Source: Heterotrichella gracilis
Taxonomy: Eukaryota > Sar > Xanthophyceae > Tribonematales > Xanthonemataceae
Direction of reading: 5' to 3'
DNA length: 60,406 bases
Assembly: GCA_032358255.1 (NCBI GenBank)
Contig: JAULBX010025486.1
Span: forward strand, 1-60,406
Part shown: positions 1 through 60,406 of the stretch, piece by piece
How the letters are laid out: the number at the start of each line of letters is the position of its first letter
How positions within the stretch are numbered: position 1 is the stretch's first letter
The notes under the pieces: generated by a model
Seen by the model: the letters and a program-made list of their open reading frames with translations, nothing else
Database searches by the model: none
Told to the model about the DNA's origin: nothing
Position numbers and translations under genes: made by a program

Positions 1-36
1 CGCAAAGTTCAGGGAAATTCGAAAAATATCGCTACC

Positions 37-120
37 CTTCGGATTCGAACCTGCGACCCCTTGCTTAGTTGAACTCAGACTCAACTCAAACTCAGGTGCT
101 GAGCCAACGGCTGGGTCGAC
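37..120 (-). repeat. tRNA-like sequence, possible SINE head
   Basis: On the minus strand a perfect pol III B-box (GGTTCGAATCC, complement of 41-51) lies about 43 bases downstream of an A-box-like stretch (TGGCTCAGCACC, near 96-106). I could not fold a proper tRNA: the T stem does not pair beyond one or two base pairs and the acceptor halves match poorly. A tRNA-derived SINE head or a decayed tRNA fits better than a working tRNA gene. Confidence 0.3.
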
Positions 121-137
121 CGTTTAATAGGTTGAAC

Positions 138-207
138 GCAAACGTATTTCGTTTGCATTAACAAACAGTTCTCTGAGTTTGCACTCTATTGTTGCTCAGA
201 GAACTGT
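138..207. repeat. pair of short inverted repeats
   Basis: Two adjacent foldbacks are visible. The first pairs 138-144 with 150-156 (GCAAACG / CGTTTGC, 5-base loop). The second pairs 165-177 with 195-207 (13-bp perfect arms, 17-base loop). They sit just beside the tRNA-like sequence and may belong to the same short mobile element. Confidence 0.5.
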
Positions 208-2294
208 CCGAGCACTTAATACTTGACGTGTGATGCTAAACAGTTTGGTTACCGCAATCATCATTATTGCGCTTCCACCCACCCAGCCATTGTTATGAGC
301 GCACACTGGGTGGTGGATGCAAGGGGGCAACTTTGCAGGCGATGGGGGTGGACAGGAAACTTGCATGCATTTTATGGTGCGTCCAACAACAGAAATGCAT
401 TCACTTACCAGGCCCCGGGAAACCCTAGCACCCTTGCTGGGGTTTTGTGCCCAGGTGACGCAGGACGCCCATAACACCTGCACAGATATACAAGCGCAGA
501 TCACACAAGTGCACCACTCCCGACCCCACACAAGCAACTTCCTAACCCCGCAGGAGCAGAGGCAGACCTCAACACCCAGGCCCACATAGACACCACCAGC
601 TCGCATGATGACAAGGCACCCTGTGGGCTTGTCCTGGGCATCGGAAGCAGGTTTCTGCCACCGCTGGGTGCATGTAAAACATTCAGGCGATGGCAAGGAA
701 TAGGGTTTGTAGTGCTGTGCAAGGGGGCGTTGATTACCCTAGAGAGTAACGACTTACCCTAAAGGGTCTTGTGAGCTGGACTGAGGCAGTGGGGACCGAG
801 CTTCGGGTGGGGAGGCACACGCGGATACCTGAGGATGGTGAGACTATTATCGATGCCATAATATGAATGGGCAAAAGCTGAGGAACAACGTCATGTTCGT
901 GTTGGAGGGGGTATCGTGGGGTGTGCTTTGGGCAGCTCTGCTGGGTAGGGGAAAGCGGTTTGGTTTAGGGTGTTTTGTCACCTGCAGGGACAGTGGGGCC
1001 ACTACAGGTGGTGATGGGGGAACCTCCCGAAGGGTGTAACGCAGGAGGCCTCAGCGGCACGGATGCCCATAAAATATGCTGCTTGTGCGCTAGAGCACCA
1101 GGCATGCAGTACGTCATAGAAAGCGCTTGGTGTGCTGGCATAGACCACACCTGTTAGGTTCGAGTGGCAGGGAAACATGGTCTGTTTCACACGGGGGAGA
1201 AGCTAGGCACTGACCTCCCTGGCCTGTCACCTCTACTAGCCTTACCGTTTGCTCTAGTAGGCTTGGGTTGAGGGCTTGGTGGGAAGGACGTGCGAGCACA
1301 TGGCCTAGCCGAGTGGAACCCAAGACCAGGTCTCCATCCTGTGAGGTATCAGCATCCTAAGTTACGAAGGTCACTTCGCAAGCACGAGGGTTGCGTTGAG
1401 GGGAGAGACACATGCCGTGCCTGATCTCACCTGCGAGCTTCATGTCGAGTAAGAGACGGGGTGGGTGTATACAAGGGACGATGCAGTGTCTAAAAAGAGT
1501 GGGTCTGCGAACCAAGCGTGCCGCTGCGATACGCCCCTAGTAAAGATATTTGCTGGGGTGTATCTGATGGCCTCACCCAAATTCAAGGGTTTGTGAGTGC
1601 CGATCTGCGGTCCGTCGACTTTGGCAACAGCACCAGGTCTTTCCAAGCTGCAAATTAAACGCCTGGTAGTTGTAGTAAGGCGCCATTTTGGTGCAGGCCC
1701 AGGTTGATATCATTGCATGCATGCATCTCCGAAATTAAATTTGAAATACATTGTCAATAATTTGCCGAAATTTAAAATCATTTTTTACGCCACCATGGTG
1801 CACCCATTGTAGCAGCATCCCCGCCACTTCTAACACCGCCTCAACAAGTTGTCATGTGATGACATGTAATTACATGGTTTGCAGTTGCAAAGAAACTTTC
1901 CAAGACCTGTCAAGTTGGGCATTGTCGTGTGTGCCGCCACTGGCGGAAGTTGTGTGAGTTCGGCAACAACTGTTGGCAACCTGAGCAACAGGCGGTGATG
2001 GCGCTGAGCAACGCACCGTAAAAGACTGGAGCTGTTTACTGTTCATAGCATTGCGAGTACACTGGGGAACAACGTTGCCCCACTGCATGATCCCACATCT
2101 TTCTCCAATGGTATGGGAATATTTTCAGTGCTCAAAAAAACTGTCCAGGATTGCACGGAGTTCCTGTTTGCTGCACTAAAATCTTGTAGAAGGTGGGCTG
2201 TACATGTACAAGTACAGGTTCAAAGCATAAATACGAAAGCAACCAAGGGTACAAACCCCAAACCCTACGGGTGCATCAGGGTCATGTCCTATGG

Positions 2295-2638
2295 CAAGGG
2301 GTGCACTTCAGACCAAACAGGCTCTTCATATCCACATCCCCTGCTAACACTGCTTATCCAAACGCTTTCCTACAATCTTCACCCAGTCCTGGACAGCACG
2401 CACTTGTACACCGTGGGGTTGGCCCGCGCCGCGCCGGGGGGCTTGCTCAATGTGTGCACCCCGGGCTGAAAAAATATACACCCTGTCCAACCGCAAGGGT
2501 TGCACTCTAACCAAACCAGGCTCTTCATATCCACATCCCAAGCTTTCCTACGACCTTCACCCGGTCCTGGGCAGCACGCGCTTGTATACCGTGGGGTTGG
2601 CCCGCGCCGCGCCCGGCGGCTTGCTCACTGTGTGCACC
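2295..2638. repeat. tandem copy of the CHRD gene 3' end
   Basis: The block 2493-2638, which holds the last codons and stop of the CHRD gene and the sequence after it, has a diverged copy at 2295-2462. Both contain the same string around TCTTCATATCCACATCCC followed by the same coding end. Because the gene is on the minus strand, the copy lies downstream of the stop codon and is outside the coding region. Confidence 0.8.
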
Positions 2639-3541
2639 GCAAAGTAGGCCTTGTTGGCCACAAACGCCTGGGCGGTGGCGGCGGAGATCTTGACCGTGCC
2701 AAACAACCGCAGGGGCTTGGCCACTGCGTTGTACACCGACACCCTGCCCTTGAACACAGCCCCGTCGATGTCTAGGGCAGGGTCTGGGAAGTGCGCCTTG
2801 GTGACCTTGTTGTGGAAGTGGAAGCCTGTGATGTCCTTCAGCCCGGAGACCTGCGGGGTTGGGGTTTAGGGTTTAGGGTTTAGAGATGTGGTGGGGTCTG
2901 GGAGGTGCGCCTTGGTGACCTTGTTGTGGAAGTGGAAGCCGGTGATGTCTTTGAGCCCCGAGACCTGCGGGGTGGGTGGGAGGGGGGTGACATGGGAGGG
3001 AGAGAAAGGGGGGCGAGAGAGGGGAGGAGGGAGGGCAGCGCCTGGTGCAAGGTGAGGAAAGGGTGGTGCCAAGGGAGGGAGAGAGAATGGAGAGGGAGGG
3101 AGGATAATACCTGGTGCAAGACGCTGATTGTAAGGAAGCTGGATAGTTGCTATGGGCAAGCATGATGCACTAGGCGACACGCACCCTCACCTGCTGCAGC
3201 CTTGCATACACGCGGGGACCACCCCGCACCGGGCAACACAAGGTGCACCTACAGACATGCACCTTAAATGGTGTACTTCCCACTGCCAATGCATATATGC
3301 CCCGCACCGTGATGTCGTAGGTGAGGCTCGTCCCGGCAACTGTCAGGAACACATTGCCCCTGGCTGCGTTGTTCAGGGGCGGGATGACGTTCTTGCCAGA
3401 CACCGCGCCCTTGAGGTAGTACACACCCACGGGTGGCTTCACAGCGGGGGTGGGGATGGGTGTGGCGTGGCTATGGCCCTCGTGCGCGTACGTGTAGCCC
3501 AGTGCGATTGCCAGCAGGCATGCAACCAGTGTCAACTTCAT
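2557..3541 (-). CDS. secreted CHRD-domain protein
   Basis: Two exons: 3541-3308 and 2850-2557. They join in phase 0 to give 175 residues. The first about 20 residues (MKLTLVACLLAIALGYTYA) are a typical signal peptide, followed by a His-containing stretch (HEGHSH). The rest fits the CHRD family: a first strand pair around GAVSGKNVIPPL and TYDIT, then VSGLKDITGFHFHN, which joins exactly across the intron, then the end of the domain. The donor GTGCGG was chosen because it restores the continuous CHRD motif; reading on would insert unrelated residues. CHRD domains occur in chordin and in many secreted microbial proteins of unknown role. The product is probably extracytoplasmic; its partner cannot be told. 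Both ends of exon 2 have tandem copies beside the gene. Confidence 0.85.
2776..2972. repeat. duplicated 5' end of CHRD exon 2
   Basis: The acceptor and first about 75 bases of exon 2 (2776-2858) are repeated at 2890-2972 with few changes. The copy still has a TGCAG-like acceptor and encodes the same VSGLKDITGFHFHN motif before it runs out. The two copies are separated by three telomere-like GGTTTAGGG units. The upstream copy is a possible alternative acceptor that would give a broken product. Confidence 0.85.
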
Positions 3542-6029
3542 GGTGGGCGCCCCTGCTCACGGCAAGTGGATAACAAGGTCAACAGGAAGTGCCACGCTCA
3601 GGCTCTGAGTCAGGGTATGGTATGTGTGGCGAGACAGTGCAATGGATGGGCAGTACTCCAATCAACTTAGAGTTGCCACAGGTGCAATGCGCACCTGGCC
3701 AATTTGGAAACAGCTAGGCACACGGCAACAGAGGGAGGGAGACCGACGGGCAGCACACGCAACTGGTAGCCTTGAATATTACTGCTTCAGTAAAGGCGCT
3801 GGGTACAACTGTGGTCGTGCATTGCGACGTTCCACTTCGCCCATGTGGCGCAACATGCATGCATGCATCCGTGATGGGTTGAGAAGGCTCCAACTAACTA
3901 GCGATGGTTCTGTACCACAGCCACTGAATCAGCAAAGTACATGTAGTGCGTCCAAGGACATACTGACCTTTACTCGCAGCTTTTGTGACCAAGGAAGGCC
4001 ACCTAGCCACCTAGCCAAAACAGTACTGCTATACACACAACGCCGCCCTGGCAAACAGCGCCAGAACCCAGTGGTCCTGACCACAACACAACCGACAACT
4101 AGCACTTCAGCGTAGCACAGGGTCGTGGGAAGGGGTCCAATGCACCCTCTCACCTTGATGCGTGCGTTGCCAGCTGTACTACCAGCTGGATGGCGAATAT
4201 CCTACCGGTAATTGACACCTGGTGTCGGCGAAAAGAGAGCAGAGTCAGTCAGGGCCCCGGGAATACCAGTTGCAACTAGTTCCTGAAGTAGTGGGCAAGA
4301 GACCATGGGCTTTCACGCCCACTCGGGCCCGGGTATCGGCGCAATCGGCGCGTGCCTTGCGTCGTGGCGTCGTGCGCCTGGCGTCGTCCAAGGGGCACCC
4401 GGTACAATATACGGCCGGCCTTGCTTCCCAGGCAGTATTATCAGTGATAGCCTGCCGGTGAACGCACGGGTGTACCACCGAGCTTTTGCTGGTCAGGTTT
4501 CCTGGTGGGTTGGTCTCCAGTGGAGACTCTCCACACACGCATAGAGAAGTAAACTTGCTGCATGCCGTGGCCAACTATACAGATTGCAGCCAACAACTTG
4601 GCCAAAGGCATATTATTGTTTTAGCAGCTCTGTCGCTATATGTTCAACTGGGTACATCCACCCTCTAATGCCTGCACCCATGACCTTGAATAAATATGGC
4701 ATAACGCTGCGCTCATTTCTTGCCATGCGGCATGCTTTCTTGCGATTGGAGGTTGCACCCTCACCCCGGTCTGCAGCATACTTCTGTGCCATCCCCCGTG
4801 GCTTTGATCACTGTGCTGCCTTCTGCATCAACTACCCTTGTGCACCAATTGCACTACTAGCCCCGTCAAGCCATGGCGTGTACGGGCACCTGACGCCACT
4901 GCCAACCCTTGCCACTGCCCACGCATTTGTGACCAAGTATGGCCTAAATTCCCTTCTCGCTCTGCAACATATTACCAAGCAGCTAGCTGTCAGCACTATG
5001 CGTTCTTCTGCATGGCTGCACTGCTAGTGGCCTTGCCAGGCCCAGTGTACACGCCTGGCGACCAACGGCATTGGCAGCTTTTTAGTTTGCCCACTGGGTG
5101 CTACTTTCCTACTTGTTTGCATCACCCTGGCTATGCCAAAATTTGCACAGCTTGATGCCGCCATGCGACTGGGATGGCCTCAGCCGCATGGCCTCACCTC
5201 AAGTCGCCATGGCTGCCAAGAGCAATTGGCTGTCCCTTGGCTGCCATGGAACAGCAAACTCTGCAGCCCTACAGCCGCATGTGGCATACCCCACGGGGCC
5301 ACTCCACGTACCACTACATGCATGTCTTCTGTGGGAGTCCATTAAAGTTGGAGTTATATATCTGCTAAAAACTCGCAGCTTTCCATGACCTCAGCAGGTC
5401 CTGACAACCCACTTGACCACCAAGTCTCGACACACTCAGAGGGGCGATTCGCGTTGACACCCTCACTGCTGTGCCACAACAAGCTGCAAGTGATACACAG
5501 ACAAAAAAGCTTATGCACGCTTCAAAGCGCCGACGTTGTGAAGATAGCGTGGAAGCGCACGATTTTGTGGGCACGCACCGTTGGATCCTCTGCCAATTCC
5601 AGATCCCACTGCCACCCGGCTCCAGCCTGGAGTCCAGGCAAGGAACAGGTATCGTTGTCGAAAGGAGGGTTTCCACAGGGAAAGTGGTTGAAACAAGGGT
5701 CAGCCCAAATGCGTTGAAGTTAGCAATCATTCTGCTCCACGAGGGGGGTAGCGGTCAATCTGCTCCAATGCATGCATACACATGCTCACATTCCACCACT
5801 GGTTGCTGTGTCCGGCGAATAAGCATTGGTACCTGTCAAAGTGCTTCCTCCGTGACACATAGCCCCCGTTTCAGCACCTTTCTAGCTGCACAATAACGTG
5901 CAGACGCACGGCCACCCATCTCACTCATTCTAGATGTTGTGCACCAGGGCTTTCAGCTACAGTGAAGGTTGAAGTTGCCATAACGTCAGTTCTCCGAGCC
6001 TTGTCACGAGTGTTGCAAGTTCAACAGCC
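3542..6029. other. intergenic region, CHRD gene to F-box gene
   Basis: The CHRD gene and the F-box gene diverge from this 2.5-kb stretch, so it should hold both promoters. Open frames of up to 163 codons (for example on plus near 3624-4115 and 4584-5027) have no recognisable domain or splice structure. I call no gene here. Confidence 0.45.
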
Positions 6030-8146
6030 ATGGACACCACCAGCACTAGCAGTCTGCACACCACACAGCCCACCACCTCCAGTCCCCCCACCAGCCCCAC
6101 CACCAGCACCGGCACCAGTACTCCCCCACACCCCACCACCATCCACGACCTACCATTTGAGCTGCTGTACCACATCCTGACCAACCCACCCTCCCAGACA
6201 AGGCAGCCCTGCAGCTGGCCTGCAAACGCTGGCACTCCCTCTTGGGTTGCCCCAGCCCAGCCTGGAGTATCGTGGATACGAGTGACAAGCGGTGCCAAAT
6301 TTCATGGCTGCTAGCCAGATTGGGAGCTACCCGCTCGCTCACCTGTGGCCTGGGGACCAACTGGACCCCAGCTGAGTGGGAGGAGCTGCTGGTATGCCTC
6401 AACCCCGCATGTCTTCACCACCTGGAGTGTACCAGCAATCACAGCCAAGACTTGCTACAACACATGGGCCGGTTCACTGGTCTGACCACCTTGCCCCTGC
6501 ACTCTCCAGACCCACTCCCACACACCTCCCCCACGCCACAAGGTGCCATTCTGCTCCAGCTGGCACCCCTCGTCAACCTGCAGACCCTGTCTCTCTCCCT
6601 CACCACGAGGCCTGGTGAGCCACTATCGGAGTGGCAGCCTCTTCCCCCCTTGCCTCAGCTGCAAAAGGTGCACCTGGGCCACGACTCGGGCGACGTTGGC
6701 GACATAGTTGCAGACCTCCCTGCTCTGTCCTGGCTGGAGCTTGAGTACTATGGAGCCCAGATGCACCACTTCAGCACAAGGTACATCGCCTGGCTCTGAC
6801 GGTGCAGGATACCTTGAGGATGCTGGCCGCACATCCCCCCCCCCTTCCTCCCCATTATTCCTCCCTGTGCGTAACAATCACCAACCTTTTCTTGACATGC
6901 AGGGTCATCCAACTCACTCAGCTGACATACCTGGGCTTGCACCACCAGTCCCTAGGACCGCTCGTCCTACCCGGAGGGGCTTTCCCAGGGTCCTTGCGGG
7001 AGGTTGTCATGAGTTTGCCCCAACAGGATGGGGGGCGCCACCTCACAATGGATTTGGAGGTGTTTCTGTCTGGACTCACTGGCCTGACCTCGCTGAGCCT
7101 GTTTGGATGCCAGGTGGCGCACGAGGATGCACTGGCAGGTAGGGATAAGAATAAGGAATGAAAAGAATGACGAAAATAGGAATTCACAAGGATTAAAACA
7201 AGTGAAGGACAGGAATGCATGGCGTGTGGCCGTGTTGCTGGATGCATCCTTCCAGGAGCACGCATGGCAGTGGCAAGTATTGTACCGTATTAAATCGTTG
7301 AAGCCAGATAAGCCTGGGTGGTGGCATGCATGTGACTGAAGTACCAATGCGCACCTGCCGCGGTTGTACTGAGCATTTGTCAACCCGCACGCACATGCCA
7401 GACTGTTGGCATTGCATGGGTGTGATACATGCAGTTCTTTCCACATATTTGATGTAGGGTACGTGGCATGTGCAACATTGCTACCGCGCACCTGCAGCTG
7501 GGGACAGGGACAGCATCCCCGCAGCGGAGGCGTGCCAAGCATGCTGAAACAAAGCCCTACAAGTACATGTGAAGAGAGCAAGGTCACCCAAGGAAGCATG
7601 GTCCCCTCACGCGCAGGCCTCCCCCTGCTGCAATCCCTGGCATTCAGCTCAGAGAAAGACCTCCGCCTGCCTGTGCTGCCCCACCTCACCCACATCCGGA
7701 GCACCCCCCAACAGCGCGTGCACCTCCCCCTCCCCATCCACCCGCAGCTGCGGGTGACGGGGTGGTGCCACATCCATGCCCTGAGGAAGAAAAGGGAGGA
7801 CTACTGCCACGGAATCACCGTCCATGGGAGGTATGGGCTGTACAAAGCGTCCAGCAGTGCTGCCAAGCTGTGGCTTGGGGAGGGCGACACAGGCACAGAG
7901 CCAGCCACTCTTGAGCAGCGTGCCTCGGCGGAATATGAACACAACGCGCGCGAGGAGCGGCGCTGGTGCCTGGAGTGGTTGTGCGTGCAGGCTGCGCCAT
8001 ACAGGTTCCCGGAAGGCCAGGCGGGGGCGGGCAGTGCTGCGGTGCCGGACGAGCTAGGGCCGCTGGCCAGGTGCCAGCTCAATTCGCAGCGTGGCGCCGT
8101 GTATGAGCGTATGATGGCTGCTCACAATGGACGCAGGTTTTGTTGA
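6030..8146 (+). CDS. F-box/leucine-rich protein, frameshifted
   Basis: Three exons fit: 6030-6780, 6903-7138 and 7617-8146, joining in phases 2 and 1. After a Thr/Pro-rich N-terminus, an F-box begins at LPFELLYHIL near 6150. The second half of the F-box (ACKRWHSL) is in another frame, so one base is missing or extra close to 6190-6200. Downstream the frame stays open and is leucine-rich (LVNLQTLSLSL, LTQLTYLGLHH, LTGLTSLSLF), typical of leucine-rich repeats. The last exon ends with a charged region I do not recognise. F-box proteins act as substrate adaptors of SCF ubiquitin ligases, with repeats choosing the target. The frameshift may be real (a pseudogene) or a sequencing error; intact splice sites downstream favour an error or a very recent break. 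Confidence 0.65.
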
Positions 8147-8869
8147 GCCGGTTGTCCCCTAACTCTGCCTTTGTGCGTCCCCTTTCGTCCTTTCGTCTCT
8201 TGAGCATACAGGTGCTGACATGGGGTATATACACCTATGAGTTACATGTATTAGATAGTTAAACTTGTATTTTCCTTGGTGCTCAGAGCCATGGGAGATT
8301 GGCTGGTGTTTGGAGGGGCTGCGCAGGCTGGCTGCGCCCTACGGGGTTCAGCTGGGAATGAGCGTGTGCAGACCTGTGTAGGGTTTAGGGTTTGGGGATT
8401 ATGCGGTGCTGTTTTAAGCGAAGGCAGGTGGGTACCTGGCGGTGAGGTACCTAGGCACGTGCCAGCCTCAATGGGGATGTTGACCATGGCGACATGGAAT
8501 TTCCCTCAGGACCGGACGGTTGGTATTGCTATATTTTCTTATATTTGTTGTCAATTGGGTTGTTCACTTTGCATCCCTGTTCCTGCATTGTATTGCGTGG
8601 TCCCAAGCGCATTATTTTGGAAAACATTATGTTTTCATTGTTTTGCAAACTGGTGTGCAGGTTTATTTAGCTGGTATTTCTACAGGCGATTCTTTTACAA
8701 AAAGGAAAGTATTTTAGATTGCAACATCCAAAGTTCGTTTGCCAACTTGTACACAAGCAGTAACACAACGGCGAACACTATGCCATGCCATAACCGCAGT
8801 TAACCCGTGTCGCGTGAACACCATGAGCCAGCGTGCAACGAGATAAGCGTATCGCTGGCATGCACAGCT
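8147..8869. other. intergenic region after the F-box gene
   Basis: This is probably the 3' untranslated sequence of the F-box gene and the promoter of the methyltransferase gene. A 175-codon open frame (8276-8803) looks like chance: its composition drifts from GC-rich to AT-rich with no domain. Telomere-like GTTTAGGGTTT occurs near 8375. Confidence 0.45.
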
Positions 8870-11800
8870 ATGCAGGTATTGGAGGAGCTCAACGCCGCGA
8901 TCGGCCTGGCCCTTTCGCACAACAAGAAGAAAAAGCTTCGCCACAAACGCTCAAAGCTGTACAAGACGCTCTCTGCCACCCAGCCCGTGGTACGCGCCCT
9001 GGCCAGCGTTGCATGCATTCATGGACGGGCCACACGGTACCATGCATGGATTTATGGGCGCGCCTTGCACCTGGCATGTCGTGCAAGCTACTGTATTTTT
9101 TTTATTATTATATGTCAGTGCGTGGGCACTCGCCACAGCGCCATACTGCAGTATTGTCATATGCATGCATATGGCTGCGTGTCGGCTGTCCGCCGTCGAG
9201 ACCGGCTAGTATGCGCCTTGCACCTCACTTCCCGTTGCAAAGCACTGTACAAGAGAGATACCTATTATACCAGCACGTGTGGCGTTAGGCACCGTACCTA
9301 GCAGCGGTGCACCCGACCTCGTTGAAGGTTTACCTTGCTAGGCCAAACCTTGCTGGTATCCCCATGCGTTCTAACACGGCTGTTATTCTGTCACCCTTGC
9401 ACAGCTTGCGCCACCCAGCCCTGATATGGTGGGCCTTGTACCATTCTGAATATGTACTGGGTTCTTTCATATCTTTGCTACCTCCTCATTGTACGTGTTT
9501 TCTACCACAGAGCACCTCGAGCGGGCAGCTGACAGACACACCAGCCCATAGCTCCCTTTCACCCTCTGATGCCACACCAGTCGCCGTTCCTGCTGCTCAT
9601 GTGCGGGACTCGGCGACCCAGGACGCCTCCCAAGCCCAGTGCCAGCCCTCCGCAATAAAACCCTCCACAGGGTTTGGGTCAGGGGCGGAGGCCGTGCAAC
9701 CCAGCACTAACCAACAGCAGGGAGAAAAACCCTCCACAGGGTTTGGGTCACACGCCGGCCAGGCCCACCCCTCTCGCAGCGACCAGCAGCAGCCTGCATC
9801 AGGCAGCACCCGAGGGAAGCGCAGCCGGGGAAGGAAGCGGAGGAGGGCCGGTCAAAACCCTAGCCAAGGGCAGTGCCAGCCGTCCGTCGAGGACTCTACC
9901 AACTGCTCCGCCAACGCCCTCACCTCATGCCATACCCTAGACAGCAACAATACCACACCCTTTGCCGATCACAGCGGGGTGCAAGGGGACAGCGCCATGA
10001 CGCCGCAGCCCGAGGAGGTCGGCCGCCGCGCGCCATGCCATGGCGACGCGGGATGCGCTAATGCCATGGCGTTTCCCGCCGCGCATGGCGACATGTCCTC
10101 GGTGGCAGCCATCATCGCGGAAGCCTACCTCTGTCCACCCCTGCTGCCGCCACGTGCTGATGAGGCGCCAGGCAGCGTGGAACATGATCGACCGCCAGGT
10201 GGCGCCACGGCATGCCGCGTGGACATGTCGATGTGCGCCATGCTGTCGCACCATGCGGTGCGGGCGCGGGATGTGGCGGAGGCGCAGGCGGCGGACGGCG
10301 CGCGGCGCAAGGCGCTGTTCGTGCACGGGAACTACGACGCGTACTATGGGTACCGCACGGGGGGAGGGCAAGGGGAGGACCCCCGCCTCAGGGTGCGCGC
10401 AGGAAGAAGGGGGTGCACACACAATCACAACTACACCAACAGTCACAGTTGCAGTTACAATAACAGAAATGGCTTCCAGCCGTGCAAATCTTGCAAATTA
10501 AAATAGAAAAAATCTGGGGTTACCGTCGGCGCATCCATTATAACAGCATGGGTTGAGGCAAGTTACTGGGTGCACCCACTGTCCATGAGTTTGAATCTGG
10601 CAGAGCAGCCATCATCACCATGACCATTACTCCAACCCCAACCCCCTGCAGGTGCTGAAGCAGCATTGGTTTGCTCGCAAGCGGTGCCTGGACGTTGGGT
10701 GCAACGCGGGGGTGGTGACGCTGGCGCTGGCTGCGCGGTTTGGTGTGGCCGCCATGACGGGGGTGGACATAGACGCAAGCCTCATCGCCAAGGCCTGCAG
10801 GTGGGTGAAAGCGTATGGTTGGAACATGGTGCGAGGAGGGCGATGGCGAGGGGGATGCAATGGAGAGGGGGAGGGGGCCAGTGTAGTTGGGTTTTGGGAG
10901 TGGGAGGGGATGCGCATCGGCTGTGGTGAGTCTGGGGATTGGGTGGGAGACACCCACTGGGAGTGCAATGGGGAGGACATTACTCCCAGCCAATGCCTTT
11001 CTACCTGGCCCCATACTGCCCCCATACTGCAGGCCAGTAGTGTTCAACTCGTGGAAACCCTCCCTCCATCACCGCAGGGCGCTCAAGCAGGCGCGCACCC
11101 AGTCCGTCGCCACCTGGCAGGCCCACCAGCGCATCCCCGCCGCGGACCCCACCTCCCGCTCCCACGCGTCCTCCGCCTTCAAGGCCTGGGTGGGCCTGCA
11201 GAACGTGCGCTTCCACCACCTCGACTTTGCCAACGCGCACCCCCCCGAACCCAACGAGGTGGACGCCATCACGTGCCTGAGTGTGACCAAATGGGTGCAT
11301 TTGAATGGCGGGGATGAGGCGCTGAAGAGGCTGTTTGGCAGGTTTTGGAGCGCGCTGGCGCCCGGGGGTCACCTGGTGCTTGAGCCGCAGCCGTGGGTGT
11401 CGTACGAGAAGGCGGTGAAGAAGCAGGTGGGGTTTTGGGGGAGGGTTCGGGGCAGGGTTTTGGGTTTTAGGGGCAGGGTTTGGGTGGTGTATTGAGGGTG
11501 GGGGATTGAGAGCTTGATGCTAGTGCCGGTAGTGGTGAGGAACTTGTGCATGTCGATGTAATGGTATGCGCAATACCACATGATCATTAATCATCCCATT
11601 TCCCTCCCCACTACAGTGCGCTGCTGCATCCCTGTACCATTTCCTGCCCTCCCTTCACAATATTTCAATCCCCACACATTATCCCCAACCCCCGCCACAC
11701 ACATGCGTGATCCCCGTTTCTAATCGCTCCATTCCTCCCCTCTGCAGGGCGCAGCGGCTTCCGTGTACCACCCCCTTTCCTCCCTGCACCTGCTGCCGGA

Positions 11801-11939
11801 GCGCTTTCCCGACTACCTGCAGCACACCCTAGGGTTTGTGATGTGCGCATCGCTGGCGGTGGGGGAGGGCGAGGGGGGCTTCAGGGTGCGGCCCATGTAC
11901 GTGTTCCAAAAACCCGCGGGGGCAGGGGGGGGGCAGTAG
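8870..11939 (+). CDS. Bin3/MePCE-type RNA 5'-phosphate methyltransferase
   Basis: The exons are 9511-10392, 10652-10800, 11078-11426 and 11748-11939, all phase-consistent. A first exon at 8870-8989 (ATG, Lys/Arg-rich, donor GTACGC) also joins in phase 0 but is tentative. The C-terminal half matches the Bin3 family closely: [23 protein letters not shown] formed across the first junction; SAM motif [13 protein letters not shown]; the acidic GVDID; the family motif SVTKWVHLN; then [11 protein letters not shown]; and a terminal strand with RPMYVFQKP. These enzymes put a methyl group on the gamma-phosphate of 7SK-like or U6 RNA, or on the 5' monophosphate of small RNAs. The N-terminal about 290 residues are disordered, with two copies of KPSTGFGS encoded by AAACCCT/AGGGTTT inverted pairs. 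The enzyme class is well supported; the RNA target is unknown. Confidence 0.9.
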
Positions 11940-12993
11940 CGGGGCGGGGCAGAGCTTTTGCTTGGTAGCCTCGGAGGGGGATTCTTGTATTTGTATTCAT
12001 AGCGTGCGGTGGGGCCGGGCGCAGTTGGGGAGTTTGGCGCAGCGGTTGCGGTGGGGGAGGGGCGGGTCGCACAAGGCAGGCCCACGCAACTGTTCCATCA
12101 TCCAGAGGGTCCAGAGGGGTTGCAATAGTGTACGGTGCAGGCAGTGCTCAGCTCAGCAAATTATTTCCCTGGTTCATTTGTTTTTCAGCTCTGTATCTGT
12201 AGCGTATGGCGGGGCAGGCAGTACTTGGGAGTGTGGGGCGTGGTAGCCGAGTTGTGGTCCAATTTGAGTGGCAGCAATTTGGCTACATGTTGCGTACGTT
12301 CAGCATAGAGCCACGGACAGCAAAGACCTGCTAGGATGATTTTAGCATAGTTTTTGAGAGGCAATCACGTTTGTCCAACAACGTTTGTTGGCGTTTGCGT
12401 GGTGTACTTTAGTGGGCTCAGTTGCTACTGTCAACAGGGTGGATACCCAAACTAAGGCGTGCACTTTCCCCTTATTAGCCGGCAGGACTGCGGTTTAATG
12501 GACTGCGGTTTACTGGTCCCAGATGGAGTGTGCTTCAAAAAATGGTTCTGTGGCTTAAAACCCTAACCCTAACCCTAGAGGGTTTTCAATGCCGTAATTA
12601 TGGGGTACAGGGTTTCGGAATTCCCGGCACGTCACCTGCCCAGAGATTCCACTCGGGGCAAAAGGTGCTTTGCCTGCGCGTTACTTGAAGCAAGCAAGCC
12701 TCGGTTTACACAACCAAAGAAAGCATGATTGAAATTTTTTAACAGTTGTGCATTTGCACCTCAGAGAATTCCCCACAGGGTGCCAGGCCTTTGCCTCGCA
12801 GCGACTGAGTACTGCTCGAGACGAAACCCTGCACCTGCATGCAGGCTTTGCCCAGGTTCACACACAGCTGAGTCCGTGCAGTCATTGACAATAGAATACG
12901 TTGTGGGCAGCCGTCTAATGAGTTTACTAGGCTTCGTGCTGCAAGGATATGAGGTTGCTGGATTGGAAAGTACATTTGAGCAGATGTGGTGCA
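11940..12993. other. intergenic region with telomere-like run
   Basis: This lies between the methyltransferase stop and the kinase start. Near 12557-12585 there are three telomere-like units (AAACCCT, AACCCTA, AACCCTA) followed at once by AGGGTTTT in the opposite sense, a small inverted pair. No gene is seen. Confidence 0.5.
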
Positions 12994-15900
12994 ATGAAAA
13001 ACCCTAGCCTCCCTCAACATCGCCAAGCTAGTCCTTCAGGCAGCACGGTAGGGGCACTTATTACCGGCATGGAACACCAGAAAACTTCAGGTAAGCTGGG
13101 TGGGAGAGAAAACATCCTGTGAATCAGTCCGGCATGCACCTCCGTCACAAATGCACGTGCAGTGCATTGGCATCTGCAGTCGATCGTTCGACTCAACTCA
13201 GGCCTTGTTTTCTGTACAGGGACTTGCTTGCACCAAAATAGTAGGATATCCACTATTGGTCGGTATCGCCCAGCCATTCTATACAGCCAACGACGGAACA
13301 GCACGGCGCTCTGGCGGCAGGCATGGAGTGGCCATGGCATGCACAAGCTCCTGCCTAGGCACCGCATGGTCAACCCCATTGCTTGCTCATCCACAGCCAG
13401 CGCATCAATTGGAGGGTCCCAAAGCCTCTCTTCCTCGGAGCTGTCCGATGGGACCGTCACCAGCAGGCACAGCCACCACCGCCAGCGCTTTGGGTGAGCC
13501 ATGGGCACGACGATCGGTGGTTTCTCACCCTGTTTGGGGAGGTCAAGGCGCTCCTTTTTCCTGCTCTTTACAGACCATAATGGCCTATATGTTAACATAC
13601 CTACCCATTCTAAACAGTCCTCGAAAACTAAGTTTGGTCACATTTGAACCTGTGTCTCTGGACAGCGCACACAGTACCCCATGGGTTTGCAGGTATTAGA
13701 CGCATCCGTATATGTGCCTGCACCACGGAACCCTGACCAACATACCCTGGCTGTAACTATGCAGCGTAACGATCTACGGTAACAGTAACGGGTCCTGCCC
13801 GAATTTCTCCACCATTTGAGCACGAAGCACTTTTGTTGGCTGGTGCAGGTTCAGGTCAGATTTCAGTGACAAATACATTCTGGGGGGTCGGATCAGCGCG
13901 GGCGCCGAGGGCAGTGTGTACATCGCCACTGACAGAGTGACACAGGACAGGTGCGAGGGCATACAGACACCCTTATCATAAACCCTACACCCTAAACCTG
14001 AAGAATGTACAGAATGACATGGGACAGGTATGTGCATTCCGATACCCTAAGCCACAAACCCTAGACTCATTTGGGATGCGATTGCTGAACCTAGAAGGGG
14101 TGTGGCCTGAACCATCTACCCTACCTCCCACCTATCGAGGTTTTTTATATCCCTAGCTTGAAGAATGTCAGGAAGCTTGACCCTCAACCCTCCATCCTAA
14201 TCACATATCCTAAACCCTAAACCCATGTGCAGGTATGCCGTCAAGGTGGTGCGGAAGCAGTTTGCCCCCGACGGCGCCCTGTCCCCCCTGTTCCGCACCC
14301 ACCTACGCCACGAGGTGGACATTGGCAAGAGGCTCAGCAGCTCGCTGGCAGTGGCCCGGGTGTATGGGGTGTATGAGGATGAGCTGCATGTGCTGATGGT
14401 CATGGAAATGTGCACAGGTGGGCTGGATGGATTTATTATGGCATTTTGGTCATGGACGTGAGGTGGACAGTGCCACTAGGGTCATGGACATGGGGGGTGA
14501 CACCACACTGTCACAGAGGTGTCATTCACCAGCAAGGTCCCTGGTTTTGGAACATTTGGACCTACAAGTGGGATTTGAAACTATGGCTGTGGCCGGGGTA
14601 CCCGCGGGTGTATTAGGTTTATGAGGATGAGCTGCATGTGCTGCCGGTCATGGAAATGTGCACAGCTGGGCTGGGTGGAATTGTTTAGAAAAGGCCAGGT
14701 TTGGTCATGGAAATGGGGTGCATGATGATGTAGATCGTCATCAGCAAGGTTCCCTGGTTTTGCAATCGGCGGCTTTCAACTCGCTGGCTGTGGCTGGCCC
14801 GGGTGTAAGGGTTCAGGGTTTAGGGGAGTGTACGAAATTGACCTGCACGTGCTGCTGGTCATGGAGATGTGCACAGGTGAGGTGGAAGCCATCAAATGAA
14901 ACGAATGCATGGTATGAAAAGTGCTGGGTAAGGGCTGGTTTGCGCAACGCATGCAAGACAGACTGCTAATCTGGCTGTATACACTATCCAAGCGGTGTTC
15001 CCACCTTAACTATACTTATAAAAACATTTCTCTAAAATCAATTCAAATAGTATCAATCATAATTCAACCGTGCAGGCGGCGAGCTGTGGGAGCGCATGGA
15101 ACCCCACTCCTACACCGAGCACCAGGCTGCGCTCATCATCCACGAGGTGCTGCGCGTGGTGGCGCTGTGCCACTCAAACGGGGTCATTCTGCGGGACGTC
15201 AAGCCAGACAACTTTGTGTTTTTGGATGCCGGGGAGCAGTCGCCGCTCAAGGCCATCGACTTTGGGGCGGCGGACTACTGCCGGCCAGGACAGTATCTGA
15301 CTGAGAAAGCAGGTAAATATACAGGCCCCCGTCCTGCATCCAGTGCGCTTAACCATCAACCCTTTTACTTGTAGAATTTAGACAAAAAATTACTTTATTG
15401 TGTTTTTTATTGGTTGCTTCTGGCAGGTCCATATCTGACAGAGGAAGCACACGTCCCCTGCTACACTCAGCCCCCACGCCCCCACTCCCCACCTGTTGAG
15501 CACCCCACACTTCATGTCCTTGAGAGTATGCTAGGCACTTCGCCCTAACCCAGCTTCTACAACGATCAAATTGACCCCATTTCCACCCCCAGGGACCCCC
15601 ATCTTCATGGCCCCCGAGGTGTATGCGGGGCGATACTCGCTGAGTGCAGACATGTGGAGCGCTGGAATAGTGGCATACATGCTTCTGGCAGGTAACTACC
15701 CCAATGTGTCATTTTAGAGTGAACACATTGACATTCCACAATTGCATACAACATTGACGATCCGTTTTGTTCCCCTGCTGTTAATGGCTGCTTGCTCAAG
15801 TTGAAGGACCGGCTGCACTACTTCAATTGTTAACTCCTTATTTTCTTGTCTAAAAATTCAGCATCAATTCTTTTCTACTTCTTCCAGGCCGCCTCCCTTG

Positions 15901-18024
15901 GGTCGGCCCCCTGGGATTGCAAGTGAACGACCTCTACATGGGAAAAAAGCTGTTCACGCGGCGAGACGCCTACCGAGCAGCAATTTTGCTCCCTATGGAT
16001 TTTTCCTCGCACCCCTGGGATGTGCTGTCATCCCCGGCTCGCCAGCTGGTGCAGAGTTTGCTGGATCGGGATCCTGCCAAGAGGCCAACAGCTAAGGAGG
16101 CGCTGCAGCATCCATGGCTACAGGTAACGATTGTGATACTTGCGATTTGGGTTACCTAGATATGATTACGATTACGTTGAAAAGTTCATAATACTCTAAC
16201 TCAATGACAGCACCCATGGCTACATATAGGCCCACAGTCACACGTCCAAGTGTGATAGACCTACAGTCACCATTGCAATGATAAACCCGGCTACCCCGAT
16301 ATATCGGTATTACAATGACGAGCCGGTGTCCACCGTTGGTGCAGGGTGCATTGAGGCAGGAGCCAGACAGCCAGGCAGTCCCCAACCCAGATGCGGCGGC
16401 ACAAATCTCCAATATGGTTCCTCTTGGCCCAGATGTGGTGCAGCGGATGCAGCGCTTTGGGATGTACGGGCGCCTGAAGCAGGTAAAACCCTAAACCCTG
16501 AAAGGGGTTTTGCACACTGCAGCTGCTCGCACGATCTTGCATTACTTGGCCATTAACACAGCAATACAGCCACATTGGTGTCAGTCATTTGTGCACATAC
16601 TGCGCCAAGGACTTTGATCCCGGCTTAGTTAATCAATTTGTTGATCTTGCATGATGTGAGGTCCCGCTTCAGAGGTCTATAGACCCTGCATTTGGGACGA
16701 GGGTATAGTAGTATTGATTCTATTTCATCAGTAGTATTACTGCTCTGCGATGAGCCTTGCTGGATTGCACGTATTTGACCAACTAGGGAGCCATCCATTT
16801 AGTCACGGCGTTTCCATGCGTGATGCAGGCTGCGCTGCGCGGCGTGGTTCGGTCCATTGCAGCAGATGCCGAGCTGCTGCACAGGCTGCGCAAGGAGTGC
16901 TCTGCGCTTGACCCGGACTGCTCAGGCCACATCGCCTATGACAGGCTGGTGGCGCTGCTGGCGGGTGGGGGGTTCAACCTGTCGCGTCAGGAGGTGGGGG
17001 GTGGGGGGGGGAGCGGGGTTGAGGGTGGGTGTTGCGCACGGAGAGAATTGGGTGGGTTTGCAATGCAATGCAATGCAATGCACATGTTGATGGGATACAC
17101 GGCCATAATCGAAGCAAGGGGAATAAGATACAAAATTAATAATACACTTTGTGAAAGGGATAAAACTGATGGTCACAATTCATTGCCGATACCATGGTAT
17201 CCTAAATTTTGTATCTCACAACACCTTGCTCCTACAGGTTTGCGCATTGGTTGGCCAGCTCGATGTTGACCTGGATGGTGAGACGGACTATGACGCGTGG
17301 ATTGCGGCAATGGTGGACTGGAGGGAGGTGAGGGGGTAATGCATGCTGCTTGTTTGGTGCAACGTTCAGCATATGCAAATTTAAAGGGATGAACAAAGAG
17401 GAGTGCATTGCCCTTCTATCTACTATGTCCGTATCAATTTGATACCATCCGCAAAGTACAGCGGACTGTGCTCCACAATATGTCCATCTTTTTACGTTTC
17501 CTTCTCCATATGGAATATTTTCAGGTTCAGGAGTCTCCCGAATGGGACCGCTGGGTCGAGGCTGCGTTCTGCACATTTGACCTGGATAGCAAAGGAGCCA
17601 TTGGGGCTCAGGAGCTGGGCAGCGCGCTGTATCACGGGGATGTGGGCAGGGGGAGGGACTCGCTGAGAGGTAAAGAAAAGAAATTTAATAACATGAAAAT
17701 GAAGCTGTTTTTCATCCCCTGTGACTTTTATCGCCACCGTCAATTGGGCAAGCAGCACCTTCAAAAACAAAATAAGAAAATTAGAAATAAATGACACAAG
17801 CAATGGGCTCGCAGCTAGCGACACTGCCCAGTGCCCAACATTCAAGCGTGTGTGCATGCGCAGGTATACTGCACGATGTGGCGGGGCCAGGGGAGGAGGG
17901 GGAGGGGGGTGACGACGGGGATGAGGGAGGGGACAGTGGCGTCTCCTTTGCCCAATTTGCCAAGCTGATGGGTGCTGACCGCCCATATGAAGATCTGGAG
18001 CTATTTGACTCGCGCAGGCTGTGA
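12994..18024 (+). CDS. calcium-dependent protein kinase (CDPK)
   Basis: Twelve exons join in phase: 12994-13090, 13220-13493, 13849-13950, 14233-14417, 15076-15312, 15593-15691, 15888-16123, 16345-16482, 16829-16993, 17238-17327, 17525-17669 and 17864-18024, giving 642 residues. The first two exons (about 123 residues, Ser/His-rich) rest on phase and splice sites alone. The kinase domain runs from residue 133: nucleotide loop near 139-147 (its first Gly is Ser), Lys in YAVK at 162, catalytic loop VILRDVKPDN with Asp 260, DFG at 281-283, then FMAPEV and DMWSAG. A linker with VVQRMQRFGMYGRLKQ resembles the autoinhibitory junction. Four EF-hand regions follow: DPDCSGHIAYDR (484-495), DVDLDGETDYDA (520-531), DLDSKGAIGAQE (560-571) and a degenerate acidic fourth. 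Only the third has Glu at position 12. No N-terminal Gly is present for myristoylation. Confidence 0.9.
14342..14885. repeat. three copies of the CDPK exon 4 3' end with donor
   Basis: The end of exon 4 with its donor (14342-14430) is repeated at about 14584-14680 and 14781-14885. The shared core reads GAGCTGCATGTGCTG, then GTCATGGAAATGTGCACAG. Copy 2 has lost the donor (CAGCTGGG) and copy 3 keeps a donor-like CAGGTGAGG. Copy 3 is split by a telomere-like GGTTCAGGGTTTAGGG. Between the copies, a CAGCAAGGTCCCTGGTTTTG string also occurs twice (14531 and 14743). Confidence 0.8.
15291..15450. repeat. short copy of the CDPK exon 5 3' end
   Basis: The end of exon 5 (around 15291-15312, CAGTATCTGACTGAGAAAGCAG) has a weak partner at 15428-15450 (CATATCTGACAGAGGAAGCAC) within the next intron. 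It is short and diverged, so the duplication is less certain than for exon 4. Confidence 0.45.
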
Positions 18025-19857
18025 CCCGGAATGGGGAACTTCCATATATTGGTATTGGCCACGGGTGATCTAGTGCATAAAACAAAGGTGCATAATGGGT
18101 TGCCCAAACTACGTTTTTGTTATAATTTGTGGCATCCGCACCATAGCAGGGGTGCGGGATTGGCGGGTGGATAAGTACTCTGACTATGCCCACATCCATA
18201 ATACTCAGACAAGGGTGTGGGGGATTCTTCAGAGTACTTAGTACCCTCCCAGCCGTTCAGAGTACTTAGTACCCTCCCAGCCGTGCGGAAGTTGCATGCA
18301 GCAACCTTTTCCGGTAAAGCTGGGGTCCAAGGCAGCTCCTGCACGGCTGTTTTGAATTTTGTTTTTTCCAGACCCATGACACGGTGTGTATTGCGAATCC
18401 TGTTTGAATAGGCAGTCTGTCCATTGTTTTGGTTCATATGTACTTCTGTACCGTTTTGTCAGATTAGTTTGAAGTATAAAAGCTCTGTCTTCTGTTTACC
18501 GGTTGTGCCATTCATTCAATGCAATACAGCTGCGGGCTCCAGACAAATATAGTTATTGGACAGCGTTAACATTTTCTGCAGATCAAGATCAAAAGAAAGC
18601 ACCATTTGGTATTGGTTGGGTATTGTTTGCCTGTTTCGGTCTGCTTTGTTGATATATTTTCAGTTACAGTTCAATCTGAGATAAACTTTTTTGTACGCAG
18701 CATGCAGTCAGCTCAGCATGCTGTCAGCCTGACAGAATAGTTATGCATATGGGTATTCGGCAGGACAGCTGAGCAGACAATGTTTCAAACGTTACAGTAT
18801 GTTGCACTTTCTGCTGACTCAGAGCACTAGTAGGAAATTTCAAGCTGGTAGAACTGTACAGCTGAGCACTAAGTCTTGTAGAACTTTCAGACGGATAGAA
18901 CAGTTGAGCAGGGCGCAACGCTGTTGGTATGGCAGTGCTGGGACAAGCTGTGGCACGTAGGCCAGCTGCTGTACTGGTAGAAGTAGTATATAATAAGGTT
19001 TTTGCCACGTGCGCATAAAAACTCGGAGAGAGAGAACGAGGGCGCCCTGTAGCTAATAGCCCGCCAGGGAACGCAACCAAAGTGAACCACACCAGCACGC
19101 CATCCAATGGGAATGGGATGTAACTAAACTTTACTGCCAAAAATCTCGTTTTCTCCTTAATCCATATTCAATCGATAGTAATTGTATAAAAATGTGGAAG
19201 CTCCAGTGGTTCTCAAAATAACCTACTTAAAAATATATTAGAGGAACAGCTCACTAACCAGACACTGACATGGGAATACTTTCCTTGAATACTGCAAAGC
19301 TAGAATACTCACTTCTATGCTGTCCTTCTATGCTGTCCTTGGCTAACTGCACTGCTGCACAGTGCGTCACTGGCAGACATAAACACCGGTTTCCAAAATG
19401 TCTGGGAGTAACTGCTACTGCTACAACCAATACAGCGTTTTGAACTGCTAGTGCTACTATAGTATACCAGCACTAAAGCATGCCACGTAGGAGCTGCATA
19501 TTGCCACTCCAACAGGACCAAAATTAACGGCTGCATGCAAAGACAAGAAGCCACACCCTGAATGACCTTTCTAACCACCGATGGCGCTACCTACCTACCT
19601 ACCTATGGACGACTGCCAAACATAGGGTCATCCATTTCTTGAAGTAACAACACTGCACATAGCTCAGCCTGGGGCCCCCGTCCATCCACACCACACATAC
19701 CGCAGAAAGAAGTCACCCCACCCAGCCACCCTCATGTGAAGGCACCCTCATGTGAACGCAGGCGGCACCACCTATAAACCCTAATCCATAGCAAGCCGCC
19801 ATCATCCCTCCCATGACTATCCCGATCACCACCCTTCCCCCGCATCCGCCCCCACCA
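18025..19857. other. convergent intergenic region, CDPK to MFS
   Basis: The CDPK and the transporter converge here, so both 3' untranslated regions and terminators should lie in this stretch. It contains two perfect 28-bp tandem copies (18228-18255 and 18256-18283) and a short CTAC repeat (19588-19606). I find no coding gene. Confidence 0.5.
18228..18283. repeat. perfect 28-bp tandem duplication
   Basis: Two adjacent identical 28-bp units start with TTCAGAGTACTTAGTACCC and end with AGCCG. Each contains the palindrome AGTACT. It lies downstream of the CDPK stop. Confidence 0.85.
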
Positions 19858-22800
19858 TCAGCCCCCTCCACCCATGTAAAGCATCCTGCGCTGTCGGGCC
19901 AATGAGGAAGCTGCAGCACTGTCGCTGTGGTAGCCCCTGGCAAGGGGATGCATCTGAGAATCTCGCACCCCCCCTTGGGAACCCTCGCCGTGGTCTGTGG
20001 GCATGGCTGGGGGGGTGTCTGGGGATTGCTCCTGCAAAACATGTAATAATTAAAAAGATGAATAGATGTAAGGTGTACAGGACCGACTGCTGATCTGGCT
20101 GCATTGATGCTTTGCATGCAACAAAACAACATAGGAAATAATCGAGTAAGTGGCTATGCAGCCTGCCGTTGAAATATATGCGCTGGTTGAATTAGTAAAG
20201 ATGAGGGTATTACCCTTTTTCTTAAGACATTTCCCCTACTTGCAAGGGGGAGAAGTTGCGCCTGTCGCCGCGCAGGAGGGGCGGGATGGAGACCCCAAAC
20301 ACCTCGCCTGGCTCGGGGAAAACTGCATGGAAAACACCAGATAATGAGCGGTATACTGTGGTAAATTTAGGTTTCAGGATTTGGAAAACTGGAAGGAGTA
20401 GTTGTTCCACTCACCCAGCACACAGGCCTGCCGCAGCACGTAACAAACTACGTTCTTTAGTGATATCAGGGTTGAGGGTTCGCAGGATATTAGGGTCGAG
20501 GTTGCAGTGTTCCACACACCCAGCTCCAGGCCTGCTGCAGCATATCACGAGCACTATACTGTAATAAACTTGGGGTTCAGGGTCCGCCAATTACGGTTCA
20601 GGGTTTGCCATTTAGGGTTTAGAGTGTTCCACCCACCCAGCACCAGTCCTGCTGCAGCCGCCAGCACCCCCCCAAGCACCGACATGGCCAGCCCATACCC
20701 CCCCTTGCCATCGCTAATCACTCCAATGAGCAGCGGCCCTGTGAAGGACCCCACCGCCCCCAGCATCTTGATGATTGCAAATCCAGAGGCTGCCCCCGGG
20801 CCCCGCATGACCTTGCACGGCCATGACATGAGCACACCTGCGGAAGGAGGTGGAGTTGTGTGTTAGATCCGTGTGTTAGCTCCGCGTGTTAGTTACGGAG
20901 GTGTGTGTTAGTTCAGGAGGTATGTGTGAGGAAATTAGATGCGCACTTCAATGGGTTAGGTTACAAGCGCATGCCTCTCCTACATCAAAACCTGTCTCAC
21001 TGATGCAAAAAATGCTTGTCCAAATCAATAGTACATCTTGATTGTCTAATCATAGGTTTGCCAACCATTCGAAATTGTAATTTTGTTAAATCATGCAAGA
21101 CGCACCATGGATTGCAAAGCACCCCCCTGACGCCACCACCACTGTGGCTAGCCCCGCTGCCGGACCCAGGCGCCATGCAATGGTTGGGAGCAGTGCCAAA
21201 GCTATTGACGACACCACCAGGGGGCACGCGATATGGTACCTGGAATGGGAAAAGTGGGGTGTGTGAGGAGGACGCCAGGAGCGAGGTTTGGTGGGGGAAG
21301 TGGGGTGGTGATGGTGGGGTGGAAAGAGCAGCAATAGGAGTAGTGAGGACACTACCCAAAACCCTATAACCTTAAAACCTCAGCCCCACTCGTTGTTCTT
21401 CTCAGATCTGAACGCTGCCGCCATGCCTGCCAATATAGGGTTTTAGGGTTTTTGGAGGTGTCCATTAACGCAGCAGTCATGTGATGTATAGCAACCCATG
21501 CCCATTGCTTGCCATCCATCCTTCACACTGCCTCACATATCTCACACCCAAAACCCTACAGTCTACACCGAAACCCCGGCCCCCACCTGAACTCGTTGTT
21601 CCTCTCAGAGCTGAATGCCGTGACCATGGCTGCCAGCGCTGCAGCCGTGTAGGGCAACGCAGCCATTAGCGCAGGACCATTGCTCACCCACCACCCCCCA
21701 CCAGTCGGCCCCCCACCCGCCACCTCACCCCCCACCCCCATCCCCCCCTGCAGGATGGCCTTGATGAGGAGGGGTATCCAAAAGTGCATACCCCCCACAA
21801 CTATATCCACTGACAGCAGGATCAGCCCAAAATACCACACCCTCCAATTTGCAACAGAGCTGGCTGCGGTGGTGGTGATGCCGGTGGGTGGTGGTGGTGG
21901 TGTGGAGGGGCTGCCCGGTGGGGGCGCAGGGTGGGCGAAGGAGTAGGGTACGTGTGGGGTGTGGGAGGGGGTGTTGTCCAGCTCGCGCTGCCAGTAGTCT
22001 TTCTCCCCCCTGGTGAGGAAGGACGAGGTCTGGATGGTGCCCGGGAGCCAAAACTGCATGGCGCGCATTAGGGGTTGGTCGCGAGAGGATTTCCTTCAAA
22101 CACATCTTGTGCACCATGCCTAGGACTCCCATCGGGAGCAAGCGTGTGCACAATAGCCATGCTGATGATTGATTGTACGTGCGCATGGTCAGCATTGCCC
22201 AGCATTCCTGTGGGCAAAGCAGATGCCCACAGGAACCTGTGCTGCGCCCTCCCAGTGCAATACCACGGCAGAAATGGATGCACACCCCCAACAACCGCAC
22301 CCATGCCCACATCATTAGTGACCACACTACCCCCCACCACACCATCAGCCACCAACCCCCACCCCTGCGCACGCACCGCCAGCACCACCCCCAGCACCAC
22401 CACCGGCACCCCCTCCGCCAGGAACAGCCACTGCCACCCCTGCAGCTCCCCGACACCCCCCAGGGACAGCAGCGCCGCAGCCAGGGGACCCCCCACCATG
22501 CCCGACACAGGGCTTGCCAGGTGGATGATGGAGTAGGTGACGCTCATGGTGCGGGGGGTGTAGAACAGCGCCAGATAATAGTGGATGCCTGCGGGTAACA
22601 GGGAATTTTGCAAATACTCTACATTCAATAGCGGCGCAAAGAAAACCACTTCCAACCACCTGCTGGGAACAAACCCTAGCCCAGGGTTTAGGTTTTTAAA
22701 TTGCTGCTGGGACTGCCGGAAACCGCTCACCTGCCGCGCCGGTTTCCGCCAGTCCCAGCAGCAGCCTCAGTGCGTAGAACTGGCCCTTGGACCCTATGAG

Positions 22801-24004
22801 TGCACCGCAGGCCGCCACCGCCCCCCATGTTGCACAGCATGCCGCCATCCATGTTGCAGCCCCCACTCGCACCGCACACAGGCTGCTGGGCAGCTGGAAC
22901 AGGGAGTAGGTCACATAGTACAGCCCTGCGGGGAAAATTCCAAAAACAATAAATGCATTTAGATAAAATTGAAGTAATTCACAGCGGTGCACCATCACAC
23001 ACCCCACCCACTCCCTCGCCCCTCACACGCCACCATCTACCACCCGCCATCACTCCCCCAGCCGCCAGCCCCACCCACCCACTCCGCACCGGCACTGTCA
23101 CGCCCCCGCCCCCTTGTGGTGCATGGCGCCTATATTACCCACCTGCTCCCAACCCATACTCTGTCCTTGACAGCCCCAGATGGTCACCCAGCTGCACGAA
23201 ATCCGTAGCCAGCAATAGCACACATCCCCCACTTCCACCGCGATGCACCGCCACCCCCTCCACCCTTGACCCCCACCATCGCACCACCCACGGCCCACGG
23301 TGGGTGGTGGTTTGAGCTGTTGTTGGGTCAACCACCCACCACGAGCACAACCCTCACCCACCTGCTCCCAGCCCATACTCCGTCCTTGAGAGCCCCAGGT
23401 GGTCGTTGAGCTGCAGTGCTGCGAAGGAGAGGTTGGTCTTGTCCAGCGATGACGCCAGGGCCAACAGGAACAGGGGGGGGATGACATACCACCGCAGCTT
23501 GCCAATGATGCGCCGCTCACTGACGTCCACCTGGGTGGTTGTAACTCGTCTGGGAATGGTGGTCAAAGGGCAGCTGTGGTATCTGTCAGGATTTGACTTG
23601 TGTGAACAAGGTTTACGTGTGGCTAGACACATGCATGCAAACGAAAAAACCCGCAATGAAGGACCAGGCGCCGTCTCAGTGAACCCAGTGTGTGTCTTCT
23701 CCAGTGTGGGTTGTTGTCAAACGGGCGGCTGTGGTACCTGGCAGTTTGAATTGAAGCCAAACGCATGCATGCATATGAAACCATGCGACGGACTAATGTT
23801 TCAAGGGCCGAAGCTAGTTAGCTAGATGGAGAGCTCCAAAGTACTAGAGTGTTAGTTGTCTTGTTTGAGCCGAAGAAACCAGGCGTGGGTGCATAGACCT
23901 ACCTCTTCCTTGACATGGAGGGCCTCAGTTTCCAGGGGCTGGATCTCGCCGAGCTTGGAAGTGTCAGCTATCGCTGCGCCTATAAGGACCTCTGACAGCT
24001 TCAT
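19858..24004 (-). CDS. MFS transporter, anion:cation symporter type
   Basis: Nine exons, all phase-consistent: 24004-23903, 23530-23362, 22925-22731, 22588-22377, 22053-21587, 21239-21106, 20837-20637, 20322-20240 and 20031-19858, giving 578 residues. The order of motifs follows the anion:cation symporter branch (allantoate, nicotinate and phthalate permease relatives): RRIIGKLRWYVIPPLFLLAL with SSLDKTNLSFAAL in helix 1; LGLSRTEYGLGAG; a YYVTYSLFQLPSSL helix; LLLGLAETG; FYTPRTMSVTYSI; GWQWLFLAEGVPVVVLGVV; then FWLPGTIQTSSFLT, which matches the usual central loop. The second half has FWIPLLIKAIL, ALPYTAAALAAMV, SERNNEFRYHIACPLV and a last helix pair. Residues between FWIPLLIKAIL and NGPALMAALPY form a Gly-rich insert. 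The tail is hydrophilic. The substrate is probably a small organic anion; the exact one cannot be told. Confidence 0.9.
20402..20663. repeat. three copies of the MFS exon 7 3' end with donor
   Basis: The end of exon 7 with its donor (20626-20663) is repeated at 20509-20548 and 20402-20440. All share GTTCCAC-CACCCAGC followed by CAGGCCTGC-GCAGC or a close variant on the plus strand. The copies lie downstream in the direction of transcription, inside the next intron. Telomere-like GTTCAGGGTT and GTTTAGGGTT units separate them. Confidence 0.8.
21382..21645. repeat. copy of the MFS exon 5 3' end
   Basis: The exon 5 end around 21595-21645 (encoding FSSERNNEF) has a diverged copy at 21385-21430 in the following intron, which would read FRSEKNNEW. 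In the copy the donor has become GGGGCTGAGG, so it is probably not usable. Confidence 0.8.
23145..23432. repeat. copy of the MFS exon 2 3' end with donor
   Basis: The last part of exon 2 with its donor (23362-23420, encoding DHLGLSRTEYGLGAG) is repeated at 23145-23205 with the same coding meaning (QLGDHLGLSRTEYGLGAG) and a donor GCAG|GTGGGTAA. The copy has an AG upstream of CTGGGTGACC, so a short alternative exon is conceivable. Confidence 0.85.
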
Positions 24005-24823
24005 ACTGCTTACAAAGGGTCTGGTGAAGCTGCTCGAGCAAGTTCATACGTCAGCGGAAGCCCCTCTCCCCCATGTCCGCAACCCAGGCCTGCCACTAAC
24101 TAAAACACTGCATGCACTAACTACAACACTGTGGCCACAGTGTTTACCAACCTGAACGAGCGTCCCCTGGCTGCGACTACGCAATCTTACAGTTGGTTGG
24201 CTATGATAGTGCAAGCGTGCTGGTTGCACAGAAGTATATAAGGCATGGCTTCAATATTGGCTTCCTTTGCCACAGCTTTGGCCTTTGGCCTGGCGAAGAC
24301 CCCCCCAGTTGGCACGAGTATTCATATCGTCCAATGCCAGCGTGTGACAAGGTTGACAAGGTTGTTGTTCTTAACTTAGCACGCCATTCCACGTTATACT
24401 GTGGCTGCGACGGTGTATGGTAGTCCTTCCAAGCCGTCCTATGATTTTGTGACTCACTAGTAGGTTCCTCCGAACATGCCGTACGTGGCATGTCGAGGGA
24501 GTTGGGCCTAGACAAGGTGAAACTTCCTTCTGCTTGACAACTGTCCTGTTATAGGAATTCGACAAGGGCGTGGCTCAAAACCAGGTCACATCAAACTAGC
24601 AGTGGAGCAAACTCCAAACAAACAACTGCATCCCCTGCCTTGCCACCCAAAATCCTCACTGGGCAATCAGTGACCCATTATTTCTTCATCAACTGGGACT
24701 GGTGTCGTACTTTCAGCCTATCCATGAAATGAATACTTAAGCATCAAGTCCATTGGGCAAGTGGAAACACCAGACTTCACCCAAAACCCTCGCAACACCC
24801 TACTCCCCTGCGGTGGTTCCATT
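24005..24823. other. intergenic region, MFS promoter side
   Basis: Both neighbours are on the minus strand, so this holds the promoter of the transporter and the 3' region of the EF-hand gene. Two copies of GACAAGGTT lie side by side near 24347-24363. Nothing else stands out. Confidence 0.45.
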
Positions 24824-26154
24824 TCATTTGCCAGAGCTCGTCACCAGCCGACCAAGAAGGTTGTTGTGCCAGTTGCGCATGTCCTGCACACAAGAGGCAG
24901 GTGGGCAGTGACACTTCACAGCCTGATCACGAGTTTGGAGTTGCCAACCCAAGTATCAAGTGCATTTTCGAACCTTTGTAGACCTCATGACAAGTGAGTG
25001 ATGAGGTGGGTTGTTTTGCCAAGTCTAGTGCTATTTGGGAAACTTCATACCTCTGCAGAAACCAGCCCGTCCCCATCAGTGTCAGCTGACCTTGTGAGGA
25101 AGGCAGTGTCGCCTGGAGACAGCTGCAGGGCAGAGCAAAACCTTGTTCAGGGCTTCATTAGGTCATTGGAAGAATAACGCACCACCAAGACATGTGCATG
25201 TACTCGTCCCAAATTGTGACAAGGTTGCAGCCAACTGGCTTCTTGAACTGGCACCATTTTGCTAGTTCATACAAGGCGGTTCCATACCTCCCCAACCCCG
25301 GGCAGCAGCTTGAGCAGGCTGGCAAACTGCTGCATGTCAAGGCTGGGCTCTCCACTGGTGCAGCCGATCGACTTCATGATGTCTTTGAACGGCTCATACC
25401 CCTGTGTGGGAAGCGCGGGTAATCCGTTGGGTGCCATACTAAAGATACAACTGCCCACCAAGTTGTGCAAGAGTGCAAGGACCAATAAAGTGCCTGTCAT
25501 GCCAAAGGATACATCTTTTTTGCAGTGGCCAACCAGCACTGCTAGGCAAGGTTGAATTGCCTGGAGGCGGTGCAGGTTGTCTATGAGTGCGCTGGTGTAC
25601 CTGCAACCTGTGCATGTGGTTTTTGAAGGTCTTGGAAATGTCTGGCTGCTCCAGCCCGCCTTGGCCAACCACCGCTCCGATGGCTTTCAGCTCTCTCAAT
25701 GACAGCGTGGGATAGAAGGTGTTCACTGTCTGCATGATTTCTTGCTGCGAGGCAAGGTTCTTTGGAAAGTTGCCTGCAGAAACGGGGTGTGAAAGGGTTT
25801 TGCGCAGCCAGGCTGCAGGTACATAACAAGATGGGCGAGCCACCACCTGCACAAGTGGTGGCATGTGTCGTGCATAAGTATGGTACAAGTATGTGTAATA
25901 TGCAATCCCTCTCGTGTTGTTCTGCTTCATTTGATGCAAGCCATACCTGCTCGCTTCAGAACCTCAAAGGCCAGATCCACGTCCTTATCTGTGAGCAGAC
26001 ACCCTTGTTTGATGGTTGGTTGCGCCACTGGGTCCTGCATTCCCTTAGGGGGCTGCTGCTGTTGCTTTGGCCCCCGAGTGGGAGGCCGTGAAACCTTGAG
26101 GCTGTCCAAACTGGTGCACAGCTTCGCAACCTTGACATTGGGGAGGGAGGACAA
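24824..26154 (-). CDS. EF-hand protein of unknown family, 5' end unresolved
   Basis: Five in-phase exons: up to about 26154-25947, 25773-25601, 25401-25288, 25122-25051 and 24883-24824. The first seen exon is Gln/Pro-rich (PKQQQQPPKG), then LLTDKDVDLAFEVLKRAG. Next comes a helical segment (QTVNTFYPTLSLRELKAIG), a degenerate EF-like helix-loop-helix (PFKDIMKSIG through QQFASLLKLL), and a good EF-hand loop, DTDGDGLVSAED, whose last two residues lie either side of the final intron. The protein ends NNLLGRLVTSSGK. The calcium-binding loop has acidic residues at 1, 3, 5 and 12. I do not recognise the whole protein. No in-frame ATG is visible in the first exon, so at least one 5' exon is missing from this model. 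Confidence 0.65.
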
Positions 26155-26849
26155 GGAACCATATTGTCACAATCATGCTGTTCAGTGCTGGGGAGTTAAA
26201 AGTCTTGCAGAGAAACATGGGTAACCGAGATCTTTCAAGGTGAGTGCTTTCATCTCAAGCTTCTCACCTGTGTACCCGTGTTTGTACAGTCTGTGTCCAC
26301 GTCGGTTTTGTCATCGGGAGGACCCTCCATGCCTTTTGCTCGACGTTAGACTGGGAAACTTCCACCGAAGGCAACCAGTCACTTTTTATCCGTTAATTTT
26401 TGTTATCGATACACGACCGTGCAGCGAACGTGGGTCTTTGAACGCTAAACCTTTCCGAGTTGGGTTCACCTGGCATGCATTCATGGCATGAACATGCCCA
26501 TAATGATTGCAGTGGATGCAGTGAACGGAAAGCTGGGTAACAACGCAAGTACAGGTAACAAAAAATTATGACACTCCAGTTCTCTTTATCGCTGCTGGCA
26601 TATAGGAAAGTGCTTGCAAGACCTTGGGGCAACAAGTTAAGGGTTTTATAGAAACCCTACTGGTTGTCTTCCCCGTTATGCGTCACCAAACCCCTTGGTG
26701 CCAGCACCTGTTACCTAACCAGTTTGGTGCTATCACCAATAGGAGTCTGTGGAACGCCTACATAGCCTGCACACGACTTCCAACAAAGTGCTGATCAACA
26801 CCGAACACGAGCTTGGCGCTCAAGGCCTCGCGCTCCCCCACCGTTCCGC
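26155..26849. promoter_or_regulatory. divergent promoter region, EF-hand gene and oxygenase
   Basis: The EF-hand gene reads left and the oxygenase reads right from this region of about 700 bases, which must hold both promoters and the missing first exon of the EF-hand gene. No clear TATA box or repeated motif could be singled out. Confidence 0.4.
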
Positions 26850-29800
26850 ATGCCTGCCTTCCCGCGCTTTCTGCAAGCATACAGTGCGAGGCCCACCCTC
26901 TTTGCGCGTGCCGCCCGACCCCAGCACTTCTCCTTTCCTCCCTTCACCACCCGCCATCCCACCAACTCAAGGCACACGCAGAGGTCCCAGCGCTCGCTGA
27001 GTGCTACTTTGAGCAACCGCACGTCAGACCACCCAGCCAGCACCATGGGTGCCGAAGGGTGCCAGAAGGGGTTGTCCGGGTCCTGCAAGGAGCAGATCGA
27101 GCCGCTGACATTGGAGGTAGAGGGCACGTTCCCGCCGTGGCTGGAGGGCGCGCTGTACCGCCACGGACCGGGGACGTTTGACATCCCCACCACCTCTGGG
27201 AGGACCTTCAGCTTCAGCCACTGGTGGGTACCCCCAGTACTGGCCTCTCTCTCTAACTGCAGACTATATATCCAAGCCTGTACAGAGCCGTACCCAGGGG
27301 GCTTCGATACTCATAGTTTGGTTCTCAAGTAGTGGTGCCCAACCCCCTGCACAACCCCCTTGTCAGCTTCATGCCTGCAAGCAGTTGATGGTGCTGCGGG
27401 TAGCCTTGATCCATCAATTGAATTCCCAAATACTGAAGAGCACCTAGGGATGCTGTAGCAGTGGCCGGACTCACTCGTCTGTATGTGCACGCACAGGCCT
27501 CGCTATCGTGCTAGCCTTACACTAGGGTGTAAGCCAAGAGCGTTGGTTATTGGACACCTGCGCTCAGTTAGTGTGCTGCCGTGTGTGGGGGCGTTTTCTT
27601 TCTTTCTAGTGGAGATATACCGTGTCAACCTGTGCATATTAAATAGACCACCTCCACGTTTACCATCCACAGCTTATGGGCAGTGCATCGCTCACCATCC
27701 ACCAGCCACATTATAGCTTTATTTACACACCAGTATTACCACATCCACACACCCTGGCGCGTATACACAAATACGAGGACGAAGGGGTGAGAATTTTTAA
27801 GCCCTAACCCTATTCACACTACCCTACCCACCTCTACCCCCGGCTCACCAGAGTGCACGTGTTTGCTGAGAACCCTAAACCCTCATCCCCCATATAAAAC
27901 CGCCTGCCTGTCCCGACAAGGGCCAAACTGCTTTCCTGGACTCTTTGGTCCCTTTCAATAATTAATTCATTATTTTAGTTTATTGTCAGTTTATTTGATT
28001 TCTTTTGGTAATTTTAAATGGTTTGCAAAACCGCCCTGGCTGCCTCAACAAGGAGCAAACTGCTTTCTTGTACTCTTTGATCCCGTTCAATAAGCAACCT
28101 ACGTTGTTAAATATTGAAAAAATCATTTGAATTCTATGTGCGCCCCTTGGTCCCAGGTTCGACTGCCTGACGGTGATGCACAAGTTTGAGGTCCAGGGTG
28201 GCGTGGTGACCTACCGCAACCGCCACTTCAACCGGGAGATGGAGGAGTGGATCAAGGAGAAGGGGAGGCTGCCGGGAGCTGGATTTGGCCAGGACCCCTG
28301 CAGGAATGTGTTCATGCGGGTCATGTCCCACCTCACGGGCATAGGGAAAGGTAACAAAAAACAATCATTTGAACAAATCTTACCGCCATGCAGCGCCAAG
28401 ATTTACAAGCAAACAAGGGGGATGTCCTCCAATGCCTGCCGACAAGGACTTGTGCAAGTTTGTGCACTGCCGCTTGTGCCTTGTGGCCTATGGTGCACGG
28501 TGTGTGCACTGCACACGCTCGCCACATTAACTGCCATACACCTATACCATTCCGCACCGCCATCGAGTACCGACGTCAAGCACTGCACCGATTTGTCGCC
28601 CAAAGTTGGTTATAATACAAAATTGTTGCCAAATATTGGTTCTAACGTACGGGGACCTCTTACTGGTGCAGATGCCCCCCCCACCGACCCAAAGACAGGC
28701 AAGCGAGCCAATCCCAATGTGGGGGTAACAATCGGCAAATTGCAGGGCAAAATGGTGAGTGGAAGGGCAATTCCCTAATTCCGGGTAATTACTGTTAACC
28801 CACTGTGGTGTTACCATCAGGCAAAATTGCACGGCAAAATGATGCATGCCAGGACGCTATTGGCCAATGCTAACACAATGTGGTGTGTGGTAAGGGTAAA
28901 TCCCAGGACTCTAAAAGCTCGAGGGTGTGTGTGACAAGGGCTGTACCTTGCACCCACCCTGTTTCTGTCACATTTGCACCTGAAACCCACCCTTGCCCAG
29001 GGTTTATGCTTCTCCTGTGCACCTTGACCAAACCTAAAAAGGGTCATGCAATTTGCTGCTCCCGCCACCCCTACCCCTGCAGGTATCTTGCATCAACGTC
29101 AATCTAGAGAATCTGACCCCCTGGGTATAAGCAAAACCTGATGAAGGGCATTGCTCAATCCGTGCCACCCGCCCTGCAGGTTTCTCGCACCGATGCCAAC
29201 CTCCTTGTCGAGTTCCTCCCAGAGGATTTGACCCCCCTGCCCATGTTCACATACACCTCCATCAACCCCGACATCAAGGTGAGCAAAACCCTAACCTTGA
29301 CTAGGGTAAGTGTTTCCACTGGACTTGGCCCATATGCACCTCCATTAACCTTAAAATCGAGCAAACTTTTTTCTATCTTTTTGATGACCATTTCAGTAGA
29401 CAAGCCTGCCCCAAATCGCCTACCCCACCGGCCCCTCCCCCATGCCGCAGGGACCCCTCGCTGCCTCACATGCGCAGTACGATGCAGCCAAGGGAGAGAC
29501 ATACAATTTCACCCAGGACTTCCCCAAAGGCAAGGGGTTGTACACCGTTTTCTGCATCCCTGACGATGATGCAGCGCATCCCGGGGGCTACGTGCTGGCA
29601 AAAATCCCTGCAACGTCTGCCTACATCCACAGGTAGGGATTTAGGGTTTCAATGCAGCGGTGTGGCGCTCGACCCTAAATTCTTGAGAGATCGACCATGG
29701 TTTCTATATCCTGCACCCTACGCCCCACACAGTTACACCCCCCACCCCACCCCACAGCTTTCCCCCAGCGAGCACTATCACATCCTGGTGTTGTGATCAT

Positions 29801-32800
29801 CCCCGTCACAATTTCAACCCTAAATTTCGTAAACAAACCCGTGTTGTCCATGTGCCCTACACCACCCACCACCCCACCAAAAATCCCCCTTTTATCCCCC
29901 ACTACCCCCACATGCTTACCCATCCCCCCACCCCACAGCTTCGCCCTCACCGAGCATTACGTCATCCTGGCGGTGTGGCCCTCGACCCTAAACCCTATCC
30001 GGCTGGCGCTAGGGTATGGCGTGCACGGGTCAATGACCTGGAAGCCCGAGCTGGGTGTGCAGCTGTATGTGATGGAGCGGGGGGCGGAGGGGGCGGGGTG
30101 GGTGGCAACATACAGGTGGGTGGGGTGGTGGGTGGGTGATGGTGGGGTGGTGGGTAGCGTGGGGGTGGGTGGGGGTGGGCGAGCATGTCGAGAGGGGCTG
30201 GCCAGTGTTGGTGAATGTACCCAATGTCACTTACAATTGCCAACTTAAACCCTTGCAGAACATTCTAGTCACCACGCCCTTCAACTCCAATATGATTTCA
30301 TTTTCTCTGTAGTGGCACCTTTCCGGCAAAATCCCTCTGTCCACTTCAAATTCATGCACTTGCTCCCCAGACCCTCATTAATTACCCTCCTCCACCTTAG
30401 ACCCTCACCAATTACCCTCCTCTACCCCATGCGCAGCGCGCCTGCCTTCTTCTGCTTCCACACCATCAATGCCTTTGAGCAGGAGGGGGGCATACTAATC
30501 GACCTGTGCGGGTATGACGACATGGATGTGGTCACCGATCTGAGGCTGGACAACCTGCGATCGCCCGACAGGCGCATGACGTCTCCGCCATCGCTCAGGA
30601 GGTGGGGTGTAGGGTGTAGGGTGTAGGGTTGGGGTTGCACAAATTCGGGGCAGTTTACATCCTCCTGGTATAAATGCATACCCCTTAGGGCACTCTAGAA
30701 ATTTGGGATGTGATCACTGATCTGAGGCTGGACAACCTGCGATCGCCTGACAGGCGCATGACGTCGCCGCCCTCGCTCAGGAGGTGGGGGTGCACCAATG
30801 CGGGTCATTTTGTACATATTTAATAGACTCTTTAGGTGTACCCACCTGAGACGCGTACAATTGCACACACTTGGGCACTAGAAACGTGGATGTGATCACC
30901 GATCTGGAGCATGCGATCGCATGGCAGGGGATGACATTGCCGCCCTCGCTCAGGAGGTGGGGGTGCACAAATCCGGGTCATTTGGTACATATTTGATGGA
31001 CGCTTTTAAATATCATGTGGCAGTTTACACCCTACTGAGTCCGATACGTTTTGCACGCGCTTGGCGACACAAGAAAATAGAATTACAATTTCACCGCTGT
31101 ACCGATTTGAGGCTGGGCAACATGCGATCGGCTGACATGCGCATGCCATCGCCGCAGTCCCTCAGGAGGTGGGGATGTACTTATCCGGGGCATTTTATGC
31201 AGATTTGACGGATTCATTTGGTGTACACCTGAGAACCAAACCCTAATCCACATCACTGCAAAACCTAACCAGCGCCCTGCCCCCTCCCCTCCCAGGGTCA
31301 CCCTCCCTAACATTGCGGGTGCCCGCGAAAAAGGCCCCTCCACCCCCCAGGAGGCGCATGTGAGGGTGACATTTGACGCCCTGGGCCTGGAGCTGCCTCG
31401 ATTCAACAAGAACCGGGCCTACCAGCCCTACTCCTATGCATATGGGGTGACGTCACAGGTGTGGGGAGAAGTCCAAGAGGGTTCAGGTCAAGGGTTTCTG
31501 CTTGGGTATGGACCCGGGTATGGATGTGTGCATGTGTTTGCAGTGCATCCCCAAGCAGCCCCAAAACCCTCAACCCAACTGCTGCATGTGGCCGGTCTGA
31601 CTTCACACCATCAGGATACCCCGATCCAAACACAAACCCTAACCCACACCTGGCAGAAGGGCACCAGCCGCATATGGGACTTCCTGGCCAAAGTGTACGT
31701 GACCACCAACAAATTCTCAACTTGAAACCCTAGCAACTCCCCAAACACTAACCCAAACCTTGACCCCTGCAGAAGGGCACCAGCCGCATGTGGGACGGCC
31801 TGGCCAAGGTGCATGTGGGCAGTGGGGAGGCGCAGACGTGGAGCAGGGAGGGGTGCTATCCCGGGGAGCCAATTTTCCTGGCCACACCCGGGGGGGTGGA
31901 GGAGGACGATGGAGTGCTGTTGTCGATTGTGCTGGACGGTGGGTGAATGTGTGGTGGAGGGTGGTGGGTGGGTGTGGAGAGGGTGGCAGGACGAGGATGG
32001 GTGCTGCTGTCAATCTTGCTTGATGGGAAGATTGAGTAGGGAATGTGTGTGTGGTGCTGCGTGGGTGGGAGGGGTGCTCCAAATGTGGTGGGAGGAGGGG
32101 TAACAGGGTTGCTGTCAGATGGGCTGGATGGTTGGATGGTGGGGTGGTGGAGGAGTTGGGGCACAGGACATGTGCCATGTGGTCCCACCATCGGCACCTT
32201 TGGTGCTGTGCGCGGAGATATACCCTGACTGCCGCAATACATCCACCACACGGCCAGCCCCACTAAATTACATGTTGCGGATGAGCCCCTCCCCCTCCAA
32301 ATGGGCCAAAATGGATGCAGTCAGTCAGGAATCCGTGGTGAATGCGGTGCTCTTTTAAGCCTCTGAGCAATCCCAGGGAATCGCACGGCAGAAAGAAGCC
32401 CAAAACCGGTCTCAAATACAAGAATATAATATAATTACCCTAGGTAGTAACACTCGGGCCCCTTTTAGGGGGGGGGCAAGACCATGTTAAATACCCCCCT
32501 TCCGCTCCGTGCGCAAAACTTTTGACAACATGTTTGAAATCAGCACACTCAATTTGATTATCGTCAATTGAGCCAATATTTGCGCACTGCGGGAAAGGGC
32601 CATAATATTATTGGCCATTTTTGGCTGTTTTGCATTAAATTTAGAATTTAAATATATTATATTTAAATTCTAAATTTAATGCAAAACAGCCAAAAATGGC
32701 CAATAATAAAAAAAAAAAGCTCAAAACAGCCCCAAGAATCCCCCAATCGCCCCCTATTTGCCCCGGCCTTGTTTAAAACGATATTATAGCATGCCCTCAG

Positions 32801-33095
32801 GCCCTGAGTCGGGGCACAGTGAACCAAGAGCTCAGCAATATGGATTTGGCTTTCTACGAGAGGCTCAGAGGGTCAGTACGTGGATAATTACCCCATGTTT
32901 TGAGGTAAAGTGGCTGTTTAGGGTAATGGGTGAAACCCTAGACAAGGGGTTAGACCTTAAAATGATATCAGGGGAGGACTTTTTACCCTTAGGTTAAGGG
33001 GTAAAACCCTAATCATTGGACAGGGGAGGTATTTCCTACTGGGAAAATTCCTGACTGGGTACCCTGACTGACTGGCCGGGGGGGGGCGGGGGGGG

Positions 33096-33136
<41 letters not shown>

Positions 33137-33548
33137 CGGGGGGGNNNNNNNNNNGGCACCCCCCCCCCCCCCCCCCCCCCTCTTCCCCGGTCAGATTTGA
33201 ACCCAACACCTCATCCGCAACATGGAATTTGGTGGGGCTGGCCCAATCCATTAGCCAACCCTTTTCCTGCCTCCCCTCTCCCTCACCCCACCCCTTGTGC
33301 TTCCCTCCGACCCCATATTCACCTCCCTCTCCCCCTCTCCCTTCCCTAAACCCTAAATCATAAACCCTGAACCCCAATCCCCAAACCCTCCCTCTCCCCC
33401 AGGCACCAGTGGCACCTCCTCCCTCCTGGTGCTGGATGCGAAGGATATGCGCCAGGTGGCGGCCGCACATGTGCCCCAGGTGGTGCCCCTGGGATTCCAC
33501 GGCAACTTCTTCGGGACCGACAAAAACCTGGACAGCATGCAGCACTGA
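26850..33548 (+). CDS. carotenoid cleavage oxygenase
   Basis: Ten exons join in phase: 26850-27223, 28157-28350, 28672-28754, 29180-29278, 29400-29632, 29939-30115, 30437-30601, 31296-31458, 31773-31938 and 33403-33548, giving 599 residues. The first about 60 residues are Arg/Ser/Thr-rich with few acidic residues, like a plastid transit peptide. Then the family motifs: GTFPPWLEGALYRHGPGTFD; HWFD formed across intron 1; and the four iron-binding histidines, which I place at 274 (LAASHAQYD), 334 (LTEHYVI), 395 (FHTINAFE) and 584 (PLGFHGNFF). Their spacing matches the beta-carotene oxygenase/RPE65 superfamily. The enzyme would split a carotenoid or apocarotenoid double bond with O2 using Fe(II). 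Bond and substrate cannot be told. The last intron is about 1.5 kb and holds a palindrome and an assembly gap. Confidence 0.92.
27899..28092. repeat. tandem copy inside oxygenase intron 1
   Basis: The string AAACTGCTTTC followed by CTCTTTG occurs at 27899-27960 and again at 28030-28092, each after an AACCGCC...CAAG lead. Identity is partial. It is close to, but not across, the splice acceptor of exon 2. Confidence 0.6.
28736..29135. repeat. decayed copies of oxygenase exon 3 and 4 ends
   Basis: The end of exon 3 (GGCAAATTGCAGGGCAAAATGGTG) is echoed at 28820-28842 after its own donor. The acceptor and start of exon 4 (29171-29240) are echoed at 29078-29125, where the reading frame is lost. 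Both copies lie in the introns flanking the copied boundary. Confidence 0.6.
29638..29990. repeat. copies of oxygenase exon 6 5' end
   Basis: The acceptor and start of exon 6 (29931-29990) has partial copies upstream. 29751-29800 repeats CACAGCTT...GAGCA, with ATCCTGG and a TGTGATC break. 29652-29680 repeats GCGGTGTGGC-CTCGACCCTAAA. The first of these keeps the CCCCACAG acceptor. Confidence 0.7.
30530..31180. repeat. four copies of the oxygenase exon 7 3' end with donor
   Basis: The end of exon 7 with its donor (30530-30605) recurs at about 30711-30790, 30893-30965 and 31098-31180, a period of roughly 180-200 bases. All keep GATCTG/GATTTG, GCGATCG, CGC-TGACG or similar and finish CTCAGGAGGTGGG, which is the real donor sequence. 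Each is followed by a copied intron start ending in CCGGGTCATTT or close variants. Confidence 0.9.
31650..32040. repeat. copies of oxygenase exon 9 ends
   Basis: The acceptor and start of exon 9 (31766-31830) is copied upstream at 31648-31712 (AGAAGGGCACCAGCCGCAT shared). The end of exon 9 with donor (31913-31950) is echoed downstream at 31998-32045 (GTGCTG-TGTC, then CTTGATGGG). Thus both edges of this exon have been duplicated outward. Confidence 0.75.
32606..32708. repeat. perfect 103-bp palindrome
   Basis: Positions 32606-32656 pair without a mismatch to 32658-32708 around a single central T at 32657. The arms begin TATTATTGGCCATTTTTGG. The DNA is much richer in A/T than its surroundings and lies in the last intron of the oxygenase gene, followed by an A run. 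A transcript would form a 51-bp stem with almost no loop. Confidence 0.97.
33071..33182. other. poly-G tract, 10-N assembly gap, poly-C tract
   Basis: From about 33078 to 33144 the sequence is almost all G, then ten N at 33145-33154, then GGCA followed by about 23 C. The N block marks unknown sequence of unknown length. G run against C run suggests reads failed in a homopolymer or that two ends of an inverted structure were joined. Confidence 0.95.
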
Positions 33549-35163
33549 CACGGGTCAGGCTGTTGCTGCTGCTGATGGTGGTGGCCATCATTACGCGTCA
33601 TTGATCATGATGATCCTCATGCGGATGCGTTTGCCCCTCAGCTACTAATGAGGGTGGGGTGGGGCAGGGGGAGGTAGGGTGGTGTGTTGATACTGCGCTC
33701 CAGGTTTTCTCGTTTTTTCTGGCGGTCCAGACAACCTTCGGGGACAGCAGTGCAATCGCATTAATGGTGAAAGCGCAATGAGCCAGCCGTTGTGTCGTAC
33801 ACAGCAAGCAGGATTGTGCTGGCACGTGCCCTGTCGCTAATGCCGCAGCATTGTATACAGTCGCTGGCCCTTTTTGCTTTCCTCAAGTGGCAATAGCAAG
33901 CACTGGTGGGTGCTATGCTTTGCAGGCTTTCTTGTACTTGTAGCAACCATGCAGGAAGCAGGAAATGGACTTGTGAGTGGCCGTAATACTATTGGCTATT
34001 TAGTTTAAACCCTTTGGCAAGACACCGAGCCAGCAAGAATTACAAACCATACAACAAACACCTGCAGGCTTTTGCTTTGCTTTGAGAACTTGTTCTTCAT
34101 GCAGTCCATTACTGCCTTAGGAATATCCGGGCCGTGAAAGTGTAAACATCGATAAAAATTGTAATTGGCGCAGTAAGAGTTTAAAACCCTAACTTAGGGC
34201 CTAAGGATCAAGCGTAGTGGCCACTCGTTCCGGAACAAGGTGCATAGCAAGGTGTTCGATAAGGTTGTGAACAGGTCGCACCATATATTGGCGTGCCACG
34301 GTAGGAAAGGGAACGCTCAACGCACTTCGCCCAAATACTTTCGATACACCACGGCCAGAGGTTTAACAAGTTCCACATATGCATGCATGCGCCATTCGCG
34401 TAGACACCTAGTTCACAGACACCTTGCAGTACTGTCGGGTGTCTTTCACTGCACCGTTCTGTATAATTAAACGACCCTTCCTGTATGACCCTCGGGGCTC
34501 TGGGCAACTTCCTAGGTATATCTTGCCTGTCCCCCAAGGGCTAGGGTTCCTGTGTACTGCAGCACTATTTTAACGGGTGGCTGTTTGTAGGAGGAACTTT
34601 TATTCTTGGTAGTTGAATGCTTTGTCCAGGTAAGGATGGTGGGTACTGCCTGTAACCACGTGAAGGTTGCAGCCATGGGACCACATGCGTGCATGTGTGA
34701 AGGGCACCATGGAACCACTTGCGTGCATATGCGCTCTCCTCAATCCTCTTTTTACTTTGGCCTTGAATTTTGTGTCCCTTCAAAGTGGCAGCACGTATGC
34801 GCATCATAGCTGCGCAGATGGCTGACCACACTGGAAACAGCGGGGCTTTTGGGTACCCAAACACGCAAGTGGGACAAGGAACTCTAGGGTCTGGTTGGCA
34901 ACTTTATGCCTCTGCTTACCCCGCAGACCCTCCTGCTGAACGGAGGTGGCAAGCTGGAAGAGCGCACAAGGCAGCCTAGTATACTCAGCTAAACCCTCCT
35001 TCATCCTGTAGTATGCCATGCCTTCCCCACCACGGGAACCCACGCCAAGCGCTCTGCGCTTGGATCAGAGCCAGAACCCACCCGATGCACCCATGCCCGT
35101 GGCTGCACCTCAGCCATCAGTGAGCTCTTGGGAGATATGGGGCCTCGTCACTTGTGCCCTAGC

Positions 35164-35245
35164 GTGTGGGAGACAGCGGCCCTCACTGGTAGATCTAGAG
35201 GAGGAGAATGGGATGTGTGGGAGACAGCGGCCCTCAATGGTAGAC
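35164..35245. repeat. short tandem duplication
   Basis: The string GTGTGGGAGACAGCGGCCCT followed by CA and TGGTAGA occurs at 35164-35194 and again at 35215-35245 with one substitution. The period is 51 bases. Confidence 0.85.
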
Positions 35246-35537
35246 CAAGTCGGCAGGTGACATAGAGGCGGGCTAGCTTAAACATGTTGTTGTTGTGAAT
35301 GCCCCTATCCTAGCCCCATAATGGAGGCAACCTTGCAGGTTGCTTATGCGGCTGAGCTGCTCAGGTGAGCAGCACCTGCCCAGTTACCTGCTGAACGTTT
35401 CGGAAGTTTTCCTGCTGATTTTGACCTGCCTTTGTTCTCGTGCCTCAGCACGTAGGTCGAGCTCGAGGATGAAGCACCAAGTGTTTTCCAGGAAGTCAAG
35501 GTATGGCTGACGTCGCAATTTTTGGATGACAACCAGC

Positions 35538-35640
35538 ACTCCTTGCGCAGGCTCCTCAAGTAGCCAAGGGCAATTTTTGTTACCAATAAATGCCCTTGGC
35601 TACTTGAGGAGCCTGCGCAAGGAGTTTTGTTAGCAATAAA
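35538..35640. repeat. 35-bp perfect inverted repeat with repeated loop sequence
   Basis: Positions 35538-35572 are the exact reverse complement of 35591-35625, with an 18-base loop. The loop string TTTTGTTACCAATAAA (35575-35590) recurs directly after the right arm as TTTTGTTAGCAATAAA (35625-35640). A foldback template switch during replication would leave this pattern. Confidence 0.95.
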
Positions 35641-36020
35641 GGTATCAGTACTAATGATAGCTTGTGTTCCCCACTGCTCGCTGGGGGTGCTTGCGCATCC
35701 TCATGATCAGGTACTGATGCAACCAATGACGGCACTTTTCCACCGCGCCGATGAGCACTTCATCGTCATCGTTTCTATTAGAATCTGATATACGATGGTT
35801 GCCATTACTGCCAGCAAGCAGCATGATAGACAACCTGTAGCCTGCATTAGTAATGTGTGATTTTGCATCATGGCACACTGCATTTATGACGTTGCTGGAA
35901 CCAAAAGCTGCATGTGCCCTTTCTGACTGTACCCTTGCAGGCGTCCCACATGTCACGATATGCTGCTGCATGCAGGAGAATACCCAGCAAGAGGCTTGAG
36001 GCCAAGAAACAAGGACCAGG

Positions 36021-36151
36021 GTATAGGCACATCCCAACCCTACCCTCGATACCAGCGCAACTATGTGGGAAGGACAAGGGTGATTGTTTCACGTGTGAGC
36101 TTGCCACATAGTTGCTCTGGCATTGAAGATAGGTCTGGGGTGTGCCTGTAC
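36021..36151. repeat. imperfect 50-bp inverted repeat
   Basis: Positions 36021-36070 pair, with several mismatches, to 36103-36151 across a 32-base loop. Shared ends include GTATAGGCACATCCCAACCC on the left and its near complement on the right. It could be a small foldback element or an RNA hairpin. Confidence 0.75.
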
Positions 36152-37402
36152 CTCGGTTTGGAAAGACGAGTTGGGGTCATCCCCGATGGTCCTCGGCCGA
36201 TGGCAGTGTTGCCACAGGGCATGGGTGTGTCCTGATAGTGGTTCACATGCCTTGTACCAATTTGCGTTTCCAATTTGCGTTTCCAGCTTTTGTTTTCTTG
36301 CTGTTTGACTGATTCCTCGCTTATGCACTCCTTCAGGAGTAGGCTAGCTCAGCGCTGAAATATCATTACGGATTTGAATGATCATTTTATACAGACTCAG
36401 TGGTTGAGTGTATGTGAGTTCAGCCTGTCAGGAGCTCCGACGTGCCCTCAGTGAGCCTCAGGCTGAGGGCAAGTGTACTGTTAATCATAGGCCATGGCTT
36501 TCTGTGCGTGTTTATGTTCTCCAGAGCATATAGCCTAGCCCTATGATACAAATGAATTTAGTCTAATCAATTCAGCAATTGCAGTCCTGTTGGCACTGCT
36601 TCCGGCATGGCGACACTGTGACAGCTAGCATCTGTAGACACTTTGAAATTCAGTTGACAATATTTGCTACAGTAAAGGTTGCAAGCAGACAGCATAATGA
36701 TTGCCAATCAGCAAATCTTGACAGACATTGGTCACACTTGAGTGTTTGAGGGAGGTCCCATATTAGAGGGACACTCAGTGGTCGGCAATCATTGTGGTGC
36801 ACTTGGTGGAATAATATAATTGTACTATATAGTATATTATATATATAATGTATTGTAATAATATAATATACGCGCTAAAAGGCTCCTGCCGTCGCCTGTC
36901 CCGGCCCTCGCCGGGGACCCGCGGGGGGGGACCTTCGTTTTCGTTTTGGATCCCCGCCCAAGCAAGGGGGCAGCCCGAGGCTCGTGCAGATGGGTTGACT
37001 TTTGCAAACTCATGAAACATTCATTGTACTGGACCCACCATTGGCGAAGGTGGGAATCACCAGGGCCCTCATGATAGCCTATACATACACACATGTGCGA
37101 CACCAAAACCTTGCTACACAGAAATTTTAGCATAAATGCTTCCGCACCACATAAAACGCAACTTAAGTAATGGTACTCTCAGACTGAGTTCAACTTCCGT
37201 TCCTAGCTGGCAGTGCCCATTTCTGCCCATACCAAGGCATACAAGGGACAAATACATGCGAATTCAGGCCAATAATTGGCTCAAACCTCACGACAGAAGG
37301 CAACCCGGGGACCGAACAAGAAATCCTGATTTTGGTCCCCTGGCTTTTATTCTAGACCGCCTAGTATTCTGATATTCCAAAGCCTTGTCTCCCTTTTTGT
37401 GT

Positions 37403-40400
37403 TCACAGAGCCACCGCATCCACCGAGGCAGGCGCCACCAGGGGGAGTATCCGCAACCGCGGGCTATAGGAGGAACCCACCACCTCGCAGCACACCCGAT
37501 ACTCACGCAGCGACTCAATCTGCAAGGGAGAGGGTAGGAGGAGGTTTGTTGCAGTGGGGTGCAAGACTTGCATTTGCTGGATTGAACAGATTAGCAGATG
37601 TACAGCCGAGATGACCCACACTCCCTTCCCACCACACCACATATGGAGCAGCACCCAGAAACTGGAGCAAGCATGATGCGAGGGCCTATGCAACCAGGCC
37701 ATGTGCAGAAGTACAGATCAGGGCCTGCGCATCCACCCCTGACACCCATGCACGTGCACTCCTCCACCCAGCCTTCATGCGCACTTCACCAAAGCCGAGA
37801 TACACACAGCAAACATCTCTGAGCCCACTGCGTCACACAACTACCACAGGCGGCCAGCTGCACTTGTCCACATGCAGCCTGAAACATGAGCAACCATCTT
37901 GCAAGGGCTTCTGCAACCTAGCCGTGCGCTGCAGGCAATAAAGGGCACTACTCCATCCTACATCCCTACCCCAACCTCATGCATGTGCCCAACCCCCCTC
38001 ACGTTTAACATTGGCCAATATTTTATTTACTTATTTAAAATTTTAATTTTGTCCCCACCTGTAGCGCAACCACGGCATGTGTGCGGGGCAGCAGCTCTAT
38101 GGGCTGGTTGCACCTCAGCACCACCTGCTCAACAGCCAAAACAGCCTCCGCAATCGCATCCTCACCCCCCTCACCACCACCACCGCCGCCACCCGCATCC
38201 CCCCACACCACCCCAGTACCCCCAGCACCCGCCTCCTCATCCCAAAAAGGGAGCTCGCTATCCGCGACTGGGAATTGGGAGGGGGGAGGGGGGGTGCGGG
38301 GACCGGCGGGGAGGTTTTCGGGGGTGACGAACCTGCGGGAGATGCCGGGGCCAGCTGAGGGGTCCAGGCCTAATAGGGCCCGCAGCGCGCGCCCCACAGA
38401 TGCCGCATTTGTGGATTTGATGGAGTAGACGGGGACCCCTGAGTTGGGCAGGGGCAGAATTGGGTGTGAGTGTTAGGGAGGTACAAGTGCAAAAATGTGG
38501 CAATCTGTTGCATTAATGGCATATGTAGGCATGCTGTGTGCACCAAATAGCACTTGTACTTCTCAACAATTTGGACTGGACAAAGAGGAGTACTCCAGCC
38601 ATATGACCAGCATCTGTGCCACACCTTGACGTGAACTTGCCCTACACAAGTCCGCAGTTGCGACGCATTCAGCAAACCCAAAACCCATAAACAAAACTTA
38701 GGCAAGACGCACACAATATACATGCAGCCACGGAAACCCTCCCAGAAACCCTCACCTGCAGCCCTGGCCTCCTCCCGCACCCCCGCGCCCTCCCTCACAG
38801 CCCCCCGCACCCCCAGCACAGCATCCGCCCCCCCCACCGAGCCAACCACCTCCACTGCCGCCCCCAACCCCAGCGCCCCCGCCACCTCGCCAACCCTAGC
38901 AGGGTCCAACCCCAGCGGGTAGATGCGCAGGGCGCCTGTCCCACTCGTACCCTCCCCTCCTCCCTCCCCTCGAGCTCCCTCTGCCACCCTCTCCTCCCCA
39001 GCGATGAAATCCCGCTCTTCCCTTTCCCAGGCCCCTTCCCCCTCCCCTTCTTCCTGATCGTCATCGTCTTCATCCGTGCTAGATGATTCCCCTTCATCGG
39101 ACGAGGTCGGATCGGAAGTAAGCAGATCGGATGCCGTTAAATCGGATGCGATCGGGGACTGGCGGGGCATGATGATGCCTGTCCCATCCACCACCTGGCG
39201 GGGTAGCAAGCTGGTCCCCAAGCCAGACCCTGGGCCAGGGTCTGTCCCCAGCAGGGCCAGCAGTGCTCTGGCAACGTTGGATGAGCTGGGGGACTTCATG
39301 GCATAGATGGGCAGACCTGTGAGGAGGAGGATAGGTAGACCTTGGAGGGGAATCAAGGCAGAGTTCAATCGGGATACAGTTGAATGATGTGTGACGGTGG
39401 CTCCAGGCTGTAGGAATGATACGGACTTCATTGGCATAAGCATACCAGGGGGGAACGCACCTCGAACCAGACGACACCACCAACCCAACCCCCACTCCTG
39501 CCTTGACCCGTACCGCCAGTTGTCAACCACCAGGCACCCAAACCACGCATCCGCCCTCCCGCACCAAAAAAAACCAAGGCTTCCAGAGCATGGGGTATGC
39601 CACCGCCACACCACCACCGCCACCGCCACCACCGCCGCCACCACCACCCACCTGCCGCCTTCGCCGCCGCCTTGATCCACCCCCCTGCCTTGAGCTTTGC
39701 CCTCACCGCCAGCACAGCATCAGCCTCCTGTAGACGCTCAGTCACCACCACACACCCCTCCAGGTTGAGGCCAGCAGCCACCTCGTACACCTGATGGGTG
39801 GGGGGTGGGGGGTGGGGGATGGTGGGGGTGGGGGTATGTGGGGGATGTCATCTGATGCGGATTGCAGGGGTTATAAGGGACCTTGAAGTGTGTAAGATTT
39901 GGATGTGATGCAAGCAGTGTCCTGACAGGCCTCCCTGGCACTGTATGTACAGTTATCCACTGCTATACTTGCTTTTAAGCGGGAATGCATATACATATGG
40001 TTGGTGCTGGGTGTCAATGGAAGGCGTAGGTATATGGTGCACGTATATATGTGGGGGTGATGGCGATGGGTGGTGGTGATGCGGGTGTGAGGTGACACCA
40101 TGCCTGCACACCTCCTCCCCAGGATTGCAACCCGCACCAAACTCCCTAGCCCTACATGCCCTCCCCTGCAATTCCCCCCTGCCAATTTTCTCCACCCACC
40201 CACCTTGTCAGCATCTACCGCAAACGGGAAGATGCACAGGGCGCCTTCCGCAGTGCCATCATCCCAAGCTGACATGGCGCCCGACGATGCTGACATGGCG
40301 CTGAGCTGGGATAGCGACGATGCTGACGTGGCGCTGCGCTTTGCCGCCACCTGGCCGCGATTGGCTGCCATGAGGGCTGCCAGGCTGTCTGAAGGGGGGG

Positions 40401-43400
40401 GTTTGAGGCCCAGGGGGGGTGCGTCAGGGGATTGGGAATAGGAGGTGGTGACCTGCAAGTTGGGGACCGGAGGGTTTTGAGGCCCAGTGGGGATGCATCA
40501 GGGGATTGGGAAAATGAGGTGGTGACCTGCAGGTGAGTTTAGTGCATGAGCTGCGTGGAGATGATCATATGAATCCTACCTTAAACCCCATGCATGCCGC
40601 AAGAACCCTTTATTTTTGTGAAATGCAGGCTATTAGTGCATAGCATTTGTAGCTACACATGCCCAGCTGGTGAAGTAGGCAAGCCCTGTGAGCACTCTTC
40701 ACACGAATACAAGCACTACAAATTAATGATGAAAGCCCGCCGCAGTCCGAACACCACCCACCACGAGATCCCCATCACATCTTACCTCCCCGTCTGCCCC
40801 CCGCATGCGCACATCCCCCCTGGGCTCCCCCCCTGCCAGCACCACATCCACAGCCTCCCCCACATCCACGTGCACCACCCACTCGTCCCGCCCCACCATC
40901 TCCACCGCAGTGTCAAAAGTGGGGGGGGCGGCGCGCTCCAGGACCGACTTCTGCACTCCCCGCCGTTTGGCCTCCTCATCCCCGAGCGTCACGCTGGTGA
41001 TCCCCCCAATGAGGTCAGACAGGGATGGGTTCTTCATCACGTTCTCCAGCTCATTGCCTGCAATACAGGGTTCAAGAGATGTGACGTTTTTAAGCGCATT
41101 GCATCCATTGGAGTACTTGGGGTTGCGAGCATATACGAGCAATTGTACAATTGTACACACACACACACACACACACATAAAACGGGCGTCCAAACCAAAT
41201 ATATCGCAAACATACGGATGTGGCATAAGCCGATGCCTGGTTTAGCACGTTATCATTCATTGTGCAGGGTTTGGTTGAGCCTATTGTAACAGTCTCAAGT
41301 TCCATGCTTCTTCTAACCCACCCCGCCGCCGCCCCCGCCCCCGCCTCCCTCACCACCCACCATGTGCCGTGGCCCCACCCCATGAGCTGCACCTCCCTCT
41401 GCACAATGGTGCTGTCTCACTGCCATTGCCACCCCTCATCTATTACACTACCCCTTGCACACACCAAGTACTTACACCCCAACCACACACACCCAGCCAC
41501 CCACCGTCTAAACACCCCCACCACCCCACCACCACCCACCATGCGCCGTGGCAATCAGCTGCACCCCCCTCTGGGCGATGGTGCGCGCCGCCAGCGCCTC
41601 GGCCTCCGTGCCTATCTCATCTATGACGATCACCTCAGGCATGTGGTTCTCAACCGCCTCAATCATCACCTTGTGCTGCTCATCGGGGTTGGACACCTGG
41701 CACCAAGCAGGGATGCAGATGAAAAAATGATTTGATTAAGATTCGAATGAAAGTAGTTGTTTTGCATTACATGGGCATTCCATCCACCTCGATCATCACC
41801 TTGTGCTGCTCATCGGGGTGGACACCTGGCAACAGGCAGGGTTGTAGATGAAAAAATAATTTGATTGAGATTCGACTGAAAGGAGTTGTTTTGCATTACA
41901 TGGGCATTCCATCCACCTCGATCATCACCTTGTGCTGCTCATCGGGGTTGGACACCTGGCACCAAGCAGGGTTGTAGATGAAAAATTGATTTAATTAAGA
42001 TTCGACTGAAAGTAGTTGTTTTGCATTACATGGGCATTCCATCCACCTCGATCATCACCTTGTGCTGCTCATCGGGGGGGACACCTGGCAACAGGCAGGA
42101 TTTATAATTTTTTTTCAGATTTATAAAAAGATATAAAGAAGTCTTGTGTAATGGGCGTTCCATCCACCTCAATCATCACCTTGTGCTGCTCCTCGGGGTG
42201 GACACCTGGCAACAGGCAGGGATGCAGATGAAAAATGACAGATAAGCAGGCAGGGTTACACGTGGAAAATAAAAAACAATCAAGTTTTGGCCACCTGGCA
42301 ACAAGCAGAATTATATAGCAAATGAACCATATTCCCTGTCACCATCTGCTGGTCCTTGGTGTCTGGCAGATAGGCTTGCAAAGTCATTAAAAGGAACATA
42401 TGAAAGCATGTTGCATGACATTTTCACCGCCCTGCATGCTATAGTAAATTTTCCACCACTCTACTCCAAACCGCTCCTCCCCCCCCTCACACACACATCC
42501 ACCACCCACCTGCATCCGCCGGGCAGCCCCCACCCCAGGATGCGGGATATCCCCATCCCCCCCAATCTCATTGGAGGTGTCCACAATAACAACCCTTTTG
42601 CGGCAGTCGCCAGCCAGGGTGCGCGCAATATCGCGGATTGCAGTGGTTTTGCCCACCCCAGGTCGCCCTGCATTGAAATTGCAGTTATTGATTACTCATG
42701 CAGCTCAACCCATGTAATCGGGCCATATGTGTGCATTGGACCAAATTACGCACGCTGCGCCCCCATGCGATCAACCATTTGTGCAACTTGCACCCGATTG
42801 CTCAAACCAGGGGAGATGCCACATAATCCAGGAAGGGGTTTACCCGTCCTAACCAAACTAGGTGCAACCCCCTGGTGTTACATGCTCATTCGGGAGCTCA
42901 GCTGAAAGTAATGCAAAGACCAATTGCCCCTCCACGATCACATCCAAAGCCAATTAACAATGATCCAAGATGATCACATCCCCATCACCGGCCTCAACTC
43001 ACCCAGCAGCAGCACCGACCGCCCCTCCATGATTATGTCCAAAGCCAATTAACAATTATCAATAATGATCCAAAATGATCACAACAACTCACCCAGCAGC
43101 AGCACCGACCGCCCCTCCATGATTATGTCCAGGATCATTCCCGCCGAGCCAGGGATCGACCTCCCCACCCTGCACGTGAGCCCAACCACCTTGCCATTGC
43201 GGCTGCGAATGGCGCTCACCCGGTGGAGGGTGCGGTCAATGCCCGCGCGGTTGTCCCCGCCAAAATCACCAACCTGCAATAAAAACATATTTTTAAAGAA
43301 AATAGGATACTCACCGCGCGGTTGTCACCACCCGTGCTAAAAATTGTGTGACTTGATTATGCCCCACTGGCCCCACATTTACTAACACACAGCTTGAACA

Positions 43401-44977
43401 AGTTTCTTGGAAGAACCATCATATCAGCTCCGAATTCCTTGTAATAGCTCTAACAACGACTTGTTGGAAAGTATGAAGGGTCATGCTTTGCTTGACATGA
43501 AATACTTTAGTTTGCTGGTATACTCATGAGGTGTTGTGCTGCGCCTGACCTGGGAGGGTGCAGATAAACAAAATTTAATAAACAAAATTTAATACATGCG
43601 ATCGTCCCCACGAGGCTTTCCACCTGCATGTTATCTCAGAAGCATTGTTGCTGCTGTGAACATGTGAGGGTGGTGTGCGCCTCACCTGGGAGGTTGCAAA
43701 CTCGATGTCTGCTTCGGTGACTGGGCTTGGGGACAGCTTGCAGTCCCCAGAGGGGAAGCGCGCCAGGGGGGGCCTGCCCAGATCCATGACCACCTCTATG
43801 ACCTGCATTAAATAGGACAGCATTCAATTTAGGGGGTGAAGTGCCGATATCTGGCATGCCAGGGCGTGCACCCCAAGGGTTTAGGATTAAGGGTTTAGGG
43901 TCACTCAGGGAGCTTTGTGTTGAAGGGAGCATAAAGTGGTGCAAACAGAACATTGCCAGACGATATATATTTGATACTCTGGCAGTCTTGGGCCTTAAAC
44001 CCCAAAGCATGGCTAGGCTGCTGACAGTAATCGGTACCTCCTTACCCGGGCATGATGGAGTGCATCATACATTGCAGTGGGTTATTTATTACCATGCAAT
44101 CCAGAAGTGCAGCCGCAATAGCGTCCAAACTAGATATTTCAAAGCGTTCCTGACATTCTTTATAGCGGTTGCTGCCACTGTGCGATCTGGCGTCGTGCTA
44201 GGTCAGGGCATTGGCCATGCCTATTGGGTGTGTGCTACCATCACATTGGTTGTTGCTTTGACGAGCCCTAAGTTACAGGACAGCACTATCAAGAATAGCA
44301 AAACATTTTGGGCCAGTCAACCTGCAGTGCAAAGGCTTTGCGCTTGAAAGGAGTGCCACCTACGTGGGCATAGCGAGAATGCCAGGCTTGGCATGTGTGG
44401 CTAGAATTGACGCCAGGGCACCAAGCACTGCCATTGCGATACGCATACACACGTTAGTGCACTCCTATCCAATCAGTAATTGAAAAACCACGAAAATCAC
44501 AATTGCTTGCGTGATGAGGGGGTATATTCCCCCGTGGCATGCAATGCCTTCAATGCCCTCGCCAAGCCAATGCATCCATCAACACCGCCCTGCCACACCC
44601 GTTTGTACCTGGGTAAACTCTGGGTGCTGCTCCAACGCAGCTTTCACCTCCAACGGAAGCAACCCAACGAGCTTAACCAGCTCCTCGAAATGCCTGTGCT
44701 GCAGCTCTGGCGATGCCACCTCGTCTGCACTGGCCATGCCTCCGAGAGGGGTGGTGACTGCATTGTGGGCGCTGCCGTCCGCCGTGCTTTGCGTGTAGAC
44801 GCCGCTCCGCCGGTGCACCAGCTTCTGGGGTTTGGAGAGCTGATGCGACGCAAGTGCCAGGCTCGGTGCGGGGTCGATAGTTTCTGCTCGGCAGGGCGTG
44901 GACCGTGTGTGGAGGGAGGGGCCACGGTGTCCCAACCCCTGCCTCCCCAACCCACGACCGGGCTTTGGGAGGTTCAT
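37403..44977 (-). CDS. ycf45/SpoIIIAA-like AAA ATPase, probably plastid
   Basis: Eleven exons, all in phase: 44977-44609, 43802-43686, 43273-43093, 42667-42510, 41696-41540, 41057-40786, 40452-40204, 39790-39652, 39316-38756, 38438-38059 and 37519-37403, giving 899 residues. The N-terminus (Arg/Ser/Thr-rich) looks like a transit peptide. Then the ycf45 signature: [41 protein letters not shown]; Walker [10 protein letters not shown] (223-231); [20 protein letters not shown]; Walker [11 protein letters not shown] (297-306); [14 protein letters not shown]; and the [17 protein letters not shown] block. The C-terminus has two copies of a unit with ADAVLAVR or ADAVLGVR followed by PIYAMKS or PVYSIKS and a Leu-rich helix, separated by a Ser/Asp/Glu-rich linker. 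It closes with PIELLPR and RLRILPL as in the family. ycf45 is plastid-encoded in some algae; nuclear plant homologues are needed for plastid development. Confidence 0.93.
40444..40545. repeat. copy of ATPase exon 7 5' end with acceptor
   Basis: The acceptor and start of exon 7 (about 40385-40456) has a copy at 40460-40535 just upstream in transcription. Both read VTTS-SQSPDA-PLGLK; the copy keeps an acceptor CCTGCAG and then loses the frame. The two acceptors compete for the same donor and would change only the N-terminal part of the exon. Confidence 0.85.
41155..41176. repeat. AC dinucleotide microsatellite
   Basis: Eleven AC units in a row within an intron of the ATPase gene, preceded by the palindromic CAATTGTACAATTG. 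Confidence 0.95.
41342..41385. repeat. copy of ATPase exon 5 3' end
   Basis: The exon 5 end with donor at 41531-41570 (CACCACCCACCATGCGCCGTGG on plus) is echoed at 41345-41385 (CACCACCCACCATGTGCCGTGG), downstream in the next intron. The copy keeps a donor-like CATG|GTGGGTGG on the minus strand. Confidence 0.8.
41655..42245. repeat. five-copy array of ATPase exon 5 5' end with acceptor
   Basis: Units of about 130 bases start near 41661, 41791, 41920, 42050 and 42171. Each carries ATCATCACCTTGTGCTGCT, then the acceptor region GGACACCTGGCA, then shared intron sequence (GATTCGACTGAAAG, TTGCATTACATGGGCATTCC). The unit at 41661 is the true exon edge ([13 protein letters not shown]). The others sit upstream in intron 4. 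Copy 41920 keeps the frame at the acceptor; copies 41791, 42050 and 42171 differ by short deletions that shift it. Confidence 0.92.
42925..43135. repeat. three copies of ATPase exon 3 3' end with donor
   Basis: The end of exon 3 with its donor (43085-43130) is repeated at 43005-43045 nearly unchanged (ACTCACCCAGCAGCAGCACCG on plus) and more weakly at 42928-42955. Both copies lie downstream in intron 3. The intact donor in the 43005 copy could be used only if an acceptor were recruited upstream. Confidence 0.8.
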
Positions 44978-45608
44978 GCTGCTCGAAATAAACGCAAACA
45001 CACGACTGGTTGCTTCTTCAATGGGCTATCGCCAAGTGGGTTTGGCTTCGAACCAGTCGAAAAGGTGTGTGGCTAGCGAATGCTCTCCTGGGTTATGCTG
45101 AGTGGCTATGCCCCTCTAGTGCTCCAAAAAGTGCCATGGTTTTACCACAGACTCACCAATGACACCAGGGAATGGCTGAGTGTAGCAGGTGCTTGTTACT
45201 GTCGTTTCCTGCCTTGGCGTTTGCAGTGAGACCCTTGCTCCAAACCAGACACACATTTTTGCAAAAATGCATGCAACGATTTATTCAAATGCATTTTGTA
45301 GGGTTTACTGGATACCCTAAACTTTAGACCTCGAAAAATACCTTTTTTTGTGAAAATGACGCCTATTTCTTCATGAGTCATAGGATGAACCAAAGCCTGT
45401 GAGATAAAGCATAAAACAGCCCCCATTTGACGAGGTGCTGTATGCACGTTCTGTAACTTGGGACCTGAGTTTGTGCAGCGTTGTTGCAGTCCTCTCATTG
45501 CCAAGCGCAACATCCAAACTCTGGTCGAAGGTTTGGTTCCTGAGAGCGGTGCCAACCATGACCACCACCACTTGGTGTTTCTGGACTTATTGTTGATGAA
45601 GTGAAGTT
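44978..45608. promoter_or_regulatory. divergent promoter region, ATPase and giant gene
   Basis: The ATPase start (44977, minus) and the giant gene start (45609, plus) are only 631 bases apart. Promoters and 5' leaders of both must lie here. No core promoter motif could be identified with confidence. Confidence 0.5.
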
Positions 45609-48600
45609 ATGGCGGGACTGTGGAGACCGAGGGCCGGGCTGGAAGCCGAGGTATATGCATGCATTGTGCACATGCATGCATGGCTGTGTGTAGAGGGTCC
45701 GGCAGTCCCATGCTGCGGAGCTGGTGGGATATGACGCTCCCTGTGCAAAACTTATAATGCTTCTACAGGCTCGTGTGTGTAGTAGTGCGTCTTGGTTCCT
45801 CGCATCACGCTTAGCATGGTGACACCCACACGGCACAGCTCGCCAAGACAGTCACCCACCACCCTCCTTGGACTTTGGCCATTGTTAACTTTTTCCTGTA
45901 GCTTTGACAAAGCCCTTGGTCGTTTTACAGCAGTGTAGCAACAGTCCTTTCCCCCTTAGCACCGACTTGTACCAGCCTACACCACCCCTGTACCACCACC
46001 ACCTCGCCCCAAGTATGAAACTGCCGGCTTGTTAGCCTCTACCACTTGTTTTATCTATACACCAAACGTGGCATACCTCGTCAGGTTCAGCACGCGTACT
46101 CTCTCACACATGCACCTTGGTGGCGTTAGCAGCAGCGGGATGGGGCGTTGGTAGAAAGTGTGCAACAAGCGCCCCCGTAATTAACTAAGAAACCTGCTAC
46201 TTGCGTTCAGCAATTCAGCCACATAAGCTGGTCTGGTTAGCACCCCATACCCCAATGGACAAGCTGCGAGTTTCCCCACAGCGACCCACTTCCCACACAC
46301 CTCCCTTCAAACTCCGCCTACCATACCCGCCCTGCCCACCCCTGCTGACGTCCCCTCACTGTTTTCCACCCCTTGCTCGCAGCTCCGCGAGGACGATGAG
46401 GGGTTCAAGGATTGCTTCTTCGAGGTCACGGTGCTGAAAGTGCGGGGGGAGAAATGCACCGTGCGCTTCCACATGGTAGGGTTTTAGGGCAAGTATGTGT
46501 TTGTAGGGTTTTTGAAATATGATAGGGGTTTGGAACGTGGGAATTTAATAGCGTGTGTGCACATAAAGTGCATATAACACATTATGCATCCTGTAACATA
46601 CTCTTCATCCATCCAGTGGCCGCCCACTCCTTATGCCCAGACCAATGGGTCCCGCTGTACCCCTCCCCCTACCTACAGTGGTTGGTTGTTTAGTTACATG
46701 CATTCCAGCAGTACAGCAAGGTTAGCAGTCAGTCTTGCACATGTGGTCCCAAGCAGTCCGGTCCTGGCACGGGGTAATGCACAGCTGATCTTGCCCGATT
46801 GAGGTCTTGCTATTCCCCAAGGGGTGAACACCTCAATAAATTAGGTCAATGCCCTGCTTGGCAGCCTTGTACCGCCTCGTAGCCTCTCCAAATTTGGCCC
46901 AAATGCCTGCAGATGACTGAAACTGAGGACGTGGATTCGCCCCCCTTGGTGGAAGTCAAGGCGCCCTCCCTCCTGCGACCCCCTGCTCCTGATGATTCGC
47001 GCGACATCCCCCTTGGGGACCGGGTGGTGGGGGAGGCGGTGGAGTGTCTGTACGATGGGGGGTGGTGGCTCGGGCATGTGCGCACCACCCATGACGACCA
47101 CTTGACCATCAAGTTTGTGGGTAAGGCGCAATGGGGTGGTTGGGGCTTGTTGGATGGATGTGTGACACTCACATGCATCTGTGAAGCTGCGGTCGGGTGG
47201 TTGGATTGGTTTGGATCGGCGTAATGCATGGCGATTGCGTGAGGATGAAGCTCGTTGATGACTGGGAGGTTGGATCACTTAGATAAGCAGAGTATGTTGG
47301 TGTGGTGCATGGGGGTTCTGTGGGGCTGCAAGGGGTGTGGGAACATGGCAGGGTTTTTTAGCGGGTCACGCCTGTGCTCATGGTATATTGAAAGCCTTGC
47401 CATGCTTATGAACCCTTAGTCAGGAAGTGCCAATGGGCGTTCATCCAATTATGATCAGCAAAGTCTACCCGTCCATATCATGTAAATCTGAAAGCTATAT
47501 TTAACATTTTTGAATAATATTGAATAATTATTGGATTCATAATTCAATCCAATTATGAAAGCTCTTCATTGCGCTTTCACACTGATGACTTGCACCCCGC
47601 TTCAACCATTCCACAAACGCGCATGCACAGCTGCTGACACACACCCACACACAGCTGAGTCAATCGGTGCTCTTCTGCCTGAGATCAATAACATGGTTTT
47701 CCCCCTTCTCACTGGCGTTTCATTAGCTGCTGACCCATCTTCCTCCCCCTCCCAGCTGAATCCGCAGACACCACTGTCTACCCCATTGGCGACATGCGCA
47801 ACCGCGAAGACCCTCATGACAAGACGAAAACCCTACCGCTGGAGGAGGAGAAGCGCATCCGGTGGGTGTTTACCCTAACCAATACCCATTACCCTAGCGA
47901 CAGCGGGGAAACCTTACCGTAGAGGAAGAGGAGCTGTGCATTTGTTGCTTGGACCACGCAGAACCCTGAAATTTTCAGTCCTACTGCCCTAAAATAGTTG
48001 CTGGCGTACACCTGCTGACATGCGTTCCAGCACTAGAGCCAGATTAACAGTCTGTCCTACGTGTCCTTGTGCCAACCACCCCTATCCTGGCACTGTATAT
48101 ACCATCTCTGCACTGGCAGGGTCAATGCAATTAAACTACAACGCTGTTTTCAGGATTGCAGGAATGACCCCTGACCATGGGGTTTTTCTTCCCCCTTTTT
48201 GCAGGTCTGCGAAGAGGTGGAGGGATCCCCCGGGAGATTGGCGCCCCATCCCCAAACTGAAGGACATGGATGCGACTTTTCGGGATTTCAGGTCCAAGCC
48301 GCAGCCCCTGCCGAAAGTGAAGACCTCGGTGCACAATGTGAGGAGGGTTTTTCAGTCATCTTTGAGGAGGGTTCTTGTGGCTTTGAATAGGGTTTCTGTC
48401 TGCTGAAGAGGGGCTCTGCCTTGAGTAAGGATTTGCCTTTCTTGGGGAGTATGGTGTGTGGCTGAGGAGGATATTGAGGCGGCCTTTTGTGTCACAGATA
48501 CCCTGGGTAGAGTGTTTGTGCCAGTACGGTAGAAAGTTTTGCCTCTCGGGTAGGGTTTTGCCCCCTGAGGGAGGGTAATTGCACTGTGCTCAAAGGGTGT

Positions 48601-51600
48601 GAATGAGGCTGATGCATGGTGATTTGGAGGGGTGCACCATAAAGCCTGCAGCCTAAACCCTAAACATCTTTGTCCGATTTTGAAGCCATGCCTGCTATTT
48701 CCAGGTGGTTCAGCTGCAGAACTTGGATGTGGATGACGATGATTTCGGGGATGTGAAAGACCAGATACCATCCCCAAAGGCCCAGGCCTCCAAATCCGTC
48801 CCCAGCCGAGCCCCTGCAAAAGCGCCAAACCCCTCTCTACGGTCTTCCTCCGCACCCAGTCGAGACCCTGCAAAGGCCCTTAAACCCTCCACAGGGTCTG
48901 GCTCGGAGCAGCGCAAGGGCTCTACTTCATCCCAGAACCCTACCAAAGGGTTGCGACCAACCTCTTCCCCTGGCACTGCCTCAAAACCCTCTCCAGGGTC
49001 TGCCTCGGAGCCCCGCCAGGGTCCCAGTGCTTCCAAGAACCCTACAAAGGGGATCGACTTGACCTCCCCTGCTGATTTGTCAACGTCATCAGGTGGGTTG
49101 TCAGTACAAAGCCTAGACTCAAGGGATGTGGGTTACCAAATGTAACCTTTGTAATCGGGATCTCTTGGGCGGTTTACCACCTTTTGTCAGGTTTGCTATC
49201 TGACAAACAAGGGATGTCATAACCTATTCAGGCAGTGGCCACACCCATCAGCATTGCCAGCAGTGCTTCTCCATGCCTTGTCTTTGAACGCAAGCTCATC
49301 CCCTTTCAAAAAAAGTGAACTGAATTCTGGGCTTGGAGAAGATTTGCACTGAATCACGGTCCCTGATATGCATGTTTATGTCTGTAGGGGATTCAGACCT
49401 GGGTCTGGAGCGATGGAAGGTTCTACGGCATGAAGGGGGGGCATCCGCAAAACCCTTATCCGATGGGGAAACCCTACGGAAACCCGCTGCCAGCAAATCC
49501 CCCCAGCAGAGGCCTGCACCCCCGCGCCCATCTGGAAGCCCAAGCAAAACCCTACCCAAACCCTCCGCCGCCAGCAAAACTCTGCAGCAGCCGGAGCCCC
49601 CTGCACCCAGCCAGCCTGGATCAAAACCCTCGTCAGGGACTCCAGCCCCAGCCCAGAGTGAGCAGGAACCCTTGCTAGGGCCTTCAGCCACTGCCCAGCC
49701 GGAGAAACCCTCATCTGGGGTGTTCAGGCCCGCCGCCCCTCGCCTACACAGCACAGTACCCAAGCTCACCTCAGCACCCGTCATCAGCACAGCAGTGCCT
49801 ACCCTGGGATCGGCGGTGCCTAGGGTTTCGGCGGTGGTGGGTTCAGAACCCTTGCGAGGTTTTCGAGGGGGTGGGGGGGAGCCCTCTAGGGCGAAAGGGC
49901 AAGCCGCGGCGAAACCCTCGGCAGCGGAGCCAAAACCCTTGGCAGCGGTGGCAAAACCCTTGGAGGCGAAACCCCCGGCAGCGGCAGCCCCGGAGGGCCC
50001 AGCGGTGATGCCAGACCCCGTGCAGGCGCCTGGAAAACCCTCGGGCAGGGCAGAGCCAACAGCCACAAAAGCCTCAGGAGGGGCGGCGCCGAAACCCTCG
50101 CTGGTGGCGGCAAAACCCTCGCAAGGGGCGGAGCCAAAACCCTCGCAGGGGGCGGCAAAACCCCCGCGAGGGGCGGAGCCAAACCCCCCACCAGCGGGGT
50201 CCCCTACAGGAGAACCAGGTTTGGTGCGTGGCCCTGTCTCCGGGGTGGCGGCAGCGCCCGCAGCATCAACCCCCACAGGGCAGGCGGTGGTGGCACCTCG
50301 CTCGGCAGCGGCGGCACCAGACGCACCGAAACCCTTGGGAGGGGCGGCGCTGAAACCCTTGCCGGTTGCGGCAAAACCCTCGGCAGCTGCCCCTACCTCA
50401 CTGCCTGCAGCCCCGGCCTCGGCAGCCCCACCACCAGCCACAGCCACAGCCGCACCACCACCAGCCACAGCCACAGTCGCACCACCACAGCCACCGGCCA
50501 CAGCAGGGCCTGCGTCGGTGGCAAAACGCGCCGTGGCAGGGTCTTCACCAGAGCGAGCGACACCCTCGGCAGGGTTTTCAGCAGGGGGGGTGCCACCCAC
50601 CATCCCCACCCAGCCAATCCCTACACCCTCTGCGCGCCCGCCGCCAGCAGCAAAACCCTTGGCAGGGTTGTTAGCAGGGAGAGCGACACCCTCGGCAGGG
50701 TTCCCAGCAGGGGGAGTGCCACCCACCATCCCCACCCAGCCAATCCCAACACCCTCCATGCGCCCGCCGCCAGCAGCACCAACCCCCTCGGCGGCAGTGG
50801 CGCAAAAACCCTCCGCAGGGTTACCACCAGGGCTGGTAACCTTGGCAGGGTTGCCAGGACCGGGAGCAACACCCTCGGCAGGGCTTCCGGCAGCGCTAAA
50901 TCCTTCAGCAGGGTTGCCGGCAGACCCAAACCCTTTTGCAGGGTTGCCAGCAAGGTATCCAAGATCCCAGGTGATGGAGGCACCAATACCCTCAGCAGGG
51001 TTCTCGTCAGGGGGAGCAACACCCCCAGCAGCGGCACCCACCATCCCCACCCAGCCATGGCGACCGAGCCCCTCCGCACACCCCCCACCAGCACGAAAAC
51101 CCTCTACGCCCCCACCGGCGCCTGCAGCGTCAAAACCCTTAGTGGTGGTGCCCACCCAGCCGCTGCCACCTGGCGCACCAGCCAATCAGCTGCAGGCGCG
51201 GTTGGCAGGGGGAGCAACACAGTCATCACATTCGCAGGGGAGGGAACCTGGTGCTGGAGCGCAATCACAGCTTCAAGAAAGGCTTCCAAGCCGGAAACAG
51301 GCGGAGCCACTGTCCGGGGAGCGATCGGTGACCCTCCCTGTGGGTTGTATTGACGTCACACCCCTGGAGGGGGTCGGGGTTGGTGGGTGTTGGATAGGGG
51401 GGGTGTTTGTGGAGGGGGGCCTGCCGATTGTCCAGAGCTCGGGGACCAAAAGTATGTCGTACCCTAGGGAAAACCCTCCACAGCCAGGGGCAGCGGCAGG
51501 GCAGCCTGGTGGGCCTCCCCTCGCCATCCCCATTTCAGCACCCCCCTTGGAGGCATCGAAACCCCTAGCAAACCCTAGGGACAAGCCTTCACAGCCTGGG

Positions 51601-54600
51601 GCAGCGTTTTGGAAGTTTGGTGGCGCTCCCCTCCCCACCCCCCTTCTCCTACCACCCTTGGAGGCGCCCAGAACCCTAGCCGATTATAGGGAAAACCCTT
51701 CACAGTCAGGCGCAGCGGTTGGCGTGCCCCTCTCCAACCCTGTTCTCCCATCCCCTGTGGAGGCGCCAAGGACCCTAGCAAACCCTAGGGAAACCCCGTT
51801 TCAGCCAGGGCCGGCGGCTGGGCCTCTTGTCCCCACCACCCTTCCACCAGCACCCTTGGAGGCGTCCGGAACCCTAGCGAACCCTGGGGAAACCCCCGTC
51901 CACCCACCCCCGTCGGAGGCGCCAAGTGATGCCAAGAAGCGAGTGAGGGTGCCTTGGAGCGCTGAGGACTTGGGGGTGTTTCAGCAGGCGCTGCGGGACT
52001 TTGGGAAGGACTATACAAGGATACAGGTGAGGAAACCCTGGATACCCTAGTACAATACCTTATTGGAAACACTCTAGCAGCAGGCACTGCGGGGAGTACG
52101 GGAGGGACTACATAAGGTTGCAAAACCCTTGTTGCAGTACATTTGTTGCAAACCTCTTTGGATAAAGCATGTTAAAGTTCCCTTGTTGCAAAATTGTAAC
52201 AAAACCGCCTTTAAATAATGCAACACAACCCTAATCTTGGCCGCAACCCGAAAACCCTACCCTAAACTCTTCCCTGCAGGAGCGCCTGTCCCACCCCTCC
52301 CGCGTGCAAGCCATGGAGTTGTACAAGAACCTGGATGCCCAAACCCCTATAACAAAAATCCTAGTTCCAAGCCCTAATCCACGGCTTCACTTGCAGGAGC
52401 GCCTGCCCCAACCATCCCGCAACCAAGTCATCAAGAAGTACCATCACCTTGATGCTTGAAACCCCAGTGCAAAAACCCTCAAACCCTACTCTAAACCCTT
52501 CCTTGCAGGAGCGCCTGCCCCATCGCTCCCGCGATCAGGTCAAATACTACCGTACCAGAACCCTATCGCCCAAAACCCCAATACAAAACCCTAATCCCAA
52601 ACCCTATCATAAACCCTTCCTTGCAGGAGCGCCTGCCCCACCGCACCCGCAACCAGGTCAAGAAGTACTACCTGAGCCACAATGCCCAAAATCCCAGTAC
52701 AAAACCTTACCCCAAACCCTATTCTAAACACTTCTCTCAAACCCTATTCTACACCCTTGTCTGCAGGAGCGCCTGCCCCATCGCTCCCGCGACCAGGTCA
52801 AGAAGTACTACTTAAGCCACAGGCCACAGCTGGAGCAGTATCTGCAACAGCCAAAGCCAGGCGAGCCACAGGCCAAAACAGGCGAGGCACAGGCCAAAAC
52901 AGGTGGGTTGCATGACCAGAGCCTCCAAATTCGTGTGCAGAATTGCAGCCATGCCCTACGCCACGCAACACAACACACACACATCTGTACAATCATGGCC
53001 TCCTTGTTGCAGAAAGGATATACGCTTTTCTGCCCGCCATTATTACATTTACAATCACAGCCCCTGCATCCCCCTTTCCGTGTGCCTAATCATTGTCACC
53101 GACCTTGCTGCGCATGATTAGATACAGACATCCCCCCTTGTACCTAACCATGTCCCGTTCTCCCCCTTGTGCAGGCAAGTTTGCCTCCCTCTCGCAGCTC
53201 TACCAGCGTAACGAACCCCCCTTGGCGGCCCCCCCACCAGTCCCCACTCCACCTCATGTGGCGCCACTGGAACCCCCCACCAGTGGGGTGGGGGGAATGG
53301 GTATACACCCCACAGTCACAACCACAGCCACAGCCACAGTCACAGCAGCTCCACCCCCCACTCACGAGCCGGCCTCCACAGTACGCACAGTACCCACCAC
53401 TGGCAGGCCATCACCACCACCCACAGCCACCACCACCATCGACCTCACCAGCCCCACCCCATCACCCACCACAGCCCCCAGCCACCCACCCGCCAGACCC
53501 ACCATCACCACCACCGCCACCACCGCTACCGCCGCTGCACCAGCCGTGGCACCCCCTCCCAGCCCCCTCCACCCACCAGCCAAACCCACCATCGCCACCA
53601 CCGCCGCACCAGCCGAGGCGCCCCTCACCGCACCCACCCACCCCCCACCGGTGCCGGCACCACCTGCCACCACCAGGCCCCACCAGCCACAGCCAGGGAG
53701 GAGCTCTGTACCCCCACCCACCACCCACCAGGGACCCCCACCCCAATCCAAGCGCAAGCCACAAGATGCACTTCCAAGCAAGGGTATGTGCGTGCATGAA
53801 ATGGAGTTGATAACATCAACATGTGATATTTGTAAAATAGCATATGCCTGTCTGTGTAAAAATGGCATATGTCTCAGTATGTCTGTCTTGTTTATTTCCG
53901 TGCCACCTTGGAAACCCTACACAAACATAAGAGAATCCTACACAGCGAAGGTACCATGCACCTCCCAGAAAACCTAACAAAGATCTAAACCCTTAACCCT
54001 GAAATCGCCCTCCCTTGCAGGCGCGGCAACACCCTCCGCACCCGCCACCACCACCCCAGCACCCGCCACATCCACCCACCCAGCACCCGCCACATCCGCC
54101 GCCCCAGACCCTCCCCCCCGCATCTACCCCCGCATGAAATCGGACCTCAAAAAACCACTGGCAGCACAGGGGAGGAATCCACAACCAGGGAGTAGGAGGG
54201 AGGTAGAGGGACCAAACCCTAGCGTAGGATCTGCTTCCGTCCCCGCCCCCCCGCTACCCTACCATGTGCGCTCAGACCCTATGAAACCCTCGCCGGCTGC
54301 GCGCAGCTTCCAGCCGTGGGGGGAAGCAGATGGGGATCAGGAGGGGGGGAGTGCAGTTGAGGCGCAGGGGGGATCGGGGGATGCTGCGCCCCTTGCGCAA
54401 CCCCCCCTGGGGGAGGCATCCGAACGCCTGGCTGGGGTATTGCCGACAAGGTTGGTTGCAGCGTTTGCTGCAAAGGGGCTGGAACGCAGCCACATGGGTC
54501 TCGAGGGAAACCCACTGGGGTCCTCGAGCGGGGAATCGCCAAGGGGGGGTGGTCCAGCGCAGCCGGCAGAGGAGGGGGGGTTGCGTATCCGCACCGAACC

Positions 54601-57600
54601 TGGGCCGCCCGCTGGGGGCGATGAAGACGATGCGCCGCCTAGGCGGGGGGCCAAGGGGGTGGGGAAGCCGAGGGAGGGCCGGAGCCCCCCGGCTGGTGGG
54701 GGGACGGTGGAACAGAAAGGAGAGGGGTCGATGCCAGCCCCCACCACCGCCACCACCACCACTACCCGACCCCCCACCGGTCCCCCTTCCAAGGCGCCCA
54801 AGCAGGGGAGCCAGCGCCTCCCACCAGCACCAGCACCAGCACCACCTGCTGTGCAATCAGCTTCCCCCCGCGGTCAGGGTGGGGTGAGGGAGGGAGGAGT
54901 GGGGGGAGGCGGTGGTGCAGGTGGAGTTGCAGCAGTGGGGGGTGGGGGTGGGTATGCAAGAACTGCAGCCACAGCCGCAGCCACAGCCACAGCCAGTAGC
55001 CCCAAGGGGCAACGCCCTCCTGCGCCATTCACAAAGAAAACCCTATCAAAACCCTCCGCAAAACCCTCCAAACCCAGCGACGCGCCAAACCCCGCCCAAG
55101 GGTCTTCCTCGGCCCCCGGCCCTTCAGTGCAGGATGACTTTGCAGCGGCGGCAGCGGCGATCGGCGGTGCAGTGACAGACAAAAACCCTAGCAAAACCCT
55201 TGGCAAGTACCCTGGGCCACTCCGCAAGACAGTACCCCTGGCAGGGGCGCCCAAGGGGGGTAAAGCTGGGGGTGCTGGGGAAATGCTGAAAGGGTTGAAG
55301 CGGGCGGCGGAGGGGCGGGCAGGCGGTGGTGAGCCGCCATCCAAGCGCCACATGGCGGGCAAGGGTGGCTCGGAGGACAGTGCACCTGGGGCGTCCAAGG
55401 CGTTCCTGATACCGAAGATAAGGAAGGCAGAGTACGTAAACCCTAAACCCCAAACCCTGTTCAGATGGTTGATCACACTGAAATGATGTAGAGCTGTACC
55501 CTAATGTGGTTTTGTTATGACTAGTATGTTGTTCTTGAGGACCGCTTGCATTTGTGGCACTGATCAGAATCACTCTGCGCTTATCTAGGGTTTGGGGGTT
55601 TAGATTTGATACCAGGTTTAAATCCTGCACACCTCCTGGGGCCCAAGAGTGGTCAATGACGATCCACATTGCTGGGGCAAGCTCCCATTGTTTACTCATT
55701 TTATTTATTGATTTTTATTCATTTTATTGATTTTTTTCATTTGTTTATTTGTTTATTTGTTCTTCTTATTTTCTGTGCCAGGGAGGGAACGAGGGAGGGT
55801 GTGCAGGAGGGGAGGAGCAGGGACCCCAGCAGGGACCCACGCCTTGCTGCAAGGTTGGAGCGGCAGCGTGTATTGGAGGGGAGGGAGCCAGGACCGGTGC
55901 CTGCAAGGGAGGGGGGTGGAAAGGTCGCTGGGAGCAAGCAGGGGGATGGTGGGGGTGCCTCCCACAAGAGGATGCAGCCTGAGGAGGAATGGGCACCTCC
56001 CCTGCCTGAGGTGAGGGTGTTGATTGTGCCCCCCTTGCGGCACGCCAGTCACGGTTCCAGCTGTTGGTTACAGTTGTATTACATCAATGTTCCCCCCCTT
56101 TGGTGTGCGGCAGTCATGCACGTTCATTGTGCCCGCTTGCTGCACACTTGATTGCATATATTCATTGCTACTAATTATATACAATCAGTAGCGATTACCA
56201 TTGATGGTGCCCCCCTTGCTGCGCGCCACTCACGGTTTCAGTTGTCGGTTTCAGTTGCGTTACATCAATAGTGGCCCCCTTGCTGCCCGCAAGTCACAAA
56301 CACATTGGTTGTGCCCCCCGCAGGAGGAAGCCCCACCATTGCCGGCACACCCACCACCACCACTGGTATCTGCGTACCCCCCACTTCCCGCACAGCCGCC
56401 ACCACCACTCCCAACCGACCCACCACTACCTGAGGTCCCACCACTACCCGAGGTCCCACCACTGCCCACCCACCCACCACTGCCGGAGTTGCCCCCACTG
56501 CCCCCACACTCACCACCGCCGCCACCCTCCACCCCCCCGCTGTGGCTCACATCCACCCCCACCCTCCCCGCCACCCCACTCCCACCCGGCTGCCGCACCC
56601 TGTGTGTGGACAACCTGGGGGTGGATATTACATATGGGGTGCTGAGGGAGTTCCTGGTGCGCCTGTTCCCATGCATGATCGCGGTAAGTGATAGGGTTTT
56701 GATAGGGTTCAGACTGGGGTCTCATATCCTCGAGAATGAAACAGGATGAGATGACTATGAGCATAGGTTGTGCCAGTGATACTGCAGGACCTATTGGACA
56801 GCATCGTAGTTGAAGTTGAACACAATTCCATTAATTAATGTCCTTCATACCACGAAATTAGATAATCATTTTATGTTGCATTTCTTAATGTAAAGTTATT
56901 TCGTTTTTATTTATTAAAGGATGGTGGTTTGCAAAAAGTAAAACAAGAATAAAGAAGAATCTTTAAAAATAAAACAAATTTTTATTCTATAAAAAAATCC
57001 TTTAAAAGTATGATGAAAAGCCACAGGGTTGAGTTAGCTAGGTTTAGAATGGGTGCCCATGATCTTGAGGTTGAAACTGGTAGATGGAGAAGCGTTGATT
57101 ATGAACATAGGTTGTGCAAATATTGTGAGACGATCGGGCAACGTCATGTTGAAGATGAACACCATTTTATTTTTGAATGTCCACTATGCCACGATGTTAG
57201 AGAAACATTTCAGAGCTGCTATAATGGCATTTCAAGAAACCTGTTTAGCTTTTTTGGTAGTAAAAGTGGGGCCAATGTGGCTCCATTAATTCACAGTTTA
57301 TTTAGTAAGCGGGGTGACTTTTTCAAGCACCCTCAACAGTCTCGCGAGCCCGGGTTGGCTCCCTGAATGTGACTGTCAAATAAATCTTGTAAATCTTGTA
57401 AATTTTACAAGATTTACAAGATTTTATTTGACAGTCACATGATCAGAAGTATTACACTAAAGTTAAAAAAAAAAATTATCGTACTTTTATAGAAAAAAAA
57501 AATTTAGTGTACTTTTATTAAAATTGTTTTAGGCCACAAAAACCCTGCTTAAAACCCTAAACCCATGCCCCCCTTATGCAGGAGGTTGTGATGTGTGAGT

Positions 57601-60406
57601 ACCCAGCGGATGTGGGTGTGGGGGATGTGCCACGCATGTGCCGCGGCGGGTGGGCTGCAGTCAAGTTCTACGACGCGCAGCTGGCGGCGGAGGCGTACCC
57701 CACGTAAGGCGTTGGCCACGGGTGTAGGGTGTTGCTTGTGTGTCGGGCGTGTGTGGAAATGGGTGTGGCAGTGTTTTGTTGGATAAGTGTGATGATGATC
57801 CTCTCTTGTGCTTGCCATACGTGTCCACAACGAGGAGGTCCAGGTTGGCACATTGGGAAGTGTGAATTCCTTTTAATTTTAATTTTGGCTTGGCGCAGGA
57901 TGCGGCACATGTACCTCATCTGCCCGCCCCACCCCCCGCGCCCCCTGATTGTGCACCCCCCCCGTTGGGCCAAGAACCCCTGGGGGGAGGGGCCATTCCC
58001 TGGGAATGTGGATGTGCGCACTATGGCCGGCCAAGCAATTGTGCCCCATTTCGTGCAAGCCAATTCGGTGGAATTTGCGCCCGCCATGGAGTGGCGCCAC
58101 CTGTCGCAGGTGCGCATGCCTGCTTTGTTGCAGCTACTACATTCAGGGGCTAGGGTTTAGGGTTTGCGACCGCCGTGGAGTGGCGCCAGCTGTCGCAGGT
58201 ATGAATGCCTGTTTGTTGCCATTGAACTTGCAGTTTGGTCAAGCAAACTGCTTGGTGCTGCCCCCATTTTGCTCTTTGTTTCTCTGACTTTCATCATTCC
58301 ATGTCGGTTTTCCCTTCTGCTTTTCAGGACAACGTACCCTCTCCTCCCGGTCTAGGGTTTATGGTTTGTGGTTTCAGTTATCACCTGTTCCTTTACCTTC
58401 CACCTCTCTTCCAGGTTTAGGGTTTGCGGTTTGTGGTTTAATGTACCCCTGGTCCTTCACCTTGCCCCCCTCCTCCAGGTGTGCCTGGCAGCCAAGCGGC
58501 AGCTGCGCATGAAGCACATCAGGGAGCTCAAGACCCTGCTGAAGGAGTATGCAGCGGTGAGACTGCACATGTTGTCTTTCACATACACACCGTTCGTCTT
58601 TTGTTATCGTAGTTTGAAGACAGTAGTTGGCCCAAGGCGACCTTGTACTGGCTCCAATGCCAAATCGGGGAAGGGTTAACCGGGGCCCACAGGGGTAGCT
58701 TCTTGTAATTATACATTGATACGTGGAAGCGTGCTTTAGATGTTGTGGGATCATATCAAATTGGTTGTAAAGCACACATTTCGGCTGGAGTCAAATTTTG
58801 TTCATTACACCCCTCTCCCCCCCTCGTAGGAGGCCGGCATCCCGCTGTCCCCCCACCCCCCCCGCCAGGTCCCCGTCTCCAGCTTCCTGTGGCTCAAGGC
58901 GCTGTCAGGGGGGGTGACGGACAGCGCCATACGGGAGTGGATGAGCCAGTTCGCGTTCAAGGGGAAGGTAGGGGAGTAGTGGCTACCCTAAACCCTGCAT
59001 GTAGGATGTTTGGGCTGCCAGCTAATGGTCATGAAAAGGTGAGTGGGGGCTGGAGTGACAGTGATTGTATTCCTGTAATCAACGGAATTTCTCCCAGCCG
59101 TCATCGTAAGGGGTTATAAGCTACCTTCAACACTGCGCACAGAGTGTTTAGGCTGAAAATTTATGGTGACGAACATTACACACCAAATAAACAAGCATCC
59201 ACATACAAAAAAACTGCATTTCGACTCCTCTCCAGCTCAACCCCCTCTTCCTTTCCCCCAGATCGACCGCCTGCTGCTCCTGCCCAACCCCGTCACCGGG
59301 CGGTCCTTTGGCCACGCGCTGGTGCAGCTGGAGTCCCCCATCAAGGCACAGCTGGTGGCGCAGCGCGACGTGACTGAGATGGTGGCGGTGCTGAGTGGGT
59401 CGCCACGCCCGCTGGAGGCAACGGTGGCGAGGCCAGGTGGGTGCCTGTGAATGGTGGTGGGTGAAGGGTGGCGGTTTGGTACTGTGACGCCTTGCTTCTG
59501 GATCAGGGATTGGGGATGTCACATGCGCTTGGACGGGCTAAGCATACCTTGGCATTGTTGCAATGTCATCAACTTCAGTTATTTTAATAATAGATGTATT
59601 TCTGCGTTTGAAATCACCAAGTCTGCTTCCCATTCTTGCACAGGTGGGCCACAAGGCTCTCAAGGCAACTACGACACAGCCCTCCGCACAACACTAGGGC
59701 TTTTGCCAGGGTTCATGCTCGGGGCGCTGCCAGGCCAAGACCAGCCTGCCTCCGGTGCCAAAACCCTGCTGAGGGTTGAGGTCCTGACCCGGGAAACTCT
59801 AATGGGTGACCCCGCCACCTGGACGCCCGCCACGCGCTGCGCCCTAAGGGTTCGACAGGTGCGGGTGAAAACCCTAAACCTCCAAACCCGAAATCCAACT
59901 GATTGGCCACACGCTGCTCACTGCAGGTTTGAAAGGTGGGTGGAAACCCTGTCCATCGAAAACAATGTTGCTTACTACCTCTTCTTCCCAGGGTATTGGT
60001 GAGGGGTTTTCAGGTTTAGGTTTCAGGAGAAGCCTCATGCAACCCACCACCCACCTCCCCCTCTCACACACCCCACTCCCTTGCAGGTGGCTGAACGCCA
60101 GGAGGTGGAGCGAGCAGCGTTTGCCGAAACCGCCGCTGCCCGCCGCCGCGCACTGCACATTAAGCAGGAGGCCTACCTGCATGGGGAGATGGCCAAGCTG
60201 GTGCTCATCAGGGAGCTGAACAACTCCCAGATTGTGAGGGATTTGCGCCCCGGGGGAAGGGGGGTGCCATTTGGGGCCCCGCCGCATCAGCAAGGGGGGG
60301 ATGGAGGCAGGGGGAGGGGGAATGGTGAGGGGGGGAGGGGGAGGGCGAGGGGGCGGGGGAACGGGGCGGGCGGGAGGGGGCGGGGGAGGTCGCCGTCGCC
60401 GGGCCG
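45609..60406 (+). CDS. giant Agenet-SANT-RRM-RGG protein, runs off right edge
   Basis: Nineteen exons are in phase: 45609-45650, 46383-46475, 46913-47120, 47756-47861, 48205-48337, 48705-49092, 49388-52026, 52767-52902, 53175-53783, 54021-55431, 55782-56010, 56324-56683, 57582-57703, 57899-58109, 58479-58556, 58830-58967, 59262-59436, 59644-59858 and 60087 to the edge, at least 2,537 residues. Residues 1-115 form an Agenet (Tudor-like) region: AELREDDEGF, FFEVTVLKVRGEKCTVRF, LLRPPAPDD, CLYDGGWWLGHV. A disordered Pro/Ala/Lys region of about 900 residues follows, then a SANT domain (VPWSAEDLGVFQQALRDFGK, then ERLPHRSRDQVKKYYL, about 1170-1225). More low-complexity sequence leads to RRM 1 (TLCVDNLGV ... 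GGWAAVKFYD), RRM 2 (SFLWLKALSG ... FGHALVQLES) and an RG-rich tail. It probably links chromatin and RNA in the nucleus. Confidence 0.85.
47756..47935. repeat. copy of giant-gene exon 4 3' end
   Basis: The end of exon 4 (ACGAAAACCCTACCGCTGGAGGAGGAG, 47824-47850) is echoed at 47903-47930 (GGGGAAACCTTACCGTAGAGGAAGAGGAG) just downstream. The copy has no usable donor. Confidence 0.7.
49440..51960 (+). repeat. heptamer-rich coding repeats in the giant exon
   Basis: Inside the 2.6-kb exon, dozens of AAACCCT or near variants recur, often about 20-40 bases apart and often paired with CAGGG or AGGGTTT. In the reading frame they encode KPS, KPL or NP. A longer unit with GVPPTIPTQPIPTP occurs twice (near 50587 and 50716). 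The reverse strand is also open over 629 codons because the repeat is poor in stop codons both ways. Confidence 0.8.
52280..52902 (+). repeat. five tandem copies of the SANT second-half exon
   Basis: Copies start at 52280, 52397, 52509, 52627 and 52767, each right after a TGCAG acceptor and each reading in phase ERL followed by a Pro/Ser-His-Arg stretch. Copies 3, 4 and 5 read ERLPHRS/TR-QVK-YY. Only copy 5 continues to a donor that fits the next exon. Spacing is 112-140 bases. Between copies lies sequence rich in AAACCCT. Copies 1-4 look like decayed or alternative exons. Confidence 0.92.
56735..57366 (+). mobile_element. non-LTR retroelement 3' fragment, with decayed twin
   Basis: An AT-rich 118-codon frame (57010-57366) sits in an intron of the giant gene. 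It reads RMGAHDLEVETGRW, then a Cys/His set CKYC ... DEHHFIFECP, which is the zinc-binding tail typical of plant and algal LINE reverse transcriptases. The polymerase itself is absent, so the copy is 5'-truncated. At 56745-56880 the same DNA (GACTATGAGCATAGGTTGTG against GATTATGAACATAGGTTGTG) appears as a badly decayed twin. Base use is clearly unlike the host exons. Confidence 0.7.
57367..57440. repeat. 74-bp near-perfect palindrome after the retroelement stop
   Basis: It starts on the base after the stop codon. Positions 57367-57402 pair with 57404-57440, with one bulged T at 57422 and a single central base. The inner arms contain a tandem 9-base unit (TCTTGTAAA). It may be the element's 3' end folded back by a second insertion in inverse sense. 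Confidence 0.95.
58060..58200. repeat. copy of giant-gene exon 14 3' end with donor
   Basis: The end of exon 14 with its donor (58070-58125) is repeated at 58160-58215: GTTTGCGACCGCCGTGGAGT against ATTTGCGCCCGCCATGGAGT, then TGTCGCAGGT in both. The two copies are joined by telomere-like GGGTTTAGGGTTT. The copied donor CGCAG|GTATGA looks usable. Confidence 0.85.

Follow-up and report, generated by a model that had tools for sequence, protein, structure and literature searches.

Tandem duplications formed by the joining of staggered breaks have been described in other systems. Mouse cells repair breaks carrying 46-nt overhangs by end-joining, which yields tandem duplications, and second and third rounds of the process are also reported (Schimmel et al. 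2017, PMC5730883). Tandem duplications arising from staggered breaks or paired nicks are likewise described by Vaughn and Bennetzen 2014 and by Schiml et al. 2016, as cited in PMC5730883. Another relevant precedent is the presence of interstitial telomeric repeats at double-strand breaks, wherein the available passages of Nergadze et al. 2007 (PMC2246262) give duplication of the site at 6 of 130 rodent loci and 4 of 25 primate loci. Here we describe short local duplications, often separated by telomere-like filler, that are concentrated at the predicted exon edges of an alga.

The window is a 60,406-nucleotide stretch of algal nuclear DNA, and it was analysed together with 25 further 10-kb stretches from the same genome (310 kb altogether). 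Exon edges are predictions of a self-trained gene finder, which called 79 introns in the window, and the gene models of the window were checked against Pfam with five proteins. No RNA families or tRNAs were found in the window. Comparison of the window with itself by BLAST returned 43 repeat pairs, of which 42 are direct, and 41 of these lie at most 0.6 kb apart. In the self-comparison of the 310 kb, there are 87 direct and 2 inverted pairs less than 1 kb apart, and 4 direct and no inverted pairs at 1-9 kb. Thus, the duplications are local and direct, neither inverted nor distant. There are 61 independent duplication loci in the 310 kb, one assembly artefact being excluded. The duplicated unit measures at least some tens of bases (median 117.5 bp), identity between copies ranges from 67 to 98%, and 17 loci are overlapping arrays with negative gaps.

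Table 1. Duplicated segments and fillers in the window.
Feature	Position	Strand	Basis or match
CHRD gene, exon start and acceptor (site 2850), exon-proximal downstream copy	2780..2862	-	92.8% identical to 2894-2976
CHRD filler between copies	2863..2893	.	three (GGGTTTA) units, telomere match 14/14
CHRD extra acceptor-edge copy, upstream in gene	2894..2976	-	repeat pair with 2780-2862
CHRD gene 3' end and stop codon duplicated, no splice junction	2285..2638 (2285-2460 / 2484-2638)	-	repeat pair
Weak copy, acceptor edge of exon at 11748	11605..11658	+	76% identity
CDPK gene, exon end and donor (site 14417), real copy	14357..14465	+	repeat comparison
CDPK extra donor-edge copy, GT to CT at donor	14605..14720	+	repeat comparison
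CDPK second extra donor-edge copy	14816..14886	+	repeat comparison
MFS gene extra donor-edge copy (real 23356-23415, site 23361)	23137..23196	-	repeat comparison
Carotenoid oxygenase gene, copy of donor edge of exon ending 28754	28799..28844	+	81%
Copy of acceptor edge of exon at 29939, weak/uncertain	29746..29795	+	80%
Donor-edge copy array, unit about 182 bp, GGGTGTA-type island 30605-30631	30524..31234	+	self-comparison
Extra acceptor-edge copy (real 31741-31817, site 31772)	31626..31701	+	repeat comparison
Filler between copies at 31626-31817	31702..31740	.	weak telomere match, 11/14
ATPase gene extra acceptor-edge copy (real 40395-40460, site 40452)	40469..40534	-	repeat comparison
ATPase gene extra donor-edge copy (real 41515-41584, site 41539), weak/uncertain	41338..41412	-	79% over 41351-41412
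ATPase gene array, 4.5 units of 130 bp, acceptor edge in each, real site 41696	41651..42236	-	self-comparison
ATPase-region extra donor-edge copy (real 43021-43131, overlapping, site 43092)	42926..43041	-	repeat comparison
Giant gene, four extra acceptor-edge copies of exon at 52767, CCCTAAA-type islands between	52245..52821	+	self-comparison
Giant gene, exon end and donor (site 58109), real copy	58074..58131	+	repeat comparison
Giant gene filler, ends in GGGTTTAGGG	58132..58162	.	gap sequence
Giant gene extra donor-edge copy, CAG/GTATGA donor intact	58163..58219	+	repeat comparison

The original prediction held that blocks covering an exon edge and its splice site are copied into the adjacent introns at no fewer than fifteen boundaries of this window, and both the self-comparison and the gene models confirm that such copies are real. 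There are 16 affected boundaries, in agreement with the number predicted, of which 14 were counted as having a splice-spanning copy in their own intron. The other two, the acceptors at 2850 (CHRD) and 41696 (ATPase), were added; that count does not include them, as their extra copies were annotated as exons by the gene finder. In the 310 kb, 53 boundaries (31 donor and 22 acceptor) have such copies. There are one to four extra copies per boundary of the window, and the wide range of identities agrees with the suggestion that every stage of decay is represented. The order foreseen for the copied edges also holds, since at each of the 27 sampled loci with a single boundary and two copies that do not overlap, it is the intron that contains the extra one; a further 19 loci are arrays or involve several boundaries. 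The claim that splice-junction duplications run across the window needs correction in that it does not apply to the first pair (the CHRD 3' end), to three pairs internal to introns (27896, 56020 and 56752) or to four pairs in predicted coding sequence (48882, 50068, 50521 and 51461). Two edges (30783 and 20519) are those of very small exons in the gene prediction and are uncertain, as is a match of 23 bp at 43540-43562. Outside the window, the pattern is present in 20 of the 25 stretches, as anticipated for a feature of the genome.

A predicted exon edge is spanned by 44 of the 61 loci, versus 21.3 expected at random, and none of 2000 random placements reaches 44; thus the predicted excess of boundary-spanning copies withstands this comparison. 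When exon edges are aligned to their own introns, 44 donor and 27 acceptor matches are found in 376 introns, and chance is excluded because the same edges give just 0.2-0.3 matches with another intron. Altogether, 66 of the 376 introns, about one in six, carry a copy of their own exon edge, and introns with copies are longer (399 versus 261 bp). Copies that are at least 90% identical occur for 20 of 355 donor edges, 20 of 350 acceptor edges and 4 of 1500 intergenic segments.

Perhaps tandem duplication is ordinary and random, and the bias is created by selection and detection, wherein hits on exons are eliminated and a pair anchored in an exon remains recognizable for longer because one of its copies is constrained. 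Tandem duplications are common among small insertions (cited in PMC5730883), the extra copy is always in a harmless place at the 27 simple loci, and exon-only loci are no rarer than at random (5 versus 5.7 expected). However, duplications between genes ought to do no harm, yet intergenic DNA contains just one of the 61 loci, versus 16.8 expected, and telomere-like islands, which are detected independently of exon constraint, are likewise rare there. The same edge bias is also evident in young copies (identity of at least 88%), of which 13 of 15 span an exon edge versus 4.1 expected. Because of these young copies, and given the distribution of islands, slower decay of exon copies is ruled out as the source of the bias, and we consider the random reading distinctly unlikely. 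Circularity in the gene finder, through an intron model trained on telomere words, was also rejected, as the result was similar when the islands were shuffled and a single noncoding model was used.

There is no signal for intron birth by AGGT duplication when donor and acceptor contexts are compared on one diagonal, as 3 of 367 introns score at least 18 versus 2.0 expected. CpG depletion was considered as a possible sign that exons are methylated, and this finds no support, with observed/expected values of 0.45 in introns, 0.61 in exons and 0.58 in intergenic DNA. By eye, several of the breakpoints on the intron side of copies look rich in G when read on the outward strand.

The gaps between copies often contain degenerate TTTAGGG telomere repeats, and this filler, which the original prediction did not include, is the best lead to the mechanism. 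Among the 31 loci whose gap is 15-110 bp long and free of N, telomere-like 14-mers are present in 14 gaps, versus 2.0-2.7 expected, and the other 17 have no clear telomere match. A motif-free ranking of 6-mers also supports telomere-type filler. In 29 of these gaps the filler is unlike the adjoining flanks, as expected of non-templated or foreign filler, and in the other two it resembles the flank beyond a copy. These two gaps, together with the 17 overlapping arrays, indicate that plain tandem duplication also occurs.

Telomere-like islands have a density of 1.13 per kb in introns, 0.18 per kb in intergenic DNA and 0.04 per kb in exons, such that their intronic density is six times the intergenic one, and 90 of the 376 introns (one in four) bear one. 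Direct repeats flank 45 of 151 islands, versus 4.0% of random places. Within introns of 250-600 bp, the association between copies and islands persists (28 of 47 versus 27 of 155), and therefore intron length is rejected as the sole reason for the link. The polarity that telomerase predicts, with G-type repeats after copy 1 and C-type repeats before copy 2, shows no clear trend in distances when small numbers are judged by eye.

Another possibility is that telomere-like stretches pre-exist near splice sites, perhaps as splicing signals or from an old insertion, and that they break repeatedly and are repaired with duplication of the exon edge. Islands do peak at 25-50 bp from splice sites, sense G-type islands are found nearer the donor (40 of 53) whereas 43 of 78 C-type islands are closer to the acceptor (p = 0.0006), and in 7 of the 31 events an island is also located on the far side of the extra copy, versus 9.5% of random intronic 60-mers. 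However, filler homologous to the flank beyond the copy, as a duplicated pre-existing island would produce, is confined to the two gaps noted above, many events have no island, and the orientation bias may merely reflect selection against TTTAG before acceptors. We therefore view this model as unlikely, albeit a candidate of some weight.

The copy-filler-copy anatomy resembles an insertion between direct repeats and the preference for genes is strong, as might be expected if a mobile element or a family of introners made long target-site duplications. However, an all-against-all comparison reveals that introns of different loci share mostly telomere-like words, the exceptions being a single dispersed repeat of 90 bp and several other short matches. 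The filler and real copy at 31702-31817, the one locus tested, match only their own locus in the genome, and introner target-site duplications are 3-9 bp according to the available parts of PMC9860276. No shared core is seen among introns, and a mobile family was rejected as very improbable. The dispersed 90-bp repeat is a separate element that is present in some introns.

There is even less reason to believe that collapsed or misjoined haplotypes generated false local duplications during assembly. One such locus was encountered (L031:6502-6578 / 6679-6755), which is 100% identical around 100 N, and it was dropped from the counts. The other 61 loci are diverged to the extent given above, no other inspected gap contains N, and the single N run of the window (33145-33154) is located away from the loci. 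Moreover, assembly artefacts would not be expected to prefer exon edges or to contain telomere-like filler.

The reading that we favour, at slightly better than even chances, is that the copies arose when breaks within gene bodies were repaired locally, by way of staggered breaks, fill-in duplication and telomere-type filler. The gaps lacking a clear telomere match and the instances of plain tandem duplication count against it. A staggered break, consisting of two opposite-strand nicks some tens of bases apart, would occur near an exon-intron junction, and both ends would be filled in and end-joined, which would duplicate the stretch between the nicks. Telomere-type or other filler would often be inserted between the copies, perhaps by telomerase or another telomere-templated step. 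If the exon-proximal copy retains an intact splice site, the event would be nearly neutral because the other copy and the filler become intron. Events within exons would mostly be lost and junction-preserving ones would survive, and repeated rounds could generate arrays and make introns longer from the edges. Junctions or exons may also be broken more often than other DNA. A bolder proposal, which we make tentatively and hold to be rather doubtful, is that junctions are recurrent break sites, due to transcription, splicing or G-rich strands, that are healed by telomerase or a telomere-templated reaction. Each cycle would then add an edge copy plus filler, introns would grow outward from splice sites, and repair would in effect recognize exon edges.

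The lengthening of introns is an open question and is commonly attributed to transposons. The duplications described here suggest a second route to intron growth, and this route is directly testable within one organism because about one-sixth of predicted introns carry an edge copy and about one-quarter a telomere-like island. The view that introns are growing at exon edges was already part of the original prediction, and it gains partial support from the longer introns with copies and from an edge bias beyond random. If the sample is representative, the genome as a whole contains natural decoy splice sites by the thousand, decayed to varying degrees, and these would be useful for studies of true-site choice.

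It was also suggested at the outset that no name exists for such a pattern. This is fair for the combination, although its parts, staggered-break tandem duplication and telomeric repeats at breaks, have already been described. Telomere-filled exon-edge duplications in introns were not reported in any title or beginning of an abstract that was searched, a set that left most subscription papers and bioRxiv preprints outside. Plant telo boxes (Gaspin et al. 2010, PMC3022908) are similar in being telomere-unit motifs within genes, but the available passages describe enrichment in 5' UTRs and a lower level in introns, whereas the islands of the alga are enriched in introns. Introners (Gozashti et al. 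2022, PMC9860276) likewise affect introns genome-wide, in many unicellular eukaryotes. However, they are recognized by similar introns at unrelated loci and by their short target-site duplications, neither of which is found here; the algal duplications are longer, from tens of bases upward, and there is no sign of new introns. Splice sites are also involved in the tandem duplication of potato RdRp, as presented in the cited portions of PMC4974935, but there a new intron is gained inside an exon, whereas in the alga existing introns grow.

Interstitial telomeric repeats (PMC2246262) are comparable as short chromosome-internal telomere-like stretches, some of which have a site duplication. However, duplication is a minority outcome and is not linked to splice sites in the passages available, whereas the algal islands are intronic and near exon edges. 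The duplications that result when staggered breaks or paired nicks are end-joined (PMC5730883) resemble those of the alga in being direct and local, in measuring tens of bases, in having inserts at the junctions and in recurring over several rounds. The known cases are scattered or nuclease-induced, whereas those of the alga are natural, are located at exon edges and contain telomere-type filler.

The assembly comprises 903 contigs and 68.5 Mb, and the sample considered here, the window of 60,406 bases plus 25 other stretches of 10 kb, amounts to 310,406 bases or 0.45% of the genome. The window is eukaryotic DNA, as judged from its spliced genes. The gene finder combines an order-4 coding model with splice-site matrices, was self-trained on the sample sequences and eight kinase loci, and at convergence called 82 genes with 385 introns (376 within the 310 kb); all exon edges considered here are predictions. 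Predicted donors are CAG/GTGAG-like, acceptors are TGCAG, and median lengths are 278 bases for introns and 158 for internal exons. Five window proteins built from predicted exons have Pfam matches, namely CHRD, protein kinase with EF hands, MFS_1, RPE65 and Spore_III_AA/AAA. The RPE65 match spans residues 4-494 of 494 (E 3.8e-102); the best organism-named relatives of this carotenoid oxygenase are from Trebouxia (45% identity) and then Micractinium (44%), and two unattributed matches are higher (50% and 46%). The likely source is a green alga of the chlorophytes. One window gene model is probably a fusion of a methyltransferase-like gene and the kinase gene. Rfam and tRNA searches of the window gave no match.

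There are 87 direct repeat pairs lying 30-1000 bases apart in the sample (self-BLAST, at least 50 bits) and only two inverted pairs within 1 kb; at 1-9 kb there are four direct pairs and no inverted ones. The pairs collapse to 62 independent loci, found in the window and in 20 of the 25 other stretches, with a median duplicated unit of 117.5 bp. One locus included in that median has 100% identical copies flanking a 100-N gap. Because this false duplication is an assembly artefact, it was excluded, leaving 61 loci, and it was also omitted from the gap-filler and intron-length tests. These are genuine, local duplications. Among the 25 stretches, density is highest in one with eight loci and 25 exact TTTAGGG or CCCTAAA words across its 10 kb.

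The original prediction held that exon edges with their splice sites are copied into adjoining introns by local tandem duplication. A locus was counted as edge-spanning if it covers a predicted exon-intron boundary with at least 6 bases on each side. This is the case for 44 of the 61 loci in the 310-kb sample versus 21.3 ± 3.5 in 2000 random placements, none of which reaches 44, so that boundary-spanning copies are indeed commoner at predicted edges than random tandem duplication would give. The remaining loci are intergenic (1 versus 16.8 at random), intron only (8 versus 8.8), exon only (5 versus 5.7) or mixed (3 versus 8.5). The bias is equally strong among young copies of at least 88% identity (13 of 15 versus 4.1), when the window is left out (32 of 40 versus 13.1), and when the three stretches richest in loci are removed as well (16 of 23 versus 6.3). 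At a score of at least 34, 44 donor and 27 acceptor edges match their own intron, involving 66 of 376 introns, whereas swapped introns give 0.2-0.3. A copy containing the splice site itself is present for 31 donors and 22 acceptors, out of 370 each. Copies of at least 90% identity within 270 bases occur at 20 of 355 donor and 20 of 350 acceptor edges. The corresponding counts are 4 of 1500 for segments from intergenic DNA, 24 of 1493 for those from introns and 18 of 1499 for those from exons, where the intron and exon counts may contain the other halves of edge events.

The extra copy lies on the intron side, as anticipated, in all 27 loci that have one boundary and two separate copies, and this order keeps the protein unchanged. 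Counting one row per locus (the longer intron side chosen, the artefact omitted), the 19 loci of at least 86% identity have medians of 47 exon and 13 intron bases, with the intron side shorter in 16 (Wilcoxon p = 0.0006). For all 31 loci the medians are 45 and 20 bases, with the intron side shorter in 24 (p = 0.006). Thus, the copies are mainly exon with a short intron tail. Selection alone demands merely that a working splice site be retained. Since the tails cluster near this minimum, the pattern suggests that the breaks themselves may centre on exons and fade out inside the intron.

The filler between the copies is often of telomere type: 14 of 31 gaps of 15-110 bases contain a 14-mer with at least 11 of 14 bases matching (TTTAGGG)n. 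Random places in the stretch concerned give an expectation of 2.0, and places up to 1.5 kb away give 2.7 (maxima 6 and 8, 500 trials each). A ranking that presupposes no motif places TTTAGG, GTTTAG, GGTTTA, TTAGGG and TAGGGT highest in gaps over introns, and nearly identical words lead for introns over intergenic DNA. There are 154 telomere-like islands (degenerate TTTAGGG/CCCTAAA stretches), and 151 were tested for flanking repeats, three being too close to an end. Matching sequence lies on both sides within 150 bases at 45 of these 151, versus 4.0% of 3000 random places. Island density is 1.13 per kb in introns (132), 0.18 in intergenic DNA (18) and 0.04 in exons (4), and peaks at 2.36 per kb 25-50 bases from a splice site. 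When the gene finder was rerun with islands shuffled and a single noncoding model, the densities were 1.04, 0.24 and 0.05, and 43 of the 61 loci were edge-spanning versus 21.2 expected. Among islands near splice sites that lack a clear duplication, 9 of 62 have a weak one (score at least 22) versus 1.4 by chance, and some are therefore probably old events. Genome-wide, three exact TTTAGGG units in tandem occur at 834 places (406 + 428, overlapping matches included) and the reversed control at none; TTTAGGG is a candidate for the terminal repeat of the species.

Islands are present in 37 of 66 introns with an edge copy versus 53 of 310 without (odds ratio 6.2, p = 3e-10). Median intron length is 399 bases with a copy and 261 without, a difference of 138 bases, or about one duplication unit. 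Length as the sole cause of the link is ruled out by introns of 250-600 bases, where islands are present in 28 of 47 with a copy versus 27 of 155 without (p = 9e-8), at 2.4 versus 0.7 per kb. In introns born through tandem duplication, the donor and acceptor contexts are expected to align along a single diagonal; a score of at least 18 is found in 3 of 367 introns versus 2.0 expected, which argues against this origin. Introners are families of similar introns. Introns of different loci here share mostly telomere-like words, one dispersed repeat of 90 bp and a few other short matches, and no introner family is indicated. One filler with its copy, searched against the genome, matches its own locus only.

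The dispersed repeat occurs in both orientations, and 40 matches at 83-100% identity were scored from 589 candidates in a genome search. A looser form of the tabulated inverted motif, ACCCT..AGGG, occurs 42 times in exons of the sample versus 11 for the opposite order AGGG..ACCCT. A second copy of the last codons and stop of the CHRD gene lies downstream, with its reading frame still open. On the minus strand a TTTTTTCAG-like acceptor precedes this extra copy, which is possibly an alternative last exon.

Positions of individual features (L labels denote other 10-kb stretches of the same genome)
Feature	Sequence	Position
Assembly artefact	L031	6502-6755
Stretch densest in duplications	L024	G000:C794:30001-40000
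Duplicated CHRD 3' end	Window	2285-2638
Filler and copy searched against genome	Window	31702-31817
Dispersed repeat, ~90 bp	Window	46680-46772
Introns with similar stretches	Window	47862-48204, 14418-15075, 20032-20239, 16483-16828
Introns with similar stretches	L019, L029, L032	
AACCCT..AGGGTT in coding sequence	Window	9659, 9728, 48936, 50654, 50807, 50929, 59762

Plain tandem duplication occurs too, as shown by overlapping arrays and by 2 of 31 gaps whose filler resembles the flank. The polarity predicted by telomerase has no clear trend. There are three possible routes to the location at junctions. Junctions may break more often, through transcription, splicing or G-rich outward strands. 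The telomere-like islands adjoining them may instead be the fragile element; 7 of 31 events have an island on the far side of the extra copy, versus 9.5% of random intronic 60-mers, a hint of recurrence. Alternatively, breaks may be frequent in exons, the survivors being only those events that keep the junction. The copy-filler-copy anatomy fits repair of staggered breaks. Paired nicks that leave 46-nt overhangs in mouse cells led to tandem duplications by end-joining, with second and third rounds (PMC5730883). Insertion of telomeric repeats at breaks is also known, and the site was duplicated in a minority of cases, at 6 of 130 loci in rodents and 4 of 25 in primates (PMC2246262). What differs from both cases is the location, which here is the exon-intron junction.
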